Assembly (NCBI GenBank): GCA_000310025.1
Contig: FN649747.1
Coordinates: 2,133,183-2,197,182, forward strand
Reading direction: 5' to 3'
Source: Ectocarpus siliculosus
Taxonomy: Eukaryota > Sar > Phaeophyceae > Ectocarpales > Ectocarpaceae
DNA length: 64,000 nt
Made by a program: the position numbers and the translations under genes. Shown here piece by piece: positions 1 through 64,000 of the stretch. The notes beneath the pieces were generated by a model. That model saw nothing but the letters and a program-made list of their open reading frames with translations. It ran no database searches and had not been told where the DNA came from. The stretch's first letter is position 1. Each line of letters starts with the position of its first letter.

Positions 1-510
1 GGTCGTCGAAGCTCGATTTCTAACTTCGTCACCACCCTCGAGCACAGCGGTAGGTCGTAATGTGGAGTTTAGTGTGTTTCTTGGTCGATTTTTCTAATGT
101 ATCGACAAATTCTGAGCCTCGGCTTCTTGGAGGTCTGTTTATTAATCGCGGGCGCTAGCGGTACCCTCAGAGCTCTCGCGCACGTAACGCGTCAGCTGCG
201 GGGGCACAAGCACACGGGCGTGTTTGCCGGCATCCTATAATACGACAATCAGCGAACATGAACGGATGCACTGGGCGACGAGCGACCACGGGGATTCGTG
301 TTCTCTGTCTTGGGGGGATCGGAATCTACGGGTCCTGTGGAAGTCTACATAGTCAAACACTGAAGTGTGGAGGTCTACAGAGTCTAATATCGAAGGGAAG
401 CGCGGCTGGAGAAAAGGTTGAGATCGCCTCCGGTGGTATGACCCCAGCTGGTATATATTGTCAGACATGCACATACCAAAATAAATAAAATAAAAAAATA
501 CCAGAAGGTG
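1..510. other. Gene-free stretch at left edge
   Basis: No reading frame here shows a recognisable domain or a convincing exon. Overlapping short frames on both strands look like chance. An AT-rich stretch (about 478-500) runs up to the inverted-repeat element that follows. Confidence 0.5.
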
Positions 511-512
511 TA

Positions 513-731
513 CCGTAAGAGTCGGAGAGATGGCACCCCCGTGTTGGCGTTTTTTTGTAGCGTATTTCTCCACAACTAGGAGGGTGCGAACACCAACCGA
601 TACCTCTGCGGAAAGCCCTCGACGAGATGTTTCCAAAACTACCCTTTTCGGCAGTGGTACCCCCCTGGTTGTGGAGAAATACGCTATAGAAAAACGCTAA
701 CACGGGGGTGCCATCTCTCCGACTCTTACGG
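513..731. mobile_element. 219-bp TA-flanked MITE (copy 1)
   Basis: The element begins CCGTAAGAGTCGG and ends with its reverse complement. The terminal inverted repeats are about 65 bp, and the whole is flanked by TA on both sides (511-512 and 732-733). TA target duplications are typical of non-autonomous Tc1/mariner-type elements. Its middle carries a motif around GGAAAGCCCTCGACGAGA that recurs, slightly changed, in the copies at 5105-5329, 14380-14565 and 41255-41473. The copy at 41255 has exactly the same length. No coding capacity is seen. Confidence 0.75.
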
Positions 732-733
732 TA

Positions 734-2464
734 CACTGCTGGCGCCCAGCGCAGATGGGGCGGGAAGGATAAGGATAAGAACAAGAGAACAAGGAGGTGA
801 AACACAACGGATGTTTAGTGCGCACTTCCTTCAGGGTGTTCACACGAACAACAAGTTCAAGGGGCTTTCTGCTATGTACATGGGAGCGGAACGCGGGAAT
901 ATCAGCCGATATTTGAAACTCTCGGGCCTACTGTAGTCGCTACAACGTCTCCGAGGTGATACACCGTCTACCAGACCTGTGATGGTGTTTATTTGGCTCA
1001 AGTCCGAAATCCTTTTGTTGGCTTCACTGCCCTGTCGACCTTGGCTTATTTACCTTGCCTTCACCGACCCCTGCGGTACCACTCCGTACAATATACATCC
1101 TGTAGACAGGAGGCCCTTCTGGCCACAGGGAATCTCCAAAACCGAGTGGCCCAAAGCCTGAACCAAACCATAACGCATTAACGATACCAGGGCTTTTACG
1201 CGCATCACGCGCAGGAACGTGCCACCCAAGAAGTTATTGTTTCGCTCCGCGACGGTCGCTCCTTGTTTTCTTGTAGAAGCGAGCAGGAGCTAAACCGGCT
1301 TTTACGACGTGGTACTGCGGTATGCAACCAAGTATGAGTTCCAGTTCGAGGTGGCGTTACCGGAGGATGTCACGTTGAAAAGGCAAGCAAGAAGAGGAAG
1401 TACATTTTATCGCACCTAACACGATGCTGAAGGTTGCTTTTGTTGACCATGTTTCAGAGTCCAACGTATCGCGTACGGCGAGAGCCAGGCTAATTTGCTG
1501 CGCTGTAGTTCGGTTTGTAGGCAGCCAGGAGATAGGATGGCGGGTTCCAATATGTGCTTAATCAAAAGCCTCAAGTTCTCCATGACCAACTTCTTGAGTG
1601 CTGGCGCACCCTGTGCAAGATCTGCTGCATTAACATGTTATGCAAGGTTGCTGTAGGGGGTACTATCCCCTGCAGACCGCACCAGGTACCATTAGCGTTA
1701 ACTCTGTTGCCGTGTGGTTGCATTCATGCAATACCCCGGCGAAAATCACTGCACTTCAACAGTAGGGCACCAAACACGAGGTCGCCGGGGCTGGCACCTA
1801 CCGGACGTGTTTGCATGTCACCCCTGAACACAGCACACTCGTTCTGGTGGGCCCATGCATGCATACTGCCGTGGTTGAAAGCATGCAACGGACGCCAGCA
1901 TGCGGCCCTGCTGCCTAATATGTTCATAGTCTACAGGGAAGGATTAGGATTTCAAAATCTGGTTTCAAAAACATTGCGGGCCCGTGGATACTTGGGTCGT
2001 CAAACACGGCACGACTTCCAATCGTGAAAGGGATGTTGCAGGCAATCATCGTTACCATTGGTGACCTGGACACCATCGTACTCCACAGAAGAGGCTGCAG
2101 CAGGCACATCCGGTTGACAACGCGGCACGCCCGGAGGTCCATGGCATGCAACACTGCTGCTGCAGACTAGGCATATGTCTACTGCTGTTTACATACATGA
2201 CGAAGAAACTCGTGATGTTGCGGGAAATATCATACCTCCTGCTGATATGGCCTGAATTTCTCATGCCCCCAATTGGTTTTCAAGCATCGCTGAAGATCAT
2301 TAGCCATGGCTGGCGCCGGTCTGGTATGCCTCAAGGTCTCACAGCGCGCACTGCTGTGCTGTGCTGTGATCCTGATCCTTCGTCTTGAAGCGCCGCGGTA
2401 TCATCCGAGACCGGTGCACGGGTGGGTGGGTACATATTGACGCCGATGGGCGCGCCCCCCGGTC
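734..2464. other. Gene-free stretch
   Basis: About 1.7 kb without a recognised gene. The longest open frame (1554-2027, plus, 157 codons) begins with a non-ATG codon, is rich in Cys and His, and matches no family I know. It is not supported as a gene. Confidence 0.4.
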
Positions 2465-3103
2465 GGGGACGCCAAGAGGGCACGTGGATTCAAGTACGTG
2501 ATGCACACACACACACACCCTCCCCCCCCCCCCATTTTTCAGGCGCTTGATCCAGTTCGGTCAAGGCGTCTATTGTATAGGACTAAAAATAGTCATAGGT
2601 AAATAAAATACATATCACAATGTATAGGCTTTGTAGTGTTACATTACAAAACTCATACAATAGAGAGATGAATAAGACCACACCAAATCCTAGACCTTTC
2701 TTTGTAGCCCCTTTTAGCAGCAGCAACCAATCAATGTGGTCCTCCTGCAACAGCAAGGAAGGGTATCAGCAAGCAAGCACCCTGTCTGCTGTTCCAAGAG
2801 AAGACAGGGTTCACAGCAGCAGCAGCATCATGTATAGGCTTCATTTACTACACACAGCAGCAGTCTAAACCAACTTCAAGAAGTAAGTAAGACAGGTGTA
2901 AGGTTTCGAATAGCCATATGCATGCATACTAAATGCTATACAATAGAACATGTATAGGTTATACTATACCACACTATTTCCTACATATATCTATGTATAC
3001 CGTATCTAACATACCCCCCCCCTCCCCCTGATCTGGTCCTTAATCCAGTTTTGGGGTGTGCATCACGGATGGATTTGAATCCACGTGCCCTCTTGGGGAC
3101 GCC
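2465..3103. mobile_element. Element with about 45-bp inverted ends, AT-rich interior
   Basis: The left end (2465-2506, starting GGGGACGCCAAGAGGGCACG) is repeated in inverse at 3057-3103. The interior is markedly AT-rich compared with its surroundings. It contains a short (CA)n run, poly-C tracts and an inverted echo of a GATCCAGTT-type motif near both ends. No open frame codes for a recognisable protein, so it is best read as a non-autonomous DNA transposon about 640 bp long. A clear target-site duplication was not found. Confidence 0.5.
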
Positions 3104-4337
3104 AAGGGACGCTACAAATAAAGACCAGACCGTCTGTCAGACCAGACAGCGTCGTCCCCGTCTGCCGTAGCGTTGGCGCGGCCAAACGGGTGGCCCGCAC
3201 AAATGTCGGTAAGCACCACACGCATTTTGCCGAGCCCTTTCTCGCCCAAGTGTACAGTGCTGAAACGTCTCGCCCCACACACACACGTTGAATGATTCCT
3301 TTTCCAACTGAAAAGATCGGTCGGGATAAATTATTGAGAGAGGTACAGCAGTAACTTGATCCAAAGCTGTGGGGAGCAAGCATTTTTTTCTGCTTCCAGT
3401 GTGGCCGCCGGTTCTTCTTTTGCCGCCACTTTGCGGACGACTGACATAAATATGGTGTGGGGGATCCCCCCCCCCCCTACCGTTTAAAGAAATATATGGG
3501 GAGGATATTTTGTAGGACCTGTACCACCGTTTGTGGACAAGGGGGGGATGGAAAAGCCAACGGCCTCACTTCGTCTCGCTGAACAAACACAAATGCGACA
3601 ACAGTACTGACTCTCACTGTTAGGGGTAAGCCCCAGGCACAAACGCACAAAGTACCAAAGAGGCGTCGCCAAATAACCGGCTGTCTTGTGGAAAATGCTG
3701 TGAAGCAATCACTAATAGCGCACAGCAGTTGTCTGAATGAGAGTACCAAAACTTGGTCCACGAAAGCCCCCCCGGGTCGGGCGAACCGCCACCACCAGCT
3801 TTCGAGAAAAACCGACAAGGCACAACAGTTCCGGCACAGCCATTCGACATATTTGGGGGGGGAGGCGCGCGACCACTAGGGTGGGAGGGTATCAGAGAGG
3901 ATCACGCGGCGAACCACTTTTGTCCTTAAGAACCCCGAACCGAGTGGCAGCTCGTTTCACCCACCGATTCCTTCGTGGTGGGCGTTGGCTTCGAAGATAG
4001 AATCAGCGGTACCCTCCCGGAACGGGTCCTGTGTCGCCCTCCACATTGCGGAACAGGTGATGGTACCTGGCGAATCGCCCCATCCACCCCACGAAATAAC
4101 CACTAACAATGCTGTACAAATCGGTTTTCCTGCCCCAGAAAAAAGAGAGGCATTTCATATAAACGACGCAACAAACAACAAAAACGTCAACGCCACCCAA
4201 CAAGAATAACCACGTTCGGCTTCACCCCAAGAACCACTACAAGCACAACCACCCATCTATGCGTTGCCAGCAGTCCGACAATCAAAATTCCACGAATACA
4301 TGGCGCCGGTCCATCCACGCTAAATAACTGTTCGGCT
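3104..4337. other. Gene-free stretch downstream of the CSK stop
   Basis: No exon or RNA gene is recognised. It contains several poly-C and poly-G tracts and would hold the 3' untranslated region of the minus-strand kinase gene. No polyadenylation signal can be assigned with confidence. Confidence 0.4.
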
Positions 4338-7300
4338 TCATCCCCCCCCCTCTGATGTCCTTCGTTCCCCCCTCGGCAGGTACAGCTTCACCCCCGTCCC
4401 CCAGCCCCCGTCCTTTAAGCCACCACCGGCACCACCATCACCATCCGTGTCCCTCTTCATATTCACAACCTCCAGGTCCCCGCCGAACGAGCGCATCGTG
4501 TCCCTGGCGATGCCCAGGCCGAGGCCCGTCCCCGGAATGCCGCACTGTAACGGCTGCCTCCCTCTGTACCCGCGGTCGAAGATGTACGGCATGTCTTCTG
4601 CTTCGATGCCCGGGCCGTTGTCCACGACTTCTATAACAACGCCGCTGCGAAAACAGTAAGCGCGCAGGTGGAAGACATATAGTTGGGGTGTTGCCCAGCA
4701 GGTGTTCGAAAGGCCAGGCGGGGAAACGGAGCGAAAAACAAACTGATGATACACGCGGAAAAGTATTCCCTAAGCAAAGTGGAAAAGGTGATAGAGCTTG
4801 TTGCGTATTGCTGCGTAAGAACGGAGGCTCTAGAACCAGAATGCTGTTCCGCCAGGCACGGCCGGTCGTACGGGGTCAGTGCACGCCTGAAATATCGAAG
4901 TACACATCTTGAGCAGCTCCAACTCGTTCATGTCGCCTAGGATCAAAGCCACCATTGCAGAATTATCCCGCATAGAACACATGCACCGGGAGGACGGCCG
5001 CTGTTCAAACAAAAAACCTCGTGTGTCAGATACAGAAGAGATAGGCAACCACGAGCTACAATATAGTGAGACGTGACGGCGAAATGTTATGGTGTGCGCT
5101 GAAGCTACACAGGTTGCCAAATATATCACGTGCCCTGGACCGATTTTCAAAGCTCGATTACTCCACGACGAACAGGACGCACAAATCAAAGGATAGTTTT
5201 CGGAAAGCTCTCGACGAGACGGTCCCAACGCCGCCATTACCGGCACCGCCGCTGCCTTTTCCTGCCCAGTAATCGAGCTTCGAAAAACCGGTCCAGGGGG
5301 CGTGATATCTTACGTCATGCAACCTACGGTTCGCTACTGCCGTGCGACGCCCACCTCTCGGCTCCCCACTCGGGTTCCGCGCTCAGGCGGGCCCTCAAGA
5401 CCACCGTCGCACGAACCCCGCCGTCCTTCCCGCCCTCGCCGCGCCCCATCTTGCAGAACTTTAGCGCGTTTTCCACGACGTTGGACAAGGCCTCCTGAAA
5501 CCACAACGAACGAACGAACGCCGGCACGGCATCAGAGAGCACATCAACAGACAGACAAGCCAGACGTGGTGCACAACGCGCGCCGAAGGTTGACACCCCC
5601 CCCCGCGCGCGCCCAAAACGTGAGTACACCCTCCGGGCGAGCGCTTCGTGTGTCGAGGAGCCAATCAGGCAGAGAACAGGAGGACATCGAAGCAAGACGT
5701 CTACCCTCGAACCTGGGTGTCAGCTCAACAGTGTACGTGGAACGGCAAAAGAAGGGCAGTATGTCTAGCGAACGTTTCTTCATGCAACCGTTAACCAACA
5801 AATCCATACAACAATAAAACCTGGGATGTATCGTTGATGTCGGGCATCGTTGACAATCGCACAACGGCCAGGTGCATTGTTGAGTATTGTCGGTCTCGGC
5901 AACATGCGGTCTAATGGTCGACAGACTGTTGCAGTGGGGCAGGGTGCTGTTCATGGCGGAAAGCTTCGTATAAAACTGAGAGGGGATTACACGAAAGGCG
6001 ACATACTGACGATATTTTCATGATTGATTCGAACGTTGATATAAAGGATCGGTGATGTCAAGCATCATTCATGTTGGGCATCGTTGACGTCAAGTATCGT
6101 TGGTCTCGATCATCGTCGACGTCGAGGCCAGGAAAGAAACACAAAAAGAAAAATAATGTTTGTTTTGAAAAAAATATATATACATATGAAGTATGTTCTC
6201 AAACGAAAGCATTTGGACAGACAGCGAACAGCCAATCGACAAGAACACTACATAGGAAGTTCTGAATCAAGGACAAAGGTCTGTCATACAACGTCCAAGC
6301 TCCAAGCTCCACAGGGTGCTATGTACACAAGATTGACGATACAATAAGAGCGGCGGTACTGCAGCAGCAGTGCCGTCCGTACCTCCAAGGCCCGCTCGTC
6401 GCCAACGACTTCGGGAAGATCTTGGTCCACCCGCCACCTGAAGCCGACCCGCCTGCGACATGAAACCAAGACAGTGTCACCGAGGAAAGCAACGCTCCAT
6501 AGTTATACCGAAGAAATGCAGAGGCGTGTAGGGCAGCATGAAGAAACAAACCCTACGTGGTCGAGGAGAGCAACGCTCGCTACGTGTCGAAGAGGGGCAA
6601 AGCATGCAGTCTAAGCGCCGCATCAATAAGCACACTCGTCGCGGTGCCCGTCCACGGCAGGTTTGTAACCGACTTACAGACACGGCGAGCGTCGGTGCTC
6701 CCACTAAATGACCGAAAAGAGCTCGGTTGTTTCATCTCGGCCAAACGTTTCCACGGGCATTCGACAGGGTAACGGGGGTACACAACAAATATTAATATTC
6801 GCAGCACACAGGGAACACTCGCTTACGCAGTGCAGACCATGGAAGCACGCAGCCGCCGGTAGGGCAGGGAAACACGCCAGCCGGAAGGATACAGATAGTG
6901 CCCACTTGATGAAACCTCTAGTTTTGGTCGAGGCTGGGGTTCTAGTTCCTGTAGGGATAGGGGTGCCATGGTTCTTAGTGTATGGGTTCTTAATCGGGGT
7001 CACAAATCGTGCTCAAGTTCATATGTTTTGATGCAATAGTGAGCATTGTGGGTGGTTAACTGCCAAGTCATTCAAGTGCGGGCGCTAGCTGTACAATAAC
7101 AAACTCACACCCGATGTGTAACCGCAGCCACGATCGCGCGACGAACACAACAACGTAGTAGTGCAGCGTGACCCGCACAAAGCATGGCAGGGGCGCGTAC
7201 CGCGCCATCAGTGGCACACGTACGTGCAATCATGAGACGTAATGCACGGAGGGTACGGACGAAATTCCCACACCCGATACCTTGCGAACGGGGAGGACAC

Positions 7301-10300
7301 CCGAGTTGGACGTGGGACAGGGCCCTGGTAAGATTTTACATAATCCGAAATTGGCACCTGGTAAGATGTAGGCCGGATAACCTTGTTTGCACCCCTGGGG
7401 GCTGGCTCCCTAGCACCTCTACGAAAGGTACCATCACCACCACCACCACACCGCTGTTCCGGTTGCTTCTAGCTGCCTTTTGACATTCCGCCGCACCTTT
7501 CCTTGGCGGCCGCTTGCGCCGCCCTAGTAACCGGCTGGATCACGTCTTCCACGGAGAGAAGCCCGAACGGCATCATCTCGTACGCCACCGTTTCCTCCAT
7601 CCCGGTCGGGGCTGGTGGCGACAGCAGAGCGTCCTGCACCCCTGCCGCGGACAAAACGCGACAACAGCCCGAGCGGGAACACGGACTTTCACCACTCCGG
7701 TACGTCGTCGCGGAAAACTGAACAACACGCGAGCCCTTACGAATATTTTCCAAGATACAGGCGGAACGTGTTGCTGTTGAACCCCTCCCCCAATGCACAG
7801 GACAAAACTAGGTGCTAAGGCACAGTGGGAGACCTCCACTGCAAATCCTGTGTTGCCGTTACACCCATACCGTCGACGGTGCTATCCACCGCGGAAGATG
7901 CTGCTGCTGCTGCTGCTGCTGCGGCGGCGGCGGCGGCGGAAGTGGATGCGACATCCTCCCTCTGGGCCGCATGTGGGTCCACCATGCCTGGCATCTGCGC
8001 CTCTCGCTCTCGTTCAACGGCCGTGGCTAGCAGGCCGAGCACCGCGTCTACTGGCAGAAGAATGTCCACGAGGCGGTCAGACTGGCCTCCATCAAAGCAC
8101 AGAGAAAAAAGAGATGGGGCAGGCGTTTGGATGATGAAAACGCAATGTACCAGGAAACAGGAACACACCGTACACGCTCACGAGGAATGCAAACCACAAG
8201 CACCTACAATGCTGCCCACAGGGCTCAAACGTTTGAAACTTATTTTTGTGTGACACGTGATACTGCCATCTCGGCGCTTGATTTCATGCTGGAATCGCAA
8301 CAACTTCAGCTAGAGTGTACACCATCGCAACACCAAGTGTTGCACAGGCAGAGATAGACAGCAACTGTAGCGAAAGCCCCCACACTCGCCCCCATATGAT
8401 ACCTGCAGAATAATGTCCTTCGCCAGCTCTCGATTAAGCGTGTCATCCTGCGGCAGCCTTCTGAGCAGCAACTTGCCGAACGTCCTCAACGCCGTCATGG
8501 GATTCTTCACCTGGTGCCACACGGTAAAGTGCGCTTGTCATCGACGAACATGAATCTGACAGAACACTCACGTGTGGCGGGATGAACCTCTCGCTGTTTC
8601 TCTGTAAGCTGTGACAAATGGTAAGGCAACCAAGGGTGCCAACTTATTGTCTTGGGATACCCGCAGCAGCAGCACCACCGATATGACAGCAACGCCTGCG
8701 GAGACGGTATTCCTAGCTGACAACGAAAGCGCAGAGGCCAAGAGTCGTCCCAGATGAAGCTAAAAAAGGAATGTATGGGTAGCGCACGCATGTACACAAC
8801 CAACTCGGGCGACGCATGCCGTGCTTCCCACCGTCTACAGATCAGGGTCGGGCCACACGCCATGGAGGGCACGGGGCGGCGCAGGTTGGCTCACCTGGTG
8901 GAGAGACTCCGCCACAACCTTTCTCAGCGGCTCGACTTGCATCACAGCCGCCCACCTCTGCTTCTGGTCGAGGACAGCAGCCACCCCCACCGACCTGGCA
9001 ATTGTTTCCAGCAGCCTTTTGTCCTGGGACAGCACCGTCGAATGTGACACACAAATAACCGAGCATGATTGAAGACTACTGCTGTCTCTTAGCGATCTTG
9101 GAACTTTACCGCAGGCGCACGCATGCGGCGATAAAGGGCGTGTCCGTGTCATCGATTGTACTCTCGACGTGCAGTGGGCACTACTTGCGAGACCGATGCC
9201 TCGAGTGGAACCCTAAAACGATTGACGGCAACCATCCACGGCGCGGACCTTTATTTGTAGAAGCGCTACAACAATAGATACAATGTTCACGAAATTGCAA
9301 TGCCCCATGAGCTTCTTGAAGCTTTAGGCTACACCTGTTGCAAGAGCAGCAAGCAGACAACCGAGTTAACCCCCTATATTCCAAACGACGCGATTGCATG
9401 CACAGATCAAAGACAACAATCATGGAGAGCTTGATTCAAAACGTCTGCCTTTAAAATCCTCATCCACACACTCACTCACCCGCTCGCCCCACAAAACTCG
9501 AGCATTTTCGATGTCCCTCGGGGCAGCGTTCTCCCGTGCTGAAGGCGGCCTAGATTCACCGTCGCTGTTCCCATTCTTAATAACGGTAATCATTCCCAGC
9601 AGTAAAGAGGAATGCACGATGGGAGCGCTCAGGTCACCGTCGCCTCCCTCCACCGCATCGGGGGAGTCGGCATTCATCTCCTGCCCGGCGGCTGCCGGGA
9701 GCAACAGCTCGCTGCTAGCATGGTGCTCATGCATCTGGACACCGTCAATGTCCATGCTCCACGCAGGCGGCGGCCTCTCGGGATACTCCATGGCAGGAAC
9801 AAACTCCAAGGAACCTGTGGTGTTCCGTCCAGCCGAGGTTGAGGGGTAGAGAGCCGACGAGGGGTAAGCAGGCCAACTTGAACATGCAGGGCAAGCGGGC
9901 CGTGTGACATCGGAACTTTTGTATAGGTACCATAGTCAAAATTCAATGTGAACGAAAGATTCAGCGAGTAACCGACGGTGTATCTCGAACCCGATCGCGA
10001 AACCCGCGATCGACAGGCACGAGTGTTGGTTGATTGCCATGAGCAAAGAAGGAGCATGAGTCGAATCATGGACGCTCACAGCGTGTAGTCTTCACCTGTT
10101 TCGGTGCTCTCTCTTCTCGCATACAGCACGACCCGATCCGCTCCCAGCACCGTGGCGAGCACCTCGAACTGAGCCTTGACCAGGCTCACGAACTCAGGCG
10201 ACCCCACCATTGCCTCGCCGCTGGTGCTGGGCGGCCTTGCGTTTCGTTCTCCTGCCCACCCCGCACTGGACCAGGCGTCCTGCTGCTCAGGTTCCTCTTG

Positions 10301-10606
10301 CCCCTCGTTGACGTGGTGGGGCGGATCATCTATACTTGTAGCCCCACGCCGGTCGTGTGCGCCTGTCCTCGGGTCAGCAGCTGCTAGTCTGTACTGCCGC
10401 CCTCCTCCGCCAGCTCTTCTGGGACGTTGCAAGTCCGCTGCTGGTGTAGAGCACCGCATGCTTGTGACGAGTTGTGGAGCAATCCTGGTTACCGTTCCTG
10501 CTGTACCGAAGGCGACCATGCCGTTTGAATCCTTGCGGGCTACGACGAGAAGCAGGACATGTGTCACCAACAAAACCAAAGGTAATGTGCGCCGTCGCTC
10601 TCTCAT
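4338..10606 (-). CDS. CSK: Chloroplast sensor kinase (Hik2/CSK type): GAF plus histidine kinase, 651 aa, 9 exons
   Basis: Minus-strand exons: 10606-10096, 9814-9480, 9023-8895, 8510-8403, 8081-7871, 7641-7497, 6452-6383, 5494-5355, 4644-4338. All phases join, giving 651 codons plus a stop. Residues 8-22 are hydrophobic after an Arg-rich start. MVAF at 30-33 resembles the cleavage motif with Phe at +1 of stramenopile plastid preproteins. A GAF domain spans about 145-315. The dimerisation helix reads SLHQVKNPMTALRTFGKLL, with the phospho-acceptor at His324, then ILQSDRLVD. The ATP-binding domain has an N box at 504-516 (Asn512), DNGPGI at 558-563, IFDRG at 571-575 and GTGLGLG at 588-594. This order and wording match cyanobacterial Hik2 and plant/algal CSK, which link plastid redox state to photosynthesis gene expression. 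A 13-Ala run (410-422) comes from a trinucleotide repeat. Plastid location and partners are inferred. Recognition of the family is strong; the exact start is less certain. Confidence 0.9.
5105..5329. mobile_element. TA-type MITE (copy 2) in CSK intron 7
   Basis: Inverted arms around GCTCGATTACTCC and its complement, plus the internal motif GGAAAGCTCTCGACGAGACG, match the 219-bp element at 41255-41473. The right end (ending CAACCTACGG) is intact and the left end is diverged. It lies in the intron between CSK exons 7 and 8, about 25 bp inside the donor side of exon 7, so it has been tolerated next to a splice site. Confidence 0.7.
5826..6120. repeat. Degenerate short tandem repeat in CSK intron 6
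   Basis: Variants of a roughly 15-bp unit around GTTGATGTCGGGCATC recur at the start of this stretch and again near 6050-6120, with unrelated sequence between. It lies inside the intron between CSK exons 6383 and 5494. No function can be read from it. Confidence 0.4.
7897..7945 (-). repeat. Trinucleotide repeat coding for poly-Ala in CSK
   Basis: A run of GCT/GCG-type codons within CSK exon 5 gives 13 consecutive alanines between the dimerisation helix region and the ATPase domain. Cyanobacterial Hik2 proteins have only a short linker here, so this is a lineage-specific expansion and probably length-polymorphic. Confidence 0.7.
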
Positions 10607-11384
10607 AGTGTATGGATGGCGAGAACAGACAGGAAGGAGGCAGGGAGGTAGTGTGCAGACTGCAGTGCTATTAGTAGGTATTCCTGCTGGGGGAGGGGGA
10701 GGTGGGTGTACGTGGGTACTGCAGGTGCGGCGGGATTAGCAAGACTGTAGGAGGCCACGCAGAGTAGAACATCCACTACACACGCCAGCTCGCTCGCTTG
10801 CGCTGTCACACCACAGCTGTCGCTGGTCTCTGCTCTCTCTTGCGTGTTGCTGGGCTTCCCTCTTCCTCAAAGGTATGGCCAACGAATGTGTTGCGATCTT
10901 GAGAACTGAGGTTGACAGGGATAAGGAGGATGGTTATGCACGTAGCGAAACGAGTCGCAGCTGAACTGCCACGTGTGTACCTGCTTGCTGTCACAGCGGT
11001 AGCGAGCGCAGGAGACATTTTCCGAATTGAACGTTTGACCAAAAGTTGAAGTTTGGCAGCTGTGCGGAAGCTACTGCTTGGTTAATCGGAAGAAAAGCTC
11101 TGATCCATGCGTGAGAGAGCTTCGATGACCCCCCGGCTGTGTATCTATTCTGAAATCCAAACATTTTGTAGCGGAGTCTTTTTCGATTGTACCGCAACCA
11201 GACCTCCTTTTCCGCCCACAGCGCTACCCCGATGGCCCCTCGGAACATGACCCTCCCTACCGCTCGTTTCATTCTGGTCTCGAAAACATGCCGTTGACAG
11301 CTACAAACGCGTGACTTAGGCGCTGCAGGGGGAATTTGAACGACCGACTGAAAAGCGCGAAATAACCGAGAGAGCGTACACATA
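10607..11384. promoter_or_regulatory. Divergent spacer between CSK and GET1
   Basis: These 778 bp separate the start codons of two genes read in opposite directions, so the spacer must hold both promoters and both 5' untranslated regions. No TATA box or other core element is convincing. An open frame on the minus strand (10991-11395) has no recognisable domain and overlaps the GET1 start, so it was not called as a gene. Confidence 0.5.
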
Positions 11385-13449
11385 ATGGCAGGCATGGTGG
11401 GCGCTTCGCCTCACTTGCCATCGGTCATGGCTGTGAGCGTTGACACCCTCTTTCTGGTGGTGATGATGTGCTCTCTTGTGGAGGTAAGGCGTATTTTATC
11501 TCTAGGGAGAATATTCTTGCTCGAAGTGTGTGTACAACGCCGTTACAGGCAGCAGGAGTGCTAGACTTGGATACGTGCAGCGCGACTAAACTGCTGTGGA
11601 GTCAATATACATAGCACCAAGGAATCAAACTCAAGTACAGCAGCAGTTGCTCCAAGGAATGAACTCAATCACCAAGCTTGTGCCTCGGGTGTTGCAGAGG
11701 TAGTTTTGTAGTTGTTCCAGGTACTGCTTGTGCAAGCGCTTGACGCGTCGCCGAGTCCAACACGCCGGGGAGTGACATACCGATATACTCCTTTTTGATC
11801 CTGGTAAATGGTAACGTGGAGGTGGCCATTCCGTTCCTCGACCGCCCGCAACGTTGCAAAGGCTGCATGAACCATGAGGATGTTTGTCTTGTGATTGCGT
11901 GCTTTTTGCAACCCTTGATCTCAACAAGCCGTTTGAGGGTGCTCACTCGAGACATTCCCTCTTTTGGTAACCATCTTGCGCTGAACACGCGTGCTTTGTG
12001 TTGGAACTCGGCGGAAAACTCTTGACGATAAGAGGTGGACAGCAGTGCAAAGGCCACGAGCACGAAGTCCCGAACCAGCCACACGCGAACCCGCTTGTCC
12101 CAGCACACGCGCTATTCATTCATTGCGTGTTGGTGGACGGATTGTTTTCTTACCGACTGCCGGTTGTCGCTTGCTCCAGGTGGTGGCTGGGTTCGTCATG
12201 TGGAAAACATCGAGGGTGACACGAACAGAGGCGGCTTTGATATCGCAACGCCAAACCCTGAGGACAGGAGTTGCCAAGGTGCGAGAACAAAATTTCTGCC
12301 GACCCTTGTTTTGGATCACGTTTGCCCTTGGCGTAGCCACTGGGACGCGGCGGGGCAGCGAGAGAACAGGACCGTCAATGAAGCACGGTGGTTTTTCCAT
12401 ATCACTTTGAGTGGTGTAGTGTCTCGCTGGGCTTTCTTTCGGGATCCAGAGCGTTGCTTGACTGTCCTCTCCTCTGACAGTTCTTTGATCAACCTTCCTC
12501 TCTCTTGTGTTTCTCGCCTCTCTGTCTCGCAGACAAACTACACGGCGACCTTCGTCGAGAATTCCAAGCTCAAACGCCTCTTGCTTAAGGCGGAGAAGGA
12601 TCTCGAGAGGATTCAGTCTGCGAGGGACAGGAGGCTCAAGTCCGTGGCGAAAGCCGTGCGCGCTGTACGGGTGAGGCATGGTGTAGGATTCACGAGCGGG
12701 ATTTCAGACTGCCGTTTTTCCTTTCCCGACACCATCCTTTCAAGCCTTCCAGGGCTGATTATACGCGTTCTGCAAGAAGCTTCTTGTTTCTTCAACCCTC
12801 GCATCGCTTTCGATCTCATAGATGGAACCGCTCGCTGCCCGTTCGTTGTTCACGTGCCTTCGCTATTGCGCCCCCCCCCCCCCCGGCCGGGGGGGGTGTA
12901 TGGGTCCCTGGGGGGGGCCCTGTGGGGAACGGCCTTTAAATCTTTTTCCCCCGAATACCNNNNNNNNNNNNNNNNNNNNNNNNNNNNNNNNNNNNNNNNN
13001 NNNNNNNNNNNNNNNNNNNNNNNNNNNNNNNNNNNNNNNNNNNNNNNNNNNNNNNNNNNCAGGGGGGGGTTTTCAGCTGCCCTTTTTCCTTTTCCGGACC
13101 CCTTCTTTTAAACCTTTCCAGGGTGGTTTTTCCGGTTTTCGCAAAAAGTTTTTTTTTTTTTCACCCCTCGCTTCGTTTTTGTTTTAAAGAAGGAACCCCC
13201 CCCCTCCCCTTTGTTTTTTCAGGGCCTTTGATATTGGGCCCCCCCCCCCCGCGGCAGGTGTGTGTGTATGGCTCCATGGTGGTGCTCATGTGGGGACGGC
13301 CGTTGATATCTTTCTCGCCGGATTACCTGTGGCCTTCGTCGTTTTCACATGCCCTGTCGGGTGGCAGGGCGGCTGGCAGCGTGGGGGCACTGTCCATTGT
13401 GGCGATGTTTTTGTTCGGGTTGGTACCACGGTTGTCGCCATCGGCATGA
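11385..13449 (+). CDS. GET1: GET1/WRB-type receptor subunit for tail-anchored proteins, 175 aa, 4 exons
   Basis: Exons 11385-11483, 12180-12278, 12533-12670 and 13258-13449 all join in phase 0, giving 175 aa, the usual length of Get1/WRB. A first membrane segment (about 21-41) spans the exon 1/2 junction. A charged coiled coil follows (about 45-105, including FVENSKLKRLLLKAEKDLE), and two more hydrophobic segments lie at about 108-130 and 151-169. This is the Get1/WRB layout: an ER membrane protein whose cytosolic coiled coil docks the Get3/TRC40 ATPase to release tail-anchored proteins. The family call rests on layout, length and the coiled-coil wording rather than a signature motif. The intron before exon 4 contains a 100-N gap flanked by duplicated sequence. 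A second, corrupted copy of the exon 4 start lies at about 12893-12958 and should be ignored. The gene is divergent from CSK. Confidence 0.75.
12697..13331. repeat. Apparent duplication around a 100-N gap (assembly artefact)
   Basis: Sequence 12697-12958 and sequence 13060-13331 are two error-laden versions of one stretch. Both run from a TTTCAG..CTGCC motif through a TCCAGGG motif and a poly-C run to the start of GET1 exon 4. The left copy decays towards the gap (inflated G and C runs) and the right copy improves away from it, as expected for low-quality read ends. The run of N is exactly 100 (12960-13059), a default gap size. The true intron is probably near 220 bp. Confidence 0.85.
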
Positions 13450-14379
13450 TGACGGCGCTTCTGGACCACGCTGCGCAACAAATGATAGTGGTGTTGTTTT
13501 TCTTCCCCATGTTTTTTCCACTCAAGTTCTGAGTGTGAAAACTTTTGTTGCGGACTTGACCGCCCAACGATGGACGGTTGGGTTGCACTTTCTGTTTTTC
13601 GTGGTGAATGACTCTCCTTGGCTGCAACGAATGAGTGATATACGGTGGTAGTGATGTTCTGGTGGGCTGAGAGTTGTCCAATCGCGGAATGCTGCCTATA
13701 CTACTTGGTAATATCCCAAGTACGGGTACCAGCCCGTATGTTTTCGCATCCCTTGCGTTGTTGTTTCCTCTGTGGGTATCACCAAGCTACAGTTTCTAGC
13801 TCGTCTTGGGACTTGCTACAGTTCTTGAATAGGGCGTCTGCTGTACCTGTATTTTTGAACAGCCGAAGTTCTCCCGTGGTGGCCGACACTGTGTACTAAG
13901 CCATGGCCTGTGAATTTCGGACTACCGGTGCCCCGCCACGTGCTCCATGTTGTCGCAGTGGTCTTTGTGCTTTCTTGCACCGTAGTAAAACTCAGTAGAG
14001 GTTGCTGGAACTTAAAAAAGACAGCATGACCTAGAGAAGACTGCTGCGTCGTTGTAGTATTTTCTCATCACAACAATCCATTGACGACTGCCCTGACTGC
14101 CAGTTTTGCTTGTCCTGCCGAACCTTTCTTTTGTCCGATCTACTGTCGACATCGGTCGTCGAGTCTCTCCTTCAGCTACTTGCCTACGGGTACAGTCAGG
14201 ATCACCACAGGAAAAGTGTCTCGTGTCCCTGAACCCCGCCATCTTGTGACAACATTTACATACCTGACTTCGAATTCCACCCGTCATTACGATGCAGTGG
14301 GCACGTGCGTTCGTGGAAATAAGTACCGTAGGTGGCACATGATATCACACCCCTTTTTTTACCGATTTGTGAAGGCCGA
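13450..14379. other. Gene-free stretch after GET1
   Basis: Nothing codes for a recognisable product. It should hold the GET1 3' untranslated region. Short overlapping frames are present on both strands with no domain content. Confidence 0.4.
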
Positions 14380-14565
14380 GATTACTTCACAGCTGTCACG
14401 GCGGTGCCGAAACGGCGGCGTTGACCGTCTCGTCTCGTCGCGAGCTTTTTTGAACATGCGTCAATTATTTTGTGCATCCCCTCCGTCGTGGAGCGATCGA
14501 GCTTTGAAAACTCAGTCTGGGTATATGTCAATTTGTATCGCATGTCGCCTACTCCGTGCAAGTCT
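14380..14565 (-). mobile_element. TA-type MITE remnant (copy 3)
   Basis: Read on the minus strand this matches the copy in CSK intron 7. It has AAAGCTCGAT..CTCCACGACG, then GCGACGAGACGAGACGG, then AACGCCGCC..TTCGGCACCGCC. The outer ends are too diverged to place exactly. It lies upstream of gene A, about 1 kb before its start codon. Confidence 0.6.
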
Positions 14566-15538
14566 AAGTAGGTAAGCATACACGCGATCCCAAATAACGT
14601 CAAGGCGAAGAGAAAACAACTGCTTGCTGCTGTAGGGACACGACAGAGAAAAGAATAGTTGTCGCACACGAAATCTGGCTCTTTCTATCGGCTGCGCGGA
14701 GGTTGGTCGATTGTGTGCTACCGCAGGCCGCGCGCAGACTCTCACGCGGAGCAGCTCTCATCGCCTACGGGCATGCCGCATCATGAATTCGAATCACAAC
14801 AACAGCAGTCCGCACAGATGAAGGGAGGACACCAGTACACATACCACAAACTTGTCGCAGGGATCCTTTTAGGTGCGCATTTGGCGAAAAAAGAGGGGGT
14901 CCTGGTCCGGGTCCGTCCGTTCTTTCAAGAGGTAACAACACGCCCGATAATATCCACTCAACTGGTATCCACCCCAGAGGAACGCGATTCCCCAGCAGCT
15001 AAGCTGTTCTGCTGTATCGTCCCCCGTGTCGCCGAAAACGACGTCTCGTGAGAGAGCGTGCGACCACGAGCGGCGGCGGGATATGTGCAAGGTAAGCGTA
15101 CGATAGCCCCCGCCTTTTGTCTTGCTCGCTCTGAACACACACCGCCCGCTTAGACTCCTCTAAAACACGTTGTGGATCGAAGGGTGATGGAGCCAGGATT
15201 TTTTTCAGATTAATTTGTTCGTTTTTTTTCCAATGGGGGGAGAGATTGCGGGAGAGGATTTTTTTTCTTAAGGGGAGATTGCCGGAGAGGAACCCACACA
15301 CACCGGCTGAAAAAAAAGCGGGGGTCTATCGCACAGCAGACAGGCGTGCTCACACTCACCCGCCGACGAACCCGACCTCTGGAGGGGTTGTCCGCCTGCG
15401 TTTTTGCCTACTGTCCACGGACCTCTGGAGGGGTATCCGCAGCAGAGCTGTAAACAAACGCGCACGGGCGAATAATTGATTTATCCCTTGGTTATAATAA
15501 ACGCTCGCTCCTTTTTGTCGTTCGTGTCTTCCCTTCGG
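14566..15538. promoter_or_regulatory. Upstream region of BAH-ELM2-SANT gene A
   Basis: This is the roughly 1 kb between the MITE remnant and the gene A start codon. It must contain the promoter and 5' untranslated region. A short direct repeat around GGGGAGATTGC(C/G)GGAGAGGA occurs twice near 15236-15292, and another around GACCTCTGGAGGGGT occurs twice near 15373-15434. No core promoter motif is convincing. Confidence 0.3.
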
Positions 15539-15726
15539 ATGGAGATGATACCGCACGATGATCATACGGTCCAGTTTTTGGGCAAAGCAATCCGTGCGCC
15601 GGGCGCCTCAAACGTCCGCTACCTGGGCGGACGGCTGAGGTACTACGGCGGCGTGGTGCTGGGGGAGGCAGGGCAGCCCTCGTCCGGTGTCCAGACACCA
15701 ACATCAGCGGCTCCGTCGGCAGGACC

Positions 15727-15759
<33 letters not shown>

Positions 15760-18700
15760 GCAGCAGCAGTCACGAACAACTATTATCTCGCTGAACGACG
15801 TTGTGGAGGTTCGCGCAGCAAAGGATACCGCAGTCGGCCTTTCGCCCTTCCTGGCTCAGGTATGTAGGTTGTGCGTGGAAAATCTTTGGAGATCGAAACG
15901 TTCTGCCCTTTCATGCTGCTCTGAAGCGCTTCATGCTGCCGCAGGGCAGCAGCATGAAGTGGCACCACTCTCTTTGGTGTGCGTTGTACACGCATGCAAC
16001 CGGGTGCCAACCGGTCGTGATTTTCGGACAGAACGGGCGTGATGATGATTCTGCAATTTTTTTTGGCGCCTGTCATCATTGAGTCTTTCGTCGGACTGGC
16101 ATGCCACCGTATGTACATCCTTGATCTAACAACAGAGTGTTCGTGCGTGGAGGCTATCGTTCATCGACTCTCTCTCCTTGCTCTCTCCTTACTCTCTCTC
16201 TCTCTCTCTCTGTCCTTCTCTCCGCAAGAAAGTGTTCGTGCGGGTGTAATTTCCGCCTGCGTGTGGGGAAGTGCGATAAAGTTCCCCTCCTCCTCTCTGT
16301 GTGTCATTTCTTGTCAGACCGTTTCTTGATACCGCTGCTGTACAACAGCCTCGAGCAGACAGCGAAGATTCGAAGGCAGTTAGTTTTAGGGCGCCCGAGC
16401 TTCGGCAGTCGGTTGTGCCTGTGACCTGCACGCACGCTATTTCGCTGTTTGTCGATGGTGACCGCCTGCTTTACCCCCACCGAAGCGAGAGACAGACAGA
16501 CAGATGGAAGGGAACGGGTTTTTTGGGCTCTGAACAGCCGAACGGTTGAACTTTTCCAAACTGCGTGTGGTCGATACAGATTATTAGTCTCGTTAGACCA
16601 CTGGGTGCCTGATAACTTTCCGTCGCGCATAAAAAGCCCGCTTCTTCTCTCGCTACTGCAGTGAAATTGCGCAGTGGAATCCAGCCCTTTCCCCCATGCT
16701 TGGTTTGTCCAGATCCTCTACCCGTGCCCATGTAGTCACTGTTCGCCTACTGTTGAGTATTCTGGTGCACCGACCTGCTCCAATCGGCTGAACCTTTTAC
16801 AACTGCTGCTGCGCGCACGATGCATGTGTAAGTTCAAGTGTAGACCAGACAAACTTCAGCGGGTGAATGTGGTGGTCTCCCTCCCGCAGACAGCACAGCT
16901 GGCAGCAGCGTCCTACCGTCGTACCCTGTCTTGACATTGAATAACATGCGCAGTTTTGCGGGTACCACTCTCAGAAGTACAAAAACAGGAGTACTTTTCC
17001 CTCTGGTCATCATGCCGGTTTTGTGTGGGGAGATTGTTTTAGGTGCTCCTTCCTTTCCAATTGGATTCTGCCGGCCTGAGAACCCAGGGTAAGTCGGAAC
17101 GAGAGGGTAAATATCTCTGGCACCGGTGATTTATCTAAGATATAAGACAATCGCACTTCCTTCGGTGCGCAGAAGTTTTGTCTCCCCCCCAACCCTTTCC
17201 CTCATGATCAACGTATGCGTAAACCGGTACATTGCATATAGATTTCGAGAGCTTTTGTCGGAATCACAAGGATGGATAGAGACGGATACTCCGTGTTATT
17301 CTTGAGTACGAAAAATAATAAAATAATTGAAAAAAAATAATTGAGCCGTGTTGGGACTCCACAGCAACGCACCTACACTGCTGCTGTCACGAGCGCGTTT
17401 GTGTGTGCCGCTAATTTTGTCATGTAGCCGAATGAATGGATACAACAGAGAGCGCTGATCGCGGTACATACATACATACCACTGCGGTTGTTTCACACAC
17501 GGGGCGCCGTAGGACAACAAACTTTCATGTCCACAGACATTATTTTTCAGCAGCAGCTCCGGACAAAAAATCTTCTGTTTACAGAGCAGCCTCTCATTCG
17601 GCGTGATTTCCTGTGCCAGGCCTTTACAGCAGTACACAATTTGTTTAAACACTGGGCAGTATGAACACCAGCATGTGACGCCACTTCTGTACAATATCTG
17701 ATCTTCTTTACGCGTGGCTGCCGTTGGCTCCACACGTGGCCTAGGCCCGCAATCATCGATTTCCGCACCTCTCCACACCTCCACTGCGACTCCTGTTGTT
17801 CGGTTGTGTTACTTTCAGCGATGACGTATATTGTAATGGTATTGCAACGCTACAAAACTGCTGCCATAACGTCTGCGCGCGGGCACGACCGTCGCGCACA
17901 AGCCACAAACATTCTTGCCCGCCACCAGTGCAATTTCAGCGCCTCTTCGAAAACAACGCCGCCGCGCACATGCCTGATGAGCCTTTCCGCACACGCCCCC
18001 CTACCCCTACCCCCGCCGTCTCCGTCATCAGGTGGAGGCGTTTTGGGAAGACTCGTTCACGGGGATAGCGTACTGCCGTGCCCGGTGGCTCTTGCGCGCT
18101 TCGGAGATCCCGCGAGAAGACGTGTCCGAGGACGAGGTCCTGCTGACCACTGTCACGGACAACATCGAAGCGGCGCACATCCTGATGCTCGCCCCGGTGG
18201 CGGTGGCCTCCTCGCCTCACGCCGAAGCCAAGCGGGAGCCTGAAGCGAAGCCAGAGCCTTCCGCGGGCACTCGCCAGGGCCTGCGGCCCAAGCCTCGCAG
18301 CCCCAGGCTGGGCAAGGTGTTGCGCGGCAAGCGCGACAGGGAGGAGGAGGCCACCGCCACCTTACGCCTCGCCCGCGCGTACGACCCGTTTTCCGCCGAG
18401 GCTTCGGTCCTGCCGACTGATCACCCCGTGGTGGTGCAACTCCGTGCGCGGGAGCGGGCCGGGGGCAGCGGCAGGCTGAAGGCGGGGGGTTGCCTGAGCG
18501 ATGCGCACGGTTGTTCGCGCAAGAGTGGCTGTGGCAGGGCTGGGGCCCAGCGTAAGGGCCTTGACGGTGCGAGGCTGGTGGTTGCTGCTCCTCCGACGCG
18601 GGCGTTTGGCGCACGGAGAAGCGGCGGTGTGACCACCACCACCATCAGCGGTGGCGGTGGAGGCGGTTTCAGCAGCAGCAGCAGCAGCGTTAGCGTGAGC

Positions 18701-21700
18701 GTGGGTGGCGACAGCGAGAGCAGCAACTGCAGCAGCGAAGGCGGGTTCACGAGCGAAGACAGCCAAGACGACGTTCTCGACGCAGACGACGACGACGACA
18801 TTGTATCCGCCAGCTACCCGAGGACACGCCGAGGACGCCGCCGTCAAGCAACGGCGGCGGCGGCGGCGGCGGCGGCGGGGGAAGCCTTGATCAAGGCGGA
18901 AGAACCGACTGCGGCGACGAAACCGGGCGCACCCGAGGCAGCGTCGGACACGTCGTCATTGGACCGGACAGCAAAGCGCCCGGCTCGGCCCCGGCGTCTA
19001 GCCATGCCCCCTGCCGACTCCGCGACTGGCCTAGGCGGCGGGGGCGGCGCCAGAGTCGAGGAGGCCGGGGGGAGGAAGTGCCAGCAGCAGCTGCGCAGCG
19101 GGCTCCTGATCCGAGCGGCCCACGCGGGAGAGGAGTCGGAGGATGGCCTGGACTCGCCGAAACTGGAACAGTACCCGCAGAAGGAGACGAACGTCGGGGA
19201 AGACCACCAGGCGGACATCCCCAGCATGCTGCTGACGGAGGCCGAGCGCGCGGCGGACAAGGCGGCGATGGAGGAGACCGCGGAGATGGGAGGGACGGCC
19301 GTGAGTTTTGTGCACGAGTTTTTTTTTTTTGTGTGTCCGCGCCGACCAAGTAAATACGCACCAGTGATATTTTGGAAGGGAACAGATTGTGTGATTCCAA
19401 GAAAATGCGTCACCCCCCCTCTCCCGTCACACACACCCCTCCCGTCGCACCCCTTCCTCCCGTCACCTACCCTCCCGTCAGTCACCCCCAATCGAGGCAG
19501 TCCAACCCAACCCAATGCAACCGCCGCCACGCGTTTGCCGCCTCCCCTCAGGTGTGGAGCAGCGTGAGGGATTGGACGGCGAGCGAGAGGGAGCGCCTGG
19601 ACGGGTACCTCGAGGAGGCCAGGCGTGCCGCGGACGAGAAGAGGATGTCGCCGGGTGTGCCGGCGCTGATCAGCATCAACAACGGGGGCGACAGGCGGCG
19701 GAAGCGCAAGATGGCGTGGGCGGTCATGGCCGGAGGGAAGCCCGAGGACGAGGAGAAGCTGCGCGTCGGCTGCGCGGGGGGCGGTGTCTCGGAGGTGTCG
19801 CGGAGGGAGCTCCAGCCCACCCAGGTGTGCGTTTGGCATTTTTCCAGAGACAGGCCTGCTGCTTTGTAGAGAAAAGGGGAAAACAATATCGCTGTCTTGG
19901 TGTAATCCCGAGGGAGCTTGGACGGCATTGATCAACCTCTTTTCAATGCGCGATGGTGATCGGCCTGTTTCTAGTGTGGGGGTTCAGGCACTGCTGTCAG
20001 CGACAGATGCGGGGTTGGTGCGCAACAATCGGGGCAGGTTGTTGCAAAGCAGTGGTGTATCGGACACCGCGCAAAAGCTGAAAGGTCCAGCGACCCTTCT
20101 TCGTCGCAGGCACGCGGGCTAGCATCGTAAACGTCTTTTCATGTGACTGGACTCCGACATTATCAAAACGTGACCCGCGGTCGGAGGAACGCTCAGCGAA
20201 AGGCACGTGCCACCCCAAGGGTAGAGGGCTATTTTAGATGCGCGGTGCAAGCAGGCGAGGGTCTCTTCCGTTGGACCGTTACCAGAACTCTTAAGCGCGT
20301 GTGTTTGTTGCGTTCACGCTTGCATAAGTTAGTGCGCGCGTGCTACCGAGTAGTGCCTGCACACGATGTGTTTTCTTCTTTCGCGATGGCGTCAACGCTT
20401 ATTGGTGTGCCCGGCTTCTGCAGCCTTTTTTGCTGCATTGGTTGTGCTTCTGGACTTGAATCTGAGCTGCATGCGATAGCACCTTCTAGATTTGAGGTTA
20501 TAGATTACCTTCTGCATGCGATAGCACCTTCAAGCTTTGAGGTTGTATATTGCCTTCTTTGATTTTTTCCTCGTCTCGATTACTTTTTTTCGCACCCCGA
20601 TGTGTGTGCTCTCGGGCAGGTTGAGGAGCTGGCCATGCAGGCCCTTATGCAGGAGGATGCAGGCAACAAGAAAGGAAAGGGCAGCCTCATGGACAACACG
20701 CGCACCGCCCTCGGCCTTCTCGACAACACCATGGTCGACGACTCGGGCCCCCTGGCCACCTGGACGGGACCGCAGGTATTGTGATTGCTGTCGCCCTCCA
20801 GATTGGAAACAGATAGACAAGAGCAGCTCACAGAATCACCACGCTGGCGCCGCTGAGTTGCTTGAGCCAAACAGGGATGGGCATCATTTGTGTGATAGTA
20901 CTATTGGCATGCTGCTGGCGTTGTCAAGGGGTCTGGTATCACGTAGCAGCTGTCCATTCCTTTTGTTTTGCGGTTTGTTCACCCCCCCCCTCCCCCCCCC
21001 CGACCTCCGGTGCGATTTTTCTGCTGTTGCAGATCGAAGCCCTCTCGAAAGCTCTGGAGACTCACTTTGATGCAGACCGCTTTACTCGTTCGAGAGGGCA
21101 CGAGCGACATCGCGACGAACACACCGACGTCACCTCTTTGATCGCTTCTGTCGACGGAAAGACGCCGTCACAGGTAGGACAAGAGAGGAAGAGCAGAGAG
21201 AGAGAGAGGGAGAGAGAGAGAGAGAGAGAGCAGACAAGGCGCGTTTGCTGCAGACGGCTCACAGAGACTTGAACGCTTTCGAAAATGCGGGGAATATTGT
21301 TGGTTCGAAAGGTCCACCAGAGCCCGAGCGTTCCGCTCTCAGAGCCAAGAGACCCCTCCGGCAGGGACACAGATCACACATCAGCGGAACCAGAACGAAC
21401 ATTTCCCTTCCGTGTGTGCACCGTCGCGATGCGTGCCGCTACCTCTTCCTGTTCCCCCGTCGCCCTCCACCGCAGGTTCTGTCGTTCTACTACCGGTACA
21501 TGGCCACCGGAGACGCGCTGACGGAAGTCATGGGAAGCGCTGAGGTGTGTGCGCGTGCGTGAGGGAAACAAGAGTGTGTTTCGCGCGCCTCCAGATGAAT
21601 GTGTGTCCTACATGGCAGACAAACGAAATATCCGCAGTTTGTGCAACCATGATGTTTCTGTCGATGCCCTCTTTTTTTTCTGCTTCGTGCTTCGTGCTTC

Positions 21701-22213
21701 GTTTCGACCAGGGCGAGCACCAACACCCCCCTTGGTTTCTTCCCCGGCAGTGAAGCGTGATTTCTTTCCTGCTGTCGCACAGGCGTTGATTCGGCACCCT
21801 TGTTTCCTCAATTATCGAGGCATGTCATGAACAGGTCGTACTTTGCTCTGCGTGTCCTTTACACGGCGATGTTTGCCGAGGAAAAAAAACACCCCCAACC
21901 TTTCCTCCGCCACACACGCCCCCCCCCCCCTCCCGTTCCCCCAACAACAATAAATCCATCTATCGTCCGTCTTGCGCGCCTCCTGCAGGCGCAAGCCAAG
22001 GTTCGTTCGGAGAGGAGGTCCGCGAGCCTCCGCGGCCCGCCCGCCCCGCGCCCGAGCCCGCCTCCCAACCTCCGGCACCGCCCGTCGCTGCGGTGCCCCA
22101 CCCGCCTCCAGGCGTCGTCGTTCGAAGACTCGGGCGACAGCGACGACGGCGACATAGCCGTCGGCTCGTACCAGCTCCGGACGCGGAGGTCGAGCAGGAA
22201 CGACAGGCGCGGA

Positions 22214-22247
<34 letters not shown>

Positions 22248-25200
22248 CAGCAGCGGCGACAGCGGCGACAGCGGCGGCGACGGGGAGCGCCGGCAGCAAG
22301 GGGAGCGCCGGCAAGGCCGTTAGCAGCAGCAGCACCAACAGCACCAACAGCACCAGCAGCAGCAGAGGCAGAGTCAACAACAACAGCGATGATGGCGGCG
22401 GCGACGGCGTTGGAAGCAGCAGGAGCAGAGGGAGCAACAACAACAACAGCAGCAGCGACGACAGCGGCGGCGGCGGCAGCGGCGGCAGCGGGCCAGTCAC
22501 GCGGCAGCCTGCGGACCACCGGCGCACGTCCGCGCCGGAGGAGGAGGAGGAGGAGGAGGACGGAACCGCCTCCTCTCGAGGCCGGGTCGGGAGCAGGCCG
22601 CCGGCGGGATGGGCCCAGGGCGGCCGGGGGGGGGTGGCAGCGGCAGCGGCGGAGGCGTTCGGAGGGGGCGAAGAAGGGAGGGGGTGCAAGAGGTCTTTCG
22701 ACGACCACCGGGCTCCGCCGGGCGACGCTAGGGGGGGGGCGAAGGAGCAGCGGGTGCCGCAGCGGCCGCGTTGGCAGCAGGAGGTCCCTCGGCAGTCGAT
22801 CCCTGCGGACGCTGTCGTAGTGGAGGTGAGGCGCTGTTTTTCGGCGGCAGCCTCGAGAAGACGTTTCTCACGCAACCAATGATTTGACGACTTGAGGGAG
22901 AGGTAGTGCGGCAGCCGTGAAAGGTGCCCCCAAGCGGTAGAGGTGCATCACCAGGCGAAGGTGGCGCCTGTTGTTGTTGCGTGTGCGTATCGGGCTGTTC
23001 GATCCCCCCATGCTTGCATTAGAGTCGGTTTGGAGTCGGCAACAGGGCTGCGTGTCCCGTCTGGATTTAGTGGTGCTCTCTCGTTAATGTTATTGTTCGG
23101 CAGTAGCGACGCAATGTTACCACTGCCGGAGATAGAGGCTCGCCGGTCAATGTCATGGACTCTTGACGTCGAAACCGTCATGTTCGTTTCAATCCACCCT
23201 CCCTGAAAAATGGCCCATCTACTACGATCGCAACAGCTGTGCAGCAGATCGTTGGCGAGTCCTTCCATGCTGAGGAGCCGGTAGCCACAACGCTTACGTA
23301 CTTCGATTCAAGTCATTGGCCGTTCCAGTCTTCTCCCAATCTATCCCTCTGAGCTTTCTCGCCAACTCGATGGTTTCGTGCTGATTCTGTGTGGCACGCG
23401 GTGATCTGAATGTCAGGTGTCAGATGATGAAGAGCCGGCAGCAGCAGCACTAAAGTTAGCATTAGCAGCAGCAGCAGCCTCAACCACAACATCAGCTGCA
23501 GCTGCAGTATCAGCAGCAGACACCAACGTTAGCATCTCAAACGGACGGGGCATGAACGAGGCTCGTGGTCCAGCATTTGTCGGGGGATCGACGGCAGACG
23601 TAATGGCCGGCCAGCGTCGCCACGGACACACGGGCTACCCCCACGGTACGGGTAGCATGGACGGTTGTAGGCCAGTGTGTTGGATGGAAACTAAGGCCGT
23701 GTGCATGCAACGCGTTGAACGACCCGCCCCCACCCCCAGGTATGTATGTGGGTGTTTCTTTTATTCGCAGCCGACCAAGGAACTACTGTGAAATGCACTA
23801 TATGAGAATGTAGTATTGATCTTTGTCAAGGTTTGTGCGTCCCACTCGCGGGTGAGCCCCCCGGTCCGGTGGTGCACAATAGCAGTGTGCCGATGTTCAT
23901 TTCTAATTGGTTCGGCTCATTTGCTGGCGCCGCTCTGGCCCAACCTCCCTAAAGACCGGTTGTGCATTGACTGGTGCCACTTTCTCACCGTCGCCTCTGA
24001 TGTTTGCGTTGTTCATGGTGATGCGCTCTCCAACGTGGGTTGGTGCTAACGCAATCCGACGCGGAAACAGGAGGTGGTGCTTCTACCTTCGCCAGACGTG
24101 TAGACGAGCGCCGCAAGGACAGCCGTGTCTTGGCCGACCAGCGACAGCACCACCACGACCGCCGCTACAGCGACTACCCTTACGACGGCTACACCACCAC
24201 CACCGCCACCACTACCACCACCGCCAGCAACAACAACAACAACAACAACAACAACAGCAGCAACCTCCACCATCGCCGCTATTACCACCACACCACCAAT
24301 AACAACAACGGTTTCGAAGGCAACCAGCACCACCAACGCAACAGTGGGTACAACTTCGGGTACGGTTACGGCAGCAGTAGCAGTAACAACAGCAACAACC
24401 TCGGTGGGAGGGAGCCCCGCTTTCAGTCAGCAGACCGACACTCTCGGCACTTGGCCGCAGCCTCGTCGGGCGTAAGGGCTTCGGAGATGCGTGCTCCCGC
24501 TGCCCTTGGGAGAAACGTTGGCGCTTCGATGCGGGGTCCACCACAGCAGCCGGGACCAGCCTTGGGCGGAAGTTGGAGAAACGGCGGCGGAGGGGGCAGG
24601 GGGGTTGTGAGTGGGGTAGGCGTGGGGGGGAGGCCAGGAGGCTCGACGCCCGCGTTCCGGCGACGCACAGAGGAGTTGACGCCGATGGAGAAATGCTGGA
24701 TGCTCGTGGACTTCGCGCGGAAGGATGGCTTGCCGACGGTGCGTGCACCTTGCGGCGTTGTTGATTTGATGGTGCCTTGTCGTCGTCATCGCTGTTGTTG
24801 CTGGACTGGCGTCTGCTCTTGGAAAAGCGGGTGCGCGGATGCTTATGTCCGCGGCCCTACCGAGGCAAAAAATCCAGTGTACTCTCGTTGCAATATAGGG
24901 GATTGATGCGCTCCCTAAAGTTACTCGTTGTTCGAGTCCATACGTGGTCAGCAGAGCCCAGATATATTTACCGTAATATACGATAGTGGTTCCAGCATTT
25001 TGCTCAATGATTTTGTGGAGTCGTTTGGGGAGGGTACGCCTGGCGCCTTTCTAGCTGGAAACTCACCCCATTTACAGGCCTCGCTTCTGTAGCTCCCCCC
25101 CCCACACGGATCCCTGGTCTTTTGTGTCGATGCCTCGACAAACTTACGAGCAAAGGAGCACGTCGCTCTTGGAATGCTACGCTACCGTCACACCCCTTGT

Positions 25201-26915
25201 GTCCTCTCCCGACGCTGATTCTGCTGTTGCGTGCTGTGATTGGCCAGGACCGAGTGGAGTATCTGAAGGGACTGTTGAGGACCCACGAGAAGAAGAGCAT
25301 GACCTTTAGGATGGTACGTACGTCACGGTGGACCGATCACGCACAGATAGGGGGAGAGAAATGGGGGGGGGGGGGGAGTCAGACAGAGTCAAGGAGACAG
25401 AGAAATCTTGTATCAGGCGCAACATTCCAAAGCGGTGCTTGATTTTGTTGACGGGCAACAAACCCACCACCTGATGTTGCATTACCAAAGGGTCGTTCGG
25501 GCTCCTCGATACGCATGCTGCACCTCTCCGTCCCCGCAACTGTTCCCTGGCTGATTGCTACGCTTGCTAACTCTACCCCGACTTTTGCCCCGTGGAACTG
25601 GTGTGGATCGTTTGTTGGAAACTTGATCGGGTCGGGCCCCGAACGGAACGGAACGGGACGGAACGGAACGTCCACTGTGCTCTTCAGCTCACGGAGCGAA
25701 CGGACAGCTGCCTCTACGACAGGGAAGACATCCAAAAGGGCTTCGTCGAGTGAGTGGCCGCCATCGCCCTAGTTACACCTAGATGCCTCCACCCCCGGTA
25801 GGACGTGGTACCTTTTTTTGTCGAAGTCGGAGAAAGTGTGGAATGTAAATCCACACGCAGCTCCTGAATTGTCCCGTTCACATCTGCTGTAATTCAACTG
25901 AACCCCCCCACTCACCCCCCAACCCTCTCTCACCACAAGTGGTGAGCCGGAAGTAGCCCTCGCCAGCAAAAAACACGGAAAACATTTGGATGCATACTGC
26001 GTGCGTTCTTCAGGCTAGACGGAGAGTGGCGGGGAGGCCGCTGTTGGGGGTACGATTGATCGTCAGACCGTCCCACACACCCCTCCCTGCTTGCTTCTAA
26101 TTATATGGCCCATGGGCAGCACTTGCACGACTGCAAGGCAGGTAGCTTGAACGGAAACCCAACCACGGCACACGTCGGGACGGCACCAAGAAAACCCCCT
26201 ATCATGTACCCCAAGCTTGTTTTTCTTCTAGAACCACGACGGCACAAAGTACCGCCTGCTGGTGCGTCAGCACGCCCGCGCGCCTCTCTCCGTGTCTAAC
26301 ACCGGTTGGCCTCACTTTGCCCCCACTCCCCCCCGCCCACCGTGTCCTGTTCTTTTTATTTTTTTCGCGCTTTTTCTCGTCCCATCTTTCAGGATCTTCG
26401 GAGAGATGGAGCTGCCCGACCCTCGCAGCAGCGCCTACCGCAACGCTGCCGCCGTCGCCCTGCCCGGGGCCGACTACACGACGGGCGGGGGCTACGGCGT
26501 GAGCTCCCGCCCGAGCAGGTCCGTTGGTCACGGCGGCGGCGGCGGCAACGGCAACGGTAACGTTATCGCGTCGTCCTACTACCTCCACCACTCGGGCTCC
26601 TACAGGAATGGTGGCGGCGGCGGCGGCGGCGGGGCTGCTGCTACTGGCTACTTGCATCACGCGGCGACGGCGGCGGCGTTACCTTCTGTCGGCGACGTAG
26701 CCATGAGGGTGGGGTCGAACGGGCTAGGGAGGCGGGTGTTGCCGCCGCCGTCGGCGCTGGGTCTGATGTCCGGCATGCGGAGGCTTGGCGAGGGAACTTC
26801 CATGGCGAGGTTGTCGAGCGGCGGCGTGGTGCCGACCGCGGCCCGAGGAGCAGCAGCGGCGGCGTCGATGGCGTACCCGACGTCTGCTCCCGTCGCGGCA
26901 GGAGCTTCTCTTTGA
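15539..26915 (+). CDS. BAH-ELM2-SANT chromatin protein, paralogue A, 1537 aa, 12 exons
   Basis: Exons: 15539-15859, 18032-19300, 19552-19824, 20620-20775, 21033-21173, 21476-21544, 21989-22825, 23417-23645, 24071-24738, 25248-25313, 25688-25749, 26393-26915; all phases join. The BAH domain spans exons 1-2 (about 28-185; RYYGGVVLG, SLNDVVEV, then FWEDSFTGIAYCRARW) and is broken by a Gln run (64-77). ELM2 begins NVGEDHQADIP (494-504) and continues through exons 3-4 to about 670. A SANT-like domain fills exons 5-6 (674-743), ending in LSFYYRYMA. Low-complexity sequence follows (Ala, Ser, Gly, Glu and Asn runs), then the C-terminal module shared with paralogues B and C: CWMLVDFARK, DRVEYLKGLL, SCLYDREDI, IFGEMEL. 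BAH-ELM2-SANT is the layout of MTA and RERE co-repressors, so a nuclear histone-deacetylase scaffold is the likely role (inference). This is the most diverged of the three. The start is the first ATG in frame. Confidence 0.85.
15730..15768 (+). repeat. CAG repeat coding for poly-Gln inside the BAH domain of gene A
   Basis: An almost pure CAG run gives Q10-P-Q3 at residues 64-77, in a loop between the first BAH strand region and the SLNDVVEV strand. Paralogues B and C have no Gln run here, so the expansion is specific to A. Confidence 0.8.
15860..18031 (+). other. Intron 1 of gene A
   Basis: This 2172-bp phase-0 intron splits the BAH domain at the codon boundary used by all three paralogues. 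It contains a (CT)n run near 16180-16215 and, on the opposite strand, a cysteine-rich open frame described separately. Nothing else coding is recognised. Confidence 0.7.
17296..17784 (-). pseudogene. Cys-rich ORF fragment resembling the P2X7 cytosolic domain
   Basis: A 162-codon open frame on the minus strand, inside intron 1 of gene A. It begins at a GTG, so it is more likely an exon or remnant than a whole gene. It carries CWCSYC at 38-43, CC at 52-53, further Cys at 68 and 74, and a later MYRDQR segment. The spacing of C-x-C-x2-C, then CC, then a hydrophobic helix and a YR motif resembles the zinc-binding cytosolic domain of P2X7, which also occurs in transposon-derived proteins. No transposase or channel sequence lies next to it. 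It may be a degraded mobile-element gene; a chance frame cannot be excluded. Confidence 0.35.
20469..20558. repeat. 45-bp tandem duplication in gene A intron 3
   Basis: Two adjacent copies of a 45-bp unit starting GCATGCGATAGCACCTTC, differing at a few bases. They lie about 60 bp before the acceptor of exon 4 of gene A. The last part of each unit is pyrimidine-rich. Confidence 0.75.
21190..21231 (+). repeat. (GA)n microsatellite in gene A intron 5
   Basis: An almost pure GA run that starts within 20 bp of the donor of exon 5 (donor at 21174). Confidence 0.8.
22215..22500 (+). repeat. Low-complexity coding tract of gene A (Ala, Ser, Asn, Gly)
   Basis: GCG, ACA, AGC, AAC and GGC codon runs within exon 7 encode successive Ala, Thr, Ser, Asn and Gly-rich blocks. 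Because the repeats stay open in other frames, large antisense frames also appear here; they are shadows. The tract lies between the SANT domain and the conserved C-terminal module. Confidence 0.75.
24230..24315 (+). repeat. AAC repeat coding for poly-Asn in gene A exon 9
   Basis: AAC runs give nine consecutive Asn followed by Ser and His-rich sequence and another Asn block. The corresponding region of paralogue C carries a Gln run, and paralogue B has neither. Confidence 0.75.
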
Positions 26916-29900
26916 GAACGAGCGGCGACGCGCGCCTTGCGCGGTGTTCGTCCAAAGCATGGTGTCCACTCCTTTCCACCACGGAGTTGTCGCTGGTAGT
27001 CGAGAAGGCCTGGCCTGGACTGGCGGCGAATGATGGAGCAATTTTGGAATTTCCACGTGTACAAACGAGCCGGCTCCCTTTCCTCTCCTGCTGGTGCGAT
27101 TTTGGTGCCCGGTGAAAACGAGCGTGGAGGCTGACGGTGTCGCTATTGGTGGGGGGTACTGACGCGTAGGGTGGATCAACTGTGGGCCGGCAACGGCAGC
27201 GCGTGTCCAGGGAGGCCGGAGTGGACTGTCCGAATACATAGGGAGGCGTTGCGTCACCAGTTGCTCGAAGCCATCCCCCGAGGGACCGATGGAAAGCCAA
27301 TGCTTGGATGGTAAATCTGCCAGCATCGATCAGTGCGGAGCTGGAGCTGGGTTCTTGGCGCTTACCCAACCCCCTACGTGCCGTGGAATTTCAGAGGGAT
27401 CTGCGGCTGTGGGAATGAGTGAAGATGAAATGCAAGATTCATTCAACAACGGGACGTGTTGTGGTAAATCGGGGCGGGCTCTGAGTACGGGGGAGTGATG
27501 GTAACTCTCGCGTCGGCTCAAAACTTCGAAGATACAGGGGGCTGTGGCAAAAAAAGAAACGACCTTCGGAATTCCGGGCAGCATTGCCGGGCGATCGATA
27601 CGCATGGTGTGTTTGGAAGTTTTCCGAAGCGGTGAGCAGATAGATGTTGGCAGACCACGTGCTGAGCGCACCCCGCAAAAGCCGTGAGAAGCCGTGAGGC
27701 TCTCTCTGCTCTTCGTTGTTCAGAGTCACATCACACCCGTTTTTTAGGCGGAAACGAACATATCATTTGGGCGTTGTTAGAAGGAGGGGTTTGCGAAATG
27801 GGGGTGGAGGAGTCCGTACGGACGGCAGCCATGCGGTTTTTTCGGCGTGCTCAAAAGACGAGATGTGGAAGGGAGGTGCAGAGAGGGATTCGGATGGTAA
27901 ACGTGTCGTAAAAATTTTTGAGGGGCGCACAGTTTGATTGATCAAAGGGGGAGAATGTTTGTTTCGGTGAGACGGGACGTTGAGGCACACGTTGTGTTGT
28001 GGGGCCGGGACTTAAGGCCACCCGGCGTCCGATTTGTAAGGAATGCGTGCGTGCGTGGAATGCCGAGTTAAGCTCGCACGGAATAGGATTGGCATATATG
28101 GGTAAGCACCGTTTGCAAGGCAGGCCTGCGTGCCACGTAACAAAACAGGAACTTGCACTGCACCCTATTCCATTGGAGTGCACTAGAATGCATTTTACTG
28201 TAGGGGCTTTCCACACGACTACGTCAGGAGCGCCGTCGTTGTTGCTGCTCCATCCCTTTGTTTTCTGTACATAGAGAGCGAACTTCTCAAGGCGTGGTCT
28301 GCGATCAAGTCCTAGGCGCGATGGAGCTGGTTACGTCAGGGTGGGGGGGCAAGCTGGGAGGAAAATAAAAAAGTCACGCACTTAAAACTTGGGGGTGTGA
28401 TACTGAGCCTTGCTGCGCAGCAGGCGCGCGTCCTCGTATCTTGAGGAACTTAATGTACAATGGTGGCGGGATGTCGACGACTATGTAACGGAGATGCCGC
28501 CACGCCTACCGACGGAGGAGGTTCTCGGCGCAAGGCTGTGTGCCGTCGACGCTAGTGGGCTCTTCATGTAGTACCGGGGAGGAGGTGTAGGGGAAAGCGG
28601 AACTCAGCGTACCCCCGAACGCGAGCAGGGTTGTTACACATTGAGTGCAGCGAGTCGTACGCAAAACGCTTTCGTGTATGTTTATGTGTGACGGAGGTGT
28701 TTCCTCGGTTGGTGTTGGGGTATCGGCCCGGGCGTGAGTTTTTTTTTTTATTGGTTGGAACTTTTTTTGCGTGCCAATTTTGAAACGCGAATGGATCCAG
28801 TGAAGGAGCGAGCGTCTGTCTGTGTGGTTATCACGCTCTGAAGATCTGGCGGCGGTCTTTTTTGTGTGGGTGTTTTTTTTTTCTTGTTAAATTTGAGGTG
28901 TTGTCATTGAGCGTTGTTGGTGCCGTGCCGTGCCGCTTTGTTGTGGTGCAGTCTGCATACATACTGGAAAACGCCACTTCATTTTCTAGAATATAGTCTA
29001 AGCATGCAAAAGCACATAATAACAGACTATGTAGTACCCGTTCGATATATCACCACGGGTCGAAGAGGGCGTGTTGAAAGTCTTTGGCACTTTGTTGTCA
29101 AAATGATACATGTGACGTGGTTGGTCAGTATCGTCCGATAGGCTCTTCCGGCGGAAATGGAACAAAAAATGAGTGCAAACGAGAACAACTACGGTGACAT
29201 GCAGTATACTGCTGGATTGTTGAAGAAAAAAAGGACGAGGGCGGCCACAAGGGCGGCACAATACAGCACTACCACCAGTTGTTGCGCGAGCAAGCACAAC
29301 TCAAGCCGCAAATAAATTCTGGTGGTTCCGAAGTCTGTCTGCAAAACATAACAGAAAAAAACAGAAGAAGCGGAAGACGACGTGACGACATAGTAACCAT
29401 CCCCGTGTCTCCTCGTCGCTCGCCAAACAGAGAGAAAAAAAGAATGGTGAGCCAGCCCTCGGTTTTTTCTATTTATCAGGTTTGTTTGTCCTTATATAAG
29501 CGACAGCAGCAGTTGACTACAGTATGGAACCGAATCGAACACAAAGGTTTCTCGCCTTTATTATGCATTCGTTTTTCCCACGCTTTTCTGGGAGGTCGTG
29601 GATCATGACAGAGGCAATCACCACCGGCACCCTTTCGCGGCGGTATGTATGTATGTGTGGGTGGGTGTTATCATCCTTTGTTGCTTTCTTTGTATTTTCG
29701 TCGACCAGGCCTCCACCCCTCCACCCTCCACGCGCCCTACAGCAAGCAGTCATCAGTACACTCTCTACTGTACATACGCACTACCGGAATGCCCGTGATA
29801 ACCCCTTCCTCGTCGGTTTATATCGCTGACCAAGCAGTAGACACACACGTGTACACAATCCACGATCAAAACCCACGTAATACTAGGTACTGCTGTGTTT

Positions 29901-31381
29901 GATTGATGTTGTTGGGGAGCGGTCAGAGGCAAAACAATGCCAAGACCCCCCGCCACGATCGATAAAATAACAACAACACCATGTGGTGAACTGCTGTGCT
30001 GCCAACATGTACATATGCTATAGTCTATAGCAGTTATAGTTATGGTATACCAGGTAGTCGATATAGCCGTAGATGGAACAATCAAGCAAGAGACACACAC
30101 ACGGCGGAGCACACAGCAGAAGAAGAAGCACAGCCTCATAGAAAAAAGGTGCTACAATTAATTAATTGCAGGTCTTTTACTTAGTCGGCACATTATGGCT
30201 TTAGCATTTTTGTGACCACGGGCAGAGTCTTTGCTAGATTTTGGGATTAGCAACTGACACGAGTTTAATGTGAAGAAAAACAACAACAACAACATTACTG
30301 CCTGTACGTATTACGTTACCCAACCCTGAATATCAAGCTGTTTTACCAGGGATTGGTCATGCTGTAGGTCGAACGGGATAAGATAGATGAAGGAATGGAC
30401 ATGTCACCTATATATATAATACCGCAGTACCTTGTGCATGATGCGCGCCACACACATCACACTAATAACCGGCTGACCAATGAACGCGGTCGATGCTACA
30501 ATAATAAACACACATCACACATCACACACACGCAGCACGCAGATAGATTCCCAAGGAATTCGGAGAAGAAGCGGCACAACTTTGTAGCCTGCTGCATGCA
30601 ATAATGTGGTCGGTTAGATAACACCGACAAACGCGTCCAAGACTTAGCTTCCAGCCAGCGGGGGAGAGAGAAGAAGTGCTTGGCACGGATGTTAACACGC
30701 AACAGAAAATGAGATATGGTATCTACGCAACCATTCAAGATAGCACTGGACGAAGAATGTGGGCAAGTCTCGGGGCAATAAACGTGCAGGGAGAGAGAGA
30801 CTCTTTCGATCTCCACCAGTCTCCACCACAGACTACGTGTACATTGCAGCACCACAACAGGAAATAACCACAGACTTATCACACGAAAGAATAATGCGTC
30901 ACCGAGAGGGCAGAGAGTTTCATCACGACGGCATTCATTCGTCTGACGCCTCGAGAAGGCCCATATGCCATCTGAGGGCTAGCTGGGGCGCACCTGTCGT
31001 TTGTCACTTTTCGTGAGGCAATAATTTGATTTTTTAGTTCTGAAAGTTTCATTGCCGTCCTTTTTTTGCTCTGGAGAACTGATTGGTCAGCCCACTGCGT
31101 ACTTCCCGCACTCCGAAAAGAGTGGGCCAACACACACAACCAACGTCTGCTCGTCCACTAAACGACCGCACACATTCACGTCCCCTGGCGGGTGAGACTC
31201 CACCTCGACCCTGCCGCAGCTCGGGTATAGCTGGGGCTTCCCCGCTCGCCCGACTTGTTGGGAGCGCTACAACGTCTCCGGCTTCGAAAATATTGCACAC
31301 ACCAAGCTGGGGGTGTTGTGTTGTTTCACTGGTCGCTCTGTCACTAAATAAATACGTCACATAAAGAAAAGAAACTAAATA
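26916..31381. other. 4.5-kb spacer between genes A and B
   Basis: No gene is recognised. It must contain the 3' end of gene A and the promoter of gene B. The stretch around 28740-28900 is T-rich with several poly-T runs. The stretch around 29780-30560 is AC-rich with short CAC and CA repeats. All open frames are short and without domain content. Confidence 0.5.
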
Positions 31382-34300
31382 ATGGCCGAGCGGGAGGCAT
31401 CATCGTCAGCTGCTGATGTCGAAGAAGAACGCCGGCTCCCCAGCGGAGGGCGGCGACGGTACGTCGGCTCAGTGGAGCTGGGCGGCGCGGCCGGGCAAGT
31501 CAACACCAACGACGTCGTCGAAATCGCGGATCAACCAGGTCGCCAACAACAAGGCGCCGTGGCCCAGGTACGTTCCGAGTCCACGTTCGGCGGGGCGGGA
31601 GAAGCAGCCCACCTGTACAAGGAAGGCCTGTAGGAATTGTAACTTCAGGGCTGTTTTGGGGACCAGGGGGTGTCTGCAAAGTACGGAATTTGCGACTACA
31701 TGTGTCATGGGATGAGGACGGAGGCAGAAGACAGCGTCTGCCTGCTGCCGTAGACCTTAGGCTGTGGTCGAGGTTCCATGTAGCGCCAAGACGAAAACAT
31801 AGCATGGAGGAATCCGTGGTTCTGGGTACGTTTCCTTCGGACTACAACGTACTGAATTACGAACTCCACCTGCTGTCATGTGAAGTCGACCCGGTACGAC
31901 ATATTTTATCGATGTTCTCCTCAAGACTGGCGATCCGGCTACTTCATATGCATACGTCATCTATTTGCTGGTAAGATGCCCGGCAAGGGGGAATGGTTCG
32001 GCGGGGGCGGCTGTCTCTCTCCGGTATTTTTGTATGCAACCCCAGTTCGGAGAGGCAATGAGAAATGGCCAAAAAATTAAAGCGAAAACGCCGTGTTCAA
32101 GAAGAGGAGCGGGGCGACTTGTTGGAGGTAAAGTATGTGTTGAGTTACTTTCTTTTTTTCTCTCTCCCAAGAACAGCTCCACACCTCTCCATCCATCCGT
32201 ACATTTGAAGTCCAGGATACCAAACTGCAAATTCGTGCGAAGCGACCGCTGGGTTGACAGGAACGTTCCTAGTGCTGAGACCTACCTGTGGTATCGGGGT
32301 ACACACTACTAACATGTCCATGTCCCAGTGGCCGGTGCTTGTGTCTGTGGGTGTTATACTCCGATGTACAGCAGCAGTAGTACAATTTTTTTCTTTGTCT
32401 GGCCGTCAGTCTTCTCGCCTACAAGTGTACTACATGCTGGACGGATCAGCCAAGGTCTCGCATCTCGCAGGAGCAACACTGCTGTACCACAGGTTTTTAG
32501 AAAGTACGCATAATCTCACAGAAAGACCACCCGTTCATGACAATACGGTTTTGTTTCTGTTTATGCTCTCCCTCTTCCTTCTCCGTAAATTTATACTCCG
32601 TATCAAACTCTGGTCCTTTCCGATTATTATTGTCCCCGTGAACAGGTTTGGAAGACAGTATGCAACGACACCAAGGGTTGCGAATAATTTTTGTTACACC
32701 TATATCTATTGTAGTTACTCACCTTTCTTTTTTGGAGGATTTGGAGGGGGGGGGAGGGTACCCCCCGAACGCCATACATACTAAATCCTACCAGCAATTG
32801 GACATGGGTTAGTCGACCCTAAGAGATGGGAGAAGTCCGTTCGGAGCCGTTCGGAAAGGCGACCCAGCCATTCAAATTCCTATATATGTGAAGGGGCACC
32901 GTCTCTGTATAGGAGGGGTATCGTGCATTTTGGTGCCGCTAGCCGTGTGCGCTCGTCCGCCCTCGCTGCGCCTGTACGCTGTACTGCGCACCACACCTAG
33001 ACGACGAGACGGAGGGCATGATCAGCGCACCCTCAGGGGGTGTCATAGGGCTAGCCCGGGCTGTTGCGGCGCAAGACTGCAGCCAAAGGTGTTCTCGACC
33101 CGCAGTAGAAGAAGTAAACTCGGAGTCCAACGAAGAAAGGGAGAGGGCATTGTGAGGAAGAGGGACGGGGTGTGTGTGTGTGTGTGTGTGTGTGTACTCA
33201 TAGTCGTGCATGCCGTAGTCGTTTGACCATTGACCTCGCATCCCTACAAAGCCGGGACGGAGCACGCCGGGTTCTCACCGGACCAGGCTAGGGGGGGTAA
33301 GGTGAAGACGAGGAGGAGGAAAGGGAGAGGAGGAGCAGAAGGGGGTGGAGCAGGAGGAGGAGAAGGAGAATGAAGAAGCGGGGCCGGACGTGCGCTCGAC
33401 GGGGCCTAACCTCGCCCCGGAACGGCGTCCGTTGGCGTAGTTAGTTGTGCGTGCGAGGATGTCGGAAAGTGGTAGGCGGAACGGTAGGTACGTACCGCGG
33501 TTTCCGTCGAGTTTTTTGGGGTTCTTTTCGTGCACGCGCGTTGAGGCGTGATGCATATCCGGCCTTTGAGAGTCACTGAAAACTGATTCGACGATGTCGT
33601 GTGGATGATGTGTGTGGCTTCTCCAACGACACCACGTTACGCAGGCATGTAAGACGCACATTAGTGCCAAACTGCTGTGTTTTATCCGTGTACGACAGGT
33701 TAAACAGGTTTGACTTGCACTTGTATTGAACATGGGGAAAAGAAGAAACGTTTTCTAAAATTGGGCCCTCTCGAGGGGGGGGGTGGGGACCTAGGTGTGC
33801 GGGATAGCTTTTGTCGCACACCCTCAACGACACGGTAATGTTTCTAATCGTGAACGGTACCAAGACATGCTAGTTTGAGGGTTCAGCGGCAAAGCAAGCG
33901 GGGGTAGACCACCAAATTAAAGAACTACAGGACCGTGGCGATTCACACATTCACTAAAGATAGTTGGAGGCCCTATATAATGGCCGCATTGTGCCACGAG
34001 ATTGATCCGGTCTTACAGAGGGCACCCGGCCTTATTATTATGATCGGCCCTGTTTAAGGCCGGTATCGGCCTTATTGAAGACCCGTGCACCTACTGCAGG
34101 CGAAACGAAGCGGACGATACAGTTTGAATCGGTGCTTTGCTATCACGTTCATGCTATGCTTCCCATACTGACCTTTGTTCGTCTCTCAGGTACAAACATG
34201 TCCAACCAGTGAGAAATGATCATCTCGGCAGACAAACATGAATACTGTAGTAATAAAGAAATACCATGGTAGAAAAGAATGTAAAGGAATAGAGTCCGTA

Positions 34301-37300
34301 CGCATTTATGTAATCTAAGAGGCGAACACCTGAGGTAGGGAAAACAGGTCAAGCGAGAAACGCTTTCAACGGCTCAAGCCGGCACGCGGTAGTTCGTACC
34401 TCCGCCCAAAAATACGCCCCCACTCAAAAACGGATAGGCAAATGTCCATCAAGTTGTCGTACACCCCTTGTTGTTTTGCAACCCCAAAGTAACAGCCGAC
34501 CTGCCGTACTTCCGAGAAACGACTGAAACGGCACATGCAACGGCACAGACTGCCCACTCCTGACGAAACCTCCTGAAAATGAACGAGGCCACCGCCGACA
34601 GAGCAAACGCTGCACAAGGCATGTGTCGGGAGAGGACGTGCTGCTAAATAGTTCCGCGAGACTTTGCACTAGCTGTACGCGAGAGAGGGTGTAATATGCG
34701 GCGAAACCAGCGTCATTTCCACGGAGACCGGCCGTATTGGGGGCCGGCGGAGGCAATATCCGGCCTTGTACACCTGGTACGCAATTTCCAACTGGTAAAC
34801 ACGAAGAGAAACAAGTTGCCGGCACGACATACTGGCGGTAAGCGACAAAAGCCAAACAAGGCAGTAAGAAGCCAATTGCCGTTTACCGCCGGTAACAGCT
34901 TTGGACAAGAAACGCTTTCAGTGTATTGTTCGAGCATACGTGTATTGCAGACACGTGCTCTTTTCCTGTCACTGCGCTAAGATTCGAACCCACGTCGTAA
35001 AGGTATTAAGGTTGCGAGGTTACTCACGGTTGCCAACCCTATGATATATGTACAGTAGAGCGAGCCACGGATGCGTGTGACCAATCCTTTTTTTTTTTTG
35101 TCGTCCCATTTTTTCTGGACATCTGTCCTCCTCGCGCAATCCGGCACAATCCTAGACGCACGCCCGGGACACACAGGAGGAAGGCCACGCAGGAGTTGAT
35201 TGTACTCTCGACCTTCCCTCTACGGTGCTCGCCTTGATGTTTATGTGTCGCGAAAAGGATCCAGCCGTTCCTTTCCCTCGTGGACTGTCAAGTCCAATTT
35301 CCGCGTGGGCACGAAATTATCGCTTTCCACAGCTGTTTTTGGTCATGTTGTGAGAAAAAACATAAAATACATTTATTTTGACTGAACCAAGATTCGAACC
35401 CCAAGTCCTAACGTCAGCAGGTTGCGAGGCTACCTACTGAACCTGTCAGGATCATTGCCGCGTGATTGGCGGTCTTTATGAGATAGACACGGAGACTTTG
35501 TTATGTATCCGATACGACAAAATACAGCAGGATACCGACAATATCTCGCAGCATGGCCCGTCCTAAACCCGGCCGGAGAGTTGCCTGGCGTGGGGCGCAT
35601 GGGGGTACTCTGCGGAGGAGGTTGTAAAACATCAGGCCTGTTAGCCTAGGCTGCTCTTAAGTCGATGGACATGTAAGCTTTTAGGTTGTGTATTACCGGT
35701 CGTCTCAAGGGTAGAGGCAGAGAGATAGGGCGGCCCCGTGAGGGACCACACAAGCCCATAATGCCAAGAGTCAGAACCATGGAACGTACAAGACTCGGGG
35801 GCCGGTACACAACATTCGCAGTTGGACGAAACCATGTCGACACAGCACGCTCATTGCGTTTTCAGATTTTCGACCGGAGAACATACCACGTGCGTCTGAT
35901 GTATGCATATATGCTATCGACCGTGAGCAGTGTCTTGATTGCTGTGCGCTGAACCTCGCTCCTGGCGCGCTTTGGCCCGTTTCACCCGTTGTTTGCGGCC
36001 TTCCCTTCTTCCCAGGTGCTGTCGATGTGGGAGGATGATTTAACGGGGGCGGTTAAGTTCCGCGCGCGATGGCTGGTGCGCTCCTCGGATCTGTCAAAGG
36101 AGGCCTTGTCAAGGCTTCGAACGGGCCGCAGCCGGTCTGCGGGCGACGGCAGCGGCGAGGAGGAGCCAGATTTGAAAGGCAATTCTTTGCCCGATCAATC
36201 TCGAGAGACGGACGACGACGACGGCGAGGTTTTTCTCACGACCAAGGAAGAAGATCTCGACGCGGATGCAATGGTGAAGCCAGTAGCGATCTCTGTGGCC
36301 GCGAGCGCGACGATCGACACCCTTCGAAAACCGAAGCGAAAGACTGGGCCCCGACTTACCCACGCCTTCGACGCTTCCTCCGGCGACTTTACCCCCGTGA
36401 AGGATACGCACGCAATCATCACGCGCGCCAGAGCTCGCCAGGCGGAGGGCCTTGCAAGCGCATCAAGTGTCCCCGAGAACAGCGCTGCTGGGAAGGGCAG
36501 TAAGCCCGTGGCACAGGGTCGCCCGTGGTTTCTACCAAAGCGGAAAGAAAGTCAGGCGGCTGGCCGCGGGAGGGACATGGCGGAAACGCCAGCGCGTGGC
36601 ACCAGCAGGGAACAAGATTCTAGTGTCAACAACGGGCATCCTAGCGTCGCCACCGACTCGGAGGACCGGGGGATTGAGAAGGACGAACACCAAGAAGGCA
36701 GCGACGACAACGACGACGAGAAAAAATCAAGCAGAGTTAGCGACGCTGCGGCCGCTTCCGCTCCCCCCGCCTCCGCCGACAGCAGCAGCGATGAAGCCTT
36801 TACACCGAGGAAGTCGGGCCGGCAGAAGAAGCTTCGGCAGTCGCCGAACGGCCGCGAGGCTGTGGAGGTTCCGTGGCACGGGCGCCGTCCCGGCGTTTCG
36901 GAGGTTGAGCGCCAAGGACCGCCTCGCCCCGCTCGTTCTCGACGCCTGGTGATGACTGCCGCAGACCCCCCTCGCACTCGACGCCTGGCGATGCCTCCCG
37001 CGGATACAGCAGGGGCCGCTGCAAAGTGTGCAGAGGGCGGCGCCGTGCCCCACGCCGCCGACGTGAGAGGGTCCCCTGGCTCTGTGCGGACGCGCCGGTC
37101 TGCCGCGGGTGCAGCGGGAGCTCCGCCGTCGCTGATGGGGGGCTCAACGGCACCTACCGCCAAGCTAATACTTTCGGGCAAGAGGAAGCGAACTCCCACC
37201 GCCAAGCGCATGGAGGGGGACAACGAGTCATGCGAGGCAGAAGCGCCTGATTTCATCCCGCCCCGGCGGACTCTCGTCGGTGAGGACCACCAGGTGGATA

Positions 37301-40300
37301 TTCCAGACGTTCTGCCTGCCGAGGATAGAAGCAAAGCGGCGGCGGCAGGCCGTGCCGAAGGGACCGGCGCCGAGATGGTGAGTGGCTATGCTCGGCCGTC
37401 GGGACGGTTTTCTCGTGTCAGCGTCGAAGAGCGGCTGGGAAAAGAAGGCCTCGTGTGCTGCCTATATACATTCCGTAGAGGTCGCGAGTACTGCTGTGTG
37501 CGCTTGCCCCGGGTTTCGCCTTACTTGTTGGGTCGGCGGGCGAATTTCTGCAGCCCAGCATTCGCGAAGAAACACGTTCAAAAGGAAAACAAAGAATGAG
37601 CACGTCGACACGACAAGCAAGCGATGTGCCGGGCGTAGCTTGGCATCCAAGGAAGGGCTCACGAGCCTCCCATACGGTTGATTTGGCGACAAAATCCACG
37701 GCGGTATTTCCTCGAGTTTTTCGGTCCACAGCAGCTACGCTCTGTGTTGTTCATGATTTGTTCTCTACGTTACGCAATATTCTTGTGGGCCATTCTTAGT
37801 GACTTTTCGTCGTTCGGTCTGGCCTGAGGGGACTCATCCTGAGTGCTAGGTATGTGCGTGTGTGCATCACAGGGGGGTAGCTGCTAGTCACATGAGCCAG
37901 CAGCGCTTTGTCGACTGCAGGCGAACGGATGCCTACGGCCTCCACGGGCGTGTCCTATGGCCAAAGGGCGTGCCCCCTCACGTGTTTTTCGTACGCCTCA
38001 GAGGTGTCCCAAAGATGTCGGCGCTGCACGGCCTGACAGAACGCATAGGTTGCAGGCTCCCGGTTGTGTCTCAACCCGTGCCGGACCTTGACGCCACATC
38101 TCTTAACTAACGGTCAGGTCTGGCAAAGTGTCCGCGATTGGGACCCGCACTCCCGTGGCATGTTGGCGGGGTACCTTCAGGCAGCCAACACTATGGTCAG
38201 GTCGAAGCAGGCCCGCCCAGGGGTGGCTATTCACGTGCGCCTCGGCGGCAAGAATGACGATGGCGGCGGCGGCGGCGGCAAGAATGGCGGTGGTGGCGCC
38301 AGCACCAGCAATGGCAACAACAACAGCTTCGCCGTGTGGGCGCTCACGACTGGCGTTAGCAGCGCCGCCGGGGACGTTCGAGTTGCGTGCTCGGAGATCG
38401 CCCAGACGGAGATTCCAGCCTCTGCCATCCAGAGGGTGCAGGCAAGGGGGTGACTTGGGGGTTCCCGGCGAAGAAACTATTGAACCGTTTTTGTGTCCTC
38501 GAGTCCCCTTTGATGAGAAACACCGGTCTATCTCCCAAGCCCTGAGAGGCCGTTCAAAAAATTTAGGAGCCACTCCCGTACCCGTTTACGAACGGGTGTG
38601 CGCCACGGTCATGGGCGCTTTTTCGTTCAGCTGACAGGGGACCTGGGGGTCTCCCTGGCGGCTGGCTGACTCAGTCTTGCCGTTCGTTTATCCTTTCCTC
38701 TTTTATCGTGCGTGCAACACACAGTGCGAAGAAGCGGCCCTGGAGGCGCTGGTGAAAACGAACTGCGTCCTTGACAACTTCGAGCCGGCCCTCAAAATGC
38801 TGGCGGATAGCACGACGTCGCCGGAGAGCTTACAGCCGTGGTCGCTGGATCAGGTATGACCCAAGTCCGAGTGCCCGTTTAGCGTTGGAGATGGCGATCT
38901 CTGTCAGAGATGGCGATCGCTGTCTGCTCGAAGGATGCCGCCCATTGCACATGCAGGAGACTCCCCAATGGAAGCGGGTAGACCATCAAGCAGTTTCGGC
39001 GGTTGAACTTGTCCTTATTAATTTTCAGACGGATACGCGTGGACCCTTTTGATTATTGCTACAGGTTAGAACCCTCGAGGCCGCGCTGGACAAAGATTTT
39101 GACGTCAACGGGCGTTCGCAGGGCTGGGCTCGACCCGGGATAGACATGGACCGTGAGGACTGCATAGACATCGCTAAAGTTAGCAAGGAGGTCCCGGGAA
39201 AAACGCCCGCACAGGTGCAGTACAATGAACGTCCTCTTGGCGTGCGCTTGCAAGTGAGCGCAGGTTGTTGTCGGCAGTTGAAGTTTGAGCCACCGTTTCC
39301 ACGTAGTGTGAGCGGTTGCGCGGGTTGGTTGCCTAGCGCGAACGCGTACTCTTTGTGCGTCGTTAACCTTGTTTTGCGGTCTATTTGGTCTTGATCTTTC
39401 GATAGGACCTCCTTGTATGACTCCACTGTCAACGCTCCTACGTGCTTGTTGTTGCGTTGTCTTCTTGCCCCCCTCCCCTCTCCCGGAAACGGCAAGGTGT
39501 TGCAATTCTACTTCAGATATCTTGCTGCCGCAAGGCCTCTGACAGATGTCGTCTACGGTCCAGAGGTGAGAGGATGTTGCGGCCTTGTATTATGTCTACC
39601 AAACCTGACGCATATGGTTCAATTCTACGGGGTATCGAAAGACCTGCACATGCCTCCCGCCCGAGTATTTTCTATTCTCTCTTTCAGTTTGCAGATATGT
39701 TTTGGTGATTCTTGATTTTTTAGGCCCTGGTGCGCGAGGTGGATCCCTTGAAGTGCACCATGAGTGTACCTAATCGTAATGCTACCGCTGAAAAAGACTC
39801 CGTGGGAAACTAGACGTGCAACCTGCGCGTCGAAGTTGGCAGTGTCAAGGGCATGCGTGTTAACTCGAGGGAGGAGCTCCGTCGTAGCACAGCATGTTTC
39901 TTGGCATGTTCCGGGAACCCTTTTCTGAGCTATATTATCGCGGTGTAAATATGGTTCGAGTCTTGTATGTGATTGGATCGTGGGAACCGGGATGGACAAT
40001 GTTGCCAATGTCGCCAAAACCGTCCTTCTCGACGAAATGTGAGCACCTATATATTTTTACCAAGTCCAGTTTGTGATTTGCACCAGGTATTTGACACAGT
40101 AGGCAGCAGAGAAAACGGTGAGCGTCATTGAAAAAACGGCCGCCCAGAATCGAGGCATCTGTTTGACGACGTTCGTCAAGGGTGTCCCTCCGCGTCTTTT
40201 AAAACGCGAAGCACTCTTCGAATCACGTTTTCACGACGAGCGACACCGAACCTTGGGTGGGGGAGATGCCTCAACTTGCTTCATCTCAAAGGAGAACAAG

Positions 40301-43300
40301 AAGCGAGACACTGTTGAGAGTCTCGGTCATGATCCTGCCTTCCTTGCCAAGCTGCTTTACACCTGTGCGGTTTGTGCCGACACCCCGAGCACAAGGCCCT
40401 GGCAACAACCTGCCCAAAGTTTCCGAGTGCTCGATGGCGGACCTCTCTCTCTCTCTCTCTCTCTCTGGCTATGCTGCATTATCACATCCTTCCCCTTGTG
40501 ACGTATGTATCGCTTGTAGGCGGCCGAGGCACGAAAGAGAGAGAAGCTCTCAGGCGACGACTCGGACGTGGAGGTACCGGTGACCCCTCGGGGGGCCGCC
40601 GGACGACCCGCCCGAAGCGGCTCAGACACCACTCCGTCCCGTCGTGTCACGAAGCAAGAGCCTGCCGGAACGCGCAGAGTCAGCCCCTCTCCTAACGGCA
40701 GCGAAGAACCCCGCGAGGCGACCACGAGCCCGAAAGGCACCGGGTCGCGCACGGCATCGACCTCCGGCCTGTCAATGGGGGGCGACGGCCCGCGTACCGG
40801 TGACGATGGTAGCGGCAGCACTCACGGGACACGAAAAGACCGCCCCTCGGGAGGGAACGAAGCGGCTCCCGGGCCCCTTCCGCGTGACGCGGGGGGGGTA
40901 CTGCAGGTAAGAGGGGCAATAACAATGTTGTTTCGGTTCGATGTGCGGCGAGTTCGTTCCCAGCCCGTTTTGGAAGCACACGCCTCCGCACCGACTGCGT
41001 GTGTACACCGTGACTGGTGAGGCGGTGCACGTGCCGTTGATGGCTCGGCTCTGGCTTGCTCTTGCGCGGAGGAGACACGCCCCGAGAGCTTTGGAAATTG
41101 TCGGCCCTGCCCACAAGCTTCACTGTCTTTCTTGTTTCTCCAGGCTGGTGTTTTGTTCAGAGCAAACCGGTCGGCAGGGCGCAACCCGTCAAGGTTATCT
41201 GGAGGTCATTCCAACCACGGCGGTACTATAGTTCTTCCCCACGTACGCATATTACCGTAGGTTGCATAAGATGCCACACCCGCAGGACGGATTTCCTGAG
41301 CTCGACCACTCCACGACATCCAGGATGCCAAAACCAAATGAGACGTTTTGGGAAAGCTCTCGACGAGACGGATCCAACGCCCCAATTTTCGGCACCGCCA
41401 CTGATTTTTGCTCCAGAATGGTCGAGCTTTCAAAAGCGGTTCCAGGGGGTGTGGTATCTTACGCAACCTACGGTATCCAGCCACACCCACACAGCAGTTC
41501 CACGTGCACGTGCATGGGCAAGTTTCCGAGTCGTGGCCGCTCGTTGCACCCGGGTGTTCACAGGCGGACAGCGGTGATGATAGAAGCAATCATCGCACGT
41601 CTCGAACATCAGCACCTGTCGCTCGTGGCCCTGGAGAGCAAGACTCACGGTCCAGCCAGGCTGTCCCTCAGAGGAGGGCTGTGTGGCGGCCTATATTAAC
41701 CCCAGGTGGGTTGGACACGTACGCGGCTCAAAGGTTGCTCATCAATGGCGGTCTTGGGGCTGGTGCTACCAGCGAGAGTGATGGCACGTGTGCAACAGGG
41801 AACAAACAGCGGGGGGGGGGGGGTCCAAGTGCGGTAGATGATGGAACTCAATGCCCTGGTACAATGATGTTGGTTGGCGTAATGCTTGAAACGTGCGGTG
41901 GGCGTACGCAAGCATGTCTTTTGGCGTGATACCCCGCGAGGTTCTTAAAAGTTAAAGGATTTACGTCCCTCATTCGTGGCGATATTACCAAACGTGCAAC
42001 CGACGTTTGTCCTTTTGTATTTGTCGATTGTGGCTGTTCCGGCTCGATCGATCCTCCCCGCTTTTGCACCCACCAGCGCCAAATCAGCGCCCGTCGGAAG
42101 GACTTTCGATGCCACCGCGCTCGGTGCCGGGCAGAGTACGAGACCAGCGTTCTGATGGTGGGAGTGATGTGGTCATGGCAGAGGGTCGGTCAGGCTTTGG
42201 TGGAGGTGACCAAGTGTTTGGGTTCATGGCTCCGTGCTGGCATCTGTTGGAGAGGGCGCAGGCCTACATGGACCCGGTAAGAACTTTCCCCCTCATGGTG
42301 AAACGCCGCGTTTTTTCCCACAGTTTTGTCGTTCATGCCCCTTTTTTTTTGTGATATGTCGCTGTTTTTGGTGTTGACGTTCACTCGCCTGCCTGGGAGC
42401 GTGGCTCATACGATGAGGCCGATCCACATGCGGCGAAGTCCTCGTTGTGGGGTATCGAGAAGGAGCAAGAGAATCGACGTGTGCCAGAATCCAGGCCTTA
42501 TTTGGGCCCGCTCACTTCTAACGTCTTGGAACGCCACGTCCCTGTCTGCTCGCATGCCGTTCAGGATCAACTTTCTTACATGAAAGGTCTCATCCTCGCT
42601 CATCTCAGGAGGCCCATGTCAAGGGATCAGGTGAGGCACTATTTACCAATCGCACTCTTAGTAACGCCCCGCTAGCAGTTTGTAGAGGAAGAACTCCTTT
42701 GAGGTATAGTCCGGTTTTTCGTCGTGGCGACTTGGCACACGTTGCGAGCGATGCCCACGTTGCTCTGAGTTACACACGATTCTAACTCCCCTTCTTTGTG
42801 GCTCGAGTTCTTCGAGTTCTTGCGAGGTAGTCTGTCGTTGGACGACTACGGTCTTGGGTGTGCATGTGGAGCTTACACACTCTTGCATTTTCTCGGGGCC
42901 CTCACCCCCACCCCACCCTTGCGTTTTTCCACGCCGCACTTTCGATGCCACAAGCTGCTGAAGAGGGTCAAGAGTTGCCTTCACGAGCAACAGCACATCT
43001 ACACCGCCTTTGTCAAGTGAGCTGCGTTTCTCATGTGTGCTGTTGTACTGCCGCGAGGCTTAGCCAAGCTTGTGCGGTACATTAGTCGGGGTAGAAAATA
43101 ACCGTCCCTGTGGTATCTTGTGCGAAAATTACCGACTCCTGGTAGTAAAAAACACATATCACGACCAGGGACTTGGCCGTGCACGCTTCCTTCATTCGGC
43201 GCAAGTGTTGTGGAGTATTTTCGGCGTGCTGGCCACTAGGACGGTGATTTCACGAACACTGAGTCATCCAACGCGGCGCCCTCTCTCTCTGTGCCGTATC

Positions 43301-43940
43301 CAGGATGTTTGACCACGTTGACCAGACCCCCCTGATGCCGCTATTTCCGGCGACGAGAAGGACCCCGGCGGCCATGCCACCCCGAGGACATGTCCCTCAT
43401 GCCGCCGTTGCCGCCTACCCTCCCCCGGTAGAAGGTCGTCCCTACATGATACGCCCCGGCACGACGCTAGGGAGTGGCGGCGGCGGCGGCGGCGGCAGCA
43501 GCGACAGCGTGCTAAGGGGGGCGGCGCCGTCCTATTTCTACCCGGGAATGGCTGCTGCTCCCGGAGCCGGTCGCACGAGTGCCCGCCAGTGGTCGATGCC
43601 ACCGCACGGAGCAGCAAGTGCCAGCGTCGGCGGCGACGGTTACAGCGGAATGCATAAAGGAAGAGCTGGGGGTGGAGACGCTCTTCTTCATCGTGGTGCG
43701 TACCCTCCTCCTATGCACGCTACTGCCGCTTACCAAGGCCGGCGAGACGTGCATGACAGGGATAGGGATATGGAACGGAGGGAGGCATGGTCTGCACAGC
43801 AGCAGTCCCAGCAGCAGCCGAGGCCGCGGGGGGTTAATGGTTCGGCGGTACGCCCGCCAACCGGACATGCGTCGGCTAGATGGATGCCCGGCCCTACGGA
43901 AGCGTCCTGGGGGGGCGGCGGCGGAGATGTTTACCGCTGA
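31382..43940 (+). CDS. BAH-ELM2-SANT chromatin protein, paralogue B, 1237 aa, 12 exons
   Basis: Exons: 31382-31567, 36016-37377, 38118-38441, 38725-38853, 39065-39214, 39497-39565, 40520-40906, 41564-41705, 42077-42276, 42565-42630, 42955-43016, 43304-43940; all phases join as in A and C. The BAH domain runs over exons 1-2 (about 26-150; VNTNDVVEIAD, then VLSMWEDDLTG and FRARWLVRSSDL). ELM2 starts TLVGEDHQVDIP (481-492), with WQSVRDWD in exon 3 and EEAALEALVK in exon 4. SANT-like exons 5-6 (668-740) end in LQFYFRYLA. A Gly/Asn-rich insert sits inside ELM2 (exon 3). The C-terminal module reads GFMAPCWHLLERAQAYMD, YMKGLILAHL, SCLHEQQHI, MFDHVDQ. Intron 3 begins with GC instead of GT. Closest to C: exons 4 and 5 are about 63% identical in protein. 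Likely a co-repressor scaffold by analogy with MTA/RERE. Confidence 0.88.
33169..33196 (+). repeat. (GT)n microsatellite
   Basis: About thirteen GT dinucleotides in intron 1 of gene B. Confidence 0.85.
34978..35050 (-). mobile_element. tRNA-like head of a SINE (fragment)
   Basis: On the minus strand this reads ..GTAACCTCGCAACCTT..GACGTGGGTTCGAATCTTAG. That is a B-box (GGTTCGAATC) preceded by a tRNA-like D-arm region. It resembles the head of the SINE at 35200-35457 but lacks the body. No folded acceptor stem or CCA end is visible, so it is not called as a tRNA gene. Confidence 0.5.
35200..35457 (-). mobile_element. tRNA-derived SINE, family 2
   Basis: The minus-strand head has a tRNA-like A-box region and a B-box (GGGGTTCGAATC, about 35389-35400). 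The body contains a core of about 36 bp at 35258-35295 (read on plus: TCGCGAAAAGGATCCAGCCG, then a CCTTTCCCTCGT end). This core is shared with the SINEs at 44543 and 50050, although their tRNA heads differ. It lies in intron 1 of gene B. Confidence 0.6.
38442..38724 (+). other. GC-AG intron 3 of gene B
   Basis: The exon 3/intron border reads GTGCAG followed by GCAAGG, where paralogue C has the same exon end followed by GTGAGC. The acceptor is ACACAG at 38724. The reading frame and homology require this border, so the donor is GC. GC-AG introns are a known minor class with strong flanking consensus, as seen here. Confidence 0.8.
41255..41473. mobile_element. 219-bp TA-flanked MITE (copy 4, intact) in gene B intron 7
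   Basis: It starts CCGTAGGTTGCATAAGAT and ends ATCTTACGCAACCTACGG, with TA on each side. Inner inverted arms (GAGCTCGACCACTCC and its near-complement) and the shared centre GGAAAGCTCTCGACGAGACG are clear. It has the same length as the element at 513-731. This is the best-preserved copy and defines the ends. It lies about 90 bp before exon 8 of gene B. Confidence 0.8.
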
Positions 43941-44542
43941 AAATAGAGAGCTGCCTGAGATGGTGTGCGGATTGTTGATATTGTTTGCATGGTTGCTTTT
44001 GCAACATGACCTTGTGCGAGTTTTGCTACGTTTTGGCCTGTCTTAAGCTTTGGGGGGTGAATGCGGCACGGCCCGGCACTTCTACACACGATATTTTCTG
44101 CATCGTCCTACGCCGTTCTGTAAGTAAACCTCACGCAGCAACACCCTTTTTTTATTTGTATGTGATTTTCCCTCAAGAGGTGCCAGTCAGACACATTTTA
44201 CTGAAGGCTTCTCGTTCTTTTGTTCTTCCACCCATCGGCAATTCTTGAGTTCTAGGTAGTTATTAATAGACGACGTGTGCTCACGGTAGCGCTTTTTAGT
44301 TACAGGAGTACTGTAGTAGAATTGTTTATTGTGTCGGAGGTTGGTTCATGTTTCCATTGGCACTACGGTTGGTTCATGTGATGAAAGGTCCTGAACTGAG
44401 TGCGCAAAGACGCGGTGTGATTGATATCGAGTGCTCGGGTTGGTGAGGAGGCGGTTGGATCGTTGTGGTCCTCTTAACCCTCGCCCAACCACCTGCCCCA
44501 GCCCAATTCTGTACGGCCGACAGGCGAGGTTAGCGTAGGCAT
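43941..44542. other. 3' flank of gene B
   Basis: Non-coding as far as can be seen. It is expected to hold the 3' untranslated region and polyadenylation site of gene B, before the SINE that follows. Confidence 0.4.
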
Positions 44543-44936
44543 GCCGGTCACCCCGGTGGTCTAGTGGTAACCTCGAAACCGCTTGTGGCAAAGTCGTGAG
44601 GTCGAATCCCCCATGGGGTGTAAAATCAACAATTTTGCGGGTGGAAGCGAAAAAGCGAAAAGCTCGTGCGTACCAAACTTCGACGTTAGCACCGTTGACG
44701 AGGGAAAGGAACAGCTGGACCCCTCTCGCCATAAAAAAAAAAAATCAGCACGCACCGCAGGAGGAAGGTGGGGCACGAAAATAAAATGACAAGAAAAAAG
44801 ACTCGGCGTGTACCTCCCTCCTGTTTGACCCCGGAGGGTTGTACTTGTACGAAAAATGAAAAATACGCTACTACACTGACGCTTGTACACGTCTCACCAC
44901 GAAATTGGGGGGACTGTCGCCTTAATAAATGGGACG
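44543..44936 (+). mobile_element. tRNA-derived SINE, family 1, copy 1
   Basis: The head CACCCCGGTGGTCTAGTGG (A-box) and GTCGTGAGGTCGAATCCCC (B-box) is tRNA-like. The anticodon-arm region is followed directly by a body rather than an acceptor stem. The body carries the shared core (CGAGGGAAAGGAACAGCTGG, then CCCTCTCGCC). The 3' end has a small hairpin around GGGACTGTCGCC followed by TTAATAAAT. It matches the minus-strand copy at 50050-50433 along its whole length. Confidence 0.75.
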
Positions 44937-46032
44937 AAAAACACAAAACAAACGTGTCTAAAATTTGCTATCTTTGCCGTGTCTTGTGCGTGCTACTCGC
45001 GGCGGGGGGCGCCTAGGGTTGCCGTCACGCCAACCACCTACATGTAGTTAGTTCGGTTCGTGGCATGATTAGGTGTCCGCCTACAGAACAAAGCCACTTC
45101 CTTCCCATTCCAGAGGGTATGTGTCCCTTAAAACCCTAGCACTCACGCTCGAACAGCGTAGTCCGGACCTTCCGTACCACGCCGCTCTGCTCCTTCTTCA
45201 CCATCGCGTGTGCTGGGTACACTCTTGATGTATGATCGTGTTGGCACCAGCTGGACGTCTTGCATCTCATTTGGCAGTTACTACAAAACTATATTTAACG
45301 TGCAGGAAATAAACGCTCGGTCTCGCCCGCGGTTCTCCACAGCACACAAACATGCGAAGTAGCAGCCCTGGTAGACATGTGTGCAATGTCCTTCTGTTGT
45401 TACCGTCTCCGTCTTCAATCCGGAGAGTAGAGTAGCCTCCCCCATTTCGCCCTTCTCACGGGGTCCCAGATGATGTAGCCTTTAGAAGTATTTTGTGTTG
45501 TCAACCGCACTGAGTCTGACGTTTTTTCATTGGTCAGGCGGTTAGCGCGGTCGCGGTCGATGCATATAAAAGGAACACAACCACTAAACACAAAACACAA
45601 ATCTGATGTTAAGGGCCACCTAGTTCGGTCGCTCAAATACACGGACCCATTAGCTTAGAAGAAAGTTCCTTCGACCGCACATTGGACGTGCGCATGAAAA
45701 TGAAATCACCAGCACGCATACCTTGTGCGTACGATGACAACACACGCATGAACAAAAAAGCTGACGCCCCTACTTCCGCGCATACTTCGGTAGCAGACGG
45801 AATAGAAGCACGCTACTATACGCAGGATCTAGTCGTAAAACAGACGTAGTGAAAATTCTATGTACTCAAATAATGAAATAACGAATACGTGGTCGATCAT
45901 CATGAATCAACAAGGACGATGCGCAGAACCTTAAAAGATGGAAGAAAATAACCTTTCGCTTGGAGACACCATAAAAACGAAAATTGGGGTGAAGTGAAAC
46001 GGCGCCAAGCATTTGTTTCGATGCTTCCTATT
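44937..46032. other. Spacer between the convergent genes B and C
   Basis: No gene is recognised. AC- and CT-rich non-coding sequence. It should hold the 3' end of gene C, which reads in from the right. Confidence 0.45.
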
Positions 46033-49000
46033 TTAGCTCCAGCCACCTGCCCTACCGTGTCGCCATTCCGACACCCTCCGCCCAGACGCATGCGCCTCGG
46101 GTGGCACAGGAGGTGCTGAAGAGGAAGAAGGGCCATCCGTCCGCCACTCATACGACCTCTGCTGCTGCCGTTGTTGTGGCCAGCTTCTCACTATTCTCGC
46201 TTCCCGATCTCGCCCATCCTCTCGATACATCATCCCGGGCCTTGCCGCAGAGGCTGGGCCACGGGGAGGAGAGGGATGGCGGTAAGGGGCACCGGCCAGC
46301 CGATGAGGCGGGACAGCTTCATCGTTCTGGTACCCCCTGCCGACACTCTTGCCCCACACACCCGCGTACTGCGGCATCGGCTGTCTCTCACGGCGGGCAT
46401 CCACTCCCGCCGCCGCGGCAACGCGACGGTAGGTTTCGTTGGGCCGTGCCCTCGCGGCCGAGGCACCGGGGGGCACCGCGTATTCGCGAGGAACCGCAGC
46501 AGGTACTCGGGAATAGGGGAAAGGTGGCTGTACCCCGCCGTCGTCCGCGTGGGCGTGCATCCTCCCCCTGTACGACACCGACTCGGGCGGATCGTCACGG
46601 GCTGTTTTCATGGCTGGGTAGAAGGGCACCGGTGGAGCTTCGGCGTGGATGAGATCGACGCGGTCGAACGTCCTGCAGGGAGAATGATCATTTGTGTGGA
46701 ATCAGCGCACCCGAAAGAGAAAAAAGTGGAGGTCGTGAGGGCGAGTTTCGACAAACGATACGTTGGGTGTGCAAATTTCTTGGATGCGCCGGGTGGCATT
46801 TCTTGGATGCGCCGGGTGGCGTCTTGTACTCGTGCACTGCCCCGTGGGGTGGTCGTCCCTGAAGAACAGGGACGGGGCAGCTATTGCGTGCCCATCCGTA
46901 ACAACGTCTCATTTCGTGAGGTACAAGTGTTACAATCCATTAGACTAGTCAGCCCATTAGACTAGTCAATAGTCGGCTCACTAGTCTAACGCTTTGATTT
47001 CGGCTTCTACTAAAGTTAGCCGTGGGGTTCGTGTGCCCCGACACTTTCACTTCCGAGGAGGGTGACATCCCCTTGCTACTATCCGTCCAATCTTTATTTC
47101 GCTTCACATCACTCGCCACCAACACCCTGAAGAATTTTTTTAGGGTCTCAGACGAGTCCTTCAGTCATCCACACACTGGCCGGGAGTATCCAGGGTCTCA
47201 GGATAAAAACCACGTCCAAATGCCCAGCCTGGGTCTCGAACCGACGACCAACTTCTATAGAAGCCGAGATCAACCCCTTAGACGAGTCAGCCCGTTCGAC
47301 TGGTCAGCGCTGACTATCAAGTCTAATTGATTCGGCCTCAATATCCTTCACCGTGAAGATGTGTCCTCTTTCAAAAGGTACGTCGCGGCTGTAGCAAACA
47401 CGAAACTCTGCGCGCGTCGATACTCACTTGACGAAGGCGGCGAAAACCTGCCGCTGTTCCGCTAGGCAGCTCTCGGCTCTCTCCAGTAGCTGGGTTGTAC
47501 AATCGCAATCCACGCAAGCACGAATGATACGGGTGCAGAAATACGAGGATCGGAGGGGACACGACGGGAACACAACGGCGTGAAAAGGAAAACCAGAGGG
47601 ATATCAAGGAGAGAGTACTACTTAAGTTGACTAAATGTCTGAGCCGCCTCCAAGCCCTAGCGCGTCATCACAAGCCAGACGCAAGAAAACGTCACTAAAG
47701 AGGATAATTCGCACGGACACAAAAGACACATGTACAACACATCCAAAAAGAGGGGGGAGGGGATATCCGTAAACCATGTGCGTTTGGTAGAGGAGGGGCC
47801 AAAATCACGTCTGGATGCAAAAGCATGTCTACACACGAGGGGTACACACCTGGGCACGAGTCATGGGCTTTTCGACGTGCCTGAGGATGAGACCTCTCAT
47901 ATACACGAGCTGGTCCTGAAGGGCAAACAACACCATGGAGGAACAACGGCGGTTGAACGAACAATGGCGAGTGAAATTGGAGGCATACACACTTCCGCAT
48001 CAAAAGAACAAGTGGTGCGACAGGACGAATCTCCTACGAATCATGCGTATTCAAAATCCACAACCCACGAAGTCAGACAGAGGAGAGAGAAAAAGAGATA
48101 GAGAGAGAGAGGGGAGAGAGAGAAAGCGATGAACTAACAGCACTAGCAACACTACCAAGGGTTCCCAGCCTCATTCAATTGAGCCCAACTACCCAAGCAA
48201 CTGCCTCACCTGGTCCAAGTACGCTTGTGCCCTCTCCAGCAGACTCCAGCACGGACCCATGAACCCGAATACGTCTTGCTCCAATAATTCTTCGCGCCTG
48301 TCTTCGTACGCGGCCGAGTATCTGCCCATACGGTCATCACCAACCTCGCGGCGGATATGGTAGGGGTGCTGCTGTTGTTGTTGTTGCTGCTGCTGTGGCC
48401 GCGGTGGCTGCTGGCCCGCATGCCTCGGCATGGCGACGGTTGTGCGGCGGCCGTGCGAGTTCGGGGGGATCACCGGTCGAGCTGCCGTCGGAAGGTAGCG
48501 CCGTTGGTCTGGGGTTGTCAACCAGAAGAGACGGGGAGAGAGAGAGACTACTTGAACGCGATGGCAAGCGGGGGATGATGTAGGTACATATGCATGCATG
48601 TTTTTCGACCAATGTTTTACTCGGCTTTGCCGCATCATTCCAAGGCCAGAATAAAGGGGGAATCCACCATGGCGGCATTGAAACAGCAAGTCACCAGACT
48701 TGGTTGTAAGCACCTGCTGCCGCCGCTGCGTCCGACATCATTGGTGGGACCGGACGGGGGCGTATCGGCCTGGGGCCCCACGACATCTCCCGCGCATGAG
48801 CAGCTGCGTGCCATCCTCGCCCCCCGGTGCTGGGGTGGTGCCCACGCGCTGTTGCCGCTTGTGCCGCGGAGCCAGCGGCATGGAACACCGATCCCCTTGG
48901 GGCCCTTCTAGCAACCTCTGCTCCGTCATCGCTGTCGTCCACCTGTTCGATTTGTCGTAAAAGGGGGGGGGGGGGAACGAAATTCTCAAGTTTCTCGCTA

Positions 49001-52000
49001 CTACTGCCATACTTCCAGTTTCCCCCTTCATGTGCATGATACCCCATTGAAACCGCTGTGAGAGTGTGGGTGAAGCGACAAACGGTTGAAAAAGCAGAGA
49101 AAATTGGCAATTTGCCTGTTGGAGAGTGGAGAGCTGGGGGGAAGAAACGCTGTCGGTGGCTCTCCCACGCCCGGCCATCGACCAAATGCACTCGTGCTAC
49201 ATCCACACTTGCTGCCACAATCACGCGGCATCACGCGACGTGAAACCTCAGGGCAATGAGCCAGACGAAACGAACAATCTCACGTACCTCTAGCACCTCG
49301 ACGCCCGGGGGCATATCCCTCGGCGTCCGCCTCATTTGCTCCCTGGCGGCTGCCCGCTGACGCTCGTATTCACCACCAACGTTACCATTGGCACCGGCAG
49401 GACCGTGGCTTCGCGGGGCGTGGTCCACGGCAGGAGACACGGTGCTACGCATCGGGGGAGAAACCGTGTGCTTCGGTGGCCTCACATCTTCCCGCTCCCT
49501 TAAGCGGCCCTTGGCTTCAGAGGCAGGAAGCAGAGGGACTGCGTGAGTGCTTGACTTGCGGTCAGCCGGGGGATCGTATGTCGCGGCGCTTACGCTGTCG
49601 CTGGAAGGGTTGGCCAAGCTCATGTGCTTGGCGGCCGGCCTGAATGTTGAGTTGTTCGACTCTCGGGCAGGGCGCCCAGGGCTGCCAGTAGGGAGGATGG
49701 CTTCGCGTTTTCGTGCTTCAGCCGCCTGCGTGGAACCAGAGGCCATTGTTGACACATATAGCGTACAATGCAAACGGGCGTACATGTTACCGTGTGTTTC
49801 AGCCCTCGTGTGTTTCTCCGACGATATTTCAAAGGCTCTACCACGAGGGGTCCAATTACCGCACATGGTACACAGGAGAAACTGCTCTCTATAGACCAGG
49901 GGTACGTGAAGGCCTGTCCGTCTATAACATCCGTCTACAACGGATGTCGAACCTCCGGCAACAAGCCTTCCTACCGGCGGGAAACGATCTCCCTGCAGCC
50001 GACAAACAAAATAAGTGTTCGGCCTAGAGCAGGATGTGTGTTTTGTGTTCGTCTTATTTATTAAGGCGACAGTCGCCCAATTTTTCGAGGTGAGACGTAC
50101 TATACTTTTCAGTGTATGTAAAGCACTACAATTTTCAGTTAATTTTTTTACAACAACCACAGGAGGGGGAGCACCAGGGCTTTTGTCTTCATATTTTTCG
50201 TGCCCCACCTTCCTCCTGCTGTGCGTGCTGAATTTTTATTTTTATCGCGAGAGGGGTCCAGCCGTCCCTCTCCCTCGTCAACGGTGCTACCGTCGATGTT
50301 TGGTACTCGCGAGCGCTTTTTCAGCTGAACCTCGCTTTTCACCAGAAAATTTTGTAATTTTTCACCCCATGCGGATTCGAACTCACGACGTTTGCGACTA
50401 GTGGGATACCACTAGTCCACCGGGGCGACCGGGTATAAGTATGCGTTTAAGAAAAAAACGGTTTTGGTCATGAGTTGAACAAGATGTCCATTGTGGGTTA
50501 TCCACTGTTGGGTGCTCACCTCCTCCCCGTAGACAACGTCCGTAAGGGGCTCCGCCGTCGCAAGGTATCTGTAGAAGAAACAAAGCACCTGTGCACGGAG
50601 AACAGGTGACGGGACAGTCCACGCAGAAGGGGTGCCGCGACAATCAGAAGCGGCCCGTCGTTAGTTGTGCCGAGGCGATCGTTTGTATCTCGAGCGTCTG
50701 GAATTAAAATGATATGTTCATCTGCGTTTATGTGGGCCTTCATGAACAGATCGAGCTACGGATGGGCCCGTTCCATTGAGACGTATGATTGTGCCCTGAA
50801 AGGAAGCATGCATACCTGCGTCGGGCTTTTGCCAGAGACCTGCTTGCTGACGTCGGCAAGGTCGATGAAATCCTCGCGGTCCATGTCCATCCCTTCTCGA
50901 GCCCACCCGTGCAGCCGCCTGTCCCGGTTGTAATCCTTTGCGAGGGCTTGCTCCAGTGTTCTCACCTTCCGGCACATCACATGGGGGGGGCACGCATGAG
51001 ATACGAAAAGACATCTGCTCGGCTGTCCGTACAGCTATTCGCCGTATGCAAGAATTTCAGGCACAAGGACAAATGACGCTTGCGCCTCGAACGATTGTGG
51101 CATGCATACCAAGTGGCACAACGACGTTGCCCCTTCTTTACAACGCCAAAGCGACGGTGGTAGATAGCAAGGGGGCGGTGGGTTTCCCTCCATACCTGTT
51201 GGAGGGTCCAAGGTTGAATGCTCTCCGGCGATGCCTCGTCGCCTACGAGAATTTTTAGGGCCGGGTCGAAGTCGTCCAGGGTGCACCTGGCCTTGACCAA
51301 GGCAGCCAGGGCCTCTTCCTCACACTGGCGAAGGAGGGACAACGCCGAAAGCCGAAATGAACCCTGTGTCAGTACAACCATTTCCTCTCTATTGTTTGTC
51401 CAGGCACTGCCGCAATCGCTTCTAATGATGTTACCTGCATCCACGCGGCGTGTGTTTTTCCTATTGCTGACACAGGTTCCGTAATATCCAATCATCTCGT
51501 GGCGGTTCTACGTCGCACAACGGGTCAGAAATGTTCATGACAAAACACTCTCATGTGTGGCTGGGTGAGCATCTTGTGAAGCTCAACCATCAATCGCTCA
51601 CCTGCACCCGTTGAATGGCAGACATGGGGACCTCCGTCTGGGCCATTTCCGAGCAGCCGACTCGCGCAACGCCGCGGGCGTTGCTGCCTGCGTTGCGGCC
51701 GGCGGTGACCGCCCAGACAGCGTAGCTGCTGGCAACGCTGGACTTGTCTCCCGGGGTCCCGCCCTTGTCACCCTCGCCGCCGAGGCGCACGTGGATGGCC
51801 ACGCCTGGGCGAGACTGTTTCGCCTGGACCGCCTTCTTCGCTGCCTCGAGGTACGAGGACAGCATTCCGCGGGAGTGTGGATCCCAGTCACGAATGCTTC
51901 GCCAGACCTGCCCACCAGCCAACCAGAGTTAGGTTCGAGGTGTTTTCAACAAGGGACAACACCCAGCGAGCATAGAGAGGTCTATCCGTCGGGAAATGAT

Positions 52001-55000
52001 TATCCGGGATCTGGAAGAAGGCAAAATCCAGCAGCGGGTTGAGGTAATCGTCGTCTTGCTTTGTAGCTCTTATGGGACGGAACTTCATAGAAACAACGAT
52101 GAAGCACTATTTCACTGAAACATCTGAGGAGCAACAGCAGTGGGGGCAGTGGAAGTGATAGTTTACCCGGTTACACAAAGAATACATAGAAAGAAGCACA
52201 AGAAAGTGAAATACCACGGGTTCTTGCAAGCAAGCCTCCGGGGAGAACGAGGCACTCGAGATGCTACTCACCATCTTGGCGCCGGTCCCCGCGGCGGTAG
52301 GCGCAGCGGCCTGCCTTTCGCCTGCTGGTAGCAGGTCCGGAATATCAGCCTGGTAGCCGTCGCCGACAAGAGTACGTTGGGGAGGGTAGTCGGATTCCTC
52401 CACGGCGGTCTTAGCCGGTCGGCCCCTCTTTCTCTTCCCCGCAATTGACAGTCGGCGCTTTACTGATGAGGCGGGGCCTTCCTCAGAACCCGGCGGCGAT
52501 GGCGTCGCCCCGGGAGGAGTCCCTTCTGCCGCTCCCGCGGAAGCGGTGCGCACGCGATTGGGGCGGCGGTCCTTGCCAGTGACCCCGGAGTCGGCAGCAG
52601 TGGGAGGTAGGGATTGATCGGTATTTTCTGAATCCAGGCGAGCCGACAACGAAGGATTGCCTTCGACGGGAGGCATGGCCAGGCGACGCGGTCGCTTCGC
52701 ATGAGTTGTGCTGCGAGGCGACAGACGCGAGTTTAGGGTAGGCGGCGTACCAGAAACAGGGGAGGAAGAAGAGCCGGAAGCGCGTCTCTTGACCCCCTTC
52801 CCGTCATCGTCATCATCATCATCATTCGCCAGGAGCGGCTTCTTACGTCGAGCCGATTTCCTGGGCGGCGCGCCGAAGGGTTGTTGGTCCTTGCCTGTTG
52901 AGTCGCTGTCGTTGTCGTCGTCGTCGTCGTCACCGCTCTCTTCGTCCTCTTGTTTCCACTCCATGTCGTCAGACTTAGCAGGGTGGTCGGGACCGCTGTC
53001 ACTGCCACTCTCGCTCCACTCTCCTTCCGATTCAGTGTCGCGCACAGATGCAGCAGCGGCAGCAGCAACATCGCCGCCGGTCCTGCTGGTCCCGGCATCA
53101 GAAACCGTCCTCGTTGACACTCTTGTTCTTCGGTTCGGCAGCAACCAACCGTTGCTGCTCTGCGTCACGGACTTGCCGCTCCTGGCGGCAGCGGTTCCTT
53201 CGACCAGCCTTGACGCGCGCGTGGAGGTTTCCGCGTGCCTGGCTCTCGCACGCTTTACAATGGCATCAGTGGGCTCCACGGGGATGAAGTCGCCCGACGA
53301 AGCATCGAAGGCGTGGGTAAGGCGCGGCCCCATGTTTTGTTTCGGCTCGGTGGCGCGTTCGGCGGCTGTAGTCGCCACTGACAGCGTAATGGGCTTGGCG
53401 ATTGCACGAACGTCGAGATCCTCCCTTTTTGTAGTGAGGAATACTTCGTTTTTCATCTCCATTTCCTCGCGCGACTCGTTGGTGCTGTCGGGTTCCTCTT
53501 CACCTGCGAAAGCACGACGAGCCGCCTGGAGCCGGGCGAAGGCATCTTCAGGGAGATCTGACGAGTGCACCAGCCAACGCGCGTGGAACTTGAATAGGCC
53601 CGTAAAGGTGTCTTCCCACATGGAGAGCACCTGCGTGGTCGAATTGAAAGCACATGACCAAACAAGCCAGGTCAACCAAACAGTGCGCGAAATCATTAGT
53701 CATGCAGTGGAGGCAATAAACACCAGGGACGCGTTGATCGCCAGGTAGAGTTAGACAAAGATTGCGAGGTCCCAAAATGTCGATCGACAGCTGTTGTCGT
53801 TGTTCGACCGACCCCCTCCTTTGATGTCCGGCCTGTTGCGGCAAACAGTGCTGTTCGCTCATCGCAAGTGCGGCGGTCTGTAAACAATGGCTCCATTGCA
53901 TTGCGGGCCAATGCCTCAAGCACCGGCCTGCCGTACATGACTCGCATTGGGCGTGGTGTCGTCATACAGCACTTGTTGAAGGGAAAGACAACACTATAGA
54001 CACCAACAATAAAATGACATTGTCCCATTCGATGTCTAAAGCCGTCCCCGACACCGCCCCTACGCAAACCCTCGCTTTCAGGAAACATTTTGCGCGTCAG
54101 AACCAGGGGCATTGCAAAAAATATCACTCACGGTTGGGGATACATGGCATAATCTGTGGTTCCGGTGGCGCACATCTATCGCCATTGGATACGGAGATTC
54201 ATGCGCCTGGCACACGTCCGAGGGAAAGAAGTGCTGCTGCATCTGCTAGCGTGGGATGTGGATAGATAAATCTTCCTTTTGTATGTTGGTGCGTCACACA
54301 TCCATGTGGCACACGTTCTTTTCCGCTCGAGGCCTACTCTCGGTTTCGGAACGTTTGTTCAAGCTACATAAATAGGATAGCTTGCGTCGCACATCAGTGG
54401 CTGGACGTGTGGGGAAAATTGGTATCGTCGAAAACCCCTCTGGCTCAGTGAATCTCTCCACAGAGCAGGCAATTCTTCGCAATGTGTATCGGCAGAAAAA
54501 GGGTGTAGCAGACCATCGCTGCGGCCATTGTGTGAGACGTACCGTGATGGTTGGGCTTGGGTTGGGTATTTGTAGAGATAGGGTATTGCAGACGATCACT
54601 TTAGTCATTGTGTTAGATGTATCATGGTTGGGCTTACATTGTTTGCAAGTCACCATGCACCAGACAATACTTGTGGGTACCTGGTGACTTGTAGCACTAG
54701 AACTGTCGCCGTGGAAGCGTGCAGTTTCCAGCACAAGGTCGAAAGCCTCACAACAGCGGCAACTTGACTGCACCCACTTTTGTTTTGTTTTCGACCGCAA
54801 CCATGTGAGTCTTTACAGCGGGGGCAGGGCAGGAGACAAGAAAGTTAACTTCGGGTCGAAGCTTAAAGCTCCCATGTGAACAACCAACCCATCTACATCG
54901 TTTATCGTTCAAAATCTAACTGCAGTTGTATCAGATCCATGTTTATGGTTTCCAAATCTTTATCTTCATTTCTTTGGACAAATGCTGACTTTTTCGACCT

Positions 55001-58000
55001 TTTGGGCAGTCTGCCTCCCGAATGAATGCGAATCAGCTGTTCGACCTTTGAGAATAGTCACAGCTTTGCCCGAGATGTATTCAGGCCGCATACTTGTTTT
55101 GCCAGGGTCCACGTTTGATTTTTTTCCAGCAGTTCAAGATGTGCAAGATTCGGCCCAAAGACCACCTCGGAGCAAATGTTGGGCCAAGATCTGTCCAAAA
55201 GCTGGTGTTGGAAAAATCTTGCGTGAAAATTGTGCATCTTGAAAAAATCAAACGTGGGCCCTGGCGAAACAAATAGGCGATCTGTAGACATCTCAGCCAA
55301 AGCTGTGACTATTCTCAAAGGTCGAACAGCTGATTCGCATTCGTTCGGGAGGCAGACTGCCCAAAAGGTCGAAAAAGCCAACACTTGTCCAAAGAAAGGA
55401 AGATAAAGATTTGGAAACCATAAACATGGGCCTCATACAAGCTCGTGTTCTTCGGTCATACTGGATGCGGCCGATTTTACGAGAAATATTTCCCTATTGT
55501 CCTACACTGCGTCGTTCACAAACGATGTATTCGGTTGTAAAGATCATTGAGCAGCCAATCATGTGCAATTCGCTGGTACACGCATGCTCGGGTGGTGAGG
55601 ACGGGTGCAGGAATGGGCACGTTTGCTTCTTGTTCGACACGCTCCCACTGCTACACATGGCTTTTGTCGTGGGAGCCTATGACTATTGTCGTTTTTCTTA
55701 GCTAGGGTTCTTAGCGTGTCGCCCAAGAATTGTCCGAGTTTCTTTTACCCCAAATGGTTCATTTTCGCGACAGCTGGGATCTTTCTGTATCCTTTCGGTT
55801 TGTTATTGTGCCTGTGATGGTTGGTTGTTCTGGGTGCCTTTTATTTCCGTTGGTAAATTCTGCTGCTCCGGAGTACATACGCTGAGTGTATGCATACGTA
55901 GAAGTATGTGCCGTTTTTCGGGTAGTTGGCCTGTGACCACGGAAAGCATCCGTGTCAGTTGGACCGGCACGGATATTGGAAGGTATGAGCCAAGACTGGC
56001 AAGGTTCATAATGTCAAGATAACATCAACAGCAACAAACAACAACAACGACAACAACGAACGGTGTTTCTACAAGCAGCACCACCACCAACGCCGGTAAC
56101 CAAATCTTCGCTCCAAAAAGACACGTAATTCTATTTAGTAATAGTAGACGATGCTCTATCGCAATGGAATTCCGGACAAGCTCGCTTTATAGTTTTCTCT
56201 ATTTACTTCATTTCTCTTTTTCTTAGGCTATAGAAATTTTTGTCCTATGTTTTTACCGCATTAACAAGCACACTTCGTAATTATTCCTGTAGATATAGTA
56301 CCAATAAAAGGATTCGCGTCAGGTCGGCGCGAGCTTTTTTTTCAACGATTTTCTGGATTTTTTTTGTTGCAAGCCCGCAGCCGCGCCGATCGATGCGAAT
56401 ATATGTGCATGCATGCCGACCTCCCGACGTCGGCCCCGGCGGTCTGCACGGACATGTGTGCACTGCTCTGCATCTCTGCTGACACCGCCACGAGCTTTTT
56501 CATCGATGCTCTAAAGAGATCCTTCTGGAGGATTTTGGCTGTAAAAAGAAGTAATTTCTGGATTTTTGGGGTTGAAAGCCCGCAGCCGATCGGATGGATG
56601 TGAATACATGTGCATGTGCCGGCGTGCCGGCCTCCTGACCTCGCTCGGCGGTCTGCACGGACAGGTGTGCACACTGCTCTGCATCTCTGCTGCCACTGCC
56701 ACGACATATGCATTGCTCGACTGCTGCTGGAAACTACATACTTGGGGCTGACTCTGTGTGTATAATAGTTCATTGAGCAGTCGGACTCAATCCTGGCCTC
56801 ATCAACAAGGACGGATTGATTGAGCGGGGTCATCAAGCCGCCGTGTTCTTCTGTTTTTCTGCACGCACACACACAGTGCAACCGCCGGAACAGTGCTTCG
56901 ATGTACGACAGGCGACGGGCCGACCGCCAGCTCAAGATGCGGTTACTCCAGGCTGAAGTGGTGGAGACTCTCCTATACGGGTGCGCCTCGCGGAGCCTAA
57001 CAGCGGAGCACTACACGAAGCTCAATGGGACCCACCGCCAGTTCCTGACACGGTGTATCGGCTGGAGCAAGCGGAAACGCTCATAGCCCCCTGTCCTATG
57101 CCCAGGCCCTCATCCAGGCCGGCTGCGAGGAAACCATCGAGGCCACCGTGTGCAAACGGAGACTGTGTTTCGCGGGCTTCGTTATGCGCATGGAGGCCAA
57201 CCGCCTCCCCAAGCGCATGTTGGTAGGAGCGATGGCGGGGGGCGTGGGATACCGGGGCGGGCAGGAGAGCGACTGGGTGTCTCGTCTAGGAGAGGACCTC
57301 GTGGCGTTCAACATGGGAGACGAAAAGGAAGGGGGGAAATGGAAAGAGAGCGCCAAGGACCCGGAGGCGTGGTACAACAAGGTCGAGGACGGGGCGGCAT
57401 GGTTCATGAGGAAATGGCACAGACAGGAGGCGGAAGCGTCCGCGAAGCGCCAGCGCGCGAAGGAAGTAGAAGCAGGGAGTACGGCCATCTCGGGACCGAA
57501 GAGAAAGAGAGTCGGGGAGGCGGCGGTGGGGGGGAAGAAACGGCAACCGGGCGCTGTTGCTGTAGAAGCGAGTAGGGCGGCCGAGGCAGCACTTGTGGCG
57601 AAATATGTACCCGGCTGATGTTGTTGCGCCCTGTTCCCCTCCCTGCTTTATGTTATACTCGTGTATGTCCTTTGTATTGCCTTCGGCCTCAGTGCTGTGC
57701 TTCTTTTTTCATGTCCTCCCTGCCTACTCTGCCTTGTTGGGTACCTTGATCTCCCTTTTGCTGTTGCTTTTGCTTTATATTCTGGCTGTCTGCCCATCTG
57801 CCGCCTCTTTTCTGTTGCCTCCATTACTTCTATGCCCTGGTGCGTAGTGCCTGATGCTGGTACGGTACCCTTTGATTGTTTTTAGGCGGGTGTGGGAAGC
57901 GTCCTCGTTTTTCCCTTTTTTTGTTTGCCTTTATTTTTGTTTGGTTTTATGTTGATCGGTTTCCTAGGGCTCCTTTTCTCGACCGGTTGGTGCGGTAGCT

Positions 58001-61000
58001 GTTCTTTTCTTGGCATCATTTTGTTTTCTTTTTCAGAGTGGTTTGTACTCTATTCTTGTTTTGTTTCCCCGCGGCGTCGTATGTGCCGGGTTTTGCGACC
58101 ACGGGCTCCCCATTATTGTGGACTATAGAGCTACTGTGAGAGAAACAACAACAAAAAACAACAACACACACCCTCGAAAGGGCAACGAAGAACAAACCAT
58201 GTATACATGTGCGCTTCCAGCGTGCGAACAGTATCAGGTAGTGACCGTAGCATCGTCATGTCTTAAGAATCCGGTGGGGATTAGGCGAGATGAGACAGAC
58301 AGCAGTCCAAACATCTCCCCCGCATGACACATATGACAGAAGGCAGCCAGACCTGAACAACAGCAAACAAAAAGGAAAACGAGCTGAAATTGCGTCGGTT
58401 TGTACCGCCTTGCTGCATGTACGCTGGGAACGCTACTGCTGTTGTGTTCTCATTCCCCACACGTACACGCTCGCTCCACATCCGCTCTGGCAGCTGCCGT
58501 GCCAACGCTCCGCTGGTGTTGTTGGCAGGTGTTGACACAGGGTTCAACATCAGACAGATCAGAAACAGCTTGTCACGCACGTTTTTGGTTGAAGCTGACG
58601 ACTTCTGCCGGGCTGTTCGACACGACAGCCCGACTCTACCCGACAGCTGACGCTACAGATGGACAGAATCAGTGCGTGGTCTTCTTACAGTCACAGGAAA
58701 ACTCTGGAGACTGCGAGGAAGACTGTACAAATCTGTATATAGTCTTATTCTCGCGCAGGTGTACACGTGTACTCGTGTACACCCCCGGTGCTTTGGGCGC
58801 GCCGTGTATGCATGGTGATAATGCGAAAACGTTCATTTATATAGCAAAAATCAACGATATCAGTAGAAAAATCAGGGACGAACATTACCCCCGTTCCGGT
58901 AATTTACCGGTGAAGGGTTGGCGGGGTCGGTGAAGTCAAAAATTGAGGTAATTCTCGTCGCCTTCCCTACCCATCAGCTGCAGCTTTCCACACTCGCGCT
59001 TTGGCATTTTCGTGGCCCATAGATACTTTTTTCTGTATTTTTTTTGTCAATTCTTCGGGGAAGAGATGCGGAGACTACTGTATGTACGGGAACGAACATG
59101 ACAAAACATTTTGAAAAACAGTCAGCCTTCATCTTGCCCTTGTTTTGTTTTCTATTCTATGCATATTACTGTCAAGATGTGGGGCTGTAGAGGAGAGGGG
59201 TCAGCCACACGAGCTACATGCACCCTGCCACCCTGCTCACCCGCCCAAACCAACTGACGTGTTTAGGGGCACAGCTGATGTTGTCATACATCTTTGCAAA
59301 AATGAAGTGTACTTCGAAGTATTCGACACCAAAGTATTTTTTTTATTGTATTTGTGAATGCCACCTCAGACTGTCGTAGATTGTGACGTCTCATATATTC
59401 AATGTTTACTGTTTTCTCAGACCGCACCCACTCTCTCGGACACACTTATAAGAAGGTGCACGCCAACAATTAGGGGGTCACAGCATCGAAGCACCGCTAC
59501 TGTTGCTGTTTGGGGTCGTGTGCCAACGCTCCGAGCAGCACACAACAAAAATGAACGAAACGAATGGAAATCCCGGGGACAGTCGTTTTTCATCCCCGTT
59601 TTTTGGGGTGGTATTTACCAATATGTAGGTAAAGCCGATGGCTGGTTCGCGGAAATTACCCGTCGATGAAGGGGTCCTTGGAAAAAATGAAAAATCGCCC
59701 GTTCGAGATAATAGATATCCCGTTCGAACTTTTGGAATTGTTGTCACTGGCGGACGCGGGCCGCAGTGCACTTAAGAGACACGATCGAGACGACAGCGGA
59801 TAGAAGATCTGGCTTCCTTCACCCTTGATTGTACTAATAGTATCGAACTAGCCTAAATAGTCTCCTCCGTCAGGTGCGATGCTTGTTGTCAAGACAGCCA
59901 CAGGTAGGTCGACTGGCCCGAACGTAACGTGTTAAATATATTGTATACATCCCGTTCGACTGTGGGTATATCTCGAATGGGTAGTCTTTCTGTGTGTGTT
60001 TTTATTATTCCTTAATACCTACAGGTACAGGTAGCATTCATCAGAGGCATTTTGCAATGTTTTTGTACTTAGCACCAGCTGGCATCACTGGTATAAATCA
60101 TCAGTGTATAGACTTAAAAAGACTCGAAATAAGTCCAGTACCCAGCCGGTTTCCCTCCACTCACTGAAAAGACTCCACCACATCCCGTTCGACTGTGGGT
60201 ATATCTCGAATGGGTAGTCTTTCTGTGTGTAGTCTTTCTGTGTGTGTTTTTATTGTTCCTTAATATTTCGGGAGACGATTTCAGATAAAGAGTCGATTCC
60301 GAGATATTCCAATAAATTTACGAGATTCCACCAGATTCAACAACGGAGAAACTGAAATTCATGACGTGAGGAGGAGGTGAGGTCGGCACGGGAATTATCA
60401 AGGTGTTTGTGGGTAGCGCCCGCGGCGAGAAAGGGCAGTAAGCCTGATACAGACGAGACACAGCAGCAGTAGTCTCTCGCGGAATCGACATATCGTGTGC
60501 ACCAATGTACACTCGAGAGTTATGTTCTAACGAGCTGCCCGTCCCAAAGCCAAATAAACCTCGTCCGGAGACCGGGGGGATCTATCTGCAAAAAAAGAAG
60601 ACAGACATAGCCCTTCTGCGTGCCGACGTACGCTCTGCGAAGGGGGCACTCTGCTGTTTGTTGGTGTTGATGACTCAGACACGGCAAGCAATACAACCCT
60701 ACCTATCTTTAGTGATGGCTCATGCCGCGTCGATTTGCATGCCGGGTCGATTTTGCATGCTTTCTCCGAACACGCATTGCATTTTATTCTCCTCTCTACT
60801 CTTGCTGCTGTTGGTGCCCCGATCCCAAGAGCCATCGAGAGAGCGGACGGAGACTTTTTCGGGTTCAACGATCACGCCAATATGGAGGGGGAGACAAGCT
60901 GGTGGGGCGTGCAATTTGAACACAGCAGAGGCGAGCGGGATAAGAGGAGAAGGCCCTGCAGCAGCAGTCACGAGCTCTCTTGGGATGGCCAGCTCGGTTC

Positions 61001-61322
61001 TCGAAAGAGAGGGAGAGAAAGCGCATATTTTTGTACCGCCAGCTCCGCAGCACCAACACCCCCCACCGCCTACATGTATGTTGGTACTAATATACTGACT
61101 CTCCACACAGACCTGAGCTAGGCGCGGTTGTGACGGTGAACCTCCGCTGCCAATCTCGATTTTGACGGTATCGGCGATCTCCACGACGTCATTGACGTTG
61201 ACTTGCTCTCCGGTGTCCCCCAGCTCAACGGCTCCGTAGTGCCTCTGCCTGCTGATTGGAGGTAGCCCACTGCTGTCCGTCGTTGGGGTATCGATCGATG
61301 ACCCGACCCATCGGGTATTCAT
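46033..61322 (-). CDS. BAH-ELM2-SANT chromatin protein, paralogue C, 1318 aa, 12 exons
   Basis: Minus-strand exons: 61322-61113, 53630-52272, 51907-51602, 51324-51196, 50965-50816, 50588-50520, 49725-49288, 48942-48714, 48508-48210, 47915-47850, 47489-47428, 46672-46033; all phases join as in A and B. BAH over exons 1-2 (about 28-155; HYGAVELGD, VNVNDVVEIAD, VLSMWEDTFTG, FHARWLVHSSDL). ELM2 starts TLVGDGYQADIP (490-501); WRSIRDWD and EEEALAALVK follow in exons 3-4. SANT-like exons 5-6 (669-741) include DREDFIDLADVSKQV and end in CFFYRYLAT. The C-terminal module reads GFMGPCWSLLERAQAYLD, DQLVYMRGLIL, LLERAESCL, FDRVDLI. A Gln run lies in exon 9. Acidic stretches in exon 2 (DDDDD types) sit between BAH and ELM2. 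It faces gene B tail to tail and has the longest first intron of the three (7.5 kb). Function inferred as for A and B. Confidence 0.88.
46770..46819 (+). repeat. 23-bp tandem duplication in gene C intron 11
   Basis: Two adjacent copies of TTTCTTGGATGCGCCGGGTG plus three bases. They lie just upstream (in gene C orientation) of exon 12. Confidence 0.75.
46939..47327. mobile_element. Inverted-repeat element with a B-box-like sequence in gene C intron 11
   Basis: Both ends begin ATTAGACT-like and share an inverted segment (AGTCTAA..TTGATTTCGGCTTCTA on the left, its near-complement at about 47259-47291 on the right). Near the right end the minus strand reads GGTCGTCGGTTCGAGACCC, a B-box type sequence. 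It could be a MITE or a SINE with inverted ends. The extra ATTAGACTAGTC copy at the left edge blurs the boundary. Confidence 0.45.
48091..48127 (+). repeat. (GA)n microsatellite in gene C intron 9
   Basis: An imperfect GA run about 80 bp beyond the donor of exon 9 of gene C (minus-strand orientation). Confidence 0.7.
48370..48400 (-). repeat. CAG/CAA repeat coding for poly-Gln in gene C exon 9
   Basis: Nine consecutive Gln codons, both CAG and CAA, lie just before HPYHIRREVGDD in the segment leading to the conserved C-terminal module. The Gln tract of paralogue A is elsewhere (in the BAH domain), so the two arose separately. Confidence 0.8.
50050..50433 (-). mobile_element. tRNA-derived SINE, family 1, copy 2 in gene C intron 6
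   Basis: A minus-strand copy of the element at 44543-44936. It has head CGCCCCGGTGGACTAGTGG, B-box GTGAGTTCGAATCCGC, core GAGGGAGAGGGACGGCTGG, and 3' hairpin GGGCGACTGTCGCC followed by TTAATAAAT. The tRNA-like part could be mistaken for a tRNA gene, but the anticodon and acceptor parts do not fold as one. It lies in the same orientation as gene C. Confidence 0.75.
54502..54640. repeat. Two diverged direct repeats, about 83 bp apart
   Basis: A unit of about 55 bp (GCAGACCATCGCTGCGGCCA..ATGGTTGGGCTT) recurs diverged 83 bp later (GCAGACGATCACTTTAGTCA..ATGGTTGGGCTT). Non-coding, in intron 1 of gene C. Confidence 0.6.
54926..55440. mobile_element. 515-bp near-complete palindrome (foldback element)
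   Basis: The left arm (54926 to about 55140) and right arm (about 55225-55440) are inverted copies over nearly their whole length. They start TTGTAT..CCATGTTTATGG, continue through CGACCTTTTGGGCAGTCTGC, and end at a CCACGTTTGATTTTTT block, leaving a loop of only about 85 bp. Both arms therefore translate to the same short meaningless frame. Arms of over 200 bp with no gene point to a foldback-type non-autonomous transposon. No target duplication could be fixed. It lies in intron 1 of gene C. Confidence 0.8.
56350..56702. repeat. Two direct repeats of about 150 bp, period 205 bp
   Basis: The unit runs from TTTCTGGATTTTT through AAGCCCGCAGCCG and GGCGGTCTGCACGGACA to CTGCATCTCTGCTG. The second copy starts about 205 bp after the first. 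Copies differ by small insertions. They lie just upstream of the LINE fragment. Confidence 0.7.
56844..58170 (+). mobile_element. 5'-truncated LINE (non-LTR retrotransposon) 3' end
   Basis: The first open part (to 57086) encodes the end of a reverse transcriptase: RLLQAEVVETLLYGCASRSL, then THRQFLTRCIGWSKRKRS. A frame change between about 57080 and 57091 leads into a second open part ending at 57618, with a basic/acidic C-terminal tail (WVSRLGEDLV, WYNKVEDGAAWFMRKWHRQ). This wording is typical of the C-terminus of LINE reverse transcriptases. A non-coding T-rich stretch follows, ending in a (CAA)n-type tail near 58138-58170. It is 5'-truncated, frameshifted and inactive, and is inserted in intron 1 of gene C in the opposite orientation. 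Confidence 0.75.
59948..60267. repeat. Two direct repeats of about 70-87 bp
   Basis: CATCCCGTTCGACTGTGGGT and about 50 further bases occur at 59948-60017 and again at 60181-60267. The second copy has an internal repeat of AGTCTTTCTGTGTGT. Non-coding, in intron 1 of gene C. Confidence 0.75.
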
Positions 61323-62265
61323 ATTATTCTACCTTCGCCAAGCTTCGCCCGCTAGAATCAAAGACACGCCCTGCCAACAGACCCCGCGGTCGTGGGCGCA
61401 GCAAAAGCAGCAGCAGCGAACCGCCGTGCAGCGGTACACAGCCCTCCTATCAACGACGCCACGAGGTTTTGCTGCTTATACCCCTTTTACTGCTACAGAG
61501 GCTGGGGGTTGTGCCCGGCCCCTTGTTGTGCGTGTGCAAGAAATTCTACTTTGTCCACCCGCGCGGTCCGCTGCGCGCACTTGTACCAATCAAAAACGCA
61601 GATGATTTCTTCTCCATCCGTAAAGATCCCAAATCAGACGTGATGAAATGTGAAATGGTTCCTTGATGCAGAGAGGGCGGAGAGAGAACGACGAGGGGGA
61701 TGGGGGCGCAAGCGACGCCCTTGGGTTGGGGAGCAACAAGCGGACGCCGCAAAGAACGGTTGTGCGCGCGTCCCTGTACCCGCGGAGGTCGTGTACATCT
61801 ACTACGAGGGCACGAATTGTTTTCGCAGTGATTTGGTGATTTGGATGGGCGTGTGTCAGAAAGTTTCATAACCAACCATGTAACGTGTAACTAACTCTTT
61901 TCCTTCGCGTTTCTTCTTCTCGACGACCTCCCTAGACGATGGGGTCCTGGACCTTACTCATCATGGTGCGCCCGTCGGCTGGTAGTGATCCTGCCGCCAT
62001 GGTTGGGACGGTGGAACAGGGACGGACAAGACTCACCGCCCCAAGACAAAACGCTAACGAAACCAACCCAAAAAACAACGCCCCGTGGTGCTGCAGCGAC
62101 TTCGGGACTAAAAATTAAGGAATGATATGTGAAAAACATTCAAGACTTGCCGCTCGTCGCCACAGAAAGAATCAGTCCGATCCGATGTCGATTGATTGAT
62201 TGATTGCAATCTCAGAGATACGAGTGTGTGCAGCTACGCTTTGCACACACTGCTAAATTACGGCA

Positions 62266-62312
62266 GCAACAGAGAGAGAGAGAAAGATAGAGAGAGGCAG
62301 AGAGAGAGAGAG
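62266..62312 (+). repeat. (GA)n microsatellite
   Basis: Imperfect GA repeat in the region upstream of gene C. Confidence 0.8.
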
Positions 62313-62433
62313 GTGGTATTATACTACATTCTGCTATATACAGCAGCACAGCAGATACTACTGAGAAGTGCGACATAGTCGGAAGCGACGCGCTGCGAAG
62401 CTCGTTGTTAGTAAACTCGATCGACTTCATAAG

Positions 62434-62510
62434 TCGCGAGGGAAGGGATTGCTGTACCCTTCTCGCGACAAAAATATCTCAGGCAGGAACCGCAGGAGGG
62501 GGTCCAACCC
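62434..62510 (+). mobile_element. SINE-core fragment
   Basis: It contains GTCGCGAGGGAAGGG..CCCTTCTCGCGAC followed by AGGAACCGCAGGAGG. This corresponds to the core and downstream body of the SINEs at 44543 and 50050. No tRNA head is recognisable next to it. Confidence 0.45.
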
Positions 62511-63908
62511 CCCCCTTCTATGTGACCCCGGTCGTCTAGCTAGTAGAAGTGGAGGATAGGGGCCAGAGGGGCAGACGACAGAATCCAATGATGGGAGAAA
62601 AAAATATAAAACAAAAAAAATGTATGTAGGATGGATCGAAAATGGGAGATGATGACCTTTCTTCCAACTTCGGTTCTTTTCTCCTCATTTCGTTGTGTCG
62701 TGCTTGGAAGTTTTGTCCTCATTTCCGTTGTTGTGGTTGTTGTTGTTGCTGTCACAATCCCGTCCCCGAACTCAATATGCAGTTATTGTTTGATTGTGCC
62801 AAATGGTCGTTGCCTTTAAGTTGTTGTTGTTGTTGTTAGAATATCGTTGAACTCTTCTTCTTCTTGGTTGTTGTTGTCCAGACCCTCCAGCAGAAAGAGT
62901 ATAATACTGATAGTCTATATATATATATGTAGGCAAACGTTCCGAAACTACTACTACTGCTGCTGCTGCCCTCCTATTATTATCCATCCTCCCGTTCAAC
63001 CGAGGGAGATTTGCGTCGAGTAGGATATCCCTGACCATTCCTCATGGCAAAGCATGGCAAAAGAAAGACATGAAACTCCGTGAACGAACAAGGTTACAGC
63101 AGTCCGTGTTGCATGTTCGCATCGAATCGATCTGTTCTGTTTTTTTTTCTTTGCTCTGGCCGCCAGACTCTTTGCCCTCTTGGCCTCTCCGCTCTCTGTG
63201 TTCTTCTTCGTATATGTATGCGTACCAGACCACCACCACCACCAGCAGCCGGGGTCAGCAGAAGAACGGGAAGAAGTTGATTTTGTTCGTCTGCACTCTG
63301 ATTGATCTGTTAGCTACAGGCAGACTCTTCGTCCGCGGTGCTTGACCCTCGTTGCGTGTAGTCGATCTCTCTCTGTTGTTCGGGTAGATGTACCGTGCGT
63401 GGCTATAACAGCATGGTACGGAGAGACGCTCTTGGTTCTAAGAATATTAGATCAATCTTACAGCAGTGACGTTGGAACTCGTCGGCACGTTGTTTGTCTG
63501 TTTTTTTTCTATTCATGGACAGACTAAAAAATCCCAGTTCGTTCGGTACATAACTGCGCCGCGAGATTCGAACTCGCCGACCGAGAATCGTTGGATCTTA
63601 TTTGTAGGGGGTACCAAGGGGTACAGAACAAAACTCTTGTGTGTGTGTGCTGTCATTCTGAATCATTTTGTGTACGATACCCGTTGTCTATGCCTTGTCG
63701 GCGATGGCAACGCGTACACCATGGCTCAAACGTGCGACCATCTTGCGTAGCTTACATACATTCACTCGCTCGTAGAACAGAACCGAGTCGACTGTCGAGA
63801 TCGAGGTCAACTATTGCATGGGGGCAGCTCACGAGGCAGTTCCGTTGTGAAGAAAGTGGCGTCATCGGTGATCAAGTTTCTTCTCCTCCTCGCAAAGAAC
63901 ACAACAAA

Positions 63909-63963
63909 ACCATATTTTCCACAGATAAAGAATCCAAACCATATTTTCCACAGATAAAGAATC
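63909..63963 (+). repeat. Two copies of a roughly 27-bp tandem unit
   Basis: CCATATTTTCCACAGATAAA plus AGAATCC occurs twice in a row at the right edge of the window. No role is apparent. Confidence 0.8.
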
Positions 63964-64000
63964 CGTGGTACGCGTATCATAGATTTAGCAATCACCTGAG

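Follow-up and report, generated by a model that had tools for sequence, protein, structure and literature searches.

The window, the whole stretch of 64,000 nucleotides of Ectocarpus siliculosus DNA that was analysed, carries a cluster of three related genes (A, B and C). In the passages of PMC7784034 and PMC13076208 drawn on here, brown algae are reported to be without PRC1, PRC2, H3K27 methylation and DNA methyltransferases (H3K27me3 being reported absent, with five brown algae analysed, in PMC13076208), and H3K79 methylation is proposed to act in their silencing. For brown-algal silencing beyond H3K79 methylation, at least five candidate histone deacetylase (HDAC) scaffolds with a chromatin-reader domain, as described below, constitute a concrete test list.

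The original prediction, made from the sequence, placed three BAH-ELM2-SANT genes of twelve exons in an interval whose exact ends are the ATG of gene A (15539, forward strand) and that of gene C (61322, reverse strand). The triplet is real: A, B and C each chain into 12 open exons, with no internal stops and with splice signals at the borders. The introns are of the GT-AG type in 32 of 33 cases, the exception being intron 3 of gene B (GC-AG). Genes B and C are convergent, and their ends lie 2092 bases apart.

Gene A, 15539..26915, forward: 12 exons, 1560 amino acids; the paralogue that diverged furthest
A exon 1, 15539..15859, forward: BAH start
A exon 2, 18032..19300, forward: remainder of BAH, linker, ELM2 start
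A exon 3, 19552..19824, forward: ELM2, including the invariant VW, followed by an extension specific to the family
A exon 4, 20620..20775, forward: ELM2 end, SANT start
A exon 5, 21033..21173, forward: SANT
A exon 6, 21476..21544, forward: SANT helix 3
A exon 7, 21989..22825, forward: low-complexity linker
A exon 8, 23417..23739, forward: best donor in phase 2; phase-1 donor after 23645 weaker
A exon 9, 24096..24738, forward: linker and first C-terminal helix; start unsure
A exon 10, 25248..25313, forward: C-terminal block
A exon 11, 25688..25749, forward: C-terminal block, then phase 2
A exon 12, 26393..26915, forward: block end, low-complexity tail, stop
Gene B, 31382..43940, forward: 12 exons, 1237 amino acids
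B exon 1, 31382..31567, forward: BAH start
B exon 2, 36016..37377, forward: BAH, linker, ELM2 start
B exon 3, 38118..38441, forward: ELM2; GC-AG intron next
B exon 4, 38725..38853, forward: ELM2 end, SANT start
B exon 5, 39065..39214, forward: SANT
B exon 6, 39497..39565, forward: SANT helix 3
B exon 7, 40520..40906, forward: linker
B exon 8, 41564..41705, forward: linker, then phase 1
B exon 9, 42077..42276, forward: first C-terminal helix
B exon 10, 42565..42630, forward
B exon 11, 42955..43016, forward: then phase 2
B exon 12, 43304..43940, forward: stop
Gene C, 46033..61322, reverse: 12 exons, 1318 amino acids; nearest relatives D and E
C exon 1, 61113..61322, reverse: BAH start
C exon 2, 52272..53630, reverse: BAH, linker, ELM2 start
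C exon 3, 51602..51907, reverse: ELM2
C exon 4, 51196..51324, reverse: end of ELM2, carrying two ALxxL motifs; SANT start
C exon 5, 50816..50965, reverse: SANT
C exon 6, 50520..50588, reverse: SANT helix 3
C exon 7, 49288..49725, reverse: linker
C exon 8, 48714..48942, reverse: linker, then phase 1
C exon 9, 48210..48508, reverse: first C-terminal helix; weak acceptor, alternative phase-1 start 48481
C exon 10, 47850..47915, reverse
C exon 11, 47428..47489, reverse: then phase 2
C exon 12, 46033..46672, reverse: stop

Identical intron phases had also been claimed, and 32 of the 33 borders agree; the end of exon 8 in gene A, however, scores better in phase 2. As chained, all phases are 0 with two exceptions: exon 8 is followed by phase 1 in B and C, and exon 11 by phase 2 in all three genes. 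The chaining was done with knowledge of the predicted phases, and the exon 8/9 borders were rescored using a matrix from which those borders were excluded. For gene B, phase 1 was clearly ahead of the others, with a donor of 10.3 and an acceptor of 8.0 bits. In gene C the best donor was likewise in phase 1 (7.2 bits); the exact start of exon 9 is unsure, since its acceptor is weak (2.1 bits) and a second phase-1 acceptor of 3.9 bits occurs 27 bases further. Gene A gave a donor of 11.5 bits and acceptors of 5.5 to 7.2 bits in phase 2, versus a donor of 4.8 and a best acceptor of 7.3 bits in phase 1.

In an all-versus-all comparison of the open reading frames of the window, B and C matched at 6e-46 in exon 2 and 4e-35 in exon 3, while the best exon match of gene A was 3e-7 to B and 3e-10 to C. 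Chance resemblance is excluded by such matches, which lie far below chance, together with splice positions common to five genes. The predicted local expansion was borne out and is larger than stated: the count of three holds for the window but is incomplete for the genome, where two clusters together contain five or more members of the family. Specialisation of the copies by life stage or sex, which the prediction also raised, is conjectural. The additional copies, D and E, form an inverted, convergent pair on another contig, as B and C do here. They were rejected as allelic copies of the window genes, their nucleotide identity to C being just 61-62% over nine exons; no convincing candidate for exon 8 was found for D or E. 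The tree of the five copies, which like the other comparisons among them concerns copies of one genome, is ((((D,E),C),B),A), with a very long branch (3.41) leading to gene A. For every pair of paralogues other than D/E, dS is at least 1.4; exon 2 of D and E looks homogenised.

The proposed domain order BAH-ELM2-SANT was supported, with weaker evidence for BAH and SANT than for ELM2. When the profile searches that had been proposed as a check were run, Pfam ELM2 (PF01448) matched A (30.1 bits) and C (29.0 bits) above the cut-off of 21.7, and B (19.3 bits) slightly below it; the model matched the cores of all five paralogues (best 3.5e-8). The ELM2 identity is secure. Two ELM2 tryptophans (W36 and W42 of alignment A6) are invariant in the five copies, W36 aligning with the VW of MIDEAS. 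Of the ALxxL motifs at the end of the domain, both are exact in B, C and D; in E the second reads ALNVF, and in A the first reads AMQAL, the partner motif being exact in each. The portions of PMC5207708 used here describe ALxxL motifs in ELM2 proteins and one ELM2 tryptophan needed for recruitment of HDAC1/2 by MIER1 and MIER2, to which, in our own reading, the first invariant tryptophan of the family corresponds. Relative to MIER1, the ELM2 region of the family is extended by ∼55 residues. Elsewhere, at C28:52150, a stretch resembling ELM2 shows the canonical letters (INVGPEYQAAIP), and its region gave a short match to one algal SANT query (E 0.003) without the helix 3 pattern; pattern and tblastn searches of the surrounding 20 kb turned up neither a convincing SANT exon nor another convincing one for ELM2.

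For SANT, the SANT/Myb model matched two of the five paralogues weakly (best E 0.013) and below threshold. Helix 3 is in register with that of MIDEAS in a weak alignment. According to the section consulted of PMC7700698, the inositol-phosphate residues of SMRT are Tyr470, Tyr471, Lys474 and Lys475, and PMC4244562, as far as drawn on, describes such residues as conserved in SMRT, MTA, RCOR1-3, MIER1-3 and RERE. The position of Lys474 is occupied by Leu or Met, and that of Lys475 by Ala, in all five paralogues; both tyrosines are present in A and D, and one of the two in B, C and E. The comparison covers the tyrosine pair and the lysine pair of helix 3, and the placement of Lys475 extends the printed alignment by one residue. 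We infer that activation by inositol phosphate would be weak or absent in the family, and, given the lysine loss, a deacetylase complex built on these proteins would be expected to depend less on how much inositol phosphate is present.

The Pfam BAH model was matched by C (E 2.4e-5) and weakly by B (0.021) and A (0.14), but none of the matches exceeded the curated cut-off. Among the paralogue cores, the model (PF01426) matched three of five (best 1.3e-6), the best core, that of C, reaching 28.7 bits against a cut-off of 30.8. With its family-wide invariant columns (NDVVE, WED..TG, AR.L and EV.LT), the BAH identity is supported, under the curated cut-off. When the genome was searched with this Pfam model, no match was returned, even for the window's own genes, in which an intron interrupts the domain and the similarity is weak. 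A partial structure model covering the exon-2 part was poor (pLDDT 63, pTM 0.38); its fold search placed a T7 portal protein first (E 0.049) and the Sir3 BAH second (E 0.48), with zero matches at E 0.001. Exons 9-12 encode a conserved C-terminal block, which had no Pfam match above a cut-off and may serve to bind a partner.

Taken together, A-E are probably divergent class I HDAC scaffolds. The ELM2-SANT module would recruit a class I histone deacetylase, the N-terminal BAH would tether it to chromatin, the putative scaffolds would be located in the nucleus, and the outcome would be repression. Precedent is provided by the ELM2-SANT regions of MTA1, MIDEAS, RCOR1 and MIER1, which bind HDAC1/2 according to the relevant part of PMC10325919. 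The genome contains 17 HDAC-family matches on seven contigs, counted irrespective of class. Counting against such scaffolds are the sub-threshold SANT, the poor partial model of BAH and the uniformly weak matches of the profile to the PDB. In these searches MIDEAS was the sole ELM2-SANT protein returned (E 0.59 and 2.4), with no stretch passing alone and an alignment covering both ends of ELM2-SANT (VG..QA.IP plus VW, and KT.AQ...FYY.Y); a DNMT1 chain (E 0.27) and ISWI (E 0.41) were also matched weakly. The bacterial protein Rv1546, which appeared in a single-sequence PDB search with the ELM2-SANT of C (E 0.012 and 0.059), was taken as a chance match.

Given the longer ELM2 region and the two lost inositol-phosphate lysines, the proteins may bind HDAC differently or no longer at all. 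One competing explanation, which we regard as improbable yet worth weighing, is that these ELM2-SANT-derived proteins no longer hold an HDAC and are BAH-type chromatin- or DNA-binding scaffolds; other partners would be engaged by the modified ELM2, by helix 3 of SANT in its altered form and by the C-terminal block. The lack of a Pfam match over cut-off in that block would fit, as would an AT-hook match in C, itself under its cut-off (14.7 versus 17.4 bits). Against this, the ELM2 tryptophans and the ALxxL-type pattern were kept in spite of the high dS between all pairs but D/E, which suggests that an HDAC-facing function is still selected.

The start of ELM2 and helix 3 of SANT align weakly but in register with MIDEAS of the MiDAC complex (PDB 6z2j, 9r4i); the family differs in having a BAH in the same chain, a longer ELM2 region, and Leu or Met where MIDEAS has Lys after FYYTY. 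The helix 3 pattern is also common to the SANT domains of RCOR and SMRT, whereas the Lys at the end of this helix in RCOR3, MIDEAS and SMRT (Lys474, in the same part of PMC7700698) is replaced in the whole family. MIER1-3 share the HDAC-recruiting tryptophan and ALxxL motifs (PMC5207708, as above) but, as PMC10325919 notes in the part cited, work with a separate BAH protein, BAHD1. That partner reads H3K27me3, unlike the same-chain BAH of the algal proteins, for which a role as an H3K27me3 reader was rejected, the mark being reported absent in brown algae.

The likeness to MTA and RERE that had been pointed out holds for the domain order but does not extend to membership. RERE has the order BAH-ELM2-SANT. 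The same order is given for MTA in the text consulted of PMC4244562, and is thus common to the family, RERE and MTA1-3 of NuRD. Despite this identity, it is very unlikely that these genes are ordinary MTA or RERE members, inherited from a deep eukaryotic ancestor and with their animal function unchanged: the PDB profile matches up to E 10 include no chain under the name of MTA or RERE, the GATA zinc finger that follows SANT in MTA was not found in Pfam scans jointly covering all exons of the three window genes, and the inositol-phosphate lysines were not kept. The family further differs in the 387-431 residues between the start of exon 2 and ELM2, and in its own C-terminal block.

Each of the five copies has open frames in the nine compared exons, and D versus E gave a dN of 0.126 and a dS of 0.304; this points to purifying selection. 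That the clusters consist of one working gene with decaying duplicates as relics alongside, as the very long branch and long low-complexity stretches of gene A might suggest, is scarcely credible in view of the open frames and splice signals of all 12 exons in each window gene, the nine open exons in D and E, and the better conservation of the SANT and C-terminal exons relative to linker exon 7.

A broader proposal, offered as speculation and rather doubtful, is that the family represents a class of HDAC scaffold belonging to stramenopiles or to brown algae. A single chain would combine a reader domain (BAH) with a widened ELM2 and with a SANT no longer controlled by inositol phosphate, and the genes, amplified into two inverted clusters, would form part of a repression system that replaced PRC2 and DNA methylation. 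None of the literature titles and abstracts searched describes the BAH-ELM2-SANT family of A-E, and counts of terms found neither BAH nor ELM2 in the main text of any of the three papers PMC13076208, PMC7784034 and PMC12592211. Separately, the genome contains 66 matches to the chlorophyll-binding family, and the one protein checked was of the fucoxanthin type.

Genes A, B and C, the BAH-ELM2-SANT paralogues of the window, belong to a larger family that includes D and E, two near-complete paralogues on contig C34 of the same assembly. The exon chains of A, B and C were reconstructed from their mutual homology and from splice signals, while D and E were established by protein searches with parts of C and by exon-by-exon tblastn, with the start of exon 9 and the end of exon 12 not fixed in their models (window coordinates unless a contig is named):

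15539-26915, forward strand: gene A, 12 exons, 1560 residues, without internal stop
31382-43940, forward strand: gene B, 12 exons, 1237 residues, without internal stop
61322-46033, reverse strand: gene C, 12 exons, 1318 residues, without internal stop
C34, ATG at 298271, exon 11 end at 308928, forward strand: gene D, 11 of 12 exons seen
C34, ATG at 341894, exon 11 end at 328651, reverse strand: gene E, 11 of 12 exons seen

A Pfam ELM2 search of the assembly (189 Mb, 492 contigs; the window lies at C22:2133183-2197182) gave six matches, comprising the three window genes, both C34 genes and one site on C28. The original prediction of a local expansion by triplet was correct as to the three genes, but the family has at least five members; this number is a lower bound, since weak matches can escape such searches. 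No further A-like gene was found in the genome with parts of A, and exon 8 was not found in D or E. D and E are convergent, as are B and C, which are separated by 2092 bases. The C28 site (C28:52150-52200; L012:5151-5201 in the local numbering of its excerpt) is a short ELM2-like stretch with the canonical letters INVGPEYQAAIP, in a 76-residue frame and above the Pfam cut-off; no convincing companion SANT exon was detected within 20 kb.

In A, B and C, 32 of the 33 introns are GT-AG, the exception being a GC-AG intron 3 in B. The predicted phases (0 at all borders except phase 1 after exon 8 and phase 2 after exon 11) agree at 32 of 33 borders, but the exon 8/9 border of A scores better in phase 2. 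The exon 8/9 border is the doubtful region in general and sits in a fast-changing linker. When rescored with a splice matrix holding none of these borders, phase 1 was clear in B (donor 10.3, acceptor 8.0 bits), and the best donor of C exon 8 was also in phase 1 (7.2 bits), with a weak exon 9 acceptor of 2.1 bits, or 3.9 bits at a site 27 bases further on. For A, phase 2 was favoured (donor 11.5, acceptors 5.5 to 7.2 bits) over phase 1 (donor 4.8, acceptor 7.3 bits). The top-scoring exon 9 acceptors of D (7.4 bits) and E (6.4 bits) were in phase 1, which was probably the ancestral phase.

The Pfam ELM2 model matched A (9.3e-7) and C (2e-6) above its cut-off and B slightly under it, and the ELM2 core segments of all five paralogues matched (best 3.5e-8). 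For BAH, C matched at 2.4e-5 and B and A weakly; core segments matched in three of the five, the best being C (1.3e-6, 28.7 bits versus a cut-off of 30.8). The SANT/Myb model matched two of the five (best E, 0.013). As an observation on three genes, the original prediction stands in its exon structure, but one border is doubtful, one domain lies below cut-off, one is sub-threshold and the family exceeds three. Searching the PDB at E up to 10 with a profile built from all five ELM2-SANT regions gave five sequences, all weak, two of which were MIDEAS (E 0.59 and 2.4); these weak MIDEAS matches are in register with the family at both the ELM2 start and SANT helix 3. The exon 4-6 profile gave three PDB matches, two of them ISWI, and the BAH profile a single one, a DNMT1 chain that covers a BAH part of the protein (7lmk, E 0.27).

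No Pfam match above cut-off came from linker exons 7-9 or from exon 12 of A. A conserved, helical-looking C-terminal block spans exons 9-12 in each of the three window genes; it carries the motifs FGFM.PCW.LLERAQAY, DQL.YM.GLI and LL.R..SCL.EQ in B and C, and is more divergent in A. The spliced pieces of this block had a Pfam match in none of the three genes; the nearest was DOG1, when C exon 9 was scanned by itself, far under cut-off (E 0.11, 13.2 versus 27 bits).

The family probably represents an HDAC scaffold, tethered by BAH, in which inositol-phosphate control has been altered or lost. The ELM2-SANT module would hold the HDAC, as the animal module is described to hold HDAC1/2 (PMC10325919, PMC4244562), and BAH would tether the complex. 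One ELM2 tryptophan is reported as required in MIER1 and MIER2 (PMC5207708); two are invariant in the five paralogues, and the first, which aligns with the VW of MIDEAS, we read as the likely equivalent of the MIER residue. ALxxL-type motifs occur in exon 4 of all five (C, ALAAL/ALKIL; B, ALEAL/ALKML; D, ALAAL/ALKVL; E, ALAAL/ALNVF; A, AMQAL/ALGLL), and the genome has 17 HDAC-family matches over seven contigs, counted at family level. Of the inositol-phosphate contacts listed for SMRT (Lys449, Tyr470, Tyr471, Lys474 and Lys475; PMC7700698), the two tyrosines, Lys474 and Lys475 were compared. A and D retain the full tyrosine pair, and B, C and E retain one of the two. The Lys474 position is Leu or Met and the Lys475 position, placed by extending the alignment, is Ala in all five. 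The ELM2 stretch of C, at about 160 residues, is roughly 55 longer than the 104 given for MIER1 (PMC5207708). The replaced lysines and longer ELM2 count against a simple transfer of animal function; MIER complexes, however, are reported to show a weak response, or none, to Ins(1,4,5,6)P4 (PMC5207708), so that lysine loss need not abolish HDAC binding. The co-repressor role of the original prediction is plausible as an inference.

BAHD1 is a known reader of H3K27me3. Brown algae are described as having no PRC1, PRC2, H3K27 methylation or DNA methyltransferases (PMC7784034, PMC13076208), which, if the host is a brown alga, argues against such reading by A-E and makes other repressors more interesting. 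The genome also yields 66 chlorophyll-binding family matches (E up to 1e-10), and a predicted protein from it has matches among fucoxanthin-chlorophyll proteins, the highest being FCP17 of 9ygv at 409 bits. These matches are consistent with an ochrophyte host but fall short of proof of a brown alga. Arrays of chlorophyll-binding protein genes occur on C92, C232, C488 and C16, with ten equal-score matches on C92 alone.

Divergence was estimated from nine exons, with 777 to 935 codons available for each pair. D and E differ by dS 0.304 and dN 0.126, and all other pairs have dS of at least 1.4. The tree, ((((D,E),C),B),A), rooted by midpoint for drawing only and with A on a long branch, supports D+E at 100/100 and C+D+E at 93/96, slightly short of the tool's star. 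D and E thus appear to derive from the C side, and their inversion would be an event separate from that of B and C. In exon 2 (aligned codons 180-500), D and E differ at 15 of 167 four-fold sites, and outside this range at 65 of 249. Fisher's test gives p 1.2e-5, which is too small by some factor, the codon range having been picked after the sliding profile was seen. Between C and D, differences were equal inside (47/85) and outside (103/185) the same region. This far greater silent-site likeness of exon 2 probably reflects gene conversion between the inverted paralogues.

Exon 1 of D, with its upstream flank, is copied within a repeat at C9:4231903-4232272 (L013:3904-4273 in the C9 excerpt; 370 bases, 99% identical). 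The segments flanking the copy recur just downstream without it, both at about 99% (L013:3795-3903 with 4832-4940, and 4272-4805 with 4956-5488), as if the exon had been captured by a mobile or tandem element. Within the window, an inverted repeat of ~74% identity joins 44544-44953, downstream of B, to 50036-50432, in intron 6 of C, and the large first intron of that gene contains another of ~83% identity (54926-55440). Positions 12960-13059 are 100 consecutive N, an assembly gap or withheld stretch whose flanks (12698-13326) are 40% identical in translation across 87 residues.
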